Shown: positions 1-64,000 of the stretch, in pieces
Layout: every line of letters begins with the position of its first letter
Numbering within the stretch: the stretch's first letter is position 1
NCBI RefSeq assembly: GCF_011742555.1
Contig: NZ_JAAQQR010000007.1
Location: 62,001 to 126,000, forward strand
Direction of reading: 5' to 3'
DNA length: 64,000 bases
From: Luteibacter jiangsuensis
Lineage (GTDB): Bacteria; Pseudomonadota; Gammaproteobacteria; Xanthomonadales; Rhodanobacteraceae
Translations under genes and position numbers: made by a program
The notes under the pieces: generated by a model
The model's input: only the letters and a program-made list of their open reading frames with translations
Databases searched by the model: none
What the model was told of the DNA's origin: nothing

Positions 1-408
1 ATCGGCCGGATTCACGCGGTTGTACACCGGCGGATAAGGCAGGTTGTTGGGCAGCGTGCCGCGCGCCTGGTTGATCGCGGCCTGCACGTCCTGCGCCGCG
101 ATGTCGATGTCGCGGTCCATGTTGAACTGCAGGATGATCGTCGACAGGCCGGCCGAAGAGTCGGAGCTCATCATGTTGAGGCCGGAAATCTGGCCGAAAT
201 TCCGCTCCAGCGGCGTCGTGACCAGTGCGGCCATGGTCGTGGCGCTGGCACCGGGGTACTGCGTGGTGACCACCAGGCTCGGCGCGTCGATCTCCGGCAG
301 CGCCGACACCGGCAACTGGCGATAGCCGAGGATGCCGAGCAGCAGCACCGCCACCATGAGAAGTGACGTGGCGATGGGGCGGCGGATGAAGAGTGTCGAG
401 AAACCCAC
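1..408 (-). CDS. RND multidrug efflux permease, N-terminal part (cut by window edge)
   Basis: Only the first 136 codons are in the window; the gene continues past position 1. The start reads [20 protein letters not shown], the usual first transmembrane helix of AcrB/MdtB-type inner-membrane proton-driven pumps. It is followed by [24 protein letters not shown] and a conserved [13 protein letters not shown] segment. The start is GTG at 408 with AGGAAC upstream. It lies 69 bases downstream of the membrane fusion protein gene on the same strand, so the two form an efflux operon. The [11 protein letters not shown] stretch suggests the MdtBC/MuxBC branch, but substrate specificity cannot be read from this fragment. 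Confidence 0.9.
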
Positions 409-477
409 GGTGTGTTCCTGGTATCGGGACCGATGCGGTCCATGGTGGCGCGCCCGTCGTGGGCGCGCCGCTCGCTA

Positions 478-1725
478 TCAGCCGCCGCGACGTCCGCCCT
501 GGCGGCCCTTCTTCGCCGACGCCTTCTGCAGTTCCTCGGCGGTCGGCGCGGCCGGTACCTGGCCCGGCGCCAGCGGCTGCACCTTCGAGCCCGGCTTGAG
601 CCGGAACTGGCCTTCCGTGACCACCTTCTCGCCGAGCTTCACGCCCTTGCTCAGCAGCACGTGGCTGTCGCCGACTTCGCTGGCGGTTTCCACCGGCTGC
701 ATCTTGACCGTGTTGTCGCCCTGCACGAGATACACGTAGTCGCCGTCGGGGCCGCGCTGCACCGCCTGCGCGGGCACCACAAGGCCACCCTTGACCGTGC
801 GTACGCGCACGCGTGCGTTCACGAACTGGCCCGGCCAGAGTTCGGTGTTCTGGTTGTCGAAGATCGCGCGCAGGCGGAAGGTGCCGGTGGTCGTGTCGAT
901 GGTGTTGTCGATGACGTCGAGGCGGCCCGTGGCCACCACGTGCGCATCGACGCGATCGAGTGCATCCACTTCCAGGGGCGTGGCCGGGTCGTCACGCATG
1001 GCGCTGCGGACCAGGTCGAGATTCTTCTCGGGCAGGTTGAACGACACGTAGATCGGGTGAACCTCGGTGAGGGTGACGATCGAATCGGTGGTTGAGACGA
1101 TGTTGCCCACGTCCACGGCGCGAATGCCGGCAAGGCCGTCGATCGGTGCGACGACCTTGGTGAAGCCCAACTGCACCTGCGAGGCGCGAATCGAAGCCTG
1201 GTCGGCCACCACGGTGGCGTTGGCCTGGTCGAGCGTGTTCTTCAGGTTGTCGAGATCCTGCTTGGACACGTACTGCTGGCCACCCTTGCTCACGAGGTTC
1301 TGCGAACGCTCGAGGTTGTTCTTCGCGGTGGCGGCGGCGGCCTGGTCCTGGCGCAGTTTCGCCGTGGCCTGGTCGTACTGCGACTGGATGGTGCGGGGAT
1401 CGATTTCCGCCAGCACCGTGCCGGCCTTCACTTCCTGGCCTTCCTGGAAGTTCAGCTTCATGAGCTGGCCGCCCACCTGCGGTCGCACGACCACGGAATT
1501 GCGGGCCTGCGCGGTACCGGTGGCGACGAGGTACACCGGCACGTCCTGCGAGACGACCGGGACCACGGTGACCGGCACCGGCGGCTGGTCGCCCTGCCCC
1601 TCGCCGTTGGCCTTGCCCTGTGCATTGGCATCGGTGCCGTGGTGACCCAGGCGGGGAACGATGAAAATGCCCGCTATCACCAGAACCACGATGACCGCCA
1701 GCGCGATCTTCCAAAAACGCGACAT
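478..1725 (-). CDS. RND efflux periplasmic adaptor (membrane fusion protein, HlyD/AcrA family)
   Basis: The predicted protein has 415 residues. An N-terminal membrane anchor (about residues 4-25, FWKIALAVIVVLVIAGIFIV) is followed by the adaptor core: a lipoyl-like half motif (VVRPQVGGQLMKLNFQEGQEVKAG), a coiled-coil hairpin (about 110-190), the second lipoyl half, a beta-barrel and a membrane-proximal domain. The C-terminus ends in a basic KKGRQGGRRGG tail. The ATG at 1725 is preferred to earlier in-frame starts because GGGAG sits just upstream and the anchor begins at once. It bridges the inner-membrane pump encoded next to it and an outer-membrane channel not seen here. The MdtA/MuxA branch is likely. 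Confidence 0.9.
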   Translation of the reverse strand: MSRFWKIALAVIVVLVIAGIFIVPRLGHHGTDANAQGKANGEGQGDQPPVPVTVVPVVSQDVPVYLVATGTAQARNSVVVRPQVGGQLMKLNFQEGQEVKAGTVLAEIDPRTIQSQYDQATAKLRQDQAAAATAKNNLERSQNLVSKGGQQYVSKQDLDNLKNTLDQANATVVADQASIRASQVQLGFTKVVAPIDGLAGIRAVDVGNIVSTTDSIVTLTEVHPIYVSFNLPEKNLDLVRSAMRDDPATPLEVDALDRVDAHVVATGRLDVIDNTIDTTTGTFRLRAIFDNQNTELWPGQFVNARVRVRTVKGGLVVPAQAVQRGPDGDYVYLVQGDNTVKMQPVETASEVGDSHVLLSKGVKLGEKVVTEGQFRLKPGSKVQPLAPGQVPAAPTAEELQKASAKKGRQGGRRGG

Positions 1726-2047
1726 GCAACACTCCCAGGATGAATAGCCGGACGACTCACGGTTCCGCCCGATACGCCGTGTGCCACGGGGGTTTATACC
1801 CCCAAAACGTGAATGATAGACGGCGCCAATATAGGTGTACGGGAACGGCATTGAACAATGCCGGTTGACAGGGGTGTGCCATGACTGACGGCATGTATCG
1901 ACCCCGCCCCGCGGGCATCTGAAGGGGGACGCTGACTCCCGCGGAGGTTCCGTTATACTCCCTGAGTTCGACGCCGCCATTGCGGCCGGCAGGCACGCCG
2001 GATCCCGGGGAGGGGGACGGCACACCCAAAATCAGTGGAGTCAATGC
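1726..2047. other. Divergent intergenic region between the efflux operon and the cytochrome c gene
   Basis: About 320 bases with no credible gene. It must hold the promoters for both divergent genes. On the minus strand a TATATT (1828-1833) could be the -10 of the efflux operon, with only a weak -35. On the plus strand a TATACT near 1950 could serve the cytochrome gene. An 18-bp palindrome at 1846-1863 is listed separately. Confidence 0.5.
1846..1863. promoter_or_regulatory. Perfect 18-bp palindrome, candidate repressor operator of the efflux operon
   Basis: The sequence CGGCATTGAACAATGCCG is a perfect dyad with 8-bp arms and a 2-base centre. It lies just upstream of the putative minus-strand -10 element (1828-1833), where it would overlap the -35 of the efflux operon. 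This is the usual placement of TetR/MarR-type operators of RND pumps. No regulator gene is visible next to it, so the binding protein is unknown. Confidence 0.45.
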
Positions 2048-2581
2048 GTGAGCGGTTCTCCGAGCAAGTCCGACCAGAACTTCATGCGTCAGTTCTCATG
2101 GCTGACCGCCGGCCTCAGTGTCCTGGCCCTCGTCCTGATGGTCATCGCGTATGCCATCTACAGCAACATCCCCAAGGAGCAGGACCCGGCGGTGGCCAAG
2201 CGCACCGAGGCCCGGATCGCTCCCGTGGGCGGCGTTTATGCCGGTGACACGGGCCGCGCCGCCATGCTGGCCGCCCAGGAAGCCGCCGCCAAGGCAGCCG
2301 CGTCGCAGGTGGCCTACGGCGGCAGCACCGACGGCAAGACCATCTACGACAACCTCTGCCACAGCTGCCACACGGCCGGCGTGGCGGGCGCGCCGAAGCT
2401 CGGCGACAAGGGCGCCTGGGGCAGCCGAATCGCCCAGGGCCTGGCCACCCTCACCAAGCACGCCATCGAGGGCTACACCGGCCCCGACGGCAACCACATG
2501 CCGGCAAAGGGCGGCAACCCGGCGCTGACCGACGAGCAGGTGGGCAACACGGTGAAGTGGATGGTCGACCAGACCAAGTAA
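2048..2581 (+). CDS. Membrane-anchored class I cytochrome c (c5-like)
   Basis: The protein has 177 residues. A single transmembrane helix (about 18-38) anchors it with the C-terminal domain in the periplasm. After an Ala-rich linker comes a mono-haem domain with the CxxCH motif CHSCH at 104-108 and a likely axial Met at 151 (NHMPAKGG). The fold matches the cytochrome c5 family. Translation starts at GTG 2048 with GGAG eight bases before. It probably carries electrons between the quinol-oxidising complex and terminal oxidases; the partner is not encoded nearby. A terminator follows directly. Confidence 0.88.
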   Translation: MSGSPSKSDQNFMRQFSWLTAGLSVLALVLMVIAYAIYSNIPKEQDPAVAKRTEARIAPVGGVYAGDTGRAAMLAAQEAAAKAAASQVAYGGSTDGKTIYDNLCHSCHTAGVAGAPKLGDKGAWGSRIAQGLATLTKHAIEGYTGPDGNHMPAKGGNPALTDEQVGNTVKWMVDQTK

Positions 2582-2605
2582 CCGCGCGCCCCGTCCGTTT
2601 CTCCG

Positions 2606-2634
2606 AAAAGCCGCGATCGATTCGCGGCTTTTTT
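2606..2634 (+). terminator. Rho-independent terminator of the cytochrome c gene
   Basis: A 7-bp perfect stem (GCCGCGA, 2610-2616, with TCGCGGC, 2622-2628) and a 5-base loop are followed by six T residues (2629-2634). AAAA precedes the stem, so it may also work on the opposite strand for the convergent gene at 2644-3228. Confidence 0.85.
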
Positions 2635-2643
2635 CGTAACGCC

Positions 2644-3228
2644 TCACATGGCCGCGATGCGGGCTTCCGAGAAGCGGCGGAGGTCGGGGAAGAAGTTCGC
2701 GAAAGTTCTTTCGAGTTCGGCCGCCTGCGCCTGCAGGACGGGCACCCCATCGGCCACGGGATTGGCCCGCGAGAGTCGCTGAGATAGCCCCGCGAAGGCG
2801 CCGGCCACGCGCTCGACGTTGGCATAGCCCGCCGGCAGGTCGTTTCGGTCCATATAAGAGAGGAAGCGCTTCAGGCCGTCCGGGAGGATGGCCTCGGCGG
2901 CGTGTAGCTCCCCGCGCAGGCTTCGCGAGAACGCATCGAGCGGCACGTCGCTCCACGCCGCGAAATCGCGGGCCAGCAGGTGGTCGAACCAGACGTCGAG
3001 CAGAATGCCGGCGTAGCGGCGGAACGGAGGCTGCATGCGCTCGCGCGCCGCGCGCACCTCGGGGTGAGCGTCGGTGAAGCTGTCGATGGCCCGATGCAGG
3101 TGGATGCCCTCGCGAACGCGCGGTGGCAAGGCCGGATCGGGCGTGCCGTGGACGAAATCGCCCAGCACACCGCCCAGTCTGAGTTCGGCATCGCCACCGG
3201 CCAGGAAAGCATGGGCCAGCACGTTCAC
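2644..3228 (-). CDS. acpH: Acyl carrier protein phosphodiesterase (AcpH family)
   Basis: The protein has 194 residues. It starts NVLAHAFLAG..LRLGGVLGDFVHG and has the HLHRAIDSFTDAHPEV motif typical of the HD-like AcpH/YajB family. These enzymes remove the 4'-phosphopantetheine arm from holo-ACP in the cytosol. The start is GTG at 3228 with GGAGAC just upstream. It converges on the cytochrome gene and diverges from the hydrolase at 3277. Confidence 0.85.
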   Translation of the reverse strand: MNVLAHAFLAGGDAELRLGGVLGDFVHGTPDPALPPRVREGIHLHRAIDSFTDAHPEVRAARERMQPPFRRYAGILLDVWFDHLLARDFAAWSDVPLDAFSRSLRGELHAAEAILPDGLKRFLSYMDRNDLPAGYANVERVAGAFAGLSQRLSRANPVADGVPVLQAQAAELERTFANFFPDLRRFSEARIAAM

Positions 3229-3276
3229 GGCGTGTCTCCGCCGCGAGGCACGCGGTCAGCGGGTATCATGGCGGGC

Positions 3277-3975
3277 ATGAGCGATCTACTACCTGCAGCG
3301 CCGGAACGGTTTCCGGCCGAGAACACCAGCTTCGCGCTCGCCGGCCCGGCGGGCAAGCTGGAATGCGAAGCGAAGCCGGCTTCGCCCGATGTCGCCCGCG
3401 ATGCCGTCGCCGTGATCTGCCATCCACTTTCCACCGAAGGCGGCAGCATGCACAACAAGGTGGTGACGATGATCGAGCGCTCGCTGCGCGAGTCCGGGGT
3501 CGATACCGTCATCTTCAATTTCCGCAGCGTGGGCCGTTCGGAAGGCAGTTTCGATCACGGCAAGGGCGAGAGCGACGACCTCGCGGCCGTCGTCGACTGG
3601 GTTCGGAAGACGCGGCCTGGCGCGGCTCTCTGGCTCGCCGGGTTCTCGTTCGGCAGCTACGTGACCCTGCTCAACGCGGTACGCCTCGGCGCCGATGCCC
3701 TCATCAGCATCGCGCCGCCCGCGGCCGGACGCAGCTGGGATTTCTCCCGGATCGACCTGCCGGCGTGCCCCTGGCTCGTGGTCATGGGCGACGCGGACGA
3801 AATCGTCGAACCGCAGGCCGTCTACGACTGGGTGGACAGCCTGCCGGAAGCGAATCGCCCGCAATTCGTGAAGATGGAAGAAACCAGCCACTTCTTTCAC
3901 CGCCGCCTGATGGACCTGCGCGGCGTCATCAAGAACGCGGTGAAGGACTGGCTGCCGGGGCCCCGTAACGCATGA
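3277..3975 (+). CDS. Alpha/beta hydrolase (dienelactone-hydrolase-like)
   Basis: A protein of about 232 residues. The N-terminal half reads AVAVICHPLSTEGGSMHNKVV (oxyanion hole HP). The nucleophile elbow is GFSFGSY, and an Asp (MGDADEIV) and a His (ETSHFFH) complete a Ser-Asp-His triad. This is the small YcjY/XC-type cytosolic hydrolase family; the substrate is unknown. ATG 3277 was chosen; an in-frame ATG at 3268 is possible and neither has a strong ribosome site. Its stop overlaps the zapE start by four bases (ATGA), so the two are translationally coupled. Confidence 0.8.
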   Translation: MSDLLPAAPERFPAENTSFALAGPAGKLECEAKPASPDVARDAVAVICHPLSTEGGSMHNKVVTMIERSLRESGVDTVIFNFRSVGRSEGSFDHGKGESDDLAAVVDWVRKTRPGAALWLAGFSFGSYVTLLNAVRLGADALISIAPPAAGRSWDFSRIDLPACPWLVVMGDADEIVEPQAVYDWVDSLPEANRPQFVKMEETSHFFHRRLMDLRGVIKNAVKDWLPGPRNA

Positions 3976-5084
3976 CCTGCACGGAAGCGACCCCCGGCGA
4001 ACGCTACCGGGACGGCATCGCCGGGCATCGCTGGGAATCCGATCCCGCCCAGCTTCCGGTGATCGCGGAATTCGACCGCCTGCATGCGGCCCTGTGCGCG
4101 CCGCAGCCGGGTAACGGCGGCCTGTTCGGCCGCCTGCGCACCATCCTCGGGAACGAACCGCGCAAGGCCGTGCCCGGGCTGTACCTGTGGGGCAGCGTGG
4201 GCCGGGGCAAGACGTTCCTCATGGATCTCTTCGTATCCAGCCTCTCGCCCGGGCTCGCCCTGCGCCGCCACTTCCATCGCTTCATGCTGGAGGTGCACGC
4301 CACGCTGCGGGAACTGGGCGACCGGCAGAATCCCCTCGACGAGGTCGCCGAACGGCTCGCCGCGAAATGCCGCGTGCTGTGCCTCGACGAGTTCCTCGTA
4401 TACGACATCGGCGACGCCATGATCCTCGCCGGTCTTCTGGACGGCCTCTTCGCACGGGGCGTCAGCCTCGTCACGACGTCCAACACGGCGCCGCCCGGCC
4501 TGTACAAGGACGGCCTCCAGCGAGCCCGTTTCCTGCCGGCCATCGCCGCCATCGAAAGGCACTGCGTGGTGCACGAGATGGTCTCGCCGAGGGACTGGCG
4601 ACTGCGCGCGCTGAGCCAGGCGCCCGTGTACCTCGTACCGCCGGGTGCGGAATCGGAGCGCTCGCTGGCACGAATCTTCGCCGACCAGGCCCAGGGCACG
4701 ATCGTGGAAGGCGGCACGATGCACCTGCAAGGGCGCGACGTGCCCGTGCGCAAGCGCGCGGACAACATCGTGTGGTTCGATTTCGCGGCGTTGTGCGAGG
4801 GCCCGCGCGCCGTCGCCGATTACATCGAACTGGCGAAGGCATACCCAATGGCGATCGTTTCCAACGTGCCGCAGTTCACCGTCTACACGGAGAACGAGGC
4901 CAGGCGCTTCGTCCTCCTGGTGGACGAGTTCTACGACAGGAGCGTGAAGCTGGTGGTGTCCGCCGCCGCGCCGATCACCGAGCTGTACGACGGCACGAAG
5001 TTGCGCGCGGAATTCGGCCGCACCGAATCCCGGCTCATCGAAATGCAGAGCGAGGCCTACCTCGGCCGTGACCATAAACCCTGA
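3972..5084 (+). CDS. zapE: Cell division ATPase ZapE (AFG1 family)
   Basis: The protein has 370 residues, the usual family length. The Walker A motif is GSVGRGKT (about 74-81) within GLYLWGSVGRGKTFLMDLF. The Walker B-like segment is VLCLDEF (about 136-141), followed by TSNTAP (sensor 1). ZapE is a cytosolic AAA+-like ATPase that acts on FtsZ rings under stress or low oxygen. It starts inside the stop codon of the upstream hydrolase gene. Confidence 0.93.
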   Translation: MTCTEATPGERYRDGIAGHRWESDPAQLPVIAEFDRLHAALCAPQPGNGGLFGRLRTILGNEPRKAVPGLYLWGSVGRGKTFLMDLFVSSLSPGLALRRHFHRFMLEVHATLRELGDRQNPLDEVAERLAAKCRVLCLDEFLVYDIGDAMILAGLLDGLFARGVSLVTTSNTAPPGLYKDGLQRARFLPAIAAIERHCVVHEMVSPRDWRLRALSQAPVYLVPPGAESERSLARIFADQAQGTIVEGGTMHLQGRDVPVRKRADNIVWFDFAALCEGPRAVADYIELAKAYPMAIVSNVPQFTVYTENEARRFVLLVDEFYDRSVKLVVSAAAPITELYDGTKLRAEFGRTESRLIEMQSEAYLGRDHKP

Positions 5085-5174
5085 ACCGAGGTGGACGGAA
5101 CCGGCTGGTCCGTCGCATCCTTCTACCTTCATGCTTCATGAGCGGGTCTTCCGCGCCATCTGACGAGGTACGCC

Positions 5175-5621
5175 ATGGAACAATGCGAGCTGGTCCCCGG
5201 TCGGGGCATTCGTTGCGGCAAGACAGAGATCTTCTTCGGCATGCCGCGAGCACGACTGCGGCAGGACCTCGACCACAAGGCGCCGAACGCCGGCGAATCC
5301 ATGTGGGACGACGAAGACGAATACTCCGACGGCGACGGCGCCGAGTGGCTGCGCCTGCGCTTCCTCGACGACAAGCTCTGCGACATCGAGGTGCTGGGCG
5401 GCAAGCTTACACACGAGGGCATCGAGCTCCTGGACACCGACATGCCCGCGCTCAGGAACGCCCTGAAGGCAAGCGGCATGGCACTGGAGAAAACCGAATG
5501 GCTCACCGAGGGCCATGACTGCATCGACCTCCAGATCGTGGTGGCCTCTCGCGAAGACACCGGCGACGCCGGCGAAGAGATCGCATGGGTCATCACCAGC
5601 AGCGATTTCCGCGTCGAATGA
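5175..5621 (+). CDS. Conserved hypothetical protein, acidic
   Basis: A 148-residue protein I do not recognise. It has no signal peptide or membrane segment. An acidic stretch (WDDEDEYSDGDGAEW, about 38-52) precedes a mixed alpha/beta region with LRLRFLDDKLCDIEVLGGKLTHEGIELL. The gene overlaps the amidase start by four bases (ATGA), so it is co-translated with it. Confidence 0.7.
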   Translation: MEQCELVPGRGIRCGKTEIFFGMPRARLRQDLDHKAPNAGESMWDDEDEYSDGDGAEWLRLRFLDDKLCDIEVLGGKLTHEGIELLDTDMPALRNALKASGMALEKTEWLTEGHDCIDLQIVVASREDTGDAGEEIAWVITSSDFRVE

Positions 5622-6406
5622 CACTGCCGCTCGCGCATCGGCGCCACCTCGGGTTTGCTTTCGCCCTGGCGGCGATCGCCGTCCTCGCGGGCTGCGCCGG
5701 CTCACCGCGCGTTCGACCGGAGCGCAGCGCCCTCGCCCAGTGGGTGCCTTCGCCCAACTACAACGCCCGCAAGGCGCAGATCATCGTGCTGCACCACACG
5801 TCGATCGGTAACGCGAAGGAATCGTTGCGCGTGCTCCGCACGAGCAGCAGCGAGGGCCAGGTCAGCGCGCATTACCTCGTCGAGGCCGACGGCCGCATCG
5901 ACCAGCTGGTGGACGACGGCGACCGCGCGTGGCATGCCGGCGCATCCCGCTGGGCCGGCATGACCGACCTCAATTCCTCGTCGATTGGCATCGAGATCGA
6001 CAACGACGGCAAATCGCCCTTCACCCAGCCGCAGATCCAGTCGCTGGTGAAACTCCTGGCCGACCTCACCTCGCGCCTGGGCATCCCGCGCGAGGCCGTG
6101 GTCGGCCACGGCGACATCGCGCCGGGGCGCAAGACCGATCCAAGCGCGCTGTTTCCCTGGGCCACGCTCGCCAGCTACGGCTTCGGCCTCTGGCCCGATC
6201 CGGTACTGATCCCCGCGCCGCCCGCCTTCGACAGCCTGGCCGCCATGCGCCTGGTCGGCTACGACGTCTCCGAGCCGCGTGCGGCCATCGCCGCTTTCCA
6301 TCGGCATTACCGCGCGATGGAAAGCGACGCCCAACTCGACGCGACGGATGCGGCCATCCTCTATTCGCTGCAGCGGAAGTTGATGGCGCCGCGTCCTGAG
6401 CGGTAG
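5618..6406 (+). CDS. amiD: N-acetylmuramoyl-L-alanine amidase, AmiD-like lipoprotein
   Basis: The protein has 262 residues. The signal peptide ends in a lipobox (LAGC, Cys 26). The catalytic amidase_2 domain shows IVLHHTS (His 59/60) and GHGDIAPGRKTDP (His 164, Asp 174), the zinc ligands of the AmpD/AmiD fold. The C-terminal region (about 190-262) looks like a small helical peptidoglycan-binding domain. It would cleave the stem peptide from MurNAc or anhydroMurNAc at the outer membrane. The start at 5618 overlaps the previous stop. Confidence 0.88.
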   Translation: MTLPLAHRRHLGFAFALAAIAVLAGCAGSPRVRPERSALAQWVPSPNYNARKAQIIVLHHTSIGNAKESLRVLRTSSSEGQVSAHYLVEADGRIDQLVDDGDRAWHAGASRWAGMTDLNSSSIGIEIDNDGKSPFTQPQIQSLVKLLADLTSRLGIPREAVVGHGDIAPGRKTDPSALFPWATLASYGFGLWPDPVLIPAPPAFDSLAAMRLVGYDVSEPRAAIAAFHRHYRAMESDAQLDATDAAILYSLQRKLMAPRPER

Positions 6407-6414
6407 AGATCGGG

Positions 6415-6443
6415 GACAAGGCTTCATCGCCTTGTCGGCTTTT
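6415..6443 (+). terminator. Probable terminator of the amidase operon
   Basis: An 8-bp perfect stem (GACAAGGC, 6415-6422, with GCCTTGTC, 6429-6436) with a 6-base loop, followed by GGCTTTTC. The T run is short, so efficiency is uncertain. Confidence 0.55.
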
Positions 6444-6470
6444 CGCCGCTGAAGCGGCTTCCACATTTCT

Positions 6471-7481
6471 TCAATAGGCGAACGACGCGAATGCGTCGAT
6501 AGTGCGCTCGATCGCGGCGTCGTCTATATCCAGGTGCGTCACCAGACGGATCGACGGCAGGTAACCGATGCTGAGCCGCACGCCGTGCGCCGCCATGTGC
6601 GCGGCGAGGTCCTTCAGCCGCGCCGCCGGCACATCCACGAAAACCATGTTCGTGTGGCAGCCCTTGACGACGAGTCCGTCGACGCGGCGCAGACCTTCCG
6701 CGAGACGGGCGGCCCGCTCGTGATCGTCGGCCAGTCGCGCCACGTGGTGGTCGAGCGCGTGCATCGCCGCCGCGGCCAGCATCCCCGCCTGCCGCCAGCC
6801 CCCGCCGGCGACCTTGCGCCAGCGCCGTGCGCGATCGATCAGCGCGGCGCTGCCCAGCAACACCGAACCCACCGGCGCGCCGAGCCCTTTCGACAGGCAG
6901 ACCGACACGCTGTCGAAGGACGCCGCCACGTCGCGGGCCGGGCGATCATAGGCGATGGCGGCGTTGTACAAGCGCGCGCCGTCGAGATGAAAGCCCAGCC
7001 CGCGCCGTGTGGCGAGCGCGCGCGCCTCGGCGAGGTAATCGAACGGCAAGGGGCGGCCGTGCCAGGTGTTTTCCAGGGTGAGCAATCGCGTGCGCGCGAA
7101 ATGCGGATCGTCGGGCTTGATGGACGCTTCGACCTTGTCGAGAGGCAGCGTTCCATCGGTCTCCTGCGCGATCGGCTGGGGCTGAATCGAACCGAGCACT
7201 GCCGCGCCGCCGCCTTCGAAGCGATACGTGTGTGCATCCGCACCGACGATGTATTCGTCGCCGCGCTCGCAGTGGCTCATGAGGGCCAGCAAGTTGCTCT
7301 GCGTGCCGGTGGGGACGAACAGTGCGGCAGCGAAGCCCAGGTCGGCCGCCAGGCGTTCCTGCAAGGCGTTGACGGTAGGATCTTCGCCGTAGACGTCGTC
7401 GCCCACCGGGGCGCGCAGCATCGCTTCGCGCATGGCATCGGTGGGTTGGGTGACGGTGTCGCTTCGCAGGTCGATGAGCAT
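6471..7481 (-). CDS. ltaE: Low-specificity L-threonine aldolase
   Basis: The protein has 336 residues. It begins [19 protein letters not shown], the family signature, with [15 protein letters not shown] next. The pyridoxal-phosphate lysine is in [12 protein letters not shown] (Lys 198) and HLDGAR (165-170) is part of the cofactor site. It splits L-threonine or L-allo-threonine to glycine and acetaldehyde in the cytosol. The ATG at 7481 fits the family start. A heptamer repeat array lies directly upstream. Confidence 0.93.
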
Positions 7482-7487
7482 GGTCGC

Positions 7488-7601
7488 GTGAACCGTAAAG
7501 AGTGAACCGTGAACAGTAAGGAGCAGACCGTAAGGCCACCGTACGCTTTACACAAGCACGGTTCACGGTTCACGGTTCACGGTTCACTGTTCACGCTTCA
7601 C
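7488..7601. repeat. Heptamer repeat array in inverted arrangement between ltaE and gntK
   Basis: On the right, six direct 7-base units lie end to end at 7560-7601: GGTTCAC four times, then TGTTCAC and GCTTCAC. On the left (7488-7536) are degenerate units in the opposite sense: GTGAACC, GTAAAGA, GTGAACC, GTGAACA, GTAAGGA and so on. The two halves are complementary and could form a long imperfect hairpin. The array fills the space between the two divergent genes, so it overlaps their 5' regions. A related GAACCGTAAG string recurs at 54025-54052. Confidence 0.8.
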
Positions 7602-7622
7602 GCCGGATGGCATCATCCGGAC

Positions 7623-8120
7623 ATGATCACCATCGTCATGGGCGTGTCCGGCAGCGGCAAGAGCACGATCGGCGAGGGCCTGGCCACGCGGCTCGGGCAA
7701 GCCTTCGTCGACGGAGACAGCCTGCATCCGCAGGCTAATCGCGAAAAGATGGCGCGCGGCATACCGCTCGACGACACCGACCGGCAGCCCTGGCTCGCAG
7801 CCATCGTTGCCGAGATGGACAGGTACCGCGCCGCCGGGGAATCGCTCGTGATCGCCTGTTCCTCACTGAAGCGAAGCTATCGCGATATCTTGCGAGCGGG
7901 TCACGACGACGTGCGCTTCGTCTACCTGCGCGGCGCGCGGGAACTGCTGGCCGAACGCCTCGCACGGCGCGCGGGTCATTTCTTCGATCCCACCCTGCTC
8001 GACAGCCAGCTCGCGACGTTGGAGGAACCCTCGGAAGACGAGGCCTTGCGCGTCGAGGTCGGCCTGCCGCCTGCCGAAGTCGTCGAATCCATCATCCGCG
8101 CCAGCTGCACGGGCGCGTAG
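7623..8120 (+). CDS. gntK: Gluconokinase
   Basis: A 165-residue kinase of the shikimate-kinase-like GntK family. The P-loop is GVSGSGKST (7-15). FVDGDSLHPQANREKMARGIPLDDTDRQPWL is the family's substrate-binding signature, and CSSLKRSYRD follows. It phosphorylates D-gluconate to 6-phosphogluconate for the Entner-Doudoroff or pentose phosphate route. ATG 7623 starts at the P-loop strand as in homologues. PQQ glucose dehydrogenase nearby makes gluconate in the periplasm, so the two fit one pathway. Confidence 0.93.
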   Translation: MITIVMGVSGSGKSTIGEGLATRLGQAFVDGDSLHPQANREKMARGIPLDDTDRQPWLAAIVAEMDRYRAAGESLVIACSSLKRSYRDILRAGHDDVRFVYLRGARELLAERLARRAGHFFDPTLLDSQLATLEEPSEDEALRVEVGLPPAEVVESIIRASCTGA

Positions 8121-8184
8121 GGTCACTGGCCCCGCCGGCGGGCGCGTGTTCTCATAGGCGGTCCCCGCACCCCAGGAATGCCCC

Positions 8185-9408
8185 ATGCAAGCCCCCGTCG
8201 ACGCGGCGCTGGACGGCCGTCGCACAGACACGACCGTCTTCGGCGTGATCTTCGCGATCAGTTTCTGCCACCTGCTCAACGACATGATGCAGTCGCTCCT
8301 TCCGGCGATCTATCCCGGCCTGAAATCGGACTTCCAACTGGACTTCGGCCAGATCGGGCTCATCACCCTGACCTACCAGATCACCGCATCGATCCTGCAG
8401 CCGCTGATCGGCCTTTACGCGGACCGGCGTCCGACGCCACTGGCGCTCCCTGCCGGCACGCTGTTCTCCCTGCTTGGGCTGCTGGTGCTCTCCAGGGCGC
8501 ACGCGTATCCGATCCTGCTGCTGGGCGCGGCGTTGCTCGGCATGGGCTCATCCGTATTCCATCCGGAATCCTCGCGCGTGGCACGCATGGCCGCGGGCGG
8601 GCGGCATGGGCTCGCGCAATCGCTGTTCCAGGTAGGCGGCAATGCCGGCCAGGCGCTGGGCCCGTTGGCCGCGGCGCTCGTGGTCGTTCGCTGGGGCCAG
8701 TCGAGCCTCGCGTTCTTCGCACTGCTTGCCCTGCTGTCGTGCGCGGTGTTGTGGAACGTGAGCCAGTGGTACCGCCACCACGGATTGCCACGCATGAAGA
8801 TCGGCGCCGGTGCCCGGCAGCACGCCGCGCCCGCCAGCGCCGAAGCGAGGCGCGGCATCGCCGTGCTGCTCGCGCTCATCTTCTCCAAGTACGTGTACCT
8901 CGCGAGCCTCACGAGTTATTTCACCTTCTACCTGATCCATCGCTTCGGCGTGTCGGTGGAGAGCGCGCAGTACTACCTGTTCGCCTTCCTGGGCGCGGTG
9001 GCGGTCGGCACGATCCTGGGCGGGCCGCTGGGCGACCGTATCGGACGCAAGCGCGTCATCTGGTTTTCCATCATGGGCGCGCTGCCGTTCACGCTGCTGC
9101 TGCCGCACGCCAACCTCTTCTGGACGGCACCGCTCGCCATCGCCATCGGCCTGATCCTGGCCTCGGCGTTTCCCGCGATCGTGGTGTTCGCGCAGGAACT
9201 GGTGCCAGGCAAAGTCGGCATGATCTCGGGCCTGTTCTTCGGCTTCTCGTTCGGCATGGGCGGCCTCGGCGCGGCGGTGCTGGGCGAACTGGCCGACCAC
9301 ATCGGCATCGAGGCCGTGTATTCGATCTGCTCGTTCCTGCCTGCCATTGGATTGCTGGCGGCATTGCTACCCGATCCGACGCGCGCGGCGCGCGCGCCGG
9401 TCATTTAG
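8185..9408 (+). CDS. fsr: MFS exporter, fosmidomycin-resistance (Fsr) type
   Basis: The 407-residue length matches Fsr. Twelve hydrophobic segments are visible. The N-terminal region FAISFCHLLNDMMQSLLPAIYP is characteristic of Fsr, and GDRIGRKRVIW is the MFS loop 2-3-type motif in the second half. It is an inner-membrane drug/proton antiporter, and fosmidomycin is the classic substrate of the family. AGGA lies ahead of ATG 8185. Its stop overlaps the end of convergent gcd by 8 bases. Confidence 0.85.
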   Translation: MQAPVDAALDGRRTDTTVFGVIFAISFCHLLNDMMQSLLPAIYPGLKSDFQLDFGQIGLITLTYQITASILQPLIGLYADRRPTPLALPAGTLFSLLGLLVLSRAHAYPILLLGAALLGMGSSVFHPESSRVARMAAGGRHGLAQSLFQVGGNAGQALGPLAAALVVVRWGQSSLAFFALLALLSCAVLWNVSQWYRHHGLPRMKIGAGARQHAAPASAEARRGIAVLLALIFSKYVYLASLTSYFTFYLIHRFGVSVESAQYYLFAFLGAVAVGTILGGPLGDRIGRKRVIWFSIMGALPFTLLLPHANLFWTAPLAIAIGLILASAFPAIVVFAQELVPGKVGMISGLFFGFSFGMGGLGAAVLGELADHIGIEAVYSICSFLPAIGLLAALLPDPTRAARAPVI

Positions 9409-11857
9409 GCAACGCATACACCACCACCCAATCGCCGAGCTTCGTGCCGAGCGAGCCGTGGCCGCCCGCGGACACCAGTACGTACTGGTGTCCGGAGCGG
9501 TCGGCATACGTCATCGGCGTGGCCTGGCCGCCTGCTGGCAGCCGGGCTTCCCAGAGCTTGCGCCCCGTGCGTACGTCGTAGCCGCGGATGTAGTTGTCGA
9601 GCGTGCCGGAGAGGAAGGTGACGCCTCCGGCGGTGGTCACCATGCCGCCCATGCTCGGCACACCGAGGGGCATCGGAATGGGCAGCGGGGCGCTGTCGAC
9701 GATGGTGCCGTTCTTGTGCCGCCACATCGTCTTGCCCGTACGCAGGTCGACGCCAGCCACATAGCCCCACGGCGGCGCCTGGCATGGAATGCCCAGCGGG
9801 GAGAGGAATGCCTTCAGCTCGATGGCGTAGGGAATGCCCTTGGCCATCTTCACGCCCTCGGTCTCGCTCTTGGCCGGCCCGAGTTCCATCTGCGCCAGCT
9901 TTTCCTTCGGAATGAGACGGGACTGGAAGGCCATGTAGCTCGGGTTGAGGAGCATGAGCTGGCGCGCCGGGTCGACGGAGATGCCGCCCCAGTCGAAGAC
10001 ACCGAAATTGCCGGGGAACACCAGGGAGCCCTGCTCCGAGGGCGGCGTGAACATGCCGTCGTAGCGCAGGGAGCGGAAGCGGACGCGGCACCAGAGCTGG
10101 TCGAGCGGCGTGGTGCCCCACATGTCTTTCTCGCGCACGTCGGGGGGCGCGAAATTCAGGTCCGACAGCGGCTGCGTGGGCGACGTATGGTCGCCGGGCA
10201 CCGCGCCCTGCGGACGCGGAACCTCGCGAATGGGAATGATCGGCGTGCCGTCCCGGCGATCGAGCACGTAGATGCTGCCTTGCTTGGTGGAGGCGAGCAG
10301 CGCGGGCTTCATGCCGTCGGCCGTCTGCATGTCCATCAAGGTCGGTTGTCCGCCGATGTCCATGTCCCAGAGGTCGTGGTGCGTGAACTGGTAGTTCCAC
10401 CTGACCTTGCCGGTGGCGATGTCGAGCGCCACGATGCCCGCGCCGTATTTTTCGGAAGCAGGCGTGCGGCCCGCGGCATACTGGTCGGGTGTCTGGTTGC
10501 CCATCGGCAGATACACCATGCCGAGGTCCTCGTCGACGCTGAACATCGACCAGACGTTCGGCGAGTTGCGCGTGTAGGTGGCGCCGGGCGCGATGGGTTC
10601 GGTGGCCTCGGGATTGCCGGCATCCCAGTTCCAGACGAGGTGACCGTCGTGCACGTCGAAGGCCCGGACGACACCCGAGGGCTCGTTCGTGGATTCGTTG
10701 TCGGTGACGTGACCGCTGATGATGACGAGGTTCTTCGTGACCGCCGGCGGCGAGGTCGAGTAATAGCCGCCGGGAGTGAACGGCCCCAGGTTCGCGCGGA
10801 GATCCACGGTACCGTGGTTGCCGAAGTCGTCGCAGGGCCGGCCGGAATCGGCATCGAGGGCAATCAGGCGCGCGTCGGCGGTGGGAATGAAGATGCGCCG
10901 CGGGCAGATCGCGGACACGACCGCCGGCGGCGGCGGGAGTGCCGTGGACGCCGTGGCAGGCAAGCCACTCGTCGTGGCCGGCGCCGGAATCGTCGCATCG
11001 GCGTACTTCGCGTCGTCGTGATACGAAACGCCGCGGCAGGTCATGTGCTCCCAGTGCTTGAATCCCACCGGGCTCTGGATCCTGGGATCGAATTCCCAGC
11101 GCTTCTGCCCGGTCGCCGCGTCCAGCGCGATCACCTTGCTGTGCGGCGTGCACAGGTACACGGTGTCGCCGATCTTGAGCGGGGTGTTTTCCAGGGTGAT
11201 TTCCGTCGGATCGTCCGGACCCGGCATGTCGCCGGTACGGAACGTCCACGCCACCTGCAGTTGCCCGATGTTGGCAGGGGTGATCTGCTTGAGCGGCGAA
11301 TAGCGCTGGCCGTACGCCGAACCGCCGTAATCGGTCCAGTCGGCATCCGGTTGCCACGACCTGTCGCCTTGCGCACCGGACACCTCGGTCATCGGCAATT
11401 CGCCGGCCAGATCGGGCTCGGGATGCAAGGCGCCAGCCACGCCGACGACCGCCACCACGAGGAGCGAGACAGCGAGGAACCCGCCTCCCGTTCGCCGCGA
11501 TGTGTCGTACAGGCTGTCGCGACGGAGTCCGCGCCTCGGCCAGGGCAGGAGCAGCCACAGCCCGAGTGCAAACCAGATGTCGAGACGGGGCAGCAACTGC
11601 CACCAGTCGAGCCGCACTTCCCAGACCGCCCACGCCGCCGTGGCGATCAGGAACAGGCCATAGATCGGCACGGCCGCGCGCATGCGGAACAGGAGCAACG
11701 CGGCGACCACCAGCGTGACGGCACCGGCGACGAGGTAGTAGGCCGAGCCGCCGAGGTTCACCAGCTTGATGCCGCCAAGCAGTGTGGCGGCACCGACGAG
11801 CGCGAAAACGAACGCGGTGAACAACGTCGCCGGATGGAATCTCCTTGCGCGCCTCAC
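9401..11857 (-). CDS. gcd: Membrane-bound PQQ-dependent glucose dehydrogenase
   Basis: The protein has 818 residues. About five N-terminal transmembrane helices (to about residue 145) are followed by a periplasmic eight-bladed propeller quinoprotein domain with repeated ALDAATGQKRWEFD-type blade motifs. WEHMTCRGVSYHDD and QVAWTFRTGDMPGPDDP match the membrane glucose/quinate/shikimate dehydrogenase family. It oxidises D-glucose to gluconolactone and passes electrons to ubiquinone. The GTG start at 11857 has a GGGAGG site. Quinate or shikimate as substrate cannot be excluded. Confidence 0.88.
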   Translation of the reverse strand: MRRARRFHPATLFTAFVFALVGAATLLGGIKLVNLGGSAYYLVAGAVTLVVAALLLFRMRAAVPIYGLFLIATAAWAVWEVRLDWWQLLPRLDIWFALGLWLLLPWPRRGLRRDSLYDTSRRTGGGFLAVSLLVVAVVGVAGALHPEPDLAGELPMTEVSGAQGDRSWQPDADWTDYGGSAYGQRYSPLKQITPANIGQLQVAWTFRTGDMPGPDDPTEITLENTPLKIGDTVYLCTPHSKVIALDAATGQKRWEFDPRIQSPVGFKHWEHMTCRGVSYHDDAKYADATIPAPATTSGLPATASTALPPPPAVVSAICPRRIFIPTADARLIALDADSGRPCDDFGNHGTVDLRANLGPFTPGGYYSTSPPAVTKNLVIISGHVTDNESTNEPSGVVRAFDVHDGHLVWNWDAGNPEATEPIAPGATYTRNSPNVWSMFSVDEDLGMVYLPMGNQTPDQYAAGRTPASEKYGAGIVALDIATGKVRWNYQFTHHDLWDMDIGGQPTLMDMQTADGMKPALLASTKQGSIYVLDRRDGTPIIPIREVPRPQGAVPGDHTSPTQPLSDLNFAPPDVREKDMWGTTPLDQLWCRVRFRSLRYDGMFTPPSEQGSLVFPGNFGVFDWGGISVDPARQLMLLNPSYMAFQSRLIPKEKLAQMELGPAKSETEGVKMAKGIPYAIELKAFLSPLGIPCQAPPWGYVAGVDLRTGKTMWRHKNGTIVDSAPLPIPMPLGVPSMGGMVTTAGGVTFLSGTLDNYIRGYDVRTGRKLWEARLPAGGQATPMTYADRSGHQYVLVSAGGHGSLGTKLGDWVVVYALPK

Positions 11858-11987
11858 GATGGCCTCCCAGGCGAACGACGGGCTCTCCCGTATCCGCCCA
11901 GGGTGACCGCGCGATCGTGAAACCGGAGTGGAGGGCGACGCGTCGACCGTCGGCGAACAGGCGTCGCCGGCGGTCGATCAAGGCCTC

Positions 11988-13679
11988 TCAGGCAAATTCG
12001 GCCCAAGCATCGGCGTCTGCGGTCTTGCGAGTGTCGACGGAACGCTGACCGAACTTCAGGTCGTGCGTGGTGCGCTCGGACGCCGTGCGCGCCTGCCGTG
12101 CTTTCCCGTCGTCGTCCACGGTGAAGAAGGCCACTTGGTCGTGCAGCGACGCCGCCTGATCCTGCATCGACTTCGCGGCGGCCGCGGCTTCCTCGACGAG
12201 GGCCGCGTTTTCCTGCGTGACCTGGTCGATCTGCGCGATGGCGAGGTTGACCTGATCCACACCCGACGATTGTTCCGCACTGGCCGCAGCGATTTCCGCG
12301 ACGATGTCGGTCACCTTCTTGACGCTGTCGACGATGTCGCGCAGCGCAAGCGACGACTGCTGGACCAGCGCGGTGCCGGCTTCGACGCGCTCGCCGCTTT
12401 CGTGGATAAGCCCCTTGATTTCCCGCGACGCCGCGGCGCTGGACTGCGCCAGCCGGCGAACCTCCGCGGCCACCACGGCGAATCCGCGGCCCTGCTCTCC
12501 TGCACGTGCCGCCTCCACCGCCGCGTTGAGCGCGAGCAGGTTGGTCTGGAAGGCGATGTCGTCGATGAGCCCCACGATGTCGCCGATGCGGCGGCTGGAA
12601 TCGCCGATCTGCTGCATGGCGTCCATGGCCTGCGCGACCACGGCGCCCCCCTTTTCCGCTTCCCCGCGCGCATGCCGCGACAAGCGGTCGGCCGCCAGGG
12701 CGTTGTCCGCGTTCTGGCGGACGGTGGCGGTCATTTCTTCCATCGACGCCGCCGTCTCCTCGAGACTGGAAGCCTGTTCCTGCGTGCGCTGCGACAGGTC
12801 GTCGTTACCGCGTGCAATCTCGCCCGACGTGGTGGAGACGACGTGCGCCCCTTCCTGCACCTCGGTAACGATGGATGCCAGCGTGCCGCGCATGCGCTCG
12901 AGCGAACCCAGCACGCTTTCGGGTGCATACGCCGCCGAAGTGTCAGCACGCAGGTCGCCACCGGCAATGCGGCTTGCGATCGCCATGGCATCGCGCGGCT
13001 CGCCGCCCAGCGTGGCACGGATGCTGCTCATCGAGAACCACACGATGAAGAGCGCCAGCAGCGCGATGAGGCCCGACTGCAGGAGATTCGACTTCAACTG
13101 CGCTTCGAAGCTGGCGTCGATCTGCTGGAAGTACGCGCCGGAGACGAAGTGCAGGTCCCAGGGCTTGTACCAGGTGGAATAGCTGATCTTGTCACGCAAC
13201 TCGTTCGTCTTCGGCATGATCTGCGTGTAACGCGTCATGCCATGGCCGTCTTTTCTGTTGGCCTCGAGCATGGCTTCGTAATGGTGGAAGCCCTTGCCGT
13301 CGACATCGTTGCGGATGTCCTTGCCGATGTCGCCGTGGCGCAGCGGGTGCAAGCGCATGCGCAGATCGGAATCGAAGGCGAAGACATAGCCGGAACCGTT
13401 GTCCCAGCGCATCGCTTCGATATCCTGCAACGCCTCGGCCCGGGCCTTGTCCATGCTCATTTCGCCCTTCTCGGCGCGCACACGAAAGCTGTCGGCAATG
13501 GCTACCGCCGCGGCCACGTGCTGGGCCAGCGACTCCTGAAGCCGCTGCATCTGCATCCGGCGGCTTTCCACGCCTGACATGACCGTCTGTGCCACCAGGC
13601 CCAGCACGACTACCGTCATGACCATCCACACACGCGTATTGAGCCGCGTGCGGCCGAACCAATTCGTTACCGCCGACAT
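11988..13679 (-). CDS. Methyl-accepting chemotaxis protein with single Cache sensor
   Basis: The protein has 563 residues. Transmembrane segments at about 18-38 and 185-205 bracket a periplasmic sCache_2-like domain ([39 protein letters not shown]). HAMP and a signalling domain follow, with the tip [23 protein letters not shown]. The C-terminus reads AWAEFA, matching the x-W/F-x-x-W/F pentapeptide that tethers CheR/CheB. ATG 13679 was preferred to an upstream in-frame GTG because GAGGG is correctly spaced. The ligand is unknown; Cache_2 sensors often bind carboxylates. Confidence 0.92.
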
Positions 13680-13750
13680 TACCGTCACCCTCGTGTTGCC
13701 CCCGTGTGACTGTAGCGGCAGCGATCAGCAAGACTTTACGAACCCCCGTT

Positions 13751-16303
13751 TCACGGCGTGAAGAGCGTGTGCCGCCCCGCCCCCAAAACGCGGACCGGCA
13801 GGCCCGGCAGGGTGACCTTGGCCTCGGCGCCTACCGGCACGACGACGTCCGCCCTCACCTTCCCGGCCGTTCTGCGCCATGCCACCGACGCTTCGCCATA
13901 CGGCGTCATGACGGCGGCCGAGGCGTGGTCGAGGAAGGCCGTAAAGGCCGGACGGACCTCGAAACGGTGCCAGCCAGGCTCCAGGGGGCGGAGACCCGCC
14001 ACGTCGCCGTACAGCCAGTCGTCGACCGTGCCGAGGAAATAATGCCCCCTCGACCGCGACGCCAGCTTCCAGTGTTCCCAGAGACTGGTGGCCCCGTTGG
14101 CGCGCCAGAACCCCCAACTGGGGAACGTCGTCTGCGTCGCCACGGCCCATGCCTCGGCCGCGTGGCCCGTGGCGGTCAGCACCGGGAGGATGATCTTCGT
14201 TGCCAACGCACCCGTGTCCAGGTGATTGTCTCGCCCCTTCACATCCGCCGCGACACCCGCGGCCACCTTGCTCCTCAGCTCGTCCGGCACGAGGCCGAAT
14301 GCGAGCGCCAGCAGGTTATGTGCCTGCCTGTAACCCTTGTCGCCTTCCCCGCGATAACGGCCCGCTTCGCGATCGAGGAAGCGTACGTTGAATGCCTCGC
14401 GCACGGCGTCCGCGCGCTTGTCGAACCACGCGGCGCGAGCGGCGTTACCCGTGAGCCGCAACATGTCGGCCGTGCGGCGCTCCATGCCATAGAGGTACGC
14501 AGTGGCGGCCACGCGTTTGTCCTCGGGTGCGTTTTCGCCGGCAGGGTTGGTCTCCGGGCTTACCCAGTCGCCGAGCTCCGTATCGGCGATGCCGCCGGGC
14601 GAGCGTGCATCTTCCATGGCCACGTAGCGGGCGATGCCGTCGATGTGTTCCTCGATGGGCTGCATGTCCCCCGTCGCCATCCACAACGACCAGGGAATGA
14701 ACACATAGGCGGAATGCCAGGTGGGTGCGCGGACATCGCCCCAGCCGGGATTCGGGGCGATCAGCAGCGGAGCGCCTTCGGCGTTGCGTGCATCGGAAAT
14801 ATCGCACAACCATTTGGCGAACAGGCGCCCGGCATCGAAGTTGCGAAGGAACATGTCCGCGCCGAGCATGCCGTCGCCCGTCCAACCGTTCTTTTCGTAC
14901 ATCGGCGTATCGGTCGGGATGCCATGCAGATTGTTGAGCATGGTGTCCACGGCGGCGGCATGGATCCAGTCGAGGAGCTCGTTGGAACTCTCGAAGCGCC
15001 CCGTGATGGCCACGTCGGTATGCACCGCCTGCGCCGTCACCGCCGCCGGCGATGGCTTCCCGCCCGGCCAGCCTTCCACCTGCACATAGCGGAAACCCTT
15101 GTACGAGAAACGGGGGTGCCAGCGCAGCGGGCGCCCCGCCAACGTGAGCCTGTCCGTCTGAAAACCGTCCTTGAAGTAGTGATGTTCGTCGCGTGCGTCC
15201 ACCGTGCCGTCAGGTAACAGCTTTTCGCCGTAGCGGGCCACGATCGTGCTGCCTGCCGGACCGTCCACATCGAACGTTGCCCACCCGGCAATGACACGCG
15301 GGAAGGCGAATACATAGACGCCCGGCCGCGGTTCGGTCACTCCGGTGGCGGCGAACGACGTGACGGCGCGGATCGGTTGCTCGGTCTGCGCCACCAGCCT
15401 GCCGCGAGGCGCGGGAAGTTCGCTGGCCGCTTTCCACACCTGCGGGTTCGCGAATCGCGCATCGTAGGTTTCGCCGCCGTAGAGGTCGTCGCGTCGCGTC
15501 GGACCCTCCGCCACGTGCCAGCGGGTGTCGGTGCCGATCGTCTGGACGCCACCGTTCGCATATTCGATGCGCAACAACGCGCGCACTCGCGGCCGTCCAT
15601 GCCACGGCGCGCGCTCCCAATGCCACACGTCGCGGTTGGTGAGCCCGTAGAAGCCGCGCCCGAGTTCCGCCGCCAGCACATGTTCGCCGGGTTCGAGCTT
15701 CACTTCGGTGCCCACCACTTCGACGCGCTTGTCGTAGTCGGTGAAACCTGGGGACAGCACCGCGTCGCTCACCGGCTTTCCGTCGATCGACATATCGGCG
15801 TAGCCGCCGGCCGCGACGTAGAGCATGGCTCGCTTCACCGAGTCGTCCACGCGGAAGGACTTCCGCACGATCGGGGCCGGGAGTGAATCGTCTCCCTTGC
15901 CTATCCAGTGCGCCGCCGACCATCCGCCGGTGTCGAGCGCGGTGTCGAAGCGGGACGACGTGGTGGCATCGCCTGCGGAGGTTCGCACGTCTGCCCGCCA
16001 TTCGTAGCGTTCGCCGGGCGGCAAGGCAGGGCCGCCGTACGCGATGTCGAACGAACGCGCACTGTCGACCCATCCGCTGTCCCACACGATGGTGCCGCGT
16101 CGCGACACGGCGATGCGATAGCCGGTCTGCCGCGTGCCGTTCGTATCGCCGTGCACGATCCATGAGAAGCGTGGCCGGGCGACGTCGACGTAGGTCGGGG
16201 CATCCGCGTGTTCCACACGGGGGGTATCGACGAACACGGACGCGTCGGCGAGTGCCGGAACGAGGCAGAGCGCAGCGACGAGAACAAGGCGGTATGCGGT
16301 CAA
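13751..16303 (-). CDS. Secreted alpha-L-rhamnosidase (glycoside hydrolase family 78)
   Basis: A protein of about 850 residues. After a signal peptide (TAYRLVLVAALCLVPALADA) come a fibronectin-like domain (PRFSWIVHGDTNGTRQTGYRI), the Bac_rhamnosid N domain (RKSFRVDDSVKRAMLYVAAGGYADMSIDGKPV) and the (alpha/alpha)6 catalytic domain with PTDTPMYEKNGWTGDGMLGADMF. It would release rhamnose from plant glycosides or polysaccharides. A TTG start at 16303 gives a clean signal peptide with AGGG eight bases before; longer forms lack one. No rhamnose-use genes adjoin it. Confidence 0.87.
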   Translation of the reverse strand: MTAYRLVLVAALCLVPALADASVFVDTPRVEHADAPTYVDVARPRFSWIVHGDTNGTRQTGYRIAVSRRGTIVWDSGWVDSARSFDIAYGGPALPPGERYEWRADVRTSAGDATTSSRFDTALDTGGWSAAHWIGKGDDSLPAPIVRKSFRVDDSVKRAMLYVAAGGYADMSIDGKPVSDAVLSPGFTDYDKRVEVVGTEVKLEPGEHVLAAELGRGFYGLTNRDVWHWERAPWHGRPRVRALLRIEYANGGVQTIGTDTRWHVAEGPTRRDDLYGGETYDARFANPQVWKAASELPAPRGRLVAQTEQPIRAVTSFAATGVTEPRPGVYVFAFPRVIAGWATFDVDGPAGSTIVARYGEKLLPDGTVDARDEHHYFKDGFQTDRLTLAGRPLRWHPRFSYKGFRYVQVEGWPGGKPSPAAVTAQAVHTDVAITGRFESSNELLDWIHAAAVDTMLNNLHGIPTDTPMYEKNGWTGDGMLGADMFLRNFDAGRLFAKWLCDISDARNAEGAPLLIAPNPGWGDVRAPTWHSAYVFIPWSLWMATGDMQPIEEHIDGIARYVAMEDARSPGGIADTELGDWVSPETNPAGENAPEDKRVAATAYLYGMERRTADMLRLTGNAARAAWFDKRADAVREAFNVRFLDREAGRYRGEGDKGYRQAHNLLALAFGLVPDELRSKVAAGVAADVKGRDNHLDTGALATKIILPVLTATGHAAEAWAVATQTTFPSWGFWRANGATSLWEHWKLASRSRGHYFLGTVDDWLYGDVAGLRPLEPGWHRFEVRPAFTAFLDHASAAVMTPYGEASVAWRRTAGKVRADVVVPVGAEAKVTLPGLPVRVLGAGRHTLFTP

Positions 16304-16460
16304 GGGAGCGGCCCTGGCATCGGCAAGAACCTCCGAGCATACCCGTGCCTGCCGCGGAAGATGATCGCATAGCTCCCCCGACGTGACATGACGTGGACGG
16401 CGCATGGACGCGCCCCTTCGTAAACAGGAAGGCCTCATCCCCCAAATGCGAGAACTCCCC

Positions 16461-17369
16461 ATGGCCAACGCCGTCGAGAAAGATCCCTATGCCATGCGCG
16501 ATCCGCGCACGCAGTATCCGCAGCCCGAATTCGCCAAGCAGCCGCAGCCGGCCCCCGGCCTGGCGAAGGAAATGGTGCCGAAGCCCGACCACGGCGAAAC
16601 GAGCTATCGCGGCAACGGCCGTCTGAAAGGCCGCAAGGCACTGGTGACCGGCGGCGACTCGGGCATCGGCCGCGCGGCCGCGATCGCCTTTGCGCGCGAA
16701 GGCGCCGACGTGGTGATCAATTACCTTCCGTCCGAGCAGAAGGATGCCGGTGAGGTCATCGCCCTGCTCAAGGGCGAAGGCCGAAAGATCGTGGGCGTTC
16801 CCGGCGATCTGAAGGACGAAGCGTTCTGCAACGAACTGGTGGCCCGCACGGTGAAGGAACTGGGCGGGCTGGACATCCTCGCCAACGTCGCGGGACGCCA
16901 GCAGTTCGCCAAGTCCATCGATGAACTGGACAGCGAATCGTTCGAGGCGACGTTCCGCACCAACGTGTTCGCGCTGTTCTGGCTGAGCAAGGCGGCCCTT
17001 GCACACATGCCTCCGGGCGCCGCCATCGTGAACACGGCGTCGATCCAGGCGTACGAGCCCTCGGACATCCTGCTGGACTATGCCCCGACCAAGGCGGCCA
17101 TCGTGGCGTTCACCAAATCGCTGGCGAAGCAGGTGGCCGACAAGGGCATCCGTGTGAACGCCGTCGCTCCCGGCCCCGTGTGGACGCCGCTACAGCCGAG
17201 CGGCGGCCAGCCGCAGGAAAAGGTGGTGGAGTTCGGGAAGAACGTGCCCCTGGGCCGCCCTGGCCAGCCGGTGGAATGCGCGCCGGTGTACGTGTTGCTG
17301 GCCAGCCAGGAGGCCAGCTTCATCACCGGCGAAACCTATGGCGTCACGGGTGGGCACATGCTCCCGTGA
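16461..17369 (+). CDS. yghA: SDR-family NAD(P)-dependent oxidoreductase, YghA type
   Basis: The protein has 302 residues. An N-terminal extension ([23 protein letters not shown]) is typical of the YghA/stress-type aldehyde reductase subgroup. The Rossmann motif is [22 protein letters not shown]. Catalytic residues are Ser in NTASIQAY and the YAPTK motif, an SDR Y-x-x-x-K. The end is [12 protein letters not shown]. It is a cytosolic short-chain alcohol/aldehyde dehydrogenase. Longer starts at 16404 and 16446 exist; 16461 best fits homologue length. Confidence 0.9.
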
Positions 17370-17380
17370 AGCGCCGCGCT

Positions 17381-17406
17381 ATCGCCGGTCTTCAACGACC
17401 GGCGAT
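17381..17406. terminator. Hairpin at convergent gene ends (yghA / histidine kinase)
   Basis: A perfect 10-bp stem (ATCGCCGGTC, 17381-17390, with GACCGGCGAT, 17397-17406) and a 6-base loop holding the stop codon of the histidine kinase gene. There is no T run on either side, so it is a strong hairpin of uncertain terminator function. Confidence 0.45.
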
Positions 17407-19011
17407 CCGCCCTATCGCGTCCATCAGGTCGGCGACGCCGTACGGCTTCACGATGACCTCCGTGCGTTCGTCGCGCTGCACACCGTTCGCGGTGTGATCG
17501 CCAGTGGCGTAAAGCACGGGCAGAGCGGGCTGTGCTTCCCGCAACTTTGCAGCCACTTCGACACCGTTCATGCCCGGCAGGCCTACGTCGGCAAGGAGTA
17601 CATCGATCTCCTGCGCTTCATGCAGGCGCAGGGCCTCCTTGCCGTCCGCGGCTTCGAAGGCCACATGGCCCCGGCTTTCCAGCATCTCGCTGATCGACAT
17701 GCGGATCAGCGTGTCGTCTTCCACCACCAGCACACGCAGCGGGCGCGCTGCCGGCGGCCCCGGAATCGCGGCCATGACGTTGGCGGCTTTCCGTTCTTTC
17801 TCCGCAAGCACATGGCGAATGCGGCGAGCGAGCTGGTCGCGCGTATACGGCTTGCTCAGAAGTTCGACACCCTCGTCCAAGCGACCGCCGTGCACGATGG
17901 CGTTCTCGGTATAGCCGGAGGTGAAGAGCACGGCGATGCCCGGCTGCCTTTCCACGGCCTTGCGTGCCAGTTCCGGGCTCCGCAGCGAGCCGGGCATCAC
18001 CACATCGGTGAACAGCACATCGATGGCGATGCCGCTCTCGATGATCGACAGCGCGCTGGCTGCATCGCGCGCCTTCAGCACCCGGTAGCCGAGGTCGCTG
18101 AGCATGCTCACCACGGTATCGCGCACGGCGTCGTCGTCTTCCACCACCAGCACGGTCTCGTCGCCGCCACGGAGGTCTTCGTTCTCGATGTCCACGATCC
18201 GGTCCTCGCTCTGCGTCGACCGCGGCAGGTAGAGCTTCACCGTCGTGCCATGTCCAGGCTCGCTGTAGATCTTCACATGGCCGCCCGACTGCTTCACGAA
18301 ACCATAGACCATGGAAAGGCCCAGGCCCGTGCCCTGCCCTTCCGGCTTCGTCGTGAAGAACGGCTCGAACACCTGGTCGATGATCTCGGGCGGGATGCCC
18401 GTTCCGGTATCGGTGACCGCGATCATCACGTACTGGCCCGGCCGGAGGTCGCCGTGCGCCGAAGCGTAGTTCGAATCGAGCAGGGCGTTGCCGGCCTCGA
18501 TGGTCAGCCTGCCCCGGCCTTCCATCGCATCGCGGGCATTGATGGCGAGGTTCAGCAGCGCGTTTTCGACATTGCTGATGTCCACAAGCGTGTTCCACAA
18601 GCCGCCCGCGATGACGGTTTCCACTTCGATCTCTTCACCGAGCGTGCGGCGAAGCAGGTCGTCCATCTCGCGCACGAAGCGGCCGATGTTCACCACCTTG
18701 GGCGCCAGGGGCTGCCGGCGCCCAAAGGCCAGCAACTGGGCGGCGAGCTTAGAGCCACGGGTCACGCCGGCCATGGCATTGGCGAGGCGCCGCTCGGCAC
18801 GCGGATTCCCGGCCACGTCGGCAGCGAGCAACTGGAGGTTGCCGCTGATGACCTGGAGCAGGTTGTTGAAGTCGTGGGCCACGCCGCCGGTGAGCTTGCC
18901 GATGGCGTCCATCTTCTGCGCCTGGCGCAGCTGGTCCTGGGTTAACCCCGCGGCGAATTCGACGGTGACGTCGCCCTTCGTGGCGGATGGCTCGTTGGAA
19001 GGTGGCAGCAT
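17392..19011 (-). CDS. Hybrid histidine kinase with two receiver domains and no sensor domain
   Basis: A protein of about 539 residues. The H box is KLTGGVAHDFNNLLQVISGNLQ, followed by an HATPase_c domain (NLAINARDAM; DTGTGIPPE; GTGLGLSMVYGFVKQSGG). Two receivers follow: VLVVEDDDAV with FTDVVMPG, and VLVVEDDTLI with LADVGLPGMNG; both keep the phospho-Asp and the lysine (SKPYT, VKPYG). There is no membrane helix or PAS domain, so it is cytosolic and probably takes its signal from a partner. The start is uncertain (ATG 19011, or GTG 19068). Confidence 0.88.
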   Translation of the reverse strand: MLPPSNEPSATKGDVTVEFAAGLTQDQLRQAQKMDAIGKLTGGVAHDFNNLLQVISGNLQLLAADVAGNPRAERRLANAMAGVTRGSKLAAQLLAFGRRQPLAPKVVNIGRFVREMDDLLRRTLGEEIEVETVIAGGLWNTLVDISNVENALLNLAINARDAMEGRGRLTIEAGNALLDSNYASAHGDLRPGQYVMIAVTDTGTGIPPEIIDQVFEPFFTTKPEGQGTGLGLSMVYGFVKQSGGHVKIYSEPGHGTTVKLYLPRSTQSEDRIVDIENEDLRGGDETVLVVEDDDAVRDTVVSMLSDLGYRVLKARDAASALSIIESGIAIDVLFTDVVMPGSLRSPELARKAVERQPGIAVLFTSGYTENAIVHGGRLDEGVELLSKPYTRDQLARRIRHVLAEKERKAANVMAAIPGPPAARPLRVLVVEDDTLIRMSISEMLESRGHVAFEAADGKEALRLHEAQEIDVLLADVGLPGMNGVEVAAKLREAQPALPVLYATGDHTANGVQRDERTEVIVKPYGVADLMDAIGRIAGR

Positions 19012-19185
19012 CGGCCTCAAGGATGGTATCCGGTGGGGCACGGATTCTATCTTCGGAGCAGCGAGCACTTTGTGTAGACGATCTTCACGAAACCTCCACG
19101 CCGTAGTTCACGGTCGATCAGTCACTTGCGCCAATCACTACATATGGCGTTGACCACACCTCCTGGGACCTATATCGTGTGTCGC

Positions 19186-19366
19186 GCTGGTGTCCGGAGA
19201 GGCGCGACTGCCCGTCGGACTTAATAGGGAATCCGGTGAAAATCCGGAACTGCCCCGCAGCGGTAAGTGGAAACGACCCCGTTCAATGCACTGGCCCTCC
19301 GCGGCTGGGAAGCGACGGGTAGGCAAGGCCTTCGGGCCCCGTCCACGAGTCCGAAGACCTGCCAGC
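19186..19366 (+). ncRNA. Cobalamin (B12) riboswitch upstream of nrdAB
   Basis: The conserved core is plain: TTAATAGGGAATCCGGTG, then CCGGAACTGCCCCGCAGCGG (19244-19263), and the closing GAGTCCGAAGACCTGCC (19347-19363). P1 forms between GCTGG (19186-19190) and CCAGC (19362-19366). It sits in the leader of nrdA, 167 bases before the start codon. The family senses adenosylcobalamin and normally turns expression off when B12 is plentiful. Confidence 0.93.
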
Positions 19367-19393
19367 AATCGGTGCCTTATCGGCAGCGATTGC
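19365..19393 (+). promoter_or_regulatory. Candidate expression-platform hairpin of the B12 riboswitch
   Basis: GCAATCGGTGCC (19365-19376) pairs with GGCAGCGATTGC (19382-19393) apart from one G-G mismatch, around a TTATC loop. Its first two bases are also part of riboswitch P1, so the two structures compete. No T run follows, so control could be of translation or Rho access. The role is inferred. Confidence 0.4.
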
Positions 19394-19532
19394 AGTGACG
19401 GCTTCCGCGGGGAGGCACGTCGCGGACCGGAGCCGTCCTGCGCGCTCCGTCCCGGCCCGTCCCGTGTTGCCGTCGCTTCGAGCCCCGTCCGAGGGAACGG
19501 GAGTTTGAACCTGGCCCCGGGGCACGCCACTC

Positions 19533-22052
19533 ATGACCACGATGGATTCCGCAGCGCACGAGCGCACCGCGACGGCCGACGCCGTCTCCACCCCTACCGC
19601 CGTCGCGACGAACGGGACACCCCCCGCCGCCGGCTACCGTAACGACCCGCCGCCGGCCTTCGCCCTCACGCCACCCCACAATCCGGGCCAGATGCGCGTG
19701 ACCAAGCGCAATGGCGGGCACGAGATCGTCGACGTGAACAAGATCGTGCGCGCGGTGACGCGCAGCGCCGATGGCCTGTACGCGGTCGATCCGATGCGCG
19801 TGGCGCTCAAAACGATCGGGGGGCTCTACGACGGCGCCACCACGCAGGAACTGGACCAGCTGTCCATCCGCACCGCGGCCGCGCTGACCGCCGAAGAGCC
19901 GGAGTACGGCCAGCTCGCTGCTCGCCTGCTCGCGGCCTTCATCGACAAGGAAGTGTCGGGACAGGACATCCACTCCTTCTCGCAGTCGATCGCCACCGGA
20001 TTCGAGTTGGGTATCCTCAACGACCGACTGCGCGACTTCGTGCAGGTGAACGCGCGCAAGCTCAATGACGCGATCGACCTGACCGCATCGCGCCGCTTCG
20101 AGTACTTCGGGCTGCGCACGGTGTACGACCGCTACCTTCTCCGCCACCCGACGAAGCGTTTCGTGATCGAGACGCCGCAATACTTCTTCATGCGCATCGC
20201 CTGCGCGCTCGGCGGGAACGACGTGGCCGAGACGCTGGAGCTGTACCGCATGCTCTCTTCGCTGGAGTATCTGGCCAGCTCGCCGACGCTGTTCAACGCC
20301 GGCACGGCGCACGAGCAGCTGTCGTCGTGCTTCCTGCTGGATTCCCCGCAGGATGCCCTGGAATCGATCTATGCGAAGTACGGCGACGTGGCGCAACTGT
20401 CGAAGTTCGCCGGTGGTATCGGCCTCGCGTATTCGCGCATCCGCTCGCGTGGCTCCCTGATCAAGGGCACCAACGGGCACTCCAACGGCCTGGTGCCGTG
20501 GCTGAAGACGCTGGACGCTTCCGTGGCCGCCGTGAACCAGGGCGGCAAGCGCAAGGGCGCTGCCTGCGTGTACCTCGAGTCCTGGCACGCCGACATCGAG
20601 GAATTCCTCGAACTGCGCGAAAACACCGGCGACGACGCGCGCCGCACGCATAACCTGAACCTCGCGAACTGGGTGCCCGACCTGTTCATGCGCCGAGTGG
20701 AAGCGGACGGCGACTGGTCGCTGTTCGATCCGAAGATCGTGCCGCACTTCGTGGACACGTGGGGCCCCGCGTTCGATGCCGCCTACGAGAAAGCGGAGGC
20801 CGACGGTCTGGCCGCGAAGACGATCAAGGCCCGCGAACTCTACGCACGCATGCTGCGTTCGCTGGCCCAGACCGGCAACGGCTGGATGACCTTCAAGGAC
20901 CGTTCAAATGCCACCAGCAACCAGACGGCGCTGCCGAAGAACGTGATCCACCTGTCGAACCTGTGCACCGAGATCCTCGAGGTGACCAACGAGAACGAGA
21001 CGGCGGTGTGCAATCTCGGTTCGATCAACCTCGCCCGGCACGTGGTGGATGGACAGTTCGACTACGACAAGCTCGCCGCGACCGTGCGCACCGCGGTGCG
21101 CCAGCTCAACCGCGTGATCGACCTGAACTTCTATCCCATCGCGACGGCGAAGACGGCGAACATGAAGTGGCGCCCCGTAGGTCTTGGCGTCATGGGCCTG
21201 CAGGACGTGTTCTTCAAGCTGCGCCTCCCTTTCGACTCCGACGAGGCGCGCACCCTGTCCACGCGCATCGCGGAAGAGATCTACTTCCATGCGCTGTCGA
21301 TGTCCAACGAGATCGCGGAGCGTGACGGGGCCCATCCCGGTTTCGACGAAAGCCGTGCGGCGAACGGCGAACTCCAGTTCGACTACTGGCCTGCTGCAAC
21401 CCCCGCCGGCAAGGACGCGCGCTGGGCGCAACTGCGCGAGAAGATCAAGGCCAAGGGCCTGCGCAATTCGCTGCTGATCGCCATCGCACCCACGGCCACC
21501 ATCGCTTCCATCGCCGGCTGCTACGAGTGCATCGAGCCGCAGGTGTCCAACCTGTTCAAGCGCGAAACGCTGTCGGGCGACTTCCTGGTGGTGAACCGCT
21601 ACCTCGTGGAGGAACTGAAGACGCTGGGCCTGTGGACGTCGGAAATTCGCGACCAGATCAAGCTGGCCGAGGGTTCGGTACAGGGCATCTCGGCCATCCC
21701 CGCCGAACTGCGCAGTGTGTATCGCACCACCTGGGAGCTGCCGCAGAAAGCGCTGATCGATCTCGCCGCGGCCCGCGGTGCCTACATCGACCAGAGCCAG
21801 TCGCTCAACCTGTTCATGGAAAACCCGAACATCGGGCAGCTTTCTTCGATGTACATGTACGCCTGGAAGGCCGGCATCAAGACCACGTACTACCTGCGCT
21901 CGCGCCCGGCCACGCGCATCGCGAAGACCACGGTGAGTTCGTCGGCCGCGGCACCGGCACCCGCTGCACCGGTTGCAGGTACGCAGGAACAGGCAGAGGC
22001 GGCCGTGTTCTGCTCGCTCGAGAACCCCGAGTACTGCGAAGCCTGCCAGTAA
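19533..22052 (+). CDS. nrdA: Class Ia ribonucleoside-diphosphate reductase, alpha subunit
   Basis: The protein has 839 residues. A low-complexity start (to about 50) is followed by an ATP-cone (MRVTKRNGGHEIVDVNKI..) that binds ATP/dATP for overall activity control. The catalytic barrel has SSCFLLDSPQD, NLCTEI and the signature IAPTATIASIAGCYECIEPQVSN. The C-terminus ends EYCEACQ, the mobile CxxC redox pair. It reduces ribonucleoside diphosphates with NrdB. It is the first gene under the B12 riboswitch, 31 bases ahead of nrdB. Confidence 0.96.
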   Translation: MTTMDSAAHERTATADAVSTPTAVATNGTPPAAGYRNDPPPAFALTPPHNPGQMRVTKRNGGHEIVDVNKIVRAVTRSADGLYAVDPMRVALKTIGGLYDGATTQELDQLSIRTAAALTAEEPEYGQLAARLLAAFIDKEVSGQDIHSFSQSIATGFELGILNDRLRDFVQVNARKLNDAIDLTASRRFEYFGLRTVYDRYLLRHPTKRFVIETPQYFFMRIACALGGNDVAETLELYRMLSSLEYLASSPTLFNAGTAHEQLSSCFLLDSPQDALESIYAKYGDVAQLSKFAGGIGLAYSRIRSRGSLIKGTNGHSNGLVPWLKTLDASVAAVNQGGKRKGAACVYLESWHADIEEFLELRENTGDDARRTHNLNLANWVPDLFMRRVEADGDWSLFDPKIVPHFVDTWGPAFDAAYEKAEADGLAAKTIKARELYARMLRSLAQTGNGWMTFKDRSNATSNQTALPKNVIHLSNLCTEILEVTNENETAVCNLGSINLARHVVDGQFDYDKLAATVRTAVRQLNRVIDLNFYPIATAKTANMKWRPVGLGVMGLQDVFFKLRLPFDSDEARTLSTRIAEEIYFHALSMSNEIAERDGAHPGFDESRAANGELQFDYWPAATPAGKDARWAQLREKIKAKGLRNSLLIAIAPTATIASIAGCYECIEPQVSNLFKRETLSGDFLVVNRYLVEELKTLGLWTSEIRDQIKLAEGSVQGISAIPAELRSVYRTTWELPQKALIDLAAARGAYIDQSQSLNLFMENPNIGQLSSMYMYAWKAGIKTTYYLRSRPATRIAKTTVSSSAAAPAPAAPVAGTQEQAEAAVFCSLENPEYCEACQ

Positions 22053-22083
22053 TCGACCTGCACCGATTTCCAGAGGTAATACG

Positions 22084-23112
22084 ATGTCTGTTTCCCCCGT
22101 CACCCGCGACACCCACATTCTCGACCCGGGCTTCGAACTCACCCTGCGGCCGATGAAGTACCCGCAGTTCTACGAGATGTACCGCGCCGCCATTCGCAAT
22201 ACGTGGACGGTGGAAGAGGTGGATTTCTCGCTGGACGTGACCGACCTCAAAGCGAAGATGTCCGACGCGGACCGCCACCTGATCCATCGGCTCGTGGCGT
22301 TCTTCGCTACCGGCGACACCATCGTGTCGAACAACCTGGTGCTGAACCTGTACCAGCACGTGAATTCGCCGGAGGCGCGCATGTTCCTGTCGCGCCAGCT
22401 GTACGAGGAAGCGCTGCACGTGCAGTTCTATCTCACCCTGCTGGACACTTATATCCCCGAGCCTGCCGAGCGGAACAAGGCGTTCGCCGCTATCGAGAGC
22501 ATTCCTTCGATCCGCCAGAAGGGCGAGTTCTGCTTCAAGTGGATCGACTCAATCCAGAACCTCAACCGCCTGGAAACGCGCGAGCATCGCCGCCAGTTCC
22601 TGCTCAACCTGATCTGCTTCGCCGCCTGCATCGAGGGATTGTTCTTCTTCGCCGCGTTCGCCTATGTGTATTACCTCCGGTCCCGCGGACTGCTGCATGG
22701 CCTTGCCTCGGGCACCAACTGGGTATTCCGCGACGAGTCGGGCCACATGGCGTTCGCGTTCGAGGTAGTGCGCACCGTGCGCGAGCAGGAGCCCGACCTG
22801 TTCGACGACGACATGCGCATTCAGGTGGAGGCCATGCTGGAAGACGCCATCGCCTGCGAGACGCAGTTCGCCCAGGACGTGCTGTCCGGCGGTGTCGCCG
22901 GCCTCTCCGTGGCCGACATGCGCCAGTACTTGGAGTACTGCGCCGACCAGCGCCTGGTGCAACTGGACATGCCGAAGAAGTACGGTGCGAAGAACCCGTT
23001 CGACTTCATGGACCTGCAGGACGTGCAGGAACTCACCAACTTCTTCGAACGCCGCGTGTCCTCGTACCAGGTGGGCGTGCAGGGAGAGGTGGCCTTCGAC
23101 CAGGCGTTCTGA
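22084..23112 (+). CDS. nrdB: Class Ia ribonucleoside-diphosphate reductase, beta subunit
   Basis: The protein has 342 residues. Di-iron ligands are visible: Asp 78 (ATGDTI), Glu 109 and His 112 (YEEALHVQFY), Glu 184 (CIEGLFFF), Glu 218 and His 221 (RDESGH). Tyr 116 stands four residues after His 112, the place of the E. coli Tyr 122 radical, so this is a tyrosyl-radical class Ia enzyme rather than class Ic. The GAGGTAAT ribosome site precedes ATG 22084. It shares the riboswitch-controlled transcript with nrdA. Confidence 0.96.
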   Translation: MSVSPVTRDTHILDPGFELTLRPMKYPQFYEMYRAAIRNTWTVEEVDFSLDVTDLKAKMSDADRHLIHRLVAFFATGDTIVSNNLVLNLYQHVNSPEARMFLSRQLYEEALHVQFYLTLLDTYIPEPAERNKAFAAIESIPSIRQKGEFCFKWIDSIQNLNRLETREHRRQFLLNLICFAACIEGLFFFAAFAYVYYLRSRGLLHGLASGTNWVFRDESGHMAFAFEVVRTVREQEPDLFDDDMRIQVEAMLEDAIACETQFAQDVLSGGVAGLSVADMRQYLEYCADQRLVQLDMPKKYGAKNPFDFMDLQDVQELTNFFERRVSSYQVGVQGEVAFDQAF

Positions 23113-23140
23113 GCCCCCGTGGCGCCCGGGGAGGGGTAGA

Positions 23141-23563
23141 ATGCCTGCCATCATGACCGACAACGCCGCCATGCTCCCCATCGCCCGCCCGACCGAGGCT
23201 CGTGTCCTCGAGATCGTCTTTCCCGATCACACCAACCACCTCGGTACGCTCTTCGGCGGCCAGGCGCTGGCATGGATGGACAAAGCGGCCTTCCTCGCCG
23301 CCTCGCGCTATTCGCGCAAGGTGGTGGTCACGGCCCGCTCCGAGCAGGTGGACTTCCACGTCCCGGTTCGGAAGGGGCAGATGGTAGAGCTGGTGGCCAC
23401 GGTGGTTTCGGTGGGGCGCACGTCGATGAAGGTCGACGTCGCCATGTTCACCGAGGAACTCCTGACCGGTGCCCGCGAGCTCTGCACGCGCGGCACCTTC
23501 ACGATGATCGCCCTGGACAACGACCTGAAGCCGACGCCGGTGGATTCCGCCCCGCAGGCCTGA
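23141..23563 (+). CDS. Acyl-CoA thioesterase (hotdog fold)
   Basis: The protein has 140 residues. DHTNHLGTLFGGQALAWMDKAAFLAASRYSRKVVVTARSEQVDF is the hotdog core of the YciA/BFIT acyl-CoA hydrolase group; Asn/His and Asp in NHLGTLFGG and WMD are the usual catalytic positions. It would hydrolyse acyl-CoA in the cytosol. ATG 23141 was chosen because of an ideal GGAGG six bases upstream. Confidence 0.87.
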   Translation: MPAIMTDNAAMLPIARPTEARVLEIVFPDHTNHLGTLFGGQALAWMDKAAFLAASRYSRKVVVTARSEQVDFHVPVRKGQMVELVATVVSVGRTSMKVDVAMFTEELLTGARELCTRGTFTMIALDNDLKPTPVDSAPQA

Positions 23564-23614
23564 GCCCGCCCCTGCTGTGGCCGCCCTCGCCACCGGCCTC
23601 GCAAGGAGACACGC

Positions 23615-24607
<993 letters not shown>

Positions 24608-24628
24608 GTCCTTGTCGGCGTAAGGCCT

Positions 24629-24663
24629 TATAATGGCGGTTTGTTCGCAGCAGCAAACCGCCA
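24629..24663 (+). promoter_or_regulatory. queF promoter -10 element overlapped by a 10-bp perfect dyad
   Basis: A consensus TATAAT (24629-24634) has only a poor -35 (AAGTCC) at 17 bp. TGGCGGTTTG (24634-24643) and CAAACCGCCA (24654-24663) are perfect inverted arms around a 10-base spacer. The likely start of transcription (about 24641) falls inside the left arm, so the dyad is better read as a DNA operator than as an mRNA hairpin. The right arm ends in the A of the queF ATG. Confidence 0.5.
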
Positions 24664-25490
24664 TGTCGTCCCCCGAACATTCGCCGCTGGGCAAGTCCAC
24701 CGTCTATGCCGACCGCTACGACGCGGGGCTGCTCTTTCCCATTCCGCGCCAGGGCAAGCGGGACGAGATCGGTGTCTCCGGCGCCGCCCTCCCGTTCCAC
24801 GGCGTCGACATCTGGAACGGTTACGAGCTGTCGTGGCTCGACGCACGCGGCAAACCCGTGGTGGCCGTGGCGGAATTCCGGTTTCCGGCGAGCACGCCGA
24901 ACATCGTCGAATCGAAGTCCTTCAAGCTCTACCTGAACGGATTTGCGCAAGAACGCATCGCCCGTGCCGAGATCGTGCGCGACACGCTGGTTCGCGACCT
25001 CTCAGCCGCCGCCGGCGGCCCGGTCGCCGTGACGCTCCGCTCCCCCGGGGAGTTGGAAGGCACCGTGCTCGCCGAACCGGAGGGCGTCCTCCTCGACGCG
25101 CTGGAACTCGACATCGACAGCTACGGCCCGCCCAGGCCCGACTTCCTCGGCGCGCACGAAGGCCATGTGCGCGAAGTGCTGATATCCCACCTGCTACGTT
25201 CCAATTGCCCGGTCACGGGCCAGCCGGACTGGGGCAGCGTGCAGATCGCCTACACGGGCCGTCCGATGGACCGCGAAGGGCTCTTGCGCTACCTCGTCTC
25301 GTTCCGCGAGCACAGCGAATTTCACGAACAGTGCGTCGAACGCATTTTCATGGACGTGAGCGCTCGTTGCGCCCCCGAGGCGCTGTCGGTGTACGCACGC
25401 TATACGCGCCGCGGCGGCCTGGACATCAATCCGTTCCGCAGCACCGATCCGGCCTCCGTCCCCGGAAACCCGCGCGGAGCGCGGCAATGA
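24663..25490 (+). CDS. queF: NADPH-dependent 7-cyano-7-deazaguanine reductase (preQ0 reductase)
   Basis: The protein has 275 residues, the bimodular (YqfO/E. coli-like) QueF form. The catalytic motif is [12 protein letters not shown] with Cys 182 (thioimide) and Asp 189. [10 protein letters not shown] and [12 protein letters not shown] bind NADPH and substrate. It reduces preQ0 to preQ1 for queuosine in tRNA. An in-frame ATG 30 bases earlier lies within the promoter dyad, so ATG 24663 is preferred. Confidence 0.95.
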
Positions 25491-25619
25491 TGAACGCAGT
25501 GTTCATGCGCTCTTCATTGGTCTTGCCTTTAGTTGTGTAGCCTGTACCCTGCGGCGGCCGAGGGGGTTGCCCCTCCAACGCCTCGTTAGAACCCGACAAG
25601 CCATCCCGGAATCCAGAAC

Positions 25620-26225
25620 ATGAAGCTTTCCTTCCGCTCGTCCGCTCTCTGCACGGCCACCGTGGCCGGTCTGCTGGTCCTCACCGCCTGCGGCAAGAAG
25701 GAAGAGCAGCAGAACAACGCGCCCGCCGCCGCCTCCACGGCGCCGGCCGCCCCTGCCGCTGCCCCCGCCGCCACGACTCCGGCAGCGGCCGGTACCGCCG
25801 CGGCCGCCGCCACGCCCGCCGCGCCCGCACCTGCCACGCAGCCGGCTACCGCCCCGGCGGCTCCCGCTGCCGCCGCCGACACGCTGAAGGTCGGCTCCGT
25901 CACGCTGGGCAGCGCTGTCGGTAGCGACAAGAAGGTGTCGAAGGAAAAGACCACCTTCTCCCCGAGCGAGAAGACGATCTACGCTTCGGTGGCCACCGAA
26001 GGCACCACGGCCGGCGCCACGTTGAACGCCAAGTGGACCTACCAGGACGGCGAGACCACCACGACGGTGAGCGACATCAGCCAGTCCATCAGCACCGACG
26101 GCCCGGCAGTCACCACGTTCAAGATCCAGAATCCGAACGAGTGGCCGGAAGGCAAGTACAAGGTCACCATCTCGCTCAACGGTCAGGCCGTGGGCAACGA
26201 GGCCTTCGAAATCAAGAAGAAGTAA
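25620..26225 (+). CDS. Ala/Pro-rich lipoprotein of unknown function
   Basis: The protein has 201 residues. The signal peptide ends in lipobox LTAC (Cys about 24), so it is probably an outer-membrane lipoprotein. Residues about 35-85 are an Ala-Pro-Thr linker. The C-terminal 115 residues (DTLKVGSVTLGSAVGSDKKV.. to ..NEAFEIKKK) look like an immunoglobulin-like beta domain with WTYQDGETTTTVSD and WPEGKYKVTISLNGQ. Function not recognised. A terminator follows. Confidence 0.8.
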   Translation: MKLSFRSSALCTATVAGLLVLTACGKKEEQQNNAPAAASTAPAAPAAAPAATTPAAAGTAAAAATPAAPAPATQPATAPAAPAAAADTLKVGSVTLGSAVGSDKKVSKEKTTFSPSEKTIYASVATEGTTAGATLNAKWTYQDGETTTTVSDISQSISTDGPAVTTFKIQNPNEWPEGKYKVTISLNGQAVGNEAFEIKKK

Positions 26226-26248
26226 GACCGTTCCAGGTCGACCGGAAA

Positions 26249-26275
26249 GGGCGCGGCGCGAGCCGCGCCCTTTTT
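26249..26275 (+). terminator. Rho-independent terminator of the lipoprotein gene
   Basis: A 9-bp GC-rich perfect stem (GGGCGCGGC, 26249-26257, with GCCGCGCCC, 26262-26270), a GCGA tetraloop and five T residues. Confidence 0.9.
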
Positions 26276-26320
26276 CGTTGGACAGTCCGGAGGAACGACG
26301 CTGCTAGAATCGGTCCCGAT

Positions 26321-26743
26321 ATGCTCATCGTGACCCGCTCCATCGCCATTCCCGACACCGAACTGGTCGAACGCTTCACGCGTGCCGACGGACCGGGCGG
26401 GCAGCACGTGAACCGCACGGAAAGCGCCGTGGAATTGCGTTTCGACGTTGCCGGATCGCCTTCGCTACCCGAGGATGTACGCGCGCGGCTGCTCGCACGC
26501 CGCGACCGCCGCATGACCGATGCCGGCGTGCTCGTCATCCAGGCCCGGCGCTTCCGTGACCAGGCGCGCAACCGGGAAGACGCCCGCGAACGCCTCGCCG
26601 ACGTGCTGCGCGAAGGCACCGTGGTGGCCAGGAAGCGCGTGGCGACGAAGCCCACGCGCGCGTCGAAGGAGCGCCGCCTGGCTGGCAAGGCCCAACGCTC
26701 GCAGACGAAGAAGACGCGCTCGCGCGACTGGAGCCGGGAGTGA
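26321..26743 (+). CDS. arfB: Alternative ribosome-rescue factor B (peptidyl-tRNA hydrolase, YaeJ)
   Basis: The protein has 140 residues. The catalytic GGQ (26-28) is in FTRADGPGGQHVNRTESAVELRF, the release-factor domain 3 signature. The C-terminal tail is basic (KRVATKPTRASKERRLAGKAQRSQTKKTRSRDW), as needed to enter the empty mRNA channel of stalled ribosomes. The start at 26321 gives the expected family length. Its stop overlaps the next gene (GTGA). Confidence 0.95.
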   Translation: MLIVTRSIAIPDTELVERFTRADGPGGQHVNRTESAVELRFDVAGSPSLPEDVRARLLARRDRRMTDAGVLVIQARRFRDQARNREDARERLADVLREGTVVARKRVATKPTRASKERRLAGKAQRSQTKKTRSRDWSRE

Positions 26744-27327
26744 GCACCGCACCGCCTCCGCTCCCCCCGCAGGCGCCATCGTTGCCGGACTCGTGGTGGA
26801 AGAGGTTCTGCCGCTGGGCCATCGGCCTCAGCGGCTGGCGTGTCGTCGGCGAGCTCCCGAACCTGCCAAAGCTCATCCTGATCGGCGCGCCCCACTCGTC
26901 CTATTGGGACGGCGTGTGGGGGCTGCTGATGAAATCCGCCCTGGGGCTCGATCTCGGTGTGATGATCAAGCGCGAAGTGCTCAACGGCCCCTTCGGGCCG
27001 ATCGTCCGCCGGCTCGGCATGATCCCCATCGACCGCTCGGCGGCCACCAACGTGGTCGACCAGATGGTGGCCCGCTTCGCGAGCCACGAAAAGATGTGGC
27101 TGGGCATCACGCCCGAAGGCACGCGCAAACCCGTGAAGCAGTGGAAGTCCGGATTCCTGCGCATCGCGCGCGCCTCCGGCATTCCGATCCAGCCGATCTT
27201 CATCGACTACCCGACGAAGACCTTCACGGTAGGCCCGCTCGTGACCGCCAGCGACGACCCCGACGCCGACATGGCGCGCATCCGCGCCATGTTTGAGGGG
27301 TATCGCGGCAAGCATCGTGGTGCTTGA
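26740..27327 (+). CDS. 1-acyl-glycerol-3-phosphate acyltransferase-like protein
   Basis: The protein has 195 residues. The HX4D motif is PHSSYWDG (His 52, Asp 57) and the second PlsC motif is GITPEGTRKP (about 123-131). There is no transmembrane helix long enough to be certain. This short subgroup (COG0204-like) acylates lysophospholipids or related acceptors. The GTG start overlaps the arfB stop by four bases. Confidence 0.85.
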   Translation: MSTAPPPLPPQAPSLPDSWWKRFCRWAIGLSGWRVVGELPNLPKLILIGAPHSSYWDGVWGLLMKSALGLDLGVMIKREVLNGPFGPIVRRLGMIPIDRSAATNVVDQMVARFASHEKMWLGITPEGTRKPVKQWKSGFLRIARASGIPIQPIFIDYPTKTFTVGPLVTASDDPDADMARIRAMFEGYRGKHRGA

Positions 27328-27363
27328 ACGTAAGCGCCACGATGCGCCGACGTGTTCGCGCGG

Positions 27364-27762
27364 TTAACCGAGGCCTTGATGGTGGCGAACCTTGAATTTG
27401 GTTCGCAACGGTCCGTTGTTGTAAGCAACAATTCTGTAAGTACCCGGGCCGAGGTCCTGGATGTTGGCTGAGATTCCGACCGCCAGATTGATCCATTTTT
27501 CGCCCGTCATTCGTTGAACGTAAATGGTTACCCCGGATGCTGAAGCGGTAAATGCGCTATGACATGTTGTGCTCCAGGCATGGACCACTCTGTACTCGCC
27601 CGAAGCAAGCCATCCCTCCGAGATCGCTTGCGGCAGGTGACCAATGCATCGACCGCGATTCCCATGAGACCGAGTCGGCTTACTCCACGAGTACTGCGCG
27701 TGCGACACCGCGGTGACTGAAAGAAGCGCGGTGGCCGCGAGGATTAGCGTCAAGCCTTTCAT
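27364..27762 (-). CDS. Small secreted protein of unknown function
   Basis: The protein has 132 residues. The signal peptide MKGLTLILAATALLSVTAVSHA is cleaved before QYSW. The mature part has two Cys (one in GRCIGHL, one in TTCHS) and beta-rich stretches ending in GPLRTKFKVRHHQG. ATG 27762 has GGAAG correctly spaced. I recognise no family. Base composition here is more AT-rich than the flanks, as in the neighbouring gene at 27993. Confidence 0.65.
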   Translation of the reverse strand: MKGLTLILAATALLSVTAVSHAQYSWSKPTRSHGNRGRCIGHLPQAISEGWLASGEYRVVHAWSTTCHSAFTASASGVTIYVQRMTGEKWINLAVGISANIQDLGPGTYRIVAYNNGPLRTKFKVRHHQGLG

Positions 27763-27992
27763 GAAAACTTCCGTTCGCGCGCCACATGGCGCCGAAGAAA
27801 AGTAGCGAACGGGCACAGTTGAACTGTAGCTCTCCCGGCATATTTCGCGCACCAAACGTCTCGCGGCCGGTCGAGAAAGACCTACTCCGTGCAGGGCGGA
27901 GCAACCTTTCGCAGCGATACTCGCTTACTGCGTACGTACATCCGTATCGGGATAGTTCTCCTCACTGATCTGACGAAAAAGCGAGGGAACGC

Positions 27993-28454
27993 ATGGAATA
28001 TGCTATCGGCATGAGGTCTCCGGGCATCCTGACGGCTGGCAGGCAACTGGGTAAGGAACGTTCGAACGAGTACGGATTCCGGGACAACCCCATCGAGAAC
28101 GGACGACCTGACCAGGTCGCAGATGACCTGCCGGAGAGCATTCGAAACCGGTTGCTGAATTTGGATCTGAATTCCATTTCTCCCGAAGATCTAAGGTATC
28201 TGGCCGGCACGTTGTATTGGGAGGGCTACATTTCTGCGGATGCTGGCGGGGAACTCGGGCTCTATCACCTCGACCACCCCGGCCCCATGAATCTCGCCAA
28301 CTGGATCGATGAGGCAACGGCAACGCTCAACAGCGGCGATCTCGCTGAATACCCCGTGGCAATCCGCAGTTATCAGGCGGGGATCGATGCAGCCAGGGGA
28401 ATATGGCAACTGGTCGAATACCTCAATGGACGGTTGCTGGACGTCCAGGCCTGA
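27993..28454 (+). CDS. Hypothetical protein
   Basis: A 153-residue soluble protein I do not recognise. It has no signal peptide. It is acidic and rich in short helices (PESIRNRLLNLDLNSISPEDLRYLAGTLYWEGYI). GAGGGAA lies ahead of ATG 27993. The codon use and lower GC differ from the neighbours, suggesting possible acquisition. It ends exactly where the convergent LysR gene ends. Confidence 0.65.
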   Translation: MEYAIGMRSPGILTAGRQLGKERSNEYGFRDNPIENGRPDQVADDLPESIRNRLLNLDLNSISPEDLRYLAGTLYWEGYISADAGGELGLYHLDHPGPMNLANWIDEATATLNSGDLAEYPVAIRSYQAGIDAARGIWQLVEYLNGRLLDVQA

Positions 28455-29474
28455 TCACCGTTCTGAATGCCCCGGCTCGTCGTAATCGCGATGCGTCAGC
28501 AGCCCAGGGCGGATGAGGTCGATGAACGCGCGCGCCTCGGGGCTGAGGAACTTGCCCTTGCGCATGACGACGCCGTAACTGCGTTGCGGAAAGTAGCGAC
28601 GCAGGTTGCGCACGACGAGCCGTTGCTTGTCCGCTTCCGTGATGCAGATGCCGGTGACGATGGAGATACCGAGGCCCATCGCCACGTACTGCTTGATGAC
28701 GTCCCATCCGCCGACCTCGATGGCTACGGTATACGGCACGTGCCGCTGCTGGAACACCATGTCGACAAGGCGGAACGTGGTGAGGCGCTCCGGCGGCAGG
28801 ATGAGACCGTAGGGGGAGAGGTCTTCGAGGTGGATGTCGTCCTTGGCCGCCAACGGGTGGTCGGGCGGCATGATCAGCATCGGGTCGTAGTGGTAGACGG
28901 GGGCCCACGCGATGTCCTGCGGCACGTCGAGCATCGAGCCGATGGCGATGTCGGCTTCATCGGCACGCAGGAGCGCCAGCCCGTCTTTCCCGGTGACATT
29001 CGCCAGTTGCAGGTGCACCGACGGGTAACGCTCGCGATAAGCCTTCACCAGGTCCGGCAACAGGTATTGGATCGTCGAGGAACCCGCGGCCACCGTGAGC
29101 TTGCCGTCCTGCCGTCCTCGCGTCTTCGCGTGGAACTCGCGGTCGAGGTTTTCGAAGCCCTCCACCAGGGGCCGCGCGATCTCGTAGAGCGCTTCGCCCG
29201 CGTCGGTGAGCGTGATGCGGCGTCGCGTCCGCTCGAGCAAGGGCGCCCCCAGTTCCCGCTCCAGTGCCTTCAGCTGCAGGCTCACCGACGGCTGAGACAA
29301 GAACAGCGCTTCCGCTGCCCGGCTCAACGTGCCGAGGCGGGTCACGTAGACGAAGGCGCGAAGCTGTTTCAGCCGATTGCCCTTGTAGTAAAACCGCCCG
29401 CCGTCCTCCGCCGAGGTACCGCGGCGGGGTGTTCTGGTCTCTTTAGAGGCTCGATTCAGCTTTCGCGGGGGCAC
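28455..29474 (-). CDS. LysR-type transcriptional regulator, divergent from aceBA
   Basis: The protein has 339 residues. The helix-turn-helix is at about 34-93 (LKQLRAFVYVTRLGTLSRAAEALFLSQPSVSLQLKALERELGAPLL). The effector domain has the CysB-like pattern PDHPLAAKDDIHLEDLSPYGLILPP. It is divergent from aceB with about 130 bases between, the classic layout for a LysR regulator of the neighbouring operon, here the glyoxylate shunt. The start is GTG 29474; a 30-residue basic tail precedes the HTH. Confidence 0.88.
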   Translation of the reverse strand: MPPRKLNRASKETRTPRRGTSAEDGGRFYYKGNRLKQLRAFVYVTRLGTLSRAAEALFLSQPSVSLQLKALERELGAPLLERTRRRITLTDAGEALYEIARPLVEGFENLDREFHAKTRGRQDGKLTVAAGSSTIQYLLPDLVKAYRERYPSVHLQLANVTGKDGLALLRADEADIAIGSMLDVPQDIAWAPVYHYDPMLIMPPDHPLAAKDDIHLEDLSPYGLILPPERLTTFRLVDMVFQQRHVPYTVAIEVGGWDVIKQYVAMGLGISIVTGICITEADKQRLVVRNLRRYFPQRSYGVVMRKGKFLSPEARAFIDLIRPGLLTHRDYDEPGHSER

Positions 29475-29539
29475 AATAGCTCCGTTAATTCAATGGATTA
29501 TATTCACTATTAACGTGATTAATGGATTTCTTTGAAACA

Positions 29540-29559
29540 TATGCTTTGTCAAAAGCATA
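29540..29559. promoter_or_regulatory. Inverted repeat in the LysR-aceB promoter region
   Basis: TATGCTTT and AAAGCATA are perfect 8-bp arms around GTCA, in the AT-rich region between the LysR gene and aceB, 47 bases before the aceB start. The T-N11-A form suits a LysR-type site. A TTGAAA (29532-29537) just before could be the aceB -35. A minus-strand TATAAT (29497-29502) may serve the regulator gene. Confidence 0.5.
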
Positions 29560-29605
29560 GCTCCGGGCCTAGCGTGGATGCCACACCCGTACCGGAGCAC
29601 GTTTC

Positions 29606-31204
29606 ATGGCCGTTCCCCAAAGTGCGCTCGACCCGATGTCCGGCCTCCGCCTCCACGCAGACAGCGAGGCCTACCGGGACATCCTGACACCCGGCGCGCT
29701 TTCCTTCGTCGCCGGTCTGCACCGCCGCTTCGACTCGCGCCGCCGCGACCTGCTTGCGGAACGAGCGACGCGCCAGCAGCGCTACGACGCCGGCGAGCTG
29801 CCCGACTTCCGCGCCGACACCGCCGCCATCCGCGAAGGCGACTGGGTCGTCGCCCCCATTCCCGCCGCGCTGCAAGACCGCCGCGTGGAGATCACGGGCC
29901 CGGTCGAACGCAAGATGATCATCAACGCGCTGAACTCGGGCGCGAAGGTGTTCATGGCCGACTTCGAGGATTCCAGCGCCCCGACCTGGGCCAACCAGAT
30001 CGACGGCCAGCGCAATCTGCGCGATGCAGTGGATGGCAGCATCGAATTCACGAGCGGCGAAGGAAAGGTGTACCGCGTTGGCGCCAACCCCGCCGTACTT
30101 GTCGTTCGCCCGCGCGGGTGGCACCTGCCAGAGCGCCACGTGACCGTCGACGGCGAGGTGGTATCCGGCGCGCTCGTCGATTTCGGCCTGTTCGCTTTCC
30201 ACAACGCCACCGCGCTGCATGCACGGGATCGCGGGCCGTACTTCTACCTGCCGAAGCTCCAGTCCATGGAGGAAGCGGCGCTCTGGAACGACGTGTTGTC
30301 GCATGCCGAGTCGGTGCTTGGTCTGCCGAACGGCACGATGAAGGCCACGGTGCTGATCGAAACATTGCCCGCCGTGTTCCAGATGCACGAGATCCTGCAC
30401 GCGTTGCGCGACCGCGCCGTGGGCCTGAACTGCGGCCGCTGGGATTACATCTTCTCCTACCTCAAGACGTTCCGCGCGCATCGCGACCGTCTGCTCCCGG
30501 AGCGCGGCCAGGTGACGATGAATGTGCCCTTCCTGAAGGCCTACTCGGAACTCCTGATCCGCACCTGCCACCGCCGTGGTGCGTTCGCCATGGGTGGCAT
30601 GGCGGCGCAGATCCCCATCAAGGGCGACGAGGAAGCGAATGCCGCGGCCATGGCCAAGGTGCGCGCCGACAAGCTGCGCGAAGTCACCGCGGGCCACGAT
30701 GGCACCTGGGTGGCGCATCCGGCCCTGGTACCCGTGGCGCAGGCGGTCTTCGACCAGCACATGCCGACGTCCAACCAACTGCATGTGTCGCGCGACGATG
30801 TCGAGGTTTCGCGCGACGCGTTGATAGCGCCGGCAATCGGCACGATCACGCGGCAGGGGTTCGACAACAACGTCGAGGTGTGCCTCCGCTACACCGCCGC
30901 ATGGCTCGACGGCCTCGGTTGCGTGCCGATCCACCATCTGATGGAAGACGCGGCCACGGCCGAGATCGCGCGCGCGCAGCTATGGCAGTGGCTGCACCAC
31001 GGCCCGCTGGAATTCAGCGACCACGCGGACGTGAATTTCGCCCTGTTCGACCAGGCCCTCGCCGCGCATTGCCACCGCTTGCGCGAGAGCGGGCATCCGG
31101 GAGCGCGCCGCGCCGACGAAGCCGCCGCGCTCATCGCCGCGCTGACCCACGCCGACGAACTTCGCGACTTCCTCACCCTTCCCGCCTACGAGCACCTTTC
31201 CTGA
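29606..31204 (+). CDS. aceB: Malate synthase A
   Basis: The protein has 532 residues, typical of malate synthase A. GLNCGRWDYIFSYLKTFR is the family signature and MADFEDSSAPTWANQIDGQ holds acidic active-site residues. It condenses glyoxylate with acetyl-CoA to malate. It is 18 bases ahead of aceA, forming a glyoxylate-shunt operon under the divergent LysR gene. Confidence 0.96.
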   Translation: MAVPQSALDPMSGLRLHADSEAYRDILTPGALSFVAGLHRRFDSRRRDLLAERATRQQRYDAGELPDFRADTAAIREGDWVVAPIPAALQDRRVEITGPVERKMIINALNSGAKVFMADFEDSSAPTWANQIDGQRNLRDAVDGSIEFTSGEGKVYRVGANPAVLVVRPRGWHLPERHVTVDGEVVSGALVDFGLFAFHNATALHARDRGPYFYLPKLQSMEEAALWNDVLSHAESVLGLPNGTMKATVLIETLPAVFQMHEILHALRDRAVGLNCGRWDYIFSYLKTFRAHRDRLLPERGQVTMNVPFLKAYSELLIRTCHRRGAFAMGGMAAQIPIKGDEEANAAAMAKVRADKLREVTAGHDGTWVAHPALVPVAQAVFDQHMPTSNQLHVSRDDVEVSRDALIAPAIGTITRQGFDNNVEVCLRYTAAWLDGLGCVPIHHLMEDAATAEIARAQLWQWLHHGPLEFSDHADVNFALFDQALAAHCHRLRESGHPGARRADEAAALIAALTHADELRDFLTLPAYEHLS

Positions 31205-31222
31205 CCCATCGGAGCCACGACC

Positions 31223-32512
31223 ATGAAGATGCACACCGCCGAACAGATCGCGCTCGACTGGAAGAACAACGAACGCTGGAATGGCATACAGCGGCCCTAC
31301 ACCGCCGAGGACGTGGTGCGCCTGCGCGGCACCGTGCCGGTGGAGCACACGCTCGCTCGCCGCGGCGCGGAACGCCTGTGGCGATCGCTCGAGGACAAGC
31401 CGTACGTCAACGCACTGGGCGCACTCACCGGCAACCAGGCGATGCAGCAGGTGAAGGCCGGCCTCGAGGCCATCTACCTGTCCGGCTGGCAGGTCGCGGC
31501 CGACGCGAACACGGCCGGCACGATGTATCCCGACCAATCGCTGTATCCGGTCGACTCCGTGCCGAACGTCGTGCGCAAGATCAACAAGACCCTGCTGCGC
31601 GCCGACCAGATCCACCACGCGGAAGGCAAGGACGGTATCGACTGGCTGGTGCCCATCGTCGCCGATGCGGAAGCGGGTTTCGGTGGTGTGCTCAATGCCT
31701 ATGAACTCATGTCGCACATGATCGAGGCAGGAGCCGCCGGCGTTCATTTCGAGGACCAGCTCGCAAGCGCGAAGAAGTGCGGCCACATGGGTGGCAAGGT
31801 GCTGGTGCCGACGCAGGAAGCGGTGCAGAAGCTGGTGGCCGCGCGCCTCGCCGCGGACGTGGCCGGCGTACCCACCTTGATCGTCGCCCGCACCGACGCC
31901 ATGGGCGCGGGGCTGGTGACCTCGGATGTGGACGATGCCGACAAGCCCTTCCTTACCGGCAAGCGCACCGTCGAAGGTTTCCACGAGTCGCGCCAGGGTA
32001 TCGAGCAGGCCATCGCGCGTGGTCTCGCCTACGCACCGTATGCCGACCTGATCTGGTGCGAAACCGCCACGCCCGACATGGAGCAGGCGCGCCGTTTTGC
32101 CGAAGCCATCCATGCGAAATTCCCCGGCAAGAAGCTCGCATACAACTGTTCCCCGAGCTTCAACTGGAAGAAGAACCTCGACGAAACCACCATCGCGGAA
32201 TTCCAGAAGCGGTTGGGCGCGATGGGTTACGCCTTCCAGTTCATCACCCTCGCCGGCTTCCATGCGCTCAACTACTCAATGTTCCAGCTTGCCCGCGGCT
32301 ATCGCGACCGCCAGATGGCCGCGTACGTGGAACTCCAGGAAGCGGAATTCGCCGCCGAGAAGGACGGCTACACCGCGGCGAAGCACCAGCGCGAGGTCGG
32401 CACGGGCTACTTCGACACGGTGAACCAGGTCATCGCCGGATCGTTGAGTTCGCTCTCGGCATTGAGCGGTTCCACGGAGGAGCAGCAGTTCCATCCGGCG
32501 TCGGCGGCCTGA
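31223..32512 (+). CDS. aceA: Isocitrate lyase
   Basis: The protein has 429 residues. The catalytic KKCGHMGGK motif holds Cys 186. [19 protein letters not shown] and [10 protein letters not shown] are further family motifs. It cleaves isocitrate to succinate and glyoxylate, feeding malate synthase encoded upstream. GGAG lies ahead of ATG 31223. Confidence 0.96.
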
Positions 32513-32871
32513 CGGACACGCAGCACGGCCCTCGCGGGACCGCGATCGCGGACAGCAGACAAAGGAAATCGGCCAGCGCCATGGAAGGCGGGCCGATGCG
32601 CGGGAACGGGTGAAGCGCCGCTGGAAGAAGGCCGGGCCCCGGTGCTGGAGCGGGGGGAGGGAGGGGTATCCAGCACCGGGACGGGGCGGGCAGCCCATTA
32701 AGAGAACCGCCTGGTACAGAATTCTCCCCTCGCCCCCTCTATTTGTCAACTACTCGGTACATGAAATAAGTATTAACTCTTTGGAGGAAGGTCGACGCCC
32801 GCTTGCGCGATGTGGCGCCCTCCCTTGGAACTATGCAAGCTTGGGGCCTACTTGTTGCTCGGGAACCGGCC
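32513..32871 (+). other. Intergenic region after aceA
   Basis: About 360 bases with no convincing gene. It holds the large inverted repeat at 32638-32680 and a more AT-rich stretch (32700-32790) with TTGTCA (32743-32748) that may be a -35 for the following gene, without a good -10. Confidence 0.4.
32638..32680 (+). repeat. 12-bp perfect inverted repeat with a G-run loop
   Basis: CCCGGTGCTGGA (32638-32649) and TCCAGCACCGGG (32669-32680) enclose a 19-base loop with G runs of 6, 3 and 4. In aceA mRNA this forms a very stable stem whose loop could add a G-quadruplex. There is no T run, so it is more likely a 3' mRNA-stabilising or Rho-related structure than an intrinsic terminator. Confidence 0.6.
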
Positions 32872-33813
32872 GTGAATACACCCGCCTTCGTGGATTCGCC
32901 ATTGGAGCGGGCCCGCAGCATCGTCCAAGATGCGCGCTCGCATCGCGCGCCGTCGCCTCACGTGACGACCTTCTTCGATCCAGCCACCTTCACCGCCAGC
33001 CACGTGGTGCGCGACCCGCAGTCATCGGCGTGCGCCATCATCGATAGCGTGCTCGATTTCGACGTGGCCTCGGGCCGCACCGCCACGGATTCGCCCTCGG
33101 CGCTGGTCCGCCACGTGCGGGACGAGGGCCTGGACGTGCAATGGCTGCTCGAAACGCACGCGCATGCCGACCATCTGTCGGCCGCGCCATGGCTGCAGGA
33201 ACAGGTCGGTGGGACATTGGCCATCGGTGAGCACATAACCATCGTGCAGGACACCTTCGGCAAGGTCTTTAACGCCGGCACGGCGTTCAAGCGCGACGGC
33301 AGCCAGTTCGATCGTCTGTTCGCCGATGGCGCGTCCTTCAATATCGGTAACCTGCAGGCCACCGCCTTGTACGTACCGGGTCATACGCCGGCATGCGTGG
33401 CCTACGTGATCGGGGATGCCGTGTTTCCCGGCGATACCCTGTTCATGCCGGACTATGGCACCGCCCGCTGCGACTTCCCCGGCGGCTCGGCGCGTCAGCT
33501 CTACCGTTCCATCCAGCGCCTGCTCGCGCTGCCGGACGACACGCGGGTATTCCTCTGCCACGACTACAAGGCTGCCGGCCGCGACCAGTTCGCGTGGGAG
33601 ACCACCATAGGTGCCGAACGAACCGCCAACGTGCATGTACACGAAGGCGTAACAGAGGACATGTTCGTCGAGATGCGCGAGAAGCGGGACGCGACGCTTG
33701 CCATGCCCAGGCTGTTGCTGCCGTCCGTGCAGGTGAACATGCGTGCAGGTCACCTGCCCGAACCCGAAGACAACGGCGTGCGCTACCTGAAGCTGCCGGT
33801 GAACGTGCTATGA
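32872..33813 (+). CDS. MBL-fold hydrolase, ETHE1/Blh-like (probable persulfide dioxygenase)
   Basis: A protein of about 313 residues. The metal motif THAHADH (95-101) and downstream VPGHTPACVAYVIGDAVFPGDTLF and CHDYKAAGRD match the metallo-beta-lactamase fold of ETHE1 and bacterial Blh. These enzymes oxidise glutathione persulfide to sulfite. The sequence VTTFFDPATFTASHVVRDP is a common start in homologues, so a GTG at 32962 is an alternative to GTG 32872. It overlaps the convergent TauD-type gene by 6 bases. Confidence 0.82.
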   Translation: MNTPAFVDSPLERARSIVQDARSHRAPSPHVTTFFDPATFTASHVVRDPQSSACAIIDSVLDFDVASGRTATDSPSALVRHVRDEGLDVQWLLETHAHADHLSAAPWLQEQVGGTLAIGEHITIVQDTFGKVFNAGTAFKRDGSQFDRLFADGASFNIGNLQATALYVPGHTPACVAYVIGDAVFPGDTLFMPDYGTARCDFPGGSARQLYRSIQRLLALPDDTRVFLCHDYKAAGRDQFAWETTIGAERTANVHVHEGVTEDMFVEMREKRDATLAMPRLLLPSVQVNMRAGHLPEPEDNGVRYLKLPVNVL

Positions 33814-34764
33814 CCCTTCCCGCGTTGCACCCACGGGAGCCGTATCGAGGCGAAACCGCGAGCTGAAGGAACTCAGCATGACGATGTCGCGGGTCGGATC
33901 GGACGTCTGGTTCCGGCCATGCAGCATGCGGTTGTTGTCGATCAGCACGAAGTCGCCGGTCTGCCAGCGGATGCCGCGGGTGAGCGACCGCGCCACCTGC
34001 TTCAGGTCATCGAGCACCTCGTGAGGTATCTCGCTGCCGTCTTCCCAGGTCACCAGGGTACTGAAGGATCCGTCGGCCTCGTCGTCCGTCGGCTTCTTGT
34101 AGGCATCGGTGAACATGTTCTGACACACCCGCATCCTGCCCGCATCGCCTATCGGCCGCACGGACGGTGCGACGAACTCGAAGACCACCCTGCTTCCGGA
34201 CGTTTCCGTCACGCGGAAGTCCTGCGTCCGACTGAGTGCCCCGACCACGTCGGGCCCGACCAGTGAACCGACTGTCTCGTTCTTGCTGAGGATCGCTTCA
34301 AACGCGTCGGGCGGGACGAAGTTGCGATACATCACCCGCCGTGCCTTGAGCGCCTCCTGCGTTTCCGGTCGCAACTTCTCGAAGATGGCCGCCCCATCGG
34401 CCAGCAGTGTTTCGCCGCCCGTACCTTCGGAAGCGGCTTTCCGACAATAGAACCACAACAGGTCGGGCCTCAGCGGGCTGTTGCCGTATTCGAAATGGAG
34501 ACTCAGGCCCGCCTGTCCGACCGTGACGGTCTGCAGTTCGTTCCGGTCGCTGGCGGGCTTGCGGTCGCCGAACGGCGATACGAGAAACCCGCGACTGAAG
34601 CGGGAGGCAACGTCGTAGAACCCGTCCGCGTCGAGCCCGAACCCCCGGAACAGGATGGCCCCGTGCGAGGCGAGGCTGTCCCATATCTCGTCGTCCGGTA
34701 TGTCGGCCGCGTGGCGTCCCTGGCTGTGAAGCAGCAGCGGACGATCGTTGATGGTCTGGCTCAT
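33808..34764 (-). CDS. TauD/TfdA-family Fe(II)/2-oxoglutarate dioxygenase, last gene of the RiPP operon
   Basis: The protein has 318 residues. The iron triad is visible as His 90-Phe-Glu 92 (LSLHFEYGNSPLRPD, the HxE variant seen in clavaminate-synthase/SyrP-like enzymes) and His 282 (NNRMLHGRN). FYCRKAASEGTGGETLLADG is typical of the SyrP group, which hydroxylates amino acid residues in peptide natural products. It is the last gene of the minus-strand cluster, 25 bases after the ATP-grasp gene. The substrate is inferred to be the modified peptide or an amino acid joined to it. Confidence 0.82.
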   Translation of the reverse strand: MSQTINDRPLLLHSQGRHAADIPDDEIWDSLASHGAILFRGFGLDADGFYDVASRFSRGFLVSPFGDRKPASDRNELQTVTVGQAGLSLHFEYGNSPLRPDLLWFYCRKAASEGTGGETLLADGAAIFEKLRPETQEALKARRVMYRNFVPPDAFEAILSKNETVGSLVGPDVVGALSRTQDFRVTETSGSRVVFEFVAPSVRPIGDAGRMRVCQNMFTDAYKKPTDDEADGSFSTLVTWEDGSEIPHEVLDDLKQVARSLTRGIRWQTGDFVLIDNNRMLHGRNQTSDPTRDIVMLSSFSSRFRLDTAPVGATREGS

Positions 34765-34789
34765 GGTGACTCTCCTGGATGCCTCACGG

Positions 34790-35929
34790 TTACGCGTAGC
34801 CGATGGATGCCAACAGCTCGCAACGACGTTCCACCACTTCGGAAAGGCTGTCGCCCTTCAACACCGCCTTGAACTTGCCGTCGGCGCAATGCAGGCTGCG
34901 GTCCCTGCCGTCCTCGGCGACGAAGAATTCGACCAACCACGGCAACCCACGAAGCCGGCCGGCGTCGATGTCCAGGGATACCCCGTGCGGCACGAGCAGC
35001 CACGACGTTTCCGTGCGGCGCATGGAAGGCAGTTCGACGGGCCTGCCGCACTGGGCGAGGAAGGCAGCGCGATACAGATTGATTCCATAGGCCTCTTCGA
35101 GTGCGCGCACGATCCCGATGCCGCCGGGCCTGCTCGCGATTTCGCAGAAGACCATGTCCGTATCGGAATAGAACATCTCCAGGTGGAACGCGCCGTCCTG
35201 GAACGAGGGCAACAGCTGAAACACCTCGCGCATGGCCAGCTCGGCCCTGGCATTGAGCCGCGCGTCATGGGAGAACTCGCTGCCGACGTACTTGAAATCG
35301 GTGAAGGACAGGCAGAAGTTGATGTACTTGGAAACGACGAAGAAGCGCACCTCCCCCCCGACGATCAGCCCGTCGACATGCAGCATCGGCAGGTCGACGA
35401 ACGACTCCAGCATCTCGTCCTGCGCCACCTCCCCCATGGCGTGGAGGCTTTCGGCGATGGTCACCTCCATGCCGCCGGAGCCCAGGATCGGCTTCCGCAC
35501 GATGCGCCCGTCGTTCGCGCCACCGAAGACGGCAGCCACATCCTTGCGCTGGATGGGCGACCAATAGCGGGGCAAGGTGAAATGCTCCGCCGTCTTCAGG
35601 AATTCCTTCATGAAGAACTTGTTGCGGAACGCTCGGGCGCTCATGAACGACTGCCCGACGACACCCAGCGCTTCGCGGATCTTCGCCGCAACGAGGATGT
35701 ACTGCTCGTCCACGCAGACCACCCGCGCCACCTGGCCCGCGAGCCCTTCGGCTTCAAGCCTCGACACCACGCACCCGACCGTCATCTCGTCGACGATCAG
35801 CAGCGACATCGGCCCGTCGCTCTGCACGTTGACCGCAGCGCCCACGGGCTTTACCACGTAAAGGTGCGGTGTCGCCGGAAGCCGGAGCGGCTCCGCGCCG
35901 GCGATGAAAAGCACCACGTCATCCATCAC
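34790..35929 (-). CDS. ATP-grasp ligase-like protein
   Basis: The protein has 379 residues. An ATP-grasp layout is visible: RNKFFMKEFLKTAEHFTLPRYW (ATP-grasp N region), RIVRKPILGSGGMEV (nucleotide-binding lysine and Gly-rich loop), MLESFVDLPMLHVDGLIVGGEVRFF, and HLEMFYSDTDMVFCEIASRPGG (metal-binding Glu-x-Asn-like region with E-I-A-S-R). It resembles carnosine-synthase/biotin-carboxylase-like peptide ligases. It may add an amino acid or make an amide on the RiPP product. Its start overlaps the JmjC gene stop by four bases. Confidence 0.75.
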   Translation of the reverse strand: MMDDVVLFIAGAEPLRLPATPHLYVVKPVGAAVNVQSDGPMSLLIVDEMTVGCVVSRLEAEGLAGQVARVVCVDEQYILVAAKIREALGVVGQSFMSARAFRNKFFMKEFLKTAEHFTLPRYWSPIQRKDVAAVFGGANDGRIVRKPILGSGGMEVTIAESLHAMGEVAQDEMLESFVDLPMLHVDGLIVGGEVRFFVVSKYINFCLSFTDFKYVGSEFSHDARLNARAELAMREVFQLLPSFQDGAFHLEMFYSDTDMVFCEIASRPGGIGIVRALEEAYGINLYRAAFLAQCGRPVELPSMRRTETSWLLVPHGVSLDIDAGRLRGLPWLVEFFVAEDGRDRSLHCADGKFKAVLKGDSLSEVVERRCELLASIGYA

Positions 35930-36999
35930 GCGGCTCCCCGCAAGCCGTCGTCCTCAAGGTGATCGAGATAAAGCTGCCGTATACGCGCGTCCTCACTTCC
36001 CGAGGAGGCGATCGACGCCTTGAGGATCGCTGTCATGGCAAGCCTCCCGACTTCCACAGCCGACAGGCTTTCGACCTGGCCGCGCGTGAGGGCGCCCGCC
36101 AGTTTGTCCACGAAGATGTCCGGCCTGCTCTTGACGCGCGCCCCCAGGACGGAAGACCAGTCGGGGGAACGGGCATAGGCGGCGATGTTGCTCCGGTCGA
36201 CGAAGTCGAAGCTGACCGAGATCGAACGCTCGATCGTCCTCACATGATGCGCCCAGCCCGTGCCCACGAAGAGGACCTGCCCTTCCGTCAGATCCGCGGT
36301 CCAGGCCACGGCCTCGTCGCAGGTGGGGAAATCCTCGCGGTTCGGGTGCTCGGGATCCATGTATCCGACCGCCGGGTTGTGCACGTGGCGATGGTGCGCG
36401 GGCGAATAGAGCGTGGCCCGCTTGCGCCCCTGCAGCTGGGCTATCAGGGCGATGGTCCCGTTGTTGTCCACGTGCAGCGGCGTCAGCGATCCCGGGAGGC
36501 TCACCAGCAGCCACAGATGATTGAACAGGGAGTAGTAGTACGGCAGCGCGTGGTTCCAGGTTTCGATGGGGGCCGGCACGAGCGGGCGGAACTCCTCGAA
36601 AGCGGGATCCGTCGCGGTGTGGACGAAGCGCAAGGTGCCGCAGTACAGGGGCAGTCCTCGCTGCACGAACTCGTCGTATGAACCTTCCAGCCAGCGGCCC
36701 TCGAACAGTTCCTTCGCCCGGTCCGGAGCACGGATGTAACCGAGGTAGCGCGCGAAGTCCGTTTCCACGCTGACCAGACCGTCGTTCCGGTTCGTTATGA
36801 AGTTCGGCGCCTTCGCAAAGGCAGAGAGGTGGCCGAGGCGCTGCTCGAGGTAATCGACGTCCTGCCAGCGGCGATAGCCCGGCCACTCCTGGATGTATCC
36901 GGAAACGATCCACGGGCTCTCGTGCAGGAGGTCGGGATTCTTCACAAAGAGCTCTGCGAAGTCTTCGGCCGATACGGTGGGAATGTCCTTCTGTTTCAT
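35926..36999 (-). CDS. FIH-like JmjC/cupin-8 Fe(II)/2-oxoglutarate oxygenase (module 2)
   Basis: The protein has 357 residues. The iron ligands are His 176 and Asp 178 (TPLHVDNNG) and His 251 (GWAHHV). LQGRKRATLYSPAHHRHVHNPAVGYMDPEHPNREDFP resembles the factor-inhibiting-HIF group, which hydroxylates Asn and other residues in proteins. It is a paralogue of the protein at 39067-40140: the two have the same length and align without gaps over at least 260 residues. Start and stop overlap both neighbours by four bases. Likely target: the precursor core. Confidence 0.85.
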   Translation of the reverse strand: MKQKDIPTVSAEDFAELFVKNPDLLHESPWIVSGYIQEWPGYRRWQDVDYLEQRLGHLSAFAKAPNFITNRNDGLVSVETDFARYLGYIRAPDRAKELFEGRWLEGSYDEFVQRGLPLYCGTLRFVHTATDPAFEEFRPLVPAPIETWNHALPYYYSLFNHLWLLVSLPGSLTPLHVDNNGTIALIAQLQGRKRATLYSPAHHRHVHNPAVGYMDPEHPNREDFPTCDEAVAWTADLTEGQVLFVGTGWAHHVRTIERSISVSFDFVDRSNIAAYARSPDWSSVLGARVKSRPDIFVDKLAGALTRGQVESLSAVEVGRLAMTAILKASIASSGSEDARIRQLYLDHLEDDGLRGAA

Positions 37000-37868
37000 G
37001 CGAGCGCTCCGTCTGTCGCGGGTAAAGAGTGCGGAAGCCTGGCGCGCACCAGTACCGAGAGCACTTCGGCGGCGGCGCGGCTGGTCATGGCCTCGTGATC
37101 GAGCAACGGATTCACCTCCATCACGTCAGCCCCGACGATGTGTCGGCGGCGCGCCACTGTTCGAACCATGTTGCACAGCGTGTCGAGGCTCAGGCCTCCG
37201 GGAACCGGATGACCGGTGCCCGGCGCTATGCACGGATCGAGCACGTCGATGTCGATGGATACGTAAATCGGCCGCTCGCCTTCCAGCCAGGGGGAAGGAA
37301 TGGAAGGCGCATGGCCTGGCGACGCCGACCGAACCACCTCGAGCGCGGGCCATTGCAGCGATTCGTCGAAATACGTGATGCCGCGGTGACCCACGACCAG
37401 CAGGCGGCCAACGTGCGGAAGCGAGGCGATCCTGCGCAGCACCTGTTTGTGGTTGTGCCAGTCCGCGCCGTGCCACGGGCAGAAGTCGGTGTGCGCATCG
37501 AACCAGACGATGTCGAACGTGCCGACACGATCGAGTGCCGACACCGCCGCATACGACACGGCATGATCGCCCCCGAGCACGAGCGGCATGGCGCCCTGGC
37601 CCGCTATCCGGCGCACCCGCTCCCCCGTACGTTCGACGATCTCGGGCCAGTCCGCTCCGTCGAATACATCGACGTCGCCGAGGTCGTGGCCGGCCACGTC
37701 TTGCAACGGCATGCTCGCGCTCGATCGCCGAATGGCTTCCGGGCCCGCACGCGTTCCCGATACATAGGCATTGCCGAAGTCGCTCGGTACACCGATCACC
37801 CCCACGTCGCCGGGTACCAACGACGTGATCTCGCCTCGCGGCCAGCCGAACAGGCCGTGGTCGGTCAT
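36996..37868 (-). CDS. Arginase-family ureohydrolase, intact active site (module 2)
   Basis: The protein has 290 residues. All six manganese ligands are present: His 102 (LGGDHAVS), Asp 124, His 126 and Asp 128 (WFDAHTDF), Asp 206 and Asp 208 (SIDIDVLDP). It should remove urea from a guanidino group. Standing beside precursors with RCNGRC cores and an RRE-bearing partner, it is proposed to turn peptidyl arginine into ornithine, as known for peptide arginases of the OspR type. ATG 37868 overlaps the upstream stop by four bases. Confidence 0.85.
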   Translation of the reverse strand: MTDHGLFGWPRGEITSLVPGDVGVIGVPSDFGNAYVSGTRAGPEAIRRSSASMPLQDVAGHDLGDVDVFDGADWPEIVERTGERVRRIAGQGAMPLVLGGDHAVSYAAVSALDRVGTFDIVWFDAHTDFCPWHGADWHNHKQVLRRIASLPHVGRLLVVGHRGITYFDESLQWPALEVVRSASPGHAPSIPSPWLEGERPIYVSIDIDVLDPCIAPGTGHPVPGGLSLDTLCNMVRTVARRRHIVGADVMEVNPLLDHEAMTSRAAAEVLSVLVRARLPHSLPATDGALA

Positions 37869-39061
37869 ACCGGATCCTTCGCGGCACCAAGCGCCGTCAG
37901 CAGCAGATGCAACGCCGTCATGGCCACGCCGCCCCAGCCGGCCACTCCGGGGTCGGCGCCGCACAGGTCCACGGATACGATGCGGTAACTGCGACCGATG
38001 GCCAGCAGCAGCTCGTGAACCTCCGCATAGGTATGCGACGGCAGCGAAGGGCTATCGGATGCCTTCGCAAGCGAGTCGATATCGATGCCCACGTGTACGC
38101 GCTTCCGCTCCTGCGACGGATCCCGTAGCGCAGACAGCGCCGCCGCGTCGCCGTCGACGGCGACGCGAACGTAACGTTGCGACCGGTCGACACCGTCCCC
38201 TTGCATGACCGTCGGTACGACGTCGACATAGCGCTCTACATTCGGCAGCGACAGCGCGTACCCCGGCAGCGATTCGGCGGTCAGGCGAGGGGCATCTAAC
38301 GCATTCGCGTCGCACAGCGTTCGCCCGATGCGTATCACGTCGAGGGGACCGGCGCGCTGGGCCAGCTCGATCACCGGAAAAGCGGTGGACGCGTCGCCGC
38401 CGATCGACACGGGCAGCGCGCCGTCGCGTGTGAGTGTGGCGAGAACCTCGCTGGCTCGCGCAAAGGCGGCAGCGTGCCGCTCGCCGTGATTCACGACGAT
38501 GTCGCCGGCATCGGCCAGCGAGACGCCCGTCAGCACGGGGCAACGACGGTCCGCGTCGAACCAGCCGAGCGGGCGGCCGGTGAGCCGGTCCAATCCGTAG
38601 AGGATCTGCAACGAGGCCTCGCGGAGCGCGGACGGCCCGCGCCGGGCACCCGCGGCCGTGTACGAGCCGAAGTCCCAGGGCATGCCGAGGAAGACGATGT
38701 CCGCCTGCGCGGCGCGCAACTTCTGTGCCGGCGCGTCGAACATGCGAACGGGCGGATCCCACACGAGACGCTCGGGCGGAACCGCCGCGCTGCCAGGTGT
38801 GGCGAGAAACCCCTTGGCCGCCAACTGGGCCATGGCCCGCATCGCCGGCGCGGCGGGATCGCTCGTTCCGCATACCTCGTGCGGACTGGTTGCCGTCGCG
38901 AACCGAAGCAGCAGGCGATGGAGCGAGCGCGGGATGCGGAGGCGCGTGCCGTCGGACGAGAGAAAGATCGTGGCGGCCGAATCGTCCAGTTGCTCCACGG
39001 ACATCCAGGGCGACAACACCAGGGGGTCGTCGGGCGAGAAGCTTGCGTCGGTGCCCACCAT
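37865..39061 (-). CDS. RRE-like domain fused to a degenerate arginase-fold protein (module 2)
   Basis: The protein has 398 residues. Residues 12-88 have the length and pattern of a PqqD-like winged-helix RRE (beta strands, then LRIPRSLHRLLLRFATATSPHEV and a helix ending in AAKGFL). The rest follows the ureohydrolase fold (DIVFLGMPWDFGSYTAAGARRGPSALR) but the metal site is destroyed: GGDAST (221-226) replaces GGDHS and VIRIGRTL replaces the DAHTD strand, while GIDID is kept. It probably binds the leader and partners the intact ureohydrolase encoded next. It begins 6 bases after the JmjC gene stop. Confidence 0.8.
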   Translation of the reverse strand: MVGTDASFSPDDPLVLSPWMSVEQLDDSAATIFLSSDGTRLRIPRSLHRLLLRFATATSPHEVCGTSDPAAPAMRAMAQLAAKGFLATPGSAAVPPERLVWDPPVRMFDAPAQKLRAAQADIVFLGMPWDFGSYTAAGARRGPSALREASLQILYGLDRLTGRPLGWFDADRRCPVLTGVSLADAGDIVVNHGERHAAAFARASEVLATLTRDGALPVSIGGDASTAFPVIELAQRAGPLDVIRIGRTLCDANALDAPRLTAESLPGYALSLPNVERYVDVVPTVMQGDGVDRSQRYVRVAVDGDAAALSALRDPSQERKRVHVGIDIDSLAKASDSPSLPSHTYAEVHELLLAIGRSYRIVSVDLCGADPGVAGWGGVAMTALHLLLTALGAAKDPV

Positions 39062-39066
39062 GACGT

Positions 39067-40140
39067 TCAGGCAACCTCGGTCGAACGGTTGCCGACGGCA
39101 TGCAGCAGGCGCTCCTTCACCTGCCGCGACGTCGGGGAGAGCTCGGCCGCCAGGGCGGCGCGCAGCACGCAGGCCATCAGCTCCCGTCCAAGGTCGCAAA
39201 CGTCGCCCTCGTCCAGGCGGCTCAGCACCTCGTCGTACTGCACGCGGCTGCGCACAAGGTCCGCATGCTTCCTCGCAAAAAGGCCCAGCTCCGAGCACCA
39301 GTCCATCGACGTGGCATAGGCGTTGATGTTCAGGGCATTGACGATGTCGAAGCTGACGGTGATCGAGTCCGATCGCGTCACGACGTGGTGCGCCCAGTCA
39401 GGACCCCAAATGAGCAGTTCGCCCGGGGCGAGCGAACCTTTCCACGGTTGCGCTTCTCGCCACGTGGGGAAGTTCTCCTCGTCGGGATGCAACGGATCGA
39501 GATACCCCACGGCGGGATTGTAGAAATGGCGCTTGTCTTTGGGCGCGAAGAGGATCGCCTCCTTGTGTCCCTCGATCTGGGCGAGGTACGCGATGACCGC
39601 GTTGTTGTCCTGGTGCAGCGGCGTCAGCGCGCCCGCCCGGCTCACATACAGCCAGACATGGTTGCCGGACTGGTAGTAGTACGGAATGTGATCGTTGTAG
39701 ACAGGAAGGCCACCGGGCACGAGTGGCGAGATGTCGGCCAGCACGGGCTCATTCGCATGCCTGACCAACTGGAGGTTGCCGCAGTACAGCGGCAAGTCCA
39801 GTTCCCGCAGGAGTGCCGGATCGCCCTTCGTCCAGCGGCCCTCGAAAAGTGCTTCGAGCCTGTCGGGGTGGCGCACGTAGTCGAGGTAGGTGGCGAAGTC
39901 GGTCTGCACCTGGCACATGCGCGAGTGCGTGTTGGTGACGAACTGCGGCGCCCCCGCCGTGACCGGCAGGTGGCCGAACAATTGCGAGAGCGTGTCGAGG
40001 TTCCGCCAGCGCCGATAGGCGGGCCATGTCTCCACGAAGCCGGTGACATGGCATGGATGCCGTGCGAGCACATCCGGTGCCTTTTCAACCAGCGCCGCGA
40101 ACTCGTCGAGGGTAAAGCTCGGGATCTTCCTGGCTTCCAT
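39067..40140 (-). CDS. FIH-like JmjC/cupin-8 Fe(II)/2-oxoglutarate oxygenase (module 1)
   Basis: The protein has 357 residues with iron ligands His 176, Asp 178 (TPLHQDNNA) and His 251 (DWAHHV), in the same positions as its paralogue at 35926-36999. Shared landmarks include TWPAYRRW, LFEGRW, LPLYCGNLQLV and YNPAVGYLDPLHPD. ATG 40140 was chosen for its GGAG site and equal length to the paralogue. It probably hydroxylates the precursor core; Asn and Arg/Orn are the candidate residues. Confidence 0.85.
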   Translation of the reverse strand: MEARKIPSFTLDEFAALVEKAPDVLARHPCHVTGFVETWPAYRRWRNLDTLSQLFGHLPVTAGAPQFVTNTHSRMCQVQTDFATYLDYVRHPDRLEALFEGRWTKGDPALLRELDLPLYCGNLQLVRHANEPVLADISPLVPGGLPVYNDHIPYYYQSGNHVWLYVSRAGALTPLHQDNNAVIAYLAQIEGHKEAILFAPKDKRHFYNPAVGYLDPLHPDEENFPTWREAQPWKGSLAPGELLIWGPDWAHHVVTRSDSITVSFDIVNALNINAYATSMDWCSELGLFARKHADLVRSRVQYDEVLSRLDEGDVCDLGRELMACVLRAALAAELSPTSRQVKERLLHAVGNRSTEVA

Positions 40141-40162
40141 AGGCCCACTCCAGTCTCGGTTC

Positions 40163-41005
40163 TCAAAGTCCATCCGCAATCGTCCACAGGAGCCTTGCCG
40201 CGATGGCACTGGTGATGTCGTCGACATCCAGTCGGGGATTCACTTCCACGACATCGGCACCGACCACCCTTCGCCCGTCGACGATCACCGCGAGGAATTC
40301 GCGAACCGTCGACGGCTCCATGCCATCCGGCACCGGCGCGCTGGTGCCGGGCGCGTGGAAGGGATCGATCGCATCGATATCGATCGACACGTACCAGTCC
40401 AGGTCATCGGGCATGAGTGCGAGCAGCTCCGCGCTCGTCAGGTGCCGTGCCGCTTCGGAGGTCACCACGGTGGCCTTGTCGCCCAGGTGCCGCTCGTCGC
40501 CCGCCGTAAGGCCGCGATACCCGATCTGCAGCACCCGCTTGACACCCGGCAGTGTTTCGATACGGCGCAACACCTGTTTGTGACTATGGCCCTGCCCCTC
40601 CGCCCACGGGCTGAAATCGGTGTGCGCATCGAACCAGACGACGCCGATATCGCGCCGCCGCTGGAGCACCGACACCGGCGCGAAGGTAATCGAGTGGTCG
40701 CCACCGATGATCAGTGGCCGAAAGCCGCCTTCCACGGCCTTGCACGTTGCCTCGGCGAGCCTCGACAGCACCGTCTCCGGATCCGCCGCACGGCACCCCG
40801 GCACGTCACCGGCATCGATGCCTGCTCCCCGCGGCACCGGGAGCAGGCGGGCGGCCCGGCGCACCGACGCAGGGCCACGAGCCGCGCCTCGGGACACGCC
40901 ATTGCCGTGGTCGGCGGGTACGCCGATGACACAGAAGCCCCCGCCGCAGCCGGCCGTCGAAGCCGAGCCCCAACCGAACAACGTCGGATGCGCTCCCCCG
41001 TCCAT
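40163..41005 (-). CDS. Arginase-family ureohydrolase, intact active site (module 1)
   Basis: The protein has 280 residues. Metal ligands are His 104 (IGGDHSITF), Asp 126, His 128 and Asp 130 (WFDAHTDF), Asp 209 and Asp 211 (SIDIDAIDP). It ends with VVEVNPRLDVDDITS. It is a paralogue of the protein at 36996-37868. The start shares one base with the stop of the degenerate partner gene (TGATG), which argues for a complex made in fixed ratio. It is proposed to act as a peptide arginase; agmatinase, guanidinobutyrase or formiminoglutamase activity on free substrates is the alternative. Confidence 0.85.
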   Translation of the reverse strand: MDGGAHPTLFGWGSASTAGCGGGFCVIGVPADHGNGVSRGAARGPASVRRAARLLPVPRGAGIDAGDVPGCRAADPETVLSRLAEATCKAVEGGFRPLIIGGDHSITFAPVSVLQRRRDIGVVWFDAHTDFSPWAEGQGHSHKQVLRRIETLPGVKRVLQIGYRGLTAGDERHLGDKATVVTSEAARHLTSAELLALMPDDLDWYVSIDIDAIDPFHAPGTSAPVPDGMEPSTVREFLAVIVDGRRVVGADVVEVNPRLDVDDITSAIAARLLWTIADGL

Positions 41006-42207
41006 CAGGCCACCCGCCGCAGGGTCGCCACATGCAGTGCCTGCAATGCGAGGTTGCAGGCGCCGATGGCCGCCACGTGCCCCATCGGCAGCGACGGATC
41101 GAGGCCCGAAACCACGACGCCCACGATGCGATGCCGGCCGCCGATGGTGTGGATGGCGTCGCTCACTTCGCGCAACGACATGCCCTTGCCCGAAGGCGGC
41201 GTCGAGACGTCGACCACGCTCATGTCGATGGAGAGAAGCACGTGTTCAGCACTCGGCAGTTCCGCGACGAGATCGCCTGGGTCGCCGGCGCGAAGGCGGG
41301 TCGCGCCGACTTCGCTGATCCCGGGTGGCAGCGCATACCCCGAAGCCTCCCGCAGTCCTGCGGTGACGACGGAGTGCACGCCGGCAACATGGATCATGGC
41401 GCGGGCAACGTCGCGCACGGTGACCGCCTCGCCCTCGCGCTCCGCGGCTGCGCCTTCCGCGGCAAAGTGGACGACGGACAGCGGATGCCGCCCGGCGCAG
41501 CACGCGGCGACTGCGTGGCTCACCGACGCGTCGCCCGCAAGGACGAGGGGAACTCCATGAGGCGGCAGGAGCTCGTCCAGTGTTTCGACGACGCGCTCGA
41601 ACACCACATGCTGCGGTTCGCCGTGGATCCATGGAATATCGTCGGCATCGGCGATGCGCACGCCTTCGAGAATCCGTACACCTGCGCCGGCGTCGAACCA
41701 GCCGGCAGGCTGTCGCGTGTCGAAGTCCACCATATACGTGTAGTCCAGCGACTTCTGCCGGATGGCCAGCGGTCCGTCGCGGCCGTTGTCCGAACCGCCC
41801 AGGTCATACGGCACGCCAAGCACCACGACGTCCGCAACCGCACCGGATGCCGAGTACGACGGTGCATTGCAGAAGCGGAAGGGAGAGGGCCGCCGCCTCG
41901 GCTTCGCGGCCGCTCGTTTCGCCTCGGCATCCCACAGCAGCCCATGTTCCACCAATGCCCGCACGCGCGAAGCCGCGCGGCCCTCGTCCGAACGGCCGAA
42001 GACGTCCGAGACAGTGCGCGGCACATCAAACCGGGAGAGCATGCGAAAAGCGGTTATCGACACCTTGGCCCGGGCACCCGTGGCGGTATTTACGACGACC
42101 GCGTGCGCGTCGTCGTGCGCCTCCAGCATCAGATGTGGCGCAACGACGTAGCGCCTTTCGGCGACGGATTCGCTTGCCGGTCGCTCGCTGACATCGCACT
42201 GCGACAT
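41005..42207 (-). CDS. RRE-like domain fused to a degenerate arginase-fold protein (module 1)
   Basis: The protein has 400 residues. Residues 20-95 form a PqqD-like pattern (LMLEAHDDAHAVVVNTATG, then VSITAFRMLSRFDVPRTVSDVF and a helix ending VEHGLLW). After a basic linker the arginase fold begins (ADVVVLGVPYDLGGSDNGRDGPLAIR). LAGDASVSH (223-231) stands where GGDHS should be, and VVHFAAEG replaces WFDAHTDF, so metals cannot bind normally. It is best read as a leader-binding scaffold for the active ureohydrolase. GGAGGGG lies just upstream of ATG 42207, and it starts one base after the protease gene. Confidence 0.8.
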   Translation of the reverse strand: MSQCDVSERPASESVAERRYVVAPHLMLEAHDDAHAVVVNTATGARAKVSITAFRMLSRFDVPRTVSDVFGRSDEGRAASRVRALVEHGLLWDAEAKRAAAKPRRRPSPFRFCNAPSYSASGAVADVVVLGVPYDLGGSDNGRDGPLAIRQKSLDYTYMVDFDTRQPAGWFDAGAGVRILEGVRIADADDIPWIHGEPQHVVFERVVETLDELLPPHGVPLVLAGDASVSHAVAACCAGRHPLSVVHFAAEGAAAEREGEAVTVRDVARAMIHVAGVHSVVTAGLREASGYALPPGISEVGATRLRAGDPGDLVAELPSAEHVLLSIDMSVVDVSTPPSGKGMSLREVSDAIHTIGGRHRIVGVVVSGLDPSLPMGHVAAIGACNLALQALHVATLRRVA

Positions 42208-42208
42208 G

Positions 42209-43507
42209 TCACGCCCCCTCCGCCGCGGTCCGCGCCACCCGACGAAGGCGGCCGAGCATACGACCGAGGGCCTTGCCGATGTTCCAGAAGGTGAAACCGG
42301 CGCCGAGGATGACGAGGATGCGCCATCCTGTTTCGGCGACGGCATGAAGTACATTCGACCACGTGGCGTCCGACGCGAGCTTGCTCCACGTCTCGTTGGC
42401 GAACTGCGGCAGGTTGGTCAGCACACTGAGGACGACCACCACGAACATCGTCTTCATGACATAAGCGATGAAGAGCGTCCCGAGGATGGTGTAGACCGCC
42501 AGCACACGCTTGGCCATCGGCTTCAACGTGCTGCGGCTCGTATGAGTGCGCGGATGGAGTATCCGCTCGATCAGATCCTGCCACCATATCTCCTGCTGCT
42601 TCCGCAGGTTCACGATGCCGAATAGATCGCTGACGAGCCAGTAGCCGTCCATGCGAAGGAATGGGTTGAAGGTGTTGGCGATGGATAGGTCGACGAAGAT
42701 GAAGCCGAACAGGAAGATGGGATTGTTCGTCGCCAGGTAGCCGACCAACAGCGCGAAAAGCGCGAACGATTCGAAATACACGCCGCCGATATCGACTATC
42801 GCGCGATGTTTCCTCGGCAGCTTCCATGCATCCGAAACGTTCGTCCACAGGACGGTGTAGATCAGGTACACACCCCATCCGATCGTCATGTTGCGGCAGC
42901 CGAAATGGGCGGCGGCGGTGGCGTGGCCGAACTCATGGCAGATGGTGGCAAGGGTGGAGATCAGCATGAGCAGGAGCACGCTGGCGATGCCCAGTTCGCC
43001 GAACTCGAAATGCTGCCCTCGGAAGAGGAACCCGTACACGACCACGTGCATGGCCACGAACCCGACGAGGCCGACGATCATCGCCGCGGGCCGGTAGAGA
43101 AAGGAAAGGCTTCGGGCCACCGGCTCGACGAGGCTCGACCGTATGATGGGGAGCTTCACGTGCAGGAAGGCCTTGTCGGACTGGCTGCTGGTGGCGCATC
43201 GCGGATCCTGGTCCGCGCGGATCACGATGCCCTTGGGCACCAGCGATTCCGTCACCAGGCGGGTCAGCCACGACTTGTCCCGTTCGGGACGGTGCTTGTC
43301 GATGAACGACTGGATCGCCGCATCGGTGTCGCGCTGTCCGTCGAATTCGCGCGCGAGCGCCATGTAATCGGCCGGCAGCGCGAAGCGCACTTCGCCGGCC
43401 CCGCCCGCCCGGGGTATGAGGCACAGCTTCATGGGTTTCCCGGCATCCGAATCGAAGTCCGAGACTTCCAGGAGCGGGTTGATGACATGCGGGACGTCGT
43501 GGGTCAT
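42209..43507 (-). CDS. M50-family membrane metalloprotease of the RiPP cluster
   Basis: The protein has 432 residues. The N-terminal 110 residues are soluble and may be a peptide-binding domain. Several transmembrane helices follow, with zinc motif HEFGH (191-195) and the distal NPFLRMDGYW (281-290), typical of the site-2-protease-like peptidases found beside radical SAM and PqqD-type RiPP genes. It is the candidate for cutting the leader from the modified precursor at the inner membrane. It follows the precursor genes after a strong hairpin. Confidence 0.83.
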   Translation of the reverse strand: MTHDVPHVINPLLEVSDFDSDAGKPMKLCLIPRAGGAGEVRFALPADYMALAREFDGQRDTDAAIQSFIDKHRPERDKSWLTRLVTESLVPKGIVIRADQDPRCATSSQSDKAFLHVKLPIIRSSLVEPVARSLSFLYRPAAMIVGLVGFVAMHVVVYGFLFRGQHFEFGELGIASVLLLMLISTLATICHEFGHATAAAHFGCRNMTIGWGVYLIYTVLWTNVSDAWKLPRKHRAIVDIGGVYFESFALFALLVGYLATNNPIFLFGFIFVDLSIANTFNPFLRMDGYWLVSDLFGIVNLRKQQEIWWQDLIERILHPRTHTSRSTLKPMAKRVLAVYTILGTLFIAYVMKTMFVVVVLSVLTNLPQFANETWSKLASDATWSNVLHAVAETGWRILVILGAGFTFWNIGKALGRMLGRLRRVARTAAEGA

Positions 43508-43526
43508 GTCGATGCTTGCCGGTGGA

Positions 43527-43560
43527 ATGGGGCCAGAACAGTCAGGCTGCCTGGCCCCAT
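43527..43560 (-). promoter_or_regulatory. Strong hairpin between precursor B and the protease gene
   Basis: ATGGGGCCAG (43527-43536) and CTGGCCCCAT (43551-43560) are perfect 10-bp arms around a 14-base loop that can pair further (CAG with CTG). There is no T run. Its place, just after the precursor genes, suits an attenuator or mRNA stabiliser that raises precursor levels above those of the downstream enzymes, as is common in RiPP operons. Confidence 0.55.
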
Positions 43561-43621
43561 CGTCATGCTCGGAACCCGCCGCTCTGGTCGAGTGGCGGGA
43601 AAGAAGTCACGACCTGCTGGA

Positions 43622-43759
43622 TCAGCCGCCCGTCGGCTGGCTGGTCTTGTTGCAGCGGCCGTTACAGCGATCGGCGAGTTCCAGACGATCTTCGAGCTCG
43701 ATGATCTCGAATTCGTCGATGAGCAGTTCGCCGTTGTTGCTTTCGATGTTCGTATTCAT
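43622..43759 (-). CDS. RiPP precursor peptide B
   Basis: A 45-residue peptide. After MNTNIESNNGE comes the conserved block LLIDEFEIIELEDRLELA, then DRCNGRC and the tail NKTSQPTGG. The acidic amphipathic leader, the short Cys/Arg core and the place between maturation genes identify a precursor. GGAGAAAT lies ahead of ATG 43759. It has the same length as precursor A, and the leader and RCNGRC blocks are identical in protein but not in DNA (many synonymous changes), a sign of selection on the peptide. Confidence 0.85.
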   Translation of the reverse strand: MNTNIESNNGELLIDEFEIIELEDRLELADRCNGRCNKTSQPTGG

Positions 43760-43846
43760 GACGGATTTCTCCATGAGATGGGTCGTTGGTTTCGGAACAC
43801 GAAAGCCGCGCCGGCGCCGGCACGCCCTTCGCTAACGCGAGGCCGC

Positions 43847-43984
43847 TCAGGCGCTCGTGGGCTTGCTCTGGCCGTCGCAACGGCCGTTGCAGCGACCGGC
43901 GAGCTCGAGACGATCTTCCAGTTCGATGATCTCGAACTCGTCGATCAACAGCGATTCGTTGGTGTGCTCGGTGCTATTGGTCAC
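43847..43984 (-). CDS. RiPP precursor peptide A
   Basis: A 45-residue peptide starting at GTG 43984 with AGGAAA seven bases before. After TNSTEHTNES comes LLIDEFEIIELEDRLELA, then GRCNGRC and the tail DGQSKPTSA. Core candidates for modification are two Arg (to ornithine), two Cys (radical SAM thioether or disulfide), the Asn (hydroxylation) and a Lys in the tail. It lies 118 bases after the acyltransferase-like gene and 87 bases before precursor B. Confidence 0.85.
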   Translation of the reverse strand: MTNSTEHTNESLLIDEFEIIELEDRLELAGRCNGRCDGQSKPTSA

Positions 43985-44102
43985 GTCGATTTCCTTTTGA
44001 TGTTCCAATGAAGGCGACGGGCGAACCGGCGCCGCGTGATGTGCGTGGTTTTCCACATCGCCGCCCCGCACATCGCAGGCGGCAATACCGATTCTTTGCG
44101 CC

Positions 44103-45401
44103 TCAGGCGGCCGACAGCGACACGCCGTCGAAGAGCGACAAGCCACGGCGCGACGCCAGCACACAGAGGAATCGCCAGACGCTTGCGCGACGCGCCGTGC
44201 CGAGTCCGTCCAGCCAGTCGCGCGTGATGCCGCGGCTTCCGTCCTGAAGCAGGTCGGCGAACTCGCCTTCCTCTTCCGGCAGCCGATAGCACTTCATGGA
44301 GTGCACATCGACGAACACGCGCTCCCCACGGCTGGACAGGGGCATCAGGCGCGACAGGTCGAGCGCGGCCCTGCCATGGCCGTCGAGCACGGACGCCAGC
44401 CGTGCTTCCGCCACCGACAACGGCTCCTCGTCGATTCCGCGCGGCAGCCTCCATTGATGGAACAGATCGCCGCCACACCACTCTCCCGCCGCATGCAACA
44501 GGGTTTCGGCCAGCACCTGGTAAAGATCGCGGACGGTGGCCTCCACGAAGTCGGTCGCTTCCTCACCGGTGAGCGGACGTCCGGGGTCCGCGACGGGGAA
44601 GACATGGCAGACTCGTTCCCCATCGACGGTGGTGGCGATGACGGGAATGATGGGAGCGCCGAACCTCGCCGCCATGGCGATCAGGCCGTTCTTCACGCGG
44701 GCTTCGGTGCCGAGCATGTTCACGATGGAACGCCGATCGCCGCCACGGGGGCCGTCGAGTCCGGTGTTACCGTCGATCGTGGACAGCACGCAGCCGCCAC
44801 GCGCCAGGTGCCGCGCCAGCGCAAGCGAGCCTGCCGCCTCTTCCACGCACACGTGCCGGAAGCACTTCCAGAGGGCAGCCTCGGGGCAGTCCAGGCGCGC
44901 CGATTCATAGTTGCCGTAGGCATCACGCGCCAGCGGCACCATGATCGGTATGCCGGCATGGGCGAGGTCCGACGGAATGTCGCGCATATAGCCGAGGTGG
45001 AACGTCGCGATGATGGCGCCGCGTCCTTGCGCGAGGAGTCCTTTCACGGCATCGACCGGGAGGCCCCGCAGCCGCGGCGGTGGCGGCACCACGTCCAGCC
45101 TCGACAGATAGTGGTGGTGGTATTCCCAGCCGAGCCACATCTTGCTGATGGCCGCCTCGCGAGCGAGGCGCAGCACGGCATCAGGCGCCATGTGCCCACC
45201 CAGTAGCGCCATGAGGTTCATGCGGTACGAACGAAGCCCGTAGTGGGCAAGGTCGTCGTCGCTCAGGACCAGAAGCCTCGCATGCACCTCCGACGGATCC
45301 GCGTCGTCGGAGGAAAGCAGATCGTTCACCTGCCATACCGCCGGCGGCACCTGCGGCATGCCGTCGTCGCCGTCGCCGTCGATGCGCGGCACGGCGGTCA
45401 C
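44103..45401 (-). CDS. Acyltransferase-like protein (LpxL/HtrB fold) with extra C-terminal domain, RiPP cluster
   Basis: The protein has 432 residues. The middle part (about 60-310) resembles the lysophospholipid/lipid A acyltransferase fold: IIATFHLGYMRDIPSDLAHAGIPIMVPLARDAYGNYESARLD and NGLIAMAARFGAPIIPVIATTVDG. The catalytic HX4(D/E) is not exact (His 135, Asp 141), so activity is uncertain. The C-terminal 110 residues are an added small domain, possibly RRE-like (RVFVDVHSMKCYRLPEEEGEFADLLQ). It has no N-terminal membrane helix. GTG 45401 overlaps the radical SAM stop. It may attach a fatty acid to the peptide. Confidence 0.65.
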   Translation of the reverse strand: MTAVPRIDGDGDDGMPQVPPAVWQVNDLLSSDDADPSEVHARLLVLSDDDLAHYGLRSYRMNLMALLGGHMAPDAVLRLAREAAISKMWLGWEYHHHYLSRLDVVPPPPRLRGLPVDAVKGLLAQGRGAIIATFHLGYMRDIPSDLAHAGIPIMVPLARDAYGNYESARLDCPEAALWKCFRHVCVEEAAGSLALARHLARGGCVLSTIDGNTGLDGPRGGDRRSIVNMLGTEARVKNGLIAMAARFGAPIIPVIATTVDGERVCHVFPVADPGRPLTGEEATDFVEATVRDLYQVLAETLLHAAGEWCGGDLFHQWRLPRGIDEEPLSVAEARLASVLDGHGRAALDLSRLMPLSSRGERVFVDVHSMKCYRLPEEEGEFADLLQDGSRGITRDWLDGLGTARRASVWRFLCVLASRRGLSLFDGVSLSAA

Positions 45402-46852
45402 GGCGCGGGCTCCAGTGCCACGGCAGCCGCTTGCCGCTGGGTCGACTCGAAGTAGGCCACCATCTCCTGCTTCGCCGTGCGCCGGATACCCGGACAGGGG
45501 CGCTCGCCCGAATCGATGCGGATCTTGGGACAGTGCACGCCCTGACAAGCCGCGAGCATGTGGCAACTCTGGCATCCGGAATCGCGTTCGAAGGCCGGCT
45601 CGGTCCACAAGGCCATCTTGTCGACGTCGAGATCGAGCGTGCCGTCGGTCTTCAGCGTACCCACGATGTTGTGGTCGGCCTTGTCGAGGTCGATGGTGCA
45701 TTTCATGAGATCGCCATGCGCACCGACGATGAAGTTGTACGGCCGCGCCGCGTAACACACTTCCTCGCCGGCACCGAGTCCGGGTTGCCATCCGCCGGTG
45801 ACGTTGAGCCCCAGCGACCGCGCGAGCGCCGTCACCTTCGTGCGCACGGCCTGCGACTCGTCCACGCCGCACACGGCGAGGTTGGCATCGTTGGCGCCGC
45901 CCCACTGGCCCACCGAGTGGAACGCCAGCACGAACCGGTCGTCGTTCGCGAAGCGCTCCTGCAGCATCGGCAGGAAGGCTTCCAGGCCCGGCGAATTCTC
46001 CTTGTCGAAGTTCACGCGGATGACGACGGTAAAGCGATCAGGCCGCTCGGCCAGGCGGCAGAGGTTGTGGAAGATCGTATCGAACGTCTTGCCGCCGTCG
46101 CGCGCACCACGATGGCGGTCATGGTCCTCGGGCAGCCCGTCGAGGGTGATCTGGAAGTCGTTGATCCTGGCGGCCAGTAACCGGTCGGCCACGTCGTCGG
46201 TCAACAGGTAGCCGTTGGTGGTCATGTGGGTGTGGTAACGGAGGCCGGCCTCGTCCGCGATCTGGGTGAAGAACGGGCCCAGGTCGTCGATGGCCTCCAT
46301 GCCGTAGAGCGGTTCGCCACCGAACCAGGAAACACTGAGTTCCTTCAACGCGCCGAGCCTGCTCCGCACGAGATTCTTGATGCCTTCGCGCACCTCGGGA
46401 AGCATCGTTCCCCGGCGGAAGTCCTCGTAACAGTAGGTACAGCGGAAGTTGCAGTCTTCCGAGGCGAGAAGGATCAGTTCGAGGCGATCGGTGCGGTGGT
46501 TCTCGGTGCCGAACGCATACTGCACGCGGCGCAGTTCGTCCGTCGCCATCGGTACGAGGAATCCGCGGTCGACGAGGTAACGGCTTATCTTGCGGCCTTC
46601 GTCGGCGTCGGTCTTCTGGCTGATCAACGCCCGGACCGCGTCGTGCTGTTCCGGACGAAAGGCGTTCATGGAGCCGCTGTAGGTATTCCACAACAGCAGC
46701 CAGCCTTCTTCGGTGGTGGCCTGCACGTTGAAGCGCGAAGGTTTCAGTCGGACGGGCGGCTTCCTGGCCGCGGTGCCAATCGGCTCTTCGACCAGGCGAA
46801 TGGGAATGCGGTCCAGCGGTGACTTCGAGAGAACGTCGCTATTCGTACCCAC
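45398..46852 (-). CDS. Radical SAM/SPASM peptide maturase
   Basis: The protein has 484 residues. An N-terminal domain (about 35-100, LKPSRFNVQATTEEGWLLLWNTYSGS..KISRYLVDRGFLVP) is typical of peptide-modifying members. The [4Fe-4S]-SAM motif is CNFRCTYC (134-141). SWFGGEPLYG and MTTNGYLLTDD are further radical SAM motifs. The SPASM region (about 365-455) has Cys-rich CYAARPYNFIVGAHGDLMKCT and CQSCHMLAACQGVHC, giving auxiliary clusters. The core has no aromatic residue, so thioether formation is likelier than cyclophane chemistry. GTG 46852 has GGAGG five bases before. Confidence 0.92.
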   Translation of the reverse strand: MGTNSDVLSKSPLDRIPIRLVEEPIGTAARKPPVRLKPSRFNVQATTEEGWLLLWNTYSGSMNAFRPEQHDAVRALISQKTDADEGRKISRYLVDRGFLVPMATDELRRVQYAFGTENHRTDRLELILLASEDCNFRCTYCYEDFRRGTMLPEVREGIKNLVRSRLGALKELSVSWFGGEPLYGMEAIDDLGPFFTQIADEAGLRYHTHMTTNGYLLTDDVADRLLAARINDFQITLDGLPEDHDRHRGARDGGKTFDTIFHNLCRLAERPDRFTVVIRVNFDKENSPGLEAFLPMLQERFANDDRFVLAFHSVGQWGGANDANLAVCGVDESQAVRTKVTALARSLGLNVTGGWQPGLGAGEEVCYAARPYNFIVGAHGDLMKCTIDLDKADHNIVGTLKTDGTLDLDVDKMALWTEPAFERDSGCQSCHMLAACQGVHCPKIRIDSGERPCPGIRRTAKQEMVAYFESTQRQAAAVALEPAP

Positions 46853-47002
46853 AACAACCTCCAATGTCCTATGCACAAGAACGATGGCGCATCGGGGAGC
46901 GCCCGGCCGCGGTGCATTCCCGCGGCAGGTGTCCCATCCGGTGGATCCGGCATGGCTATGGAATTCACTGCGCGATGCCCCCCGGCATCGCGTTTTCACC
47001 CT

Positions 47003-48253
47003 TTACATCGAACGTATCGCGCTGGCGGGCTCGACGCGCGCCGCGCGGCGCGCGGGAACGAAGGTCGAAGCCTGGCTCAAGGCAAGCACGCACACGACGC
47101 CGAGCAGCACGTCGGTCACGGGCAGGCGATCCATTTCATAGCGCTTGATGAGCGCGAAATTCAGGCCGACCGCAAGCACGATGCCCAGTACGGCGCCGGA
47201 GCCCACGATCAGGAGATTCTCGACCTGGAAATAACCGAGGATGTCGCGGCGCCGCGCACCGAGCGCGCGCCGAATGCCGATCTGCCGCTCGCGCTGATCG
47301 ACCCAGAAGCTGGTGAGCCCGAACACCCCTGCCGCCGTCACGCACAGGAGGATCAGCGACACGCCGCCCATGAGCATGGCCATGCCGATGTCCGCCCGGT
47401 AGGCGTCGTGGCGGATGTCCGCGTAGCTCTGGATGCCATCCTCCGCGATCACGCGCTGGCTGTTCGCCTGGTACAGCGCGTCCGGCGCGGCGCGCATCGC
47501 GGCGGCCAGGCGGCCGGGCTTCGCCCTCACCGCGTATCGCGAGAACGTGGAATTCAGGCGCGTGGGCACGAGAACGGAGCTATAGGCGAAGCTGGTACTG
47601 AACGCGTTGGTACCCGGCGTCTGCAGTCTCTCCACGATGCCGACGATCGAGGCCGGCGCGCCGCCTCCGTCCAGGTAGACGTTCTTGCCGAGGGCGCTGC
47701 CATCGGGGAAGAGCCTCCGGGCAATCTCCTGGCTGACGATGATCCGCGACGGCGTGTTCGCATCGCCCAGCGCCTTGTGCTCGACATCCGCGGCCGTGAA
47801 AGCACGCCCCGCCACGAGTTTCACGCCGAGCGCGGGCAGGACGTTCTCGTCCGTGAAATAGAAACTGGCCTGAAGGTTCGCCTTGGGCTGTTCGGGAGCA
47901 AGGCCGATGCCGCCGTTCCACGCCGCCGAGTTCAGCAGGGGCAGGGAATTGATCGGCGCGACCGATGCGACGTCCGGAAGTGCGCGCAGCACGGCCAGGT
48001 CTTCGCGCTGCATCGTGTCGAGGCGCTCGATAGCATCCTTCCCGTCTGCGTCGCCTTCGCTCACCCATTGTTGGGTGACCAGGAAGAGCCCGTCTTCGTC
48101 CAGTCCCGTCGCCCGCGCGATGCGTTCGATGCGCCCGCCGATGATGAAGACCGAGTTGCAGACGATCGCCAGGGTCAGGGCGATCTGCAACACGATGAGT
48201 GCGACACCGGCCTTGTGTCGACGCAATGCGGAGATCATGGGATGCATGGTCAT
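47003..48253 (-). CDS. ABC transporter permease, MacB/FtsX type (second copy)
   Basis: The protein has 416 residues. A transmembrane helix at about 16-40 is followed by a large periplasmic domain, then three C-terminal helices (SLILLCVTAAGVFGLTSFWV; NLLIVGSGAVLGIVLAVGLNFAL; VLLGVVCVLALSQASTFV) with the ERQIGIRRALGARRRDIL coupling motif. It is encoded 9 bases after the first permease gene, so the two probably form a heterodimer. No ATPase or adaptor gene lies in the cluster. Confidence 0.85.
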   Translation of the reverse strand: MTMHPMISALRRHKAGVALIVLQIALTLAIVCNSVFIIGGRIERIARATGLDEDGLFLVTQQWVSEGDADGKDAIERLDTMQREDLAVLRALPDVASVAPINSLPLLNSAAWNGGIGLAPEQPKANLQASFYFTDENVLPALGVKLVAGRAFTAADVEHKALGDANTPSRIIVSQEIARRLFPDGSALGKNVYLDGGGAPASIVGIVERLQTPGTNAFSTSFAYSSVLVPTRLNSTFSRYAVRAKPGRLAAAMRAAPDALYQANSQRVIAEDGIQSYADIRHDAYRADIGMAMLMGGVSLILLCVTAAGVFGLTSFWVDQRERQIGIRRALGARRRDILGYFQVENLLIVGSGAVLGIVLAVGLNFALIKRYEMDRLPVTDVLLGVVCVLALSQASTFVPARRAARVEPASAIRSM

Positions 48254-48262
48254 GTCACCGCC

Positions 48263-49600
48263 TCACTGCGATTTCAGCTGCCAGGTGGGCTGTACCAGCG
48301 TCGCCCGGAAGGTCGGATAGAGCCCGGCGAGCAAGGTGGATATCAACGCAAGCAGCAGAGTGAGCACCAGGAGGGCGAAGTCGACACGCGCAAGCGACGC
48401 TATGTCGGCCGGCAGGAGCCAATGAACACACGCGACGCCCAGCCCGGTCAGGGCCAGCCCGAGCAACCCGCCGGCGATACCGATCATGCCCGCCTCAGTG
48501 AGGAACTGCGCATAGATCGCGCCGCGCGGAGCACCGATCGCGCGGCGGACGCCGATTTCTCCGCTCCTGCGCAGGAACTTCGCCAATAGCAGGCCCGAGG
48601 TGTTCACCAGACAGACGATGAGGAGACCGAGAGCGACCAGCAAGGAAACGCCCGTATCCGCGGGTACCACGTGCTGGGCATCGAGCCATGCGGGGACGTC
48701 GCGCAGGCGGTTGTTGGGTGCCCATGTCGTCGCACCGCTGTCTTGAAGTTGACGCGCGTAGCCGTCGAGGTAAGCGCGATAGGAGCGAACGGCGTTCGCA
48801 TCGTCGAGCTGGACGAGATAGGAAATCCAGACGCACGTGGATTCCTTCAGTCCGGTGATGCCCCCTTCGCTCGGACTCTTGCTGCACCCCGTGTTGCCGG
48901 TGCTGGCCATGCCCGCGCCGACCGCCGTTTCGAACGGAAGGAACACGTCTTCGCGGGTGGTGGTGAAGCCACCGGTGTTGACGATGTCGAAGAACCGCGG
49001 CTGCGGATCCCAATGGGCCAGCACACCGACGATCCGGTAACTCTTCCCGGCCACCTGCAGCGATTCCCCGACGCTGTTGCGCCCCTGGAAAAGCCGCCGA
49101 TTGAGCGTGTCGCCGATGACGACGACATTCGCCCGCCGTTCGTCGTCCTGCCTGCTCCAGCCGGAACCGAAAGCGAACGGCACCTCCAGCATCGGAAAGA
49201 AATCGCTGCTTACCGCATGCCCGTCCACGTTCACGGGATGGCTTCCGGCCCGCATCGCGAGCACCGCGGGCGAAACCTTGTAGATGGCGGCCTGCATCGA
49301 ACCGCGTCGATCGTTCAACAACGAGGTGGCGGTGCGATAGTCGAGCGCGGCAGGCGGCTCACCGTCCTTTCCCCGCTCCGACGGGCCCCACACATCCACC
49401 TGGGGAACGAAAAGACGTTGCGATTTCCACGGAATGGGGTCGCCGGAGACCGCGCGAAAGACGGAGAACGTCGTCATCGAAGCGGCCACACCGAAACCGA
49501 TCGCGAGCACCATGAGCGCCGTCAACCCCGGGCTGCGCCGGAAGCTACGTAAAGCAAGTTCAAGGTAATAGGAAAACAAACCCTGCCCCCTTGCCGTCAT
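48263..49600 (-). CDS. ABC transporter permease, MacB/FtsX type (first gene of RiPP operon)
   Basis: The protein has 445 residues. The N-terminal SYYLELALRSFRRSPGLTALMVLAIGFGVAASMTTFSVFRA is typical of MacB-like permeases. After a periplasmic domain (about 50-330) come three helices and the RRSGEIGVRRAIGAPRGAIYAQFL motif. It may export the mature peptide or protect the producer. ATG 49600 is preferred to a TTG six bases earlier. A strong promoter lies about 150 bases upstream. Confidence 0.85.
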   Translation of the reverse strand: MTARGQGLFSYYLELALRSFRRSPGLTALMVLAIGFGVAASMTTFSVFRAVSGDPIPWKSQRLFVPQVDVWGPSERGKDGEPPAALDYRTATSLLNDRRGSMQAAIYKVSPAVLAMRAGSHPVNVDGHAVSSDFFPMLEVPFAFGSGWSRQDDERRANVVVIGDTLNRRLFQGRNSVGESLQVAGKSYRIVGVLAHWDPQPRFFDIVNTGGFTTTREDVFLPFETAVGAGMASTGNTGCSKSPSEGGITGLKESTCVWISYLVQLDDANAVRSYRAYLDGYARQLQDSGATTWAPNNRLRDVPAWLDAQHVVPADTGVSLLVALGLLIVCLVNTSGLLLAKFLRRSGEIGVRRAIGAPRGAIYAQFLTEAGMIGIAGGLLGLALTGLGVACVHWLLPADIASLARVDFALLVLTLLLALISTLLAGLYPTFRATLVQPTWQLKSQ

Positions 49601-49751
49601 TGGCAATGCCGCTCACGAGCCGTTGCATCGAAGATGCACGGTACCCCCCGTCGTCACTTCGGACGTCACGCTTGCGAGCCGCACTCGATGGCGATGGGCT
49701 ATTGCCGCGCTCATCGCGTGCCATCGCGGCCGCTTTGTGTGATGGGGATTG

Positions 49752-49781
49752 TCTATAAGGGCGAGCACAACAGCGTGTCAA
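49752..49781 (-). promoter_or_regulatory. Sigma-70-type promoter of the RiPP operon
   Basis: On the minus strand, TTGACA (49776-49781) is a perfect -35 and TATAGA (49752-49757) the -10, with an 18-base spacer. Transcription would start near 49745, giving a leader of about 145 bases before the first permease gene. Confidence 0.7.
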
Positions 49782-49909
49782 TACGAAATTGCCCAGCGTC
49801 GTTCATGTCGCAATTTTCTCGACGATGTCTGTGGTGCGCGTCACGATTTCATTTCGGCGCTTCGCGCTTGCAGTCAGCGTGCCGAGCGTCGTTGTGTAAG
49901 AGCATCCCG

Positions 49910-49927
49910 TGTAGGGGAACACCTACA
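49910..49927. promoter_or_regulatory. TGTAGG-N6-CCTACA inverted repeat upstream of the RiPP operon
   Basis: A perfect 6-N6-6 dyad, about 170 bases upstream of the predicted start of transcription. The same arms occur at 52060-52077. The form recalls binding sites of LuxR/NarL-family response regulators such as the GacA box (TGTAAG-N6-CTTACA). Confidence 0.55.
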
Positions 49928-50058
49928 AACGATTAAGTTCTGCCTTACACCGTTTCGGCAATAGCGTAGGAAATCGCGACGTGTCGATGAACGCGCATCC
50001 GCATGCAAAGTCATTCGTTACGTCGACCGTTGCCGAAAATGTGCCCGACTTCGGTATC

Positions 50059-51558
50059 TCAGAAGCGCCGGTAATGCAGCGCCTCCGCAAGATGCGGTTG
50101 CTCCACGCACCCTGCGCCACCTTCGAGGTCGGCGATGGTGCGCGCCACGCGCAGGATGCGGTGATAGGCACGCGCCGAGGCGCCGAGTTTGTCGAGCGCT
50201 TCCTGTAGCCAGTCGCGCTCCGCCGCAGGAAGTGCGCAGTCGCGTTCGAGGTTCACGACACTGAGTTCCGCGTTCGCCTGGCCCGCACGAAGCAGCGCTT
50301 TCTCGCGCGCGGCGATCACGCGTTGGCGGACAGTGGCGCTGTCGTCGTCGTGCGGGCCACGCGCGGCGGAGAGCTCGGCGATAGGCACTCGGGGCACTTG
50401 CACGCAAAGATCGATCCGGTCCAGCAGCGGCCCCGAGATGCGCGTGCGATAACGCAGCACCTGGTCCGGCGTGCAACGGCATTCGTGCAGGGGATCGCCC
50501 GCGTAGCCGCACGGGCATGGATTCATGGCCGCGACGAGCTGGAACTCCGCGGGAAACGTGGCCTGCCGCGCGGCGCGCGAGATGACGATCTGTCCGGACT
50601 CCAGCGGCTCGCGCAGCACTTCCAGTACGTGCCGACTGAATTCCGGAAGCTCGTCGAGGAAGAGCACGCCGTTGTGGGCCAGCGAGATCTCGCCGGGCCG
50701 CGGCGGCGATCCGCCGCCAACCAGTGCGACGCCCGACGCCGTGTGGTGCGGCGCGCGGAACGGGCGACGGCGCCAGCAGCGAGGGTCGATGTCTTCGCCG
50801 GACAACGAGCGAATGGCGCAGCTTTCCAGCGCCTCGGTTTCCGTCATCGGCGGCAGGATGCCAGGCAGGCGTTCCGCGAGCATGGTCTTGCCCGTGCCCG
50901 GCGGGCCTATCAGTAGCAGGTGGTGTCCGCCGGCGGCAGCGATCTCCAGCGCGCGCCGCGCCTGGAACTGGCCGCGAATGTCGTGCATGTCGGGGCCGCA
51001 CGCGGGCATGGCGTAGAAATCGGCCGCCTCGGGGCCGACAAGCTCCGCCTGCCCGCGCAACCAGGCGCAGACCTCGGCCAGGCTGTCCGCCAGCAGTACG
51101 TCGCCCTCGCCGATCAACGCGGCTTCGGCCGCATTGGCGCGCGGCACCACGATGCGGCGGCCGCTGCGCCGTGCACGGATGAGGGCGGGAAGAATGCCGG
51201 GCACCGCCCGCAATTCGCCGGAGAGCGCCAGTTCCCCCAGGAATTCGCAGTCATCCAGCCGTTCCCGGGGTACCTGCGACCCGGCGGCGAGGATGCCGAG
51301 GGCGATGGCGAGGTCGAATCGCCCGCCATCCTTCGGCAACTCGGCCGGAGCCAGATTCACCGTGACGCGGCGGTTGGGATATTCGAAGGCGGTGTTCTGG
51401 ATGGCGACGCGGACGCGGTCGCGCGCCTCGCGAACCGCCGCTTCGGGCAGGCCCACGATGGATGTGGAAGGCAGGCCACCGGAAAGGTGTACCTCGACGA
51501 CCACCTGTGGCGCCGCGACACCTTCCTGAGCGCGCGAGAGGGTGACGGCTAGGCTCAT
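50059..51558 (-). CDS. comM: ComM, Mg-chelatase-like AAA+ helicase of natural transformation
   Basis: The protein has 499 residues. An N-terminal Lon-protease-like domain (LSGGLPSTSIVGLPEAAVREARDRV) precedes the AAA+ module with Walker A GPPGTGKT and Walker B GVLFLDELPEF. A zinc-finger-like CPCGYAGDPLHECRC segment and the C-terminal Mg_chelatase_C domain follow. ComM is a hexameric helicase that promotes branch migration during integration of taken-up DNA. It is downstream of ubiK on the same strand, with a terminator between. Confidence 0.94.
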   Translation of the reverse strand: MSLAVTLSRAQEGVAAPQVVVEVHLSGGLPSTSIVGLPEAAVREARDRVRVAIQNTAFEYPNRRVTVNLAPAELPKDGGRFDLAIALGILAAGSQVPRERLDDCEFLGELALSGELRAVPGILPALIRARRSGRRIVVPRANAAEAALIGEGDVLLADSLAEVCAWLRGQAELVGPEAADFYAMPACGPDMHDIRGQFQARRALEIAAAGGHHLLLIGPPGTGKTMLAERLPGILPPMTETEALESCAIRSLSGEDIDPRCWRRRPFRAPHHTASGVALVGGGSPPRPGEISLAHNGVLFLDELPEFSRHVLEVLREPLESGQIVISRAARQATFPAEFQLVAAMNPCPCGYAGDPLHECRCTPDQVLRYRTRISGPLLDRIDLCVQVPRVPIAELSAARGPHDDDSATVRQRVIAAREKALLRAGQANAELSVVNLERDCALPAAERDWLQEALDKLGASARAYHRILRVARTIADLEGGAGCVEQPHLAEALHYRRF

Positions 51559-51663
51559 GACGGCCGGTATCGTAACCGGTAACGGAGTTCGATTACCGGG
51601 CCGGGATCACGGTCCTTGCTGGATCCGGTCTGCACACGCACTCCTTGCGCTCTCGGGAAAATA

Positions 51664-51710
51664 ACCGCCCCCGACCGCTCTCGGGGTGAGGGTGACGGAT
51701 CGGGGGCGGT
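51664..51710 (-). terminator. Probable terminator of ubiK
   Basis: ACCGCCCCCGA (51664-51674) and TCGGGGGCGGT (51700-51710) are perfect 11-bp arms around a 25-base loop. Read on the minus strand, the stem is followed by TATTTTCC. It lies between the ubiK end and the comM start. Confidence 0.65.
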
Positions 51711-51729
51711 CCCGGGACGTGTGAACGAC

Positions 51730-51984
51730 CTATTGGCCGCGTTGCGCCGCGCTCATTTCGAGGTCGGCAAGGCGCTTTTCCAGGAGTTCGAGCCGTTCGC
51801 GCGTACGCGCCAGAACCTGGCTCTGAACATCGAATTCTTCGCGGGTTACGAGATCGAGGCGGCGGAGTCCTTGCGCCAGAATATCTTTGAAGTTGGCGTG
51901 CAGATCCTCACGCGCTTGCGCCAATCCTGGCGGAACCAACGATGCCAACCGCTGTGCGAGTTGATCGATACCCTGCACATCCAT
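51730..51984 (-). CDS. ubiK: Ubiquinone biosynthesis accessory factor UbiK (BMFP, YqiC)
   Basis: The protein has 84 residues. The N-terminus IDQLAQRLASLVPPGLAQAREDLHANFKDILAQGLRRLDLVTREEFDVQ, followed by a C-terminal coiled coil (VLARTRERLELLEKRLADLE), is the YqiC pattern. UbiK is a trimeric membrane-associated helper of aerobic ubiquinone synthesis together with UbiJ. ATG 51984 was chosen over a GTG nine bases earlier because GAGG is well spaced. A minus-strand TACAAT (52026-52031) is a likely -10. Confidence 0.88.
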   Translation of the reverse strand: MDVQGIDQLAQRLASLVPPGLAQAREDLHANFKDILAQGLRRLDLVTREEFDVQSQVLARTRERLELLEKRLADLEMSAAQRGQ

Positions 51985-52059
51985 CTTGCGCACCTCGATG
52001 TCGTGAATGAATTCTATGTATTCGTATTGTAGGCGCTATAGGCCGACGCCCACACATCG

Positions 52060-52077
52060 TGTAGGGTTTTTCCTACA
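52060..52077. promoter_or_regulatory. TGTAGG-N6-CCTACA inverted repeat between ubiK and the P-II gene
   Basis: A second perfect copy of the 6-N6-6 dyad found at 49910. Its centre is about 49 bases upstream of the predicted ubiK transcription start (from the minus-strand TACAAT at 52026-52031), a normal activator position, and about 97 bases before the P-II start codon. Confidence 0.55.
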
Positions 52078-52162
52078 AGCCACCGTATGGAGCCCGCCGC
52101 ATGGAGACGCCCCGGGACCCGAATGGCACAATGGCGGTCCGCGCCTTGCGCATCGGGAGTGA

Positions 52163-52504
<342 letters not shown>

Positions 52505-52528
52505 GCGGAGGGCGCCGGTCGGGTCGGA

Positions 52529-53056
52529 TCAGGCAACCTGCAAGGACCGCTTGTAGCGGCGGTGGTGCAGCAGGATCCCTGCGTAATAGACCAGGTAATA
52601 GCCGACGGTGAGGCCGACGATCGCCATCGTCAGCGGGCTGTTGCCCGGCCCGGGCCCTTGGGCTACCGCCCCGCCCGCCATGGCCGGCGCCAGCATCAGG
52701 AAACGCCAGGCGAGGCGGCCGACCAGCAGCGCGGTCAGCGCACCGCCCATCCAGGCGTTGGGCACGTAGCAGTCCGCCCCGTCGCCACCCAGTTCGAACC
52801 GCGTGAGGCGCAGGCCGAGCAGCGCCGCCAGCGCGCCGCCGGCCAGCACGCCACCGAGGGCGCCCTCGGCAAGGCGGATGTCCTGCAGGCCGGACAGCAT
52901 CATCAGGCCTATGAGGACAGCGAAAATCGCCACGCGGGCCGTCATCCGCCGGGTACGGATGGGCTGCCGGCCGAAGCTGCCGCGTACCCGGCGATACACG
53001 GCGAAGGCGATCAACGGGGCGGCGAACACGAAGGAAAGGGCGGAAGGAGCCAGCAT
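52529..53056 (-). CDS. Integral membrane protein of unknown function
   Basis: The protein has 175 residues and about five transmembrane helices (2-20, 42-58, 66-84, 104-124, 142-163). The cytosolic loop YRRVRGSFGRQPIRTRRM is basic. It may belong to the CcdC/DUF1453-type small membrane proteins, but I am not sure. It converges on the P-II gene. Confidence 0.7.
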   Translation of the reverse strand: MLAPSALSFVFAAPLIAFAVYRRVRGSFGRQPIRTRRMTARVAIFAVLIGLMMLSGLQDIRLAEGALGGVLAGGALAALLGLRLTRFELGGDGADCYVPNAWMGGALTALLVGRLAWRFLMLAPAMAGGAVAQGPGPGNSPLTMAIVGLTVGYYLVYYAGILLHHRRYKRSLQVA

Positions 53057-53168
53057 GGCGAAACCTCTTGGGGTCGGTCGCTAGGAATGACTCAAGGTTA
53101 GCGACACGGCGCGCCTGTTCGAGGGGCGGTTGTGATCCATCGCGGGTGACGCCTGTCACCCGCCCCGT

Positions 53169-53906
53169 TCACGGCTTGGCCTTGCCCTGATTGGCTACCG
53201 CAGCCATCTTGGCCTCGATCTCGGCCTGGTCGCCCAGGTAGTAATGCTTCACCGGACGCAGCTCGGCATCGAACTCGTACACCAGCGGTATGCCGTTGGG
53301 GATGTTCAGCTCGGCGATGTCGTCGTCGGAGATGCCGTCGAAGAACTTGACCAGGGCGCGCATCGAATTGCCGTGGGCGGCCATCAGCACGTTGTTCCCC
53401 GCACGGATGGCCGGCGCCAGCACCTCGTGCCAGTACGGCAGCACGCGTTCCACGGTGTCCTTCAGGCATTCCGTCAGCGGCACGGCGATGCCTTTGTAGC
53501 GGTCGTCGTCCGCGAAGGCCTTCGCGCCCGGTTCGAGAGCCGGCGGCGGCGTGTCGTAGCTGCGGCGCCAGATGTGCACCTGCTCGTTGCCGTATTTCGC
53601 GGCAGTCTCGGCCTTGTTGAGGCCGGTCAGCGCGCCGTAGTGCCGCTCGTTGAGACGCCAGTCGGTCACCACCGGAATCCACATCAGGTCCATTTCGTCC
53701 TGCACGTGCCAGAGCGTGCGCACGGCGCGCTTCAGGTACGAGGTATGGGCCAGATCGAAGGTGAAGCCGGCGTCCTTCAGGAGGCGCCCGGCTTCGCGGG
53801 CCTCGGCCACGCCCTGTTCGCTGAGGTCGACATCGGCCCAGCCGCTGAAGCGATTTTCGAGGTTCCAGGCCGACTGGCCGTGGCGGATCATCACGAGCTT
53901 GTACAT
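53169..53906 (-). CDS. gpmA: 2,3-bisphosphoglycerate-dependent phosphoglycerate mutase
   Basis: The protein has 245 residues. The phospho-His motif is [51 protein letters not shown] and [19 protein letters not shown] (second catalytic His) complete the active site. It interconverts 3- and 2-phosphoglycerate in glycolysis. Confidence 0.96.
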
Positions 53907-54002
53907 GGCGGTAGACGCTGGCGAGGGAAAAGGGGATGGTGGGGTGTCCCGCCAGGTAAGGTCAACTTTGCGGCGTGAGTCGGCCGCCGTGGGCGGCCTG
54001 TA

Positions 54003-54096
54003 AGTCGCGGCCTGCGGCCGCTGCGAACCGTAAGGAGGCCCCCTTACGGTTCACAAGCGCCGCCAGGCGCGCTCCCAGCGGCCGCAGGCCGCGACT
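54003..54096. repeat. Nested inverted repeat (REP-like) between gpmA and a secreted-protein gene
   Basis: The outer arms are 21 bases and perfect (54003-54023 with 54076-54096; they start AGTCGCGGCC and end GGCCGCGACT). Inside, GAACCGTAAGG (54025-54035) and CCTTACGGTTC (54042-54052) form a second perfect 11-bp stem. The whole would fold into a two-tier hairpin. GAACCGTAAG links it to the heptamer array at 7488-7601. Confidence 0.75.
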
Positions 54097-54182
54097 CACT
54101 CAAATGCCCCTGCCGTCAGTCACGCTAAACCCATGCCGCTTTGGGTGCATCCTAGGGACTCAATCCACCGCGGAGTCCCGCA

Positions 54183-54836
54183 ATGCGTCGTACGCTCCTT
54201 TCTCTCTTTATCGCCTTCTCCGTCGCCGGCACGGCCGTCGCCCAGGAGGACGTCAGCAAGGTCAACGGCAGCGCCACGGTGGACGCCGGGCAGCGTGCCG
54301 GGGACGTGCACACCGTCAACGGCTCCGTGCGCGTCGGCGACCGCGCCGTCGTGCAGAAGGCCAGCACGGTGAACGGTTCGGTCGAGATCGGCGAAGGCGC
54401 CACGGCCACCGGCGTCAAGACGGTCAACGGCGCGGTCACCCTGAACGACAAGGCCCGTGTATCCGGCGATGTGGAAAACGTAAACGGCAGGGTGCGCCTC
54501 GACGAGGGTGCGGACGTCGGCGGGCACCTCCACAACGTCAACGGCGAAATCCAGCTGGAGCGCGCGCACGTGGGCGGCGGCATCGAAACCACCAACGCCG
54601 ACGTCACCATCGGCGAGGGCTCGAAGGTCGAGGGCGGCCTGCTCGTCAAGAAACCGGGCTGGGGCCTCTTCGGCAATCACAACGATCGCGTGCCGAAGAT
54701 CGTGATCGGCCCGCACGCCGTCGTGCAGGGCACGCTCACCTTCGAACGCGACGTGGAGCTCTACGTCAGCGATTCGGCCACGGTCGGCAAGATCGAAGGT
54801 GCCACGCCGAAGAAATTCTCCGGCGCGACGCCCTGA
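54183..54836 (+). CDS. Secreted repeat protein, beta-helix-like
   Basis: The protein has 217 residues with a signal peptide (RTLLSLFIAFSVAGTAVAQ). The body repeats a unit of about 20 residues built on xVNGSVxxxxxAxVxG (SKVNGSATVDAGQ, HTVNGSVRVGDRA, STVNGSVEIGEGA, KTVNGAVTLNDKA, ENVNGRVRLDEGA, HNVNGEIQLERAH). Such repeats suggest a parallel beta-helix like that of bactofilin or DUF4097 proteins. It is exported; function unknown. Confidence 0.75.
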   Translation: MRRTLLSLFIAFSVAGTAVAQEDVSKVNGSATVDAGQRAGDVHTVNGSVRVGDRAVVQKASTVNGSVEIGEGATATGVKTVNGAVTLNDKARVSGDVENVNGRVRLDEGADVGGHLHNVNGEIQLERAHVGGGIETTNADVTIGEGSKVEGGLLVKKPGWGLFGNHNDRVPKIVIGPHAVVQGTLTFERDVELYVSDSATVGKIEGATPKKFSGATP

Positions 54837-54842
54837 ACCCGG

Positions 54843-55778
<936 letters not shown>

Positions 55779-55823
55779 TTAGCAAGCACAACGAAGGGAT
55801 GCCCGCGACGAAGCGCTGCGCGC

Positions 55824-56534
55824 TCAGGAGATGCGCGTGGCCATGCGCCGGTTGCCGGTCAGGGCGGCCCAGCGCATGCCGGTGTCGATCCACATGAGGT
55901 AACCCGCCTCCATCAGCAGACGGGTGACGTAACGCCGGCCGAGCGGCAGATGCTCCTCGGCGGCGAGCGGCTCGGCGTCGAAGCCCAGGCGTCGGGCAAG
56001 GTAGAGGCAGCGGGCCAGATGGTAGCGGCTGGTCACCAGCCACACGGGCGGAAGCGCGTCGTCGCTGCGCTCCCGCAACAACTCGCGGGCGTGGCGCAGG
56101 TTTTCGAGGGAATCGACGGAAGCCTGCTCCAGTTGCAGCGGTACGGTTTCCGGCCACCCTTCGGCCTGCAGCCAGCGGCGCCCGGCCTCGGCCTCGCTGA
56201 TGGAGCCCCCGCTGTAGCCGCCAAGAACGAGCACGCGATCCGCGAAACCGGCGAAGGCATCGGCGCGTCCCCTGGCGAGCCTCCCGACGAAATCGGCCTC
56301 AGGCCGGTCGCTTACGAGGCGGCGGCCGAATATCAGCATGGCGCGCCGGCCGGCGGCACGCGCCGGTGCGCGCGCGGCGAGCCAGCACACGCGCCCCAGG
56401 TGCGCGGCATAGACCAGCCCGAGGCTCGCGGCGAACACCACGGCGGTGACGAAGGCCGCGACGAGGATGTCGCGATCGCTCAGGTAACGCCAGACACCAC
56501 GGCGGAGGATTTTCGGAGCGTGCAGACCGGACAT
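55824..56534 (-). CDS. DUF218/YdcF-like membrane protein
   Basis: The protein has 236 residues. One N-terminal transmembrane helix (about 25-47) is followed by a DUF218 domain: AMLIFGRRL, VLVLGGYSGGSISEAEAGRRWL, QASVDSLENLRHARELL (E-x-x-S-x-x-T/S-x-x-N type motif) and VTSRYHLARCLYLARRLGF. Members are linked to envelope polysaccharide or vitamin/antibiotic sensitivity. ATG 56534 has GAGGAT upstream. Confidence 0.8.
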   Translation of the reverse strand: MSGLHAPKILRRGVWRYLSDRDILVAAFVTAVVFAASLGLVYAAHLGRVCWLAARAPARAAGRRAMLIFGRRLVSDRPEADFVGRLARGRADAFAGFADRVLVLGGYSGGSISEAEAGRRWLQAEGWPETVPLQLEQASVDSLENLRHARELLRERSDDALPPVWLVTSRYHLARCLYLARRLGFDAEPLAAEEHLPLGRRYVTRLLMEAGYLMWIDTGMRWAALTGNRRMATRIS

Positions 56535-56632
56535 GGAAGCATCCTCGGGGGCGCAAGTATCGCCTGAACGCGTCGTGCGTGGCATTACGTCATTCACGAG
56601 ACGCTGCGGATCAAACAGGATAGGCTCGCCGC

Positions 56633-57835
56633 ATGCCCCATCTCATGACACCGTTAGCCATCAGCGCGTACACCGCCACCTCCGCCCTCGGCCGGGGCCT
56701 CCAAGCCCACGCCGACGCACTCGCCGCCTCGTGCGGCGGACTCGTTCCGAACGATTTCAGTACCGCGCCGCTCGACTGCTGGATCGGGCGCGTTGCCGGC
56801 GTGGAAGACGAGCCGCTTCCGCCCGAACTGGCGGAGTGGGATTGCCGCAACAACCGGCTTGCCTGGATCGCCCTGCGCCAGGATGGTTTCGCCGACGCGG
56901 TGCGGGCGGCGCGCGAGCGCTACGGATCGGCACGCATCGCGGTGCTGCTGGGCACGTCCACGGCCAGCATCGGCGCCACCGAGGAAGGTTATCGCCGGCT
57001 CGACCACGGCAACATGCCCGCGGACCTTCATCGCCCTGTGCTGCATACACCCCATTCGCTCGCGAGCTTCGTCGCGGCAGCCTTCGAACTCGACGGCCCG
57101 TGCCTCACGGTAGCCACCGCGTGCTCCTCCAGCGCCAAGGTGTTCGCGAACGCGGAACGCATGATCCGCCTCGGCCTCATCGACGCGGCGATCGTCGGCG
57201 GCACCGACAGCCTCTGCGACAGCGTGCTGTTCGGATTCAACTCCCTCGAACTCGTCTCGCCCGAGCCCTGCCGTCCCTTCGACGCCGGGCGCAGCGGCAT
57301 TTCGATCGGCGAGGCCGCGGGCTTCGCCATCCTCGAACGCATCGAGGCAGCGAAAGACGCCCCGCTGCTCATCGGCTACGGCGAAGCCAGCGACGCCCAC
57401 CACATGTCCACGCCCCACCCCGAAGGCCTCGGCGCGGAACTCGCGTTGCGCGACGCGCTGGCCCGTGCGGGCATCGAGCCGGGCGACGTCGACTACATCA
57501 ACCTGCACGGCACCGCCAGCCAGAAGAACGACGAAGTGGAAGCCGCGCTCGTCGCGCGCACTTTCCCCGCGACCACGCGAGCCAGCTCGACCAAGGGTTT
57601 CACCGGCCACACCCTGGGCGCGGCCGGCGTGCTGGAGGCTGCCATCACGCTGCTCGCCATGCGCGAACGCCAGGTGCCGGCCAACCTGGGCGCGACGACG
57701 CCCGACCCCCTCTGCGGTCCGCAGATGGCCTGGCGTCCGGAGCCCGCGGAGATCCGCATCGCCCTCAGCAACTCCTTCGGCTTCGGCGGCAACAACGCCT
57801 GCCTTGCTTTCGCCCGCGCGGAGCAACGCGCATGA
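56633..57835 (+). CDS. Beta-ketoacyl-ACP synthase of the aryl-polyene pigment locus
   Basis: The protein has 400 residues. The catalytic triad is Cys 164 (TACSSSAK), His 292 (NLHGTAS) and His 326 (KGFTGHTLGAAG), as in FabF-like ketosynthases. NSFGFGGNNACLAF is the C-terminal signature. With its neighbours it would extend the polyene chain of a xanthomonadin-like pigment. ATGA overlaps with the next gene. Confidence 0.9.
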   Translation: MPHLMTPLAISAYTATSALGRGLQAHADALAASCGGLVPNDFSTAPLDCWIGRVAGVEDEPLPPELAEWDCRNNRLAWIALRQDGFADAVRAARERYGSARIAVLLGTSTASIGATEEGYRRLDHGNMPADLHRPVLHTPHSLASFVAAAFELDGPCLTVATACSSSAKVFANAERMIRLGLIDAAIVGGTDSLCDSVLFGFNSLELVSPEPCRPFDAGRSGISIGEAAGFAILERIEAAKDAPLLIGYGEASDAHHMSTPHPEGLGAELALRDALARAGIEPGDVDYINLHGTASQKNDEVEAALVARTFPATTRASSTKGFTGHTLGAAGVLEAAITLLAMRERQVPANLGATTPDPLCGPQMAWRPEPAEIRIALSNSFGFGGNNACLAFARAEQRA

Positions 57836-58632
57836 GCCCCGCCCTGTCGGTCTGGATCGGCGGCATCGGTCTCTGGGCTCCCGGCGCCAGTGACTGGCAT
57901 GCGTTCCGCGACATCGCCGCCGCCGGCGCCGCCCCGGGCGAAAGCGCCCGCCCGCTGGCCGAGGTGCTACCGCCGAACGAGCGGCGCCGCGCACCGGAAA
58001 GCGTGCTGCTCGCAGCGGCGGTCGCCGGCCAGGCGGTGCGGATGAGCGGCCGGGACGCCGCCACGCTGCCGTGCGTGTTCGCCTCCGCGCACGGCGACCA
58101 GGTCATCACCGACTACATGTGCGAAACCCTGGCCACCGCACCGCGCGAACTGTCGCCGACGAAGTTCCACAACTCGGTGCACAACGCGCCCGCGGGTTAC
58201 TGGACGATCGCCACCGGATGCCACGCGGCGTCCAGCGCCGTATCCGGCGGCGAGGAAGCCTTCGGCGCCGGGCTGCTGGAGGCAGCGACGCTCGCCGTGG
58301 CCGACGATCGCGACGTGCTGCTCGCCAGCTACGACATCGCCGGCACCGGACCGCTGGGAAGCATGACGACCACCACCGGCCCGTTCGCCGTCGCGCTCGT
58401 TCTCTCGCCGCGCGCGGAAGGTGCCGCCGTTCGCCTCGACATCACCCCGGAGCGGGGCAACAGCGGCAGCGACCCGATGGGCGATGCCTGGCTGGACGGT
58501 CTCTCGGCAAGCAATCCCTCCGCCCGGGCCGTGCCGCTGATGCGTGCCCTGGCGCTGATGAAGCCGGCGGCCTTGCGCCTGCCCGCCGCGCGCGGCCTCG
58601 ACCTGCACATCGACATCGGAGTCGCCGCATGA
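57832..58632 (+). CDS. Ketosynthase-like partner (chain-length-factor-like), aryl-polyene locus
   Basis: The protein has 266 residues, shorter than a full ketosynthase. It resembles the N-terminal thiolase half (WIGGIGLWAPGASDWHAF, FASAHGDQVITDYMCETLA, TKFHNSVHNAPAGYWTIATGCHAASSAVSGGEEAFGAGL). One Cys (130) is present but the paired His motifs of a full enzyme are not. Such half-size proteins act with the ketosynthase in aryl-polyene clusters. It overlaps both neighbours by four bases. Confidence 0.85.
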   Translation: MSPALSVWIGGIGLWAPGASDWHAFRDIAAAGAAPGESARPLAEVLPPNERRRAPESVLLAAAVAGQAVRMSGRDAATLPCVFASAHGDQVITDYMCETLATAPRELSPTKFHNSVHNAPAGYWTIATGCHAASSAVSGGEEAFGAGLLEAATLAVADDRDVLLASYDIAGTGPLGSMTTTTGPFAVALVLSPRAEGAAVRLDITPERGNSGSDPMGDAWLDGLSASNPSARAVPLMRALALMKPAALRLPAARGLDLHIDIGVAA

Positions 58633-59402
58633 GCGCCGCCACGCCGCGCTATTGCGTCCTCATTCCCTGCCTCAACGAGGAGCGCGCCATCGGTCGCGTG
58701 GTCGGCGAAGCGCTTGCGCTTGGCCTGCCGGTGATCGTGGTGGACGACGGTTCCGACGACCGTACTCCAGACATCGTTGGCGCCATGCCCGTCACCCTGC
58801 TCCGCCACGAGACGCGCCGCGGCAAGGGCGAGGCCCTGCGCACGGGCTTCCGGGAGGTGCTCCGCATGGGATACGACGCCGTGGTGACCATGGATGGCGA
58901 CGGGCAGCATCTCGCCGCCGACATTCCCGCCATCGTCGCCGCCGGCGAACGCTATCCCGGCTCCATCGTGATCGGCGCGCGCCTGCTCGACCGCGAACAG
59001 CAGCCGAACGGCCGCCGCCGCGCCAACGCCGTCGCCGACTGGGGCATTTCCTGGGCCTGCGCCCTTCCCATCGCCGATACGCAGAGCGGGCAACGGCTGT
59101 ATCCGCGGGAAACCCTCGATCTGGCGGATATCCCCGCCGAGCATTTCGTCTTCGAAGCGGCCGTGTTGATCACGGCATGCCGGGAACGCGGCATCGGTGT
59201 CGTGTCGGTGCCCATCGCGTCGCGCTACCAGGGGGAGTTCCGGCTCAGCCACTTCAGCCCCGTGCGCGACGTGACGCGGATCACCCTCTATACGATCGGC
59301 AGGATCTTCCACTATGGGAACATCCTCGCCAGTTACCGGCGGTCGCGAGCGCGACCCACGATCGTGGAAGACCGCGCGGCGGCGGGCCTGGCCGTAAACT
59401 GA
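58629..59402 (+). CDS. Family 2 glycosyltransferase, aryl-polyene locus
   Basis: The protein has 257 residues. The GT2 fold is clear: CVLIPCLNEERAIGRVV, VIVVDDGSDDRTPDIV, GKGEALRTGF, VVTMDGDGQH (DxD) and GARLLDREQQPNGRRRANAVADWGISW. It resembles DPM1-like or undecaprenyl-phosphate transferases and may attach the sugar or phospholipid headgroup of the pigment. Confidence 0.88.
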   Translation: MSAATPRYCVLIPCLNEERAIGRVVGEALALGLPVIVVDDGSDDRTPDIVGAMPVTLLRHETRRGKGEALRTGFREVLRMGYDAVVTMDGDGQHLAADIPAIVAAGERYPGSIVIGARLLDREQQPNGRRRANAVADWGISWACALPIADTQSGQRLYPRETLDLADIPAEHFVFEAAVLITACRERGIGVVSVPIASRYQGEFRLSHFSPVRDVTRITLYTIGRIFHYGNILASYRRSRARPTIVEDRAAAGLAVN

Positions 59403-59428
59403 TCAGAAGCACACAAGGGGTGGAACCG

Positions 59429-61021
59429 ATGGATCGCAAGCCGCACGACGCCGTCATCCTTGGCGGAGGCCTGGCCGGCCTCACGCTCGCCATGCAGCTC
59501 AAGGGTGCCTACCCCGACATGGACATCGTCGTGCTCGAACGGCAGGTCCGGCCGCTGCCCGAGGCGGCACACAAGGTCGGCGAATCCACCGTCGAGATCG
59601 CCGCGCACTACTTCGGCGACACGCTCGGCCTCCTGCCACATCTGGAAGAGGCCCACATCCGCAAGTTCGGCTTCCGGTTCTTCTTTTCCGAAGGCTGCGA
59701 CCGGCTCGAAGACGTCACCGAGCTCGGCGTGAGTGCCGTACTGCCCACACCGAGCTACCAGATCGACCGCGGCATTCTCGAAAACTTCCTCGGCGACGAA
59801 GCTCGTCGCCGCGGTATCGATTTCCGCGAAGGCGTCACCGTGCGTGGATTCGACATCGGCAGCGACGACACACTGCATACCGTGCGTTTCGTCGACGGCG
59901 AAGGCGAAGCGAGCCTGCAGGCTCGCTGGCTGCTGGACGCATCCGGCCGCGCCGGCCTGATGCGCCGCAAGCTCGACCTCACGCGCGACAACGGCCACCG
60001 TGCCAACGCCGTGTGGTTCCGCATCGGCGAGCGCCTGGCGATCGACGACTGGTGCGACGACCCCGAATGGAAAGACCGCTGCCATCCGCCGGAACGCTGG
60101 CGGTCCACGAACCACCTCGTGGGTCCGGGCTACTGGGTCTGGCTGATTCCGCTGTCGTCCGGCGCGCATTCGGTCGGCATCGTGGCCGACGCGGAAATGC
60201 ACCCGCTGGAGGGCATGAAGACCTTCGACCTCGCGCTCGCATGGCTGGAAGAACACCAGCCCGTGGTCGCACGGCACGTGGCCAGCCAGCGTGAAAAGCT
60301 GCTCGACTTCGCTTTCTTCCGTAACTTCTCCTACGGCTGCGCCAGGATGTTCTCATCCGATCGCTGGGCACTTACCGGCGAAGCGGGCGCGTTCCTCGAT
60401 CCGTTCTACTCGCCGGGCAGCGATTTCATCGCCATCGCCAACACCTACATCACGCTGCTGGTCGGGCAGGACCGGCGCGGCGAGGCCGTGGCCCCCTATG
60501 CGCGCCACTACGAACGGATGTTCTTCTCGTTCTACGAAGGCACGCTGCGCATGTACCGCGGACAGTACAACCTGTTCGGCGATCCGGAAGTGCTGCCGGT
60601 GAAGGTGATCTGGGACTACGCCTACTACTGGGGCGTGCTCTGCCAGCTCGTGTTCCAGGAGCGCCTGGGCGACGCCGCCTTCGTCACGCGCATGGCGCCG
60701 GAGCTCGCGGAATCGGCCGAATTGAACACGACCATGCAGACGTTCTTCCAGCGCTGGCACGCGGTGTCCGAACGGCGGAACGGCCGGAACATGATGGACC
60801 AGCGCGATCTCACCTGGTTCGCCGACATGAACGCCACGCTACACGACAGCCTCAACGACGACACGCTTGCGCTTCGCCTGCGCGACAACGTGCGCATGAT
60901 GAAGGCGCTCGCGTCCAGCATCGTGGAACAGGCGGCAGCCGAGCACCCGTCGGTGGTCGAAGGCTACGAGCACCTTCTGCACGGCGAAGGGCGGCTGGAA
61001 CTGTTCGCCCGGGTGGCCTGA
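59429..61021 (+). CDS. Flavin-dependent halogenase, aryl-polyene (xanthomonadin-type) locus
   Basis: The protein has 530 residues. The FAD motif is GGGLAGLT (12-19), followed by HKVGEST (Lys 49 candidate active-site residue) and WVWLIP (238-243), the WxWxIP motif of flavin halogenases. GEAGAFLDPFYSPGSDFIAIAN binds FAD. Xanthomonadins are brominated aryl polyenes, so this enzyme probably halogenates the aryl ring. AAGGGG precedes ATG 59429. Confidence 0.88.
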   Translation: MDRKPHDAVILGGGLAGLTLAMQLKGAYPDMDIVVLERQVRPLPEAAHKVGESTVEIAAHYFGDTLGLLPHLEEAHIRKFGFRFFFSEGCDRLEDVTELGVSAVLPTPSYQIDRGILENFLGDEARRRGIDFREGVTVRGFDIGSDDTLHTVRFVDGEGEASLQARWLLDASGRAGLMRRKLDLTRDNGHRANAVWFRIGERLAIDDWCDDPEWKDRCHPPERWRSTNHLVGPGYWVWLIPLSSGAHSVGIVADAEMHPLEGMKTFDLALAWLEEHQPVVARHVASQREKLLDFAFFRNFSYGCARMFSSDRWALTGEAGAFLDPFYSPGSDFIAIANTYITLLVGQDRRGEAVAPYARHYERMFFSFYEGTLRMYRGQYNLFGDPEVLPVKVIWDYAYYWGVLCQLVFQERLGDAAFVTRMAPELAESAELNTTMQTFFQRWHAVSERRNGRNMMDQRDLTWFADMNATLHDSLNDDTLALRLRDNVRMMKALASSIVEQAAAEHPSVVEGYEHLLHGEGRLELFARVA

Positions 61022-61071
61022 GCGGGGGCGTCTCGTTCTGTGAGACGGCACCGGCGGAGAATGCCCCGGTC

Positions 61072-61131
61072 GGCCCGGAGGGGCCGGTCAGGCTCCTCAT
61101 CAGTCACCCTTTCCCTCTGCCCCTCCGGGCC
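61072..61131. terminator. Long hairpin at convergent ends of halogenase and dehydratase genes
   Basis: GGCCCGGAGGGG (61072-61083) and CCCCTCCGGGCC (61120-61131) are perfect 12-bp arms around a 36-base loop. A smaller stem (CGTCTC, 61029-61034, with GAGACG, 61042-61047) comes just before. No T run is present. It may limit read-through between the convergent operons. Confidence 0.45.
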
Positions 61132-61136
61132 GTCGA

Positions 61137-61571
61137 TCACATCTGCGGATGGATGACGGCCGCGCGGCCCGACGCGATCTCGAGCCCTTCGTGGCAAATG
61201 CGGAACACGTACTGGGCGCCGGCATCGTCGGCCAGCAGGCACTCGGCGTGGACATCCAGGGTGCCAGCGAGCGTGTCCACCCTCTCGACGGAAAGCTTCA
61301 CGCCGCGCAGGCTCACGAGCATGCCGGGGCGAGGTTCCGTGCGGCCTTCCGCCTGTCCGCGCAACGCACCGTGCACGGCCATGGCCTGTGCACCGTATTC
61401 GGCCAGGTGCACGGCATGCAGGCCGTGCTCGCCGCGCAGAGGATGCGACGCCAGTACATGGCTCGTGCTCACTGCGTGGATCGTCGAGGCGTCCCACGCC
61501 AACACGCCGTCGAGCAGGCACATGTCGCCCGCATGCGGAACGAGGTCAATGAAGTCGGTCTTGGCGAGCAT
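61137..61571 (-). CDS. 3-hydroxyacyl-ACP dehydratase-like hotdog protein, aryl-polyene locus
   Basis: The protein has 144 residues. DFIDLVPHAGDMCLLDGVLAWDASTIHAVSTSH with His 13 is the pattern of the dehydratase of aryl-polyene clusters (FabA/FabZ-like). HLAEYGAQAMAVHGAL continues the hotdog helix. It would remove water from the 3-hydroxyacyl-ACP during polyene extension. Its start overlaps the end of the MMPL gene by 26 bases. Confidence 0.87.
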   Translation of the reverse strand: MLAKTDFIDLVPHAGDMCLLDGVLAWDASTIHAVSTSHVLASHPLRGEHGLHAVHLAEYGAQAMAVHGALRGQAEGRTEPRPGMLVSLRGVKLSVERVDTLAGTLDVHAECLLADDAGAQYVFRICHEGLEIASGRAAVIHPQM

Positions 61572-63870
61572 GCGGAGCCATCAGGATCGATAGACAGAAA
61601 TGGAAGCCGACGCCCAGCGCCACAGTGAGGCCGATGGCGCGCAGCACCGGGATCGACGACCAGGCGAGCATGCCGAACACGAGCAACGCGGCGATGACGC
61701 ACACCACCGTGGCATGCAACGTGCGCCGCTGCTCGGCCGGATCGCCCGTGTCGCGCTCGAAGAAAAGCGCATAGTGCAGGCCCAGGCCCGCGGCGAGGAT
61801 CAGTGCCACGAGGTGGAAAAGTGACACGGGAATGCCCGCCATGCGCTCCACCGCCAGCACGAGGAACGTGGCGAGCGTCATGGGCGCCAGCACATGCCAT
61901 GCGCGGCGGATGCTGCGCAATGCCAGGGTGATGGTGACGAACAGGAGCAGCGTGGCCGCCAGTACCGCGTGCAGGATACGCGTGCGGTATGCGGCGACGA
62001 GCGACTCCGAGGCCTCCTTGAGATCAAGCAATCGCGCACTGGGATCGGCCGACGCGACCGCGGCGGCCACAGCGGCCGCATCGTGCACGCCGCTCAGCGT
62101 CGACAGTCCGACCCAATGATCGCCCCGCGCCGAAAGCATCGCGGCGAGGCGCTGGCCCAGCGGCGATCGCGCAAACATCTCCGGCGTCAGCAACGGGGCT
62201 GTGCGGGCGGTTTCCACGTCGTCGACGAACGGAGCGAAAAGGTCCTTGCGGAACGGAAGACCCTGGAGCGCCGCGGTCAACGCGGCATCGAGCGTGGGAC
62301 GGTCGGGCAGTTTCGCCTGCCGCGCACGCTGCGTCGCCAGGTCGGGCAAATAGATGGACGGCAGCTCGAAACCGTCCAGCGCCTTCGCGGCCACCTGTTC
62401 GCGCAGGCGCGGCTCCAGCTTTGCCGATGCCGTCAACACGGCGTCCGCCGTCTTTGCCTGCACCACCAGGAGGTAACGCACATCGGGCGCACCGAGTTCG
62501 CCACGCAGTCGCGCGTCGGTCATCAGCAGGTCGCGCGGCAGGGGCGTGAGCGCCGAAAGATCGTTCTGCCAGAAGGGACCGGGGGCGAATACGATCATCG
62601 CCACCACGGCGGCGGCGATGGGAATCGGCAACCAGCGCGGACGCGGCAGGGCATCCAGCCACGCGCGGAAGGCGGCCAGCCCAGGCATGCCGGCAACATC
62701 GCGGGCATGCTCCGGCAACAGGTAAGGCAGTGCGTAGCGGGTGCTGAAGCCCGCGGCCAGCAGGCCTGTGATCGTGAACACCGCCAGTTGCTTCAAACCG
62801 CCGACGCCGGACGCGTAGAAGGCAAGGTAAGCGATGCACGCGGAAGCGATGGCGGTGAGCAGAAGAGGCCACAAACCACGCACGCTGGCGACGGCCGATT
62901 CGCCTTCGCGGCGGTGGCTGAGAAGGCGGATCGGGTATTCCTGCGCTACGCCGAGCAGGGTGAAGCCGAAGGCCAGCGTGATCCCGTGCACTTCGGGAAA
63001 GCAGACCGTCAGCATCGCGATGCCGGCCAGTCCACCCGTCGCCACAGGCAAGGCGCCCAGCAGGAGACTGCTCACGCTCCGGTAGGCGGCCAGCATCAGC
63101 ACGATGAAGCCGATGGTCGAGATGCGGCCGATCCAGTCGGCCTCGTCCCGCGTCTGCGCATTCACCATCACGGTGAAATAGCCCGGGCCGGTGATCGTGA
63201 GATGCGAACCACCGCTGCCCGGCAAGGCGGCGAACGCCGCCCGCAATTGCCCGATGGCCTGTTCCTGCGCGCCGGGGTCGAAGCCTGCACCGCGCGTCTG
63301 CGCCAGCAGTAAGGCTTCGCCGCGCGAAGAGAACCACACGCCTTCGCGCACCTCCGGCGAGCGCACGGGCGTCCATCGTTCGGCGAGCTTCAGCGTCTCG
63401 AGTGTGGGATCGCGCGGCAGCAGGCCTTTGAGCAAGGTGGCCGCCGGCGAGCCCAGGTCGTCGAGGCGTTGCTGCAGCTGGTCGGCGAGGTAGGCCTCGT
63501 CGAACGACTCCGTATCGAGCGTCGGCGAGAGGAGGTAGCGGTAAGGCAGCAGCGCGCTGTCGAGCATGCCGACGTCGAAGTCGCCGTTCACCACCTGGGT
63601 GAACGCGGGATCCTTGCGCAGCGCCTGCGCCAGCCCGCGGCTGAGCGAGGCCTTCGCGGCGTCGTCGCCGCCGTCGATGGCCACGAGCAGCAGGCGCGAG
63701 CCAGGACCCTCGCCCACCTGCTCCATGAGCAGCTTCTGATCGGGCGTGGTCGGTGCCGGCATGAAACTGCGCAGGTCGGTGCCGACCTTCAGCTGCGTGG
63801 CGACCAACGCTCCGAGTAACGCGAGGACGACGATCCAGGCGACGAGCAGACCGAGGCGCGCGCCCCTCAC
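61546..63870 (-). CDS. MMPL/RND-family exporter, aryl-polyene locus
   Basis: A protein of about 774 residues. One N-terminal helix, a periplasmic domain and five helices (IGFIVLMLAAYRS, GLAGIAMLTVCFPE..ITLAFGFTLLGVAQEYPIRLLSH) are followed by a repeat of the same order in the second half (LHAVLAATLLLFVTITLALR, LFHLVALILAAGLGLHYALFFERDTGD). This exporter type is a standing member of aryl-polyene clusters and probably moves the pigment lipid. GTG 63870 overlaps the preceding stop (GTGA); an earlier GTG at 63885 is possible. Confidence 0.87.
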   Translation of the reverse strand: MRGARLGLLVAWIVVLALLGALVATQLKVGTDLRSFMPAPTTPDQKLLMEQVGEGPGSRLLLVAIDGGDDAAKASLSRGLAQALRKDPAFTQVVNGDFDVGMLDSALLPYRYLLSPTLDTESFDEAYLADQLQQRLDDLGSPAATLLKGLLPRDPTLETLKLAERWTPVRSPEVREGVWFSSRGEALLLAQTRGAGFDPGAQEQAIGQLRAAFAALPGSGGSHLTITGPGYFTVMVNAQTRDEADWIGRISTIGFIVLMLAAYRSVSSLLLGALPVATGGLAGIAMLTVCFPEVHGITLAFGFTLLGVAQEYPIRLLSHRREGESAVASVRGLWPLLLTAIASACIAYLAFYASGVGGLKQLAVFTITGLLAAGFSTRYALPYLLPEHARDVAGMPGLAAFRAWLDALPRPRWLPIPIAAAVVAMIVFAPGPFWQNDLSALTPLPRDLLMTDARLRGELGAPDVRYLLVVQAKTADAVLTASAKLEPRLREQVAAKALDGFELPSIYLPDLATQRARQAKLPDRPTLDAALTAALQGLPFRKDLFAPFVDDVETARTAPLLTPEMFARSPLGQRLAAMLSARGDHWVGLSTLSGVHDAAAVAAAVASADPSARLLDLKEASESLVAAYRTRILHAVLAATLLLFVTITLALRSIRRAWHVLAPMTLATFLVLAVERMAGIPVSLFHLVALILAAGLGLHYALFFERDTGDPAEQRRTLHATVVCVIAALLVFGMLAWSSIPVLRAIGLTVALGVGFHFCLSILMAPHARQDRLH

Positions 63871-64000
63871 ATTGCGCCGCCGCACTGCGCGATGAGGCCC
63901 TCGCGGGTGGGTTCCGCCGGCATCTTCGCGGCGAGGTCGCCCAGGAGATCGATGGACGTGTCGCCGTCGCTTTCGTCCATGCGCATGCAGCGGGCGAGCT
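63867..64000 (-). CDS. C-terminal end of an unrecognised protein, aryl-polyene locus
   Basis: Only the last 44 residues are present, ending DLAAKMPAEPTREGLIAQCGGAM. The start lies beyond the right edge. The four-base overlap with the MMPL gene places it in the same operon. The fragment is too short to assign a family; LolA-like or other small proteins are often found at this place in such loci. Confidence 0.55.
   Translation of the reverse strand, partial: LARCMRMDESDGDTSIDLLGDLAAKMPAEPTREGLIAQCGGAM

Follow-up and report, generated by a model that had tools for sequence, protein, structure and literature searches.

According to published accounts, peptidyl ornithine in the enteropeptin pathway is made by KgrD, an arginase of family PF00491 (PMC12703449), and enteropeptin C is SMKGOCPPS, where O is an N-methylornithine directly before Cys (PMC12395415). 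In biphenomycin biosynthesis, a JmjC enzyme hydroxylates peptidyl Orn (PMC12707348), and metformin hydrolase is an α2β4 ureohydrolase heteromer in which the β subunits are inactive (PMC11399263). A cluster in Luteibacter jiangsuensis, located in a window of 64,000 nucleotides (the whole stretch of DNA analyzed), shares features with each of these systems. It is a real RiPP family, in which a conserved, short encoded leader/core peptide adjoins maturases in several genomes. The reading that we prefer, with a probability of roughly 0.6, is a RiPP with an RCNGRC core and a leader bound by RRE-like domains, in which an NxxC thioether would form, the two Arg would become Orn through twin pairs of a ureohydrolase pseudoenzyme and an intact ureohydrolase (pUH/UH), and JmjC enzymes would hydroxylate.

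Gene content and precursor peptides

Fifteen co-directional genes run along the minus strand of the window from ~49600 down to 33808 (Table 1). Overlaps of 1-4 bases are common (radical SAM/acyltransferase, 45401/45398; pUH1/UH1, 41005; pUH2/UH2, 37868/37865; UH2/J2, 36999/36996; J2/ATP-grasp, 35926), and that of UH1 and J1 is 11 if J1 starts at 40173. The radical SAM gene probably starts at 46852. A first-pass annotation had described fifteen co-directional, often overlapping genes between 33808 and 49927; the genes and the 33808 end are as it described, but the first permease starts at ~49600 and the remainder of that span lies upstream. The Pfam families matched were FtsX/MacB (two genes), Radical_SAM, Arginase PF00491 (four), Cupin_8/JmjC (two), ATP-grasp_3, and TauD, with no Pfam match for the acyltransferase-like and M50-like proteins. 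Together with the precursors, these families bear out the original description of a RiPP cluster whose enzymes include radical SAM, arginase-family, JmjC, and TauD proteins. The gene set is not a chance arrangement, because it recurs, with small differences, in eight other genomes of Gammaproteobacteria, Alphaproteobacteria, and Myxococcota.

Table 1 Genes of the L. jiangsuensis cluster, with positions in the window
Feature	Position	Strand	Basis
permA, MacB/FtsX-type permease (putative export or self-protection)	48263..49600	-	Pfam MacB_PCD/FtsX
permB, second MacB/FtsX-type permease	47003..48253	-	Pfam
Radical SAM/SPASM peptide maturase	45398..46852	-	Pfam Radical_SAM; NCBIfam TIGR04463 below cut-off
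Acyltransferase-like protein, PatA/LpxM (LPLAT) fold	44103..45401	-	AlphaFold2 + Foldseek
Precursor A1, GTG start, core RCNGRC-D	43847..43984	-	Translation, conservation
Precursor A2, ATG start, core RCNGRC-N	43622..43759	-	Translation, conservation
M50-like intramembrane metalloprotease, HEFGH + NPFLRMDGY	42209..43507	-	NCBIfam daptide_HExxH below cut-off
pUH1, RRE-like N-terminal domain + ureohydrolase pseudoenzyme	41005..42207	-	PF00491
UH1, intact ureohydrolase; candidate peptide arginase acting on one Arg	40163..41005	-	PF00491 E 1.4e-56
J1, Cupin_8/JmjC oxygenase	39067..40173 (start possibly 40140)	-	Pfam
pUH2, RRE-like N-terminal domain + ureohydrolase pseudoenzyme	37865..39061	-	PF00491; AlphaFold2/Foldseek
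UH2, intact ureohydrolase; candidate peptide arginase acting on the other Arg	36996..37868	-	PF00491 E 2.9e-58
J2, Cupin_8/JmjC oxygenase	35926..36999	-	Pfam
ATP-grasp, L-amino acid ligase-like, accessory	34790..35926	-	ATP-grasp_3
TauD-type oxygenase, accessory	33808..34764	-	TauD E 1.3e-31

Precursors A1 and A2 have a nearly invariant leader (FEIIELEDRLEL) and an invariant core, in the arrangement ELEDRLEL-x-x-RCNGRC. Across nine aligned precursors, 21 residue columns are invariant and the RC pair occurs twice in every sequence; in the 25-codon leader/core block, pN is 0-0.053 compared with a pS of 0.32-0.90 (36 pairwise comparisons). The protein sequence is held while the codons drift, and the precursor is thus under purifying selection. 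These two measures confirm as real the pair of short peptides previously called precursor-like. The precursor occurs twice in the L. jiangsuensis genome and was found at this locus only. The first-pass annotation had also proposed looking for loci with the enzymes and no precursor; all nine genomes with the enzyme module (9/9) carry the precursor as well. The leader contains a third invariant Arg (in EDRLEL), so conservation of Arg alone cannot single out the two in the core. The core is followed by Asp in seven of the nine precursors and by Asn in two, and this position is another possible oxygenase site.

Twin ureohydrolase units and their partner enzymes

A unit consisting of pUH, UH, and a JmjC oxygenase (J), in the same order, is present twice in the cluster. 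The four ureohydrolases, two scoring 192-198 bits and two 61-67 bits, matched only PF00491 and not PF12640, so their earlier assignment to the OspR type is not supported; in this they are like the enteropeptin enzyme KgrD. In eight aligned loci, all 16 UH keep the motifs GGDH, DAHTD, DxDxx[DE]P, and EVNP, all 16 pUH are without these four catalytic motifs, and the intact and metal-motif-less genes adjoin in both units (8/8). Two copies had been described as intact and two as degenerate, which is correct for the motifs, but the pUH copies are unlike products of decay, because each is paired with an intact copy in 8/8 loci and the modeled pUH2 has an RRE-like front domain. In trees of 32 and 15 rows, UH1, UH2, pUH1, pUH2, J1, and J2 each form one side of a supported branch, and all UH separate from all pUH with support of 100/100 (midpoint root). 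One old duplication of one unit would be the simplest reading of these sequences, and the number of units matches that of invariant core Arg (two). The best solved relative of UH1 is agmatinase 1wog, and that of UH2 is proclavaminate amidinohydrolase. With metformin hydrolase and KgrD as precedents, we infer that each pUH-UH pair is a heteromeric peptide arginase that is guided by the leader and dedicated to one Arg.

The AlphaFold2 model of pUH2 (pLDDT 84.6) has four strands followed by three helices ahead of the ureohydrolase fold, and matched agmatinase in Foldseek (E 2e-16). According to PMC12710340, RREs require the order βββ-ααα, to which the modeled order is close. The front domains of pUH1 and pUH2 are homologous (98% probability); when they were compared as profiles with domains of the radical SAM enzyme, protease, and acyltransferase, the probabilities were ≤22%. 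A Pfam search gave no support for an RRE, and no RRE chain was among the best 50 of 1178 Foldseek matches of the pUH2 model; the assignment of the pUH front domains follows from predicted fold order, and we refer to them as RRE-like. The C-terminal domain of the acyltransferase also has strands and then helices, in a manner resembling an RRE, and the model of the whole protein gave a weak Foldseek match to the TbiB1 RRE (E 0.09), for which the output did not show the aligned region.

The oxygenase motif HxD...H is kept in 8/8 J1 and 7/7 J2 proteins. JMJD5, which has the alternative name arginyl-hydroxylase in the PDB, scores better than FIH for both J1 (1.1e-07 vs 1.8e-05) and J2 (1.6e-10 vs 2.4e-07). 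FIH is indeed among the solved relatives, as the label FIH-like had implied, but JMJD5/FIH-like is preferable because both proteins have JMJD5 as their best solved relative. A strict rule of one JmjC per Arg does not hold, since the Fulvimonas locus combines a single JmjC with the two UH pairs and the two core Arg.

The radical SAM protein contains CxxxCxxC, kept in 8/8 orthologues, with seven Cys in its C-terminal part, and its match to NCBIfam TIGR04463 (E 2.5e-59) is below the model cut-off. The acyltransferase model (pLDDT 86) matched PatA in Foldseek (E 4e-10, TM 0.78 by target length). LPLAT acyltransferases have the catalytic motif HX4(D/E), with an acidic residue as usual; here 8/8 loci have FHxGxxR, with Arg five positions past the His. 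The term acyltransferase-like therefore holds for the PatA/LpxM fold but not for the usual acidic residue. The M50-like protease has HEFGH and NPFLRMDGY in 8/8 loci, and its match to the NCBIfam daptide intramembrane metalloprotease model (E 5.5e-25) is also below cut-off.

Orthologues of permA and the TauD gene are each present in 4/4 Rhodanobacteraceae loci with the module, and in Luteibacter G018 permA occupies the same site without biosynthetic genes. The ATP-grasp protein matched the L-amino acid ligase 4wd3 (E 5.6e-15), and its gene was found in three Luteibacter loci only among the nine genomes with the module. The ATP-grasp and TauD genes, previously counted as part of the set, are present, but their distribution across loci marks them as accessory rather than core.

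Proposed pathway and alternative readings

Gene content, conservation, twin units, motif retention or loss, and predicted folds were computed; from these we infer all of the reactions, their sequence, and the assignment of Arg. RRE-like domains on several enzymes would bind the leader, and the radical SAM enzyme would cross-link the second Cys, whose likely partner is the Asn at position -3 relative to it (NxxC thioether). After cross-linking, the two ureohydrolase pairs would each turn one core Arg into Orn, with pUH recruiting the leader and shaping the heteromer and its UH partner performing hydrolysis, and the JmjC enzyme of each unit would hydroxylate the residue converted by that unit. 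The LPLAT-fold protein may attach a fatty acyl group, the M50-type protease would remove the leader, and the MacB/FtsX permeases may export the product or protect the cell.

Alternatively, the ureohydrolases make Orn but the JmjC enzymes hydroxylate, in FIH-like manner, either the Asn within the core or the Asp/Asn that follows it, rather than Arg/Orn. The Asn in the core is invariant, the post-core residue is always one of these two, and FIH is a solved relative of J1 and J2, but the higher JMJD5 scores and the position of J beside a UH pair in the doubled unit make this unlikely, though not to be set aside lightly.

The cross-link could also be enteropeptin-like, with the radical SAM enzyme making two Arg-Cys thiomorpholines (Cys to the alpha carbon of the preceding Arg) on which PF00491 arginases then act. 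The core has two R-C pairs and the cluster has PF00491 enzymes; KgrD, likewise PF00491, needs the thiomorpholine (PMC12703449), and the N-methylornithine of enteropeptin C precedes Cys directly (PMC12395415). This likeness is drawn from the family and description of KgrC/KgrD. However, the same radical SAM family serves cores without an R-C pair but with N-x-x-C. In ureohydrolase-less relatives, Asn is at Cys-3 in 10/11 cores compared with 2.9 in shuffles, in a post hoc scan that includes near-copies (by eye, ~8 distinct types of core, of which 7 have NxxC), and six other spacings are at chance. NxxC is found in 9/9 cores with UH, which are near-identical and count as one observation. Because of the 10/11 cores from relatives without arginases, the Asn-Cys thioether appears more likely than an enteropeptin-type Arg-Cys ring. 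In addition, Pfam found no methyltransferase family among the fifteen genes, and the core of G187, a relative without arginase or JmjC genes, is KCCNGSC, with Cys and Ser where both Arg stood. The enteropeptin-like route is thus doubtful.

No UH, pUH, or J was found within the 36 kb examined around the G187 locus. An ISL3-type transposase insert interrupts its radical SAM gene, and beyond its protease gene is an IS21-type element; decay may therefore account for the missing genes. A partial ureohydrolase match (33%, E 1.1e-9) is present elsewhere in the genome. The joint absence of core Arg and UH/J genes, which speaks for the preferred pathway, was seen in this one genome. Since G187 retains the acyltransferase, that enzyme need not act on Orn.

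A route in which a free small molecule, such as a clavulanate-like hydroxylated guanidino compound, is the substrate of the ureohydrolases and oxygenases and is then joined to the peptide by the ATP-grasp enzyme is improbable. In its favor, UH2 is nearest proclavaminate amidinohydrolase and the likeness of the ATP-grasp protein is to an L-amino acid ligase, but the ATP-grasp gene has the narrow distribution given above while all nine genomes have the UH pairs and J1, UH1 is nearest agmatinase, and pUH carries a predicted RRE-like domain. Nothing beyond the enzyme families favors the reading that the locus is no RiPP cluster but an operon for arginine metabolism in which a small ORF occurs by chance; it is refuted by precursor conservation, purifying selection, and the precursor in 9/9 genomes with the module, and we give it almost no weight.

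Going beyond the preferred pathway, we tentatively suggest, at less than even odds, a new RiPP class in which a dead ureohydrolase is the substrate receptor, two pairs, each with its own hydroxylase, write two site-specific hydroxyornithines into a hexapeptide, and an Asn-Cys thioether and lipidation complete the product. The fixed core in distant bacteria suggests a conserved role. If the proposal is true, core invariance over three bacterial groups would indicate one conserved target or signal and not an arms-race toxin, and the persistence of paired "broken" ureohydrolases would be explained. It would add another architecture for Orn in peptides, in which a PF00491 enzyme is made specific by a leader-binding pseudoenzyme partner, serve as a natural test of the way in which two substrate positions are shared between the copies of a duplicated enzyme unit, and offer site-addressable tools for Arg-to-Orn, possibly hydroxy-Orn, conversion.

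Comparison with known systems

A literature search, in the parts of the sources available, found no described class with this combination, in agreement with the first-pass annotation. The intramembrane metalloprotease of daptide biosynthesis is related to the M50-like protease (E 5.5e-25); to our knowledge, other daptide genes are absent from the cluster. Metformin hydrolase also has two adjacent ureohydrolase genes, one without the metal centre, but acts on a small molecule, and no leader-binding domain is reported in the available account. NxxC RaS-RiPPs (NxxcB) share a core Asn-x-x-Cys and a radical SAM maturase, a likeness by motif; the available part of the review names neither a ureohydrolase nor an oxygenase in connection with them, unlike here.

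Selidamide acyltransferases are GNAT-type, unlike the LPLAT fold found here. The landornamide/selidamide arginases (OspR, PF12640) of acyl-Orn RiPPs likewise convert peptidyl Arg to Orn, with acylation possible, but belong to a different arginase family. Enteropeptins (KGR RaS-RiPPs; KgrC/KgrD) share a radical SAM enzyme with a PF00491 arginase, Arg directly before Cys, and expected Orn. They have an Fe-S methyltransferase that N-methylates Orn, a family not found among the fifteen genes, whereas the present cluster has two ureohydrolase pairs with pseudoenzymes and JmjC, LPLAT-fold, and M50-like proteins, occurs in proteobacterial and myxobacterial hosts, and has NxxC, not KGRC, as the common motif across its radical SAM family. 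Biphenomycin clusters (bip/pbs) differ in having an MNIO, for which no family match was found here, a PF12640/UPF0489 arginase instead of PF00491, an aromatic FRF core instead of RCNGRC, and a B12-dependent rather than SPASM-type radical SAM enzyme. They nevertheless also place a JmjC/cupin hydroxylase beside an arginase-family protein along with a radical SAM enzyme, and their arginase, subsequent JmjC/cupin Orn hydroxylase, and radical SAM cross-link have counterparts in the pathway proposed here.

Gene layout and precursor conservation

As the first-pass annotation had described, fifteen co-directional genes lie in series, many of them overlapping at their start and stop codons; they are on the minus strand of the window. 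The radical SAM/SPASM maturase (rSAM) is 98% identical to that of Luteibacter sp. SG786, a member of the same genus, and its SPASM cysteines are spaced CxxC-x5-C-x4-C; the SPASM-Cys pattern as scored matched 0/8 rSAM orthologues. The ATP-grasp protein resembles L-amino acid ligase. A promoter and terminator scan gave signal not above shuffles. Elsewhere in the window, a ketoacyl synthase-like gene is adjoined by an ORF of 789 residues that partly matches tryptophan halogenase (PF04820, E 4.5e-14) and whose third-position GC, 0.74, is below that of most neighbours.

Features of the window and of compared genomic stretches. UH, ureohydrolase with intact motifs; pUH, motif-less partner; J, Cupin_8/JmjC oxygenase.
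Feature	Sequence	Coordinates	Strand	Order	Basis
Isocitrate lyase-comM interval	window	32512-50059			
Fifteen-gene series	window	~49600 to 33808	minus	1-15	
Two MacB/FtsX permeases (permA, permB)	window	47003-49600	minus	1-2	Pfam
Radical SAM/SPASM protein, then acyltransferase-like protein	window		minus	3-4	
Two 45-residue precursors, then M50-like protease	window		minus	5-7	
pUH1-UH1-J1-pUH2-UH2-J2	window		minus	8-13	
ATP-grasp protein, then TauD protein	window		minus	14-15	
Ketoacyl synthase-like gene	window	56633-57835			
Halogenase-like ORF	window	58652-61021			Pfam
permA/permB orthologues and 643-residue ORF	Luteibacter G018, L161	9485-14295			
Second precursor-like frame	G187, L133	18258-18482			
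Second radical SAM gene	Fulvimonas soli, L020 (G029)	98-868			

The two short peptides, A1 and A2, were the sole precursor matches in the window genome among the candidates scored, and their leader carries FEIIELEDRLEL. Across nine precursors from seven genomes, 21 columns are invariant, including D-E-F-E-I, E-L-E-D-R-L-E-L and the core R-C-N-G-R-C; a third invariant Arg sits in the leader. The residue just past the core is Asp in seven of the nine and Asn in two, and the remaining tail is variable. Over a 25-codon block, pS was 0.32-0.90 and pN 0-0.053 (36 pairwise comparisons), so the protein sequence is held while the DNA drifts. On this conservation and the low pN relative to pS, a metabolic operon without a peptide was rejected.

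Distribution of the module and its insertion site

In order to find related loci, the rSAM protein was used as a query against 84,980 species genomes, yielding 105 relatives of which 80 were kept, and all fifteen window proteins were compared with 33 stretches (L012-L044). A module of rSAM, acyltransferase, precursor, M50, pUH1, UH1, J1, pUH2 and UH2 stands in nine genomes. Four are Rhodanobacteraceae (the window genome, Luteibacter SG786, Luteibacter G010 and Fulvimonas soli), and the others are Sphingomonas gei, an uncultured Sphingomonadales, an Erythrobacter MAG, Myxococcus vastator and the Myxococcota genome G794. SG786 and Fulvimonas each carry two handles and were counted once; G794 was discovered via the precursor search, after the alignments, and is absent from all of them. 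J2 is present in 8/9, the exception being Fulvimonas, which also carries, at the start of a contig, a second radical SAM gene that is only distantly related (32-33% identity). The module was not found in five stretches with weak rSAM matches (L018-L022), and plasmid searches returned only two rSAM matches (40-42%, Deinococcus) and no UH2. ATP-grasp occurs in the three Luteibacter loci and TauD in the four Rhodanobacteraceae loci. Neither was found in the examined downstream sequence of S. gei, the Sphingomonadales and G794, nor in M. vastator and Erythrobacter, where the contigs end ~2 kb or less past J2 and make this a weak test.

The precursor family is rare by profile search. Matches were found in at least 5/233 Rhodanobacteraceae genomes (including a divergent one, G187), at least 2/396 genomes in the order of S. 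gei and at least 2/195 in the phylum of M. vastator, all lower bounds because limited candidates were scored per genome. Wider searches gave at least 3/398 in the window's order and at least 1/385 in the class of S. gei, adding no genome.

FtsX/MacB genes are also near the module in S. gei, G794 and the uncultured Sphingomonadales; in the last of these, UH1 and J1 are separated by permease genes. The interval between isocitrate lyase and comM is ~270 bases in G011, 4.5 kb in G002, 5.3 kb in G018 and 17.5 kb in the window, and this variation within the genus suggests that it may be an insertion hotspot; the G010 cluster is far from comM. At this site G018 has permA/permB orthologues (77-79%) and a 643-residue ORF without a Pfam match, and no biosynthetic genes were found there. 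We read the G018 genes as a putative orphan exporter or immunity pair, and their occurrence without biosynthetic genes fits a role for permA/permB in self-protection or export.

Twin ureohydrolase and oxygenase units

The pUH-UH-J unit is present twice. In a tree of 32 ureohydrolase rows, UH1, UH2, pUH1 and pUH2 are each set apart by a branch with bootstrap 95-100 and all UH separate from all pUH at 100, while 15 JmjC rows split into J1 and J2 at 100; both trees have midpoint roots, and both alignments include SG786, a near-copy of the window. The simplest reading is that one unit was copied once, before the loci spread among distant bacteria. GGDH, DAHTD, DxDxx[DE]P and EVNP are kept in 8/8 UH1 and 8/8 UH2, and these patterns matched none of the 8 pUH1 and 8 pUH2. 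The UH/pUH arrangement is a constant pairing, not scattered decay. A reading of the pUH as decayed gene copies was dropped on account of their paired position, kept in 8/8 aligned loci.

In the AlphaFold2 model of pUH2 (pLDDT 84.6), strands fall within residues 14-44 and helices within 45-82, ahead of a ureohydrolase fold. Passages of PMC12710340 require RREs to show bbb-aaa order, and describe fusions between RRE-like and JmjC domains whose bacterial homologues occur in RiPP-like contexts. On the basis of the model, the pUH front domain appears RRE-like; no Pfam or profile match supported this, and in profile comparisons of candidate RRE domains none matched each other except pUH1 with pUH2. 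By Foldseek, the pUH2 model was closest to agmatinase (E 2e-16), with metformin hydrolase in the top ten among the matches listed. Metformin hydrolase is described as a heterohexamer that combines active with inactive ureohydrolases (PMC11399263). From the constant pairing, the model fold and this precedent, we infer that pUH would bring the leader and UH would perform the hydrolysis. The best PDB relatives were proclavaminate amidinohydrolase for UH2, agmatinase for UH1, and JMJD5 followed by FIH or JMJD7 for J2 and J1.

The match in number between the units and the invariant core Arg, two of each, suggests one core Arg per unit. A link of one JmjC to each Arg is weakened by Fulvimonas, which has one JmjC and two core Arg. 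G187 keeps the leader block with a core of WKCCNGSCN, in which both Arg are replaced. In the 36 kb examined, rSAM pieces, acyltransferase, M50 and precursors are present, and no UH, pUH or J was found at E 1e-3; the whole genome had no J1 match at E 1e-5 and one partial ureohydrolase match (33% identity). This absence is what the arginase model would predict, and we take it as a hint only. An insert with an ISL3-type transposase interrupts the G187 rSAM, and past the protease gene there is a pair of IS21-type genes, so the loss may reflect decay. A second precursor-like frame near insertion sequences, with a diverged leader (VDEFEIVEFEDRTELA) and its Cys core lost, appears to be a decaying precursor copy.

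Proposed core modifications and comparison with known systems

Precursors were searched for in 82 loci (the 80 rSAM relatives, L133 and L135) with a seed profile containing pieces from those same loci, and confident ones were found in 12/80 rSAM-relative loci (L023-L034). Polyangium and two Acidobacteriota-type MAGs have rSAM proteins 49-55% identical to the window's and leaders akin to it, for example FEIAELDDLDLAGVSGG, and no UH or J was found at these loci. Asn stands at Cys-3 in 10/11 UH/J-less cores, G187 included, versus 2.9 when shuffled (0/4000 shuffles as high), a pattern noticed before the test and counted on hand-cut cores, several from Polyangium being near-copies. The count excluded the SG786 and G794 precursors, which are also near-copies, as well as the second frame of G187, which lacks Cys. 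Spacings of 1, 2, 4, 5, 6 and 7 were at chance in the same cores. This excess makes an N33-C36 thioether our first choice for the rSAM product. The rival is an enteropeptin-type thiomorpholine, an Arg-Cys ring formed by rSAM, for which the enteropeptin sequence SMKGOCPPS (PMC12395415) offers an analogy. Just downstream of the Polyangium rSAM genes (L031-L034; 51-54% identity to the window's) are paired GG-type Cys-rich precursors with cores like DCGCRGGSC...NGxC, which look like a further NxxC-type family.

Across eight members, the acyltransferase-like protein matched no meaningful Pfam family, a single member reaching at best E 0.2. The modelled structure (pLDDT 86) resembles PatA and LpxM and, weakly, the lasso RRE TbiB1 (E 0.09), a match which we tentatively ascribe to the C-terminal domain, the aligned region not being displayed. 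Arg replaces the usual acidic residue in 8/8, making lipidation uncertain, and the retention of this gene in G187, whose core has no Arg, weakens the case for acylation of Orn.

In the open-licence part of PubMed Central (5.39 million papers), no paper contained RCNGRC or the leader strings, none combined agmatinase, RiPP, radical SAM and precursor peptide, and no comparable gene set was evident in the listed titles or abstract openings. Judged against that literature, we regard the cluster as a RiPP family whose arginase architecture is new. The OspR type first proposed for the ureohydrolases was not borne out and was dropped, as PF12640 was not found in the cluster proteins (Pfam), and assignment to the biphenomycin class was dropped for want of an MNIO match in the cluster. 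Individual steps have precedents. In enteropeptin, the PF00491 arginase KgrD makes peptidyl Orn (PMC12703449), a precedent for UH. In biphenomycin, the residue hydroxylated by the JmjC enzyme BipG is Orn and not Arg (PMC12707348), a precedent for J, and in the pbs pathway, akin to that of biphenomycin, an arginase is followed by an Orn hydroxylase (PMC12257519).
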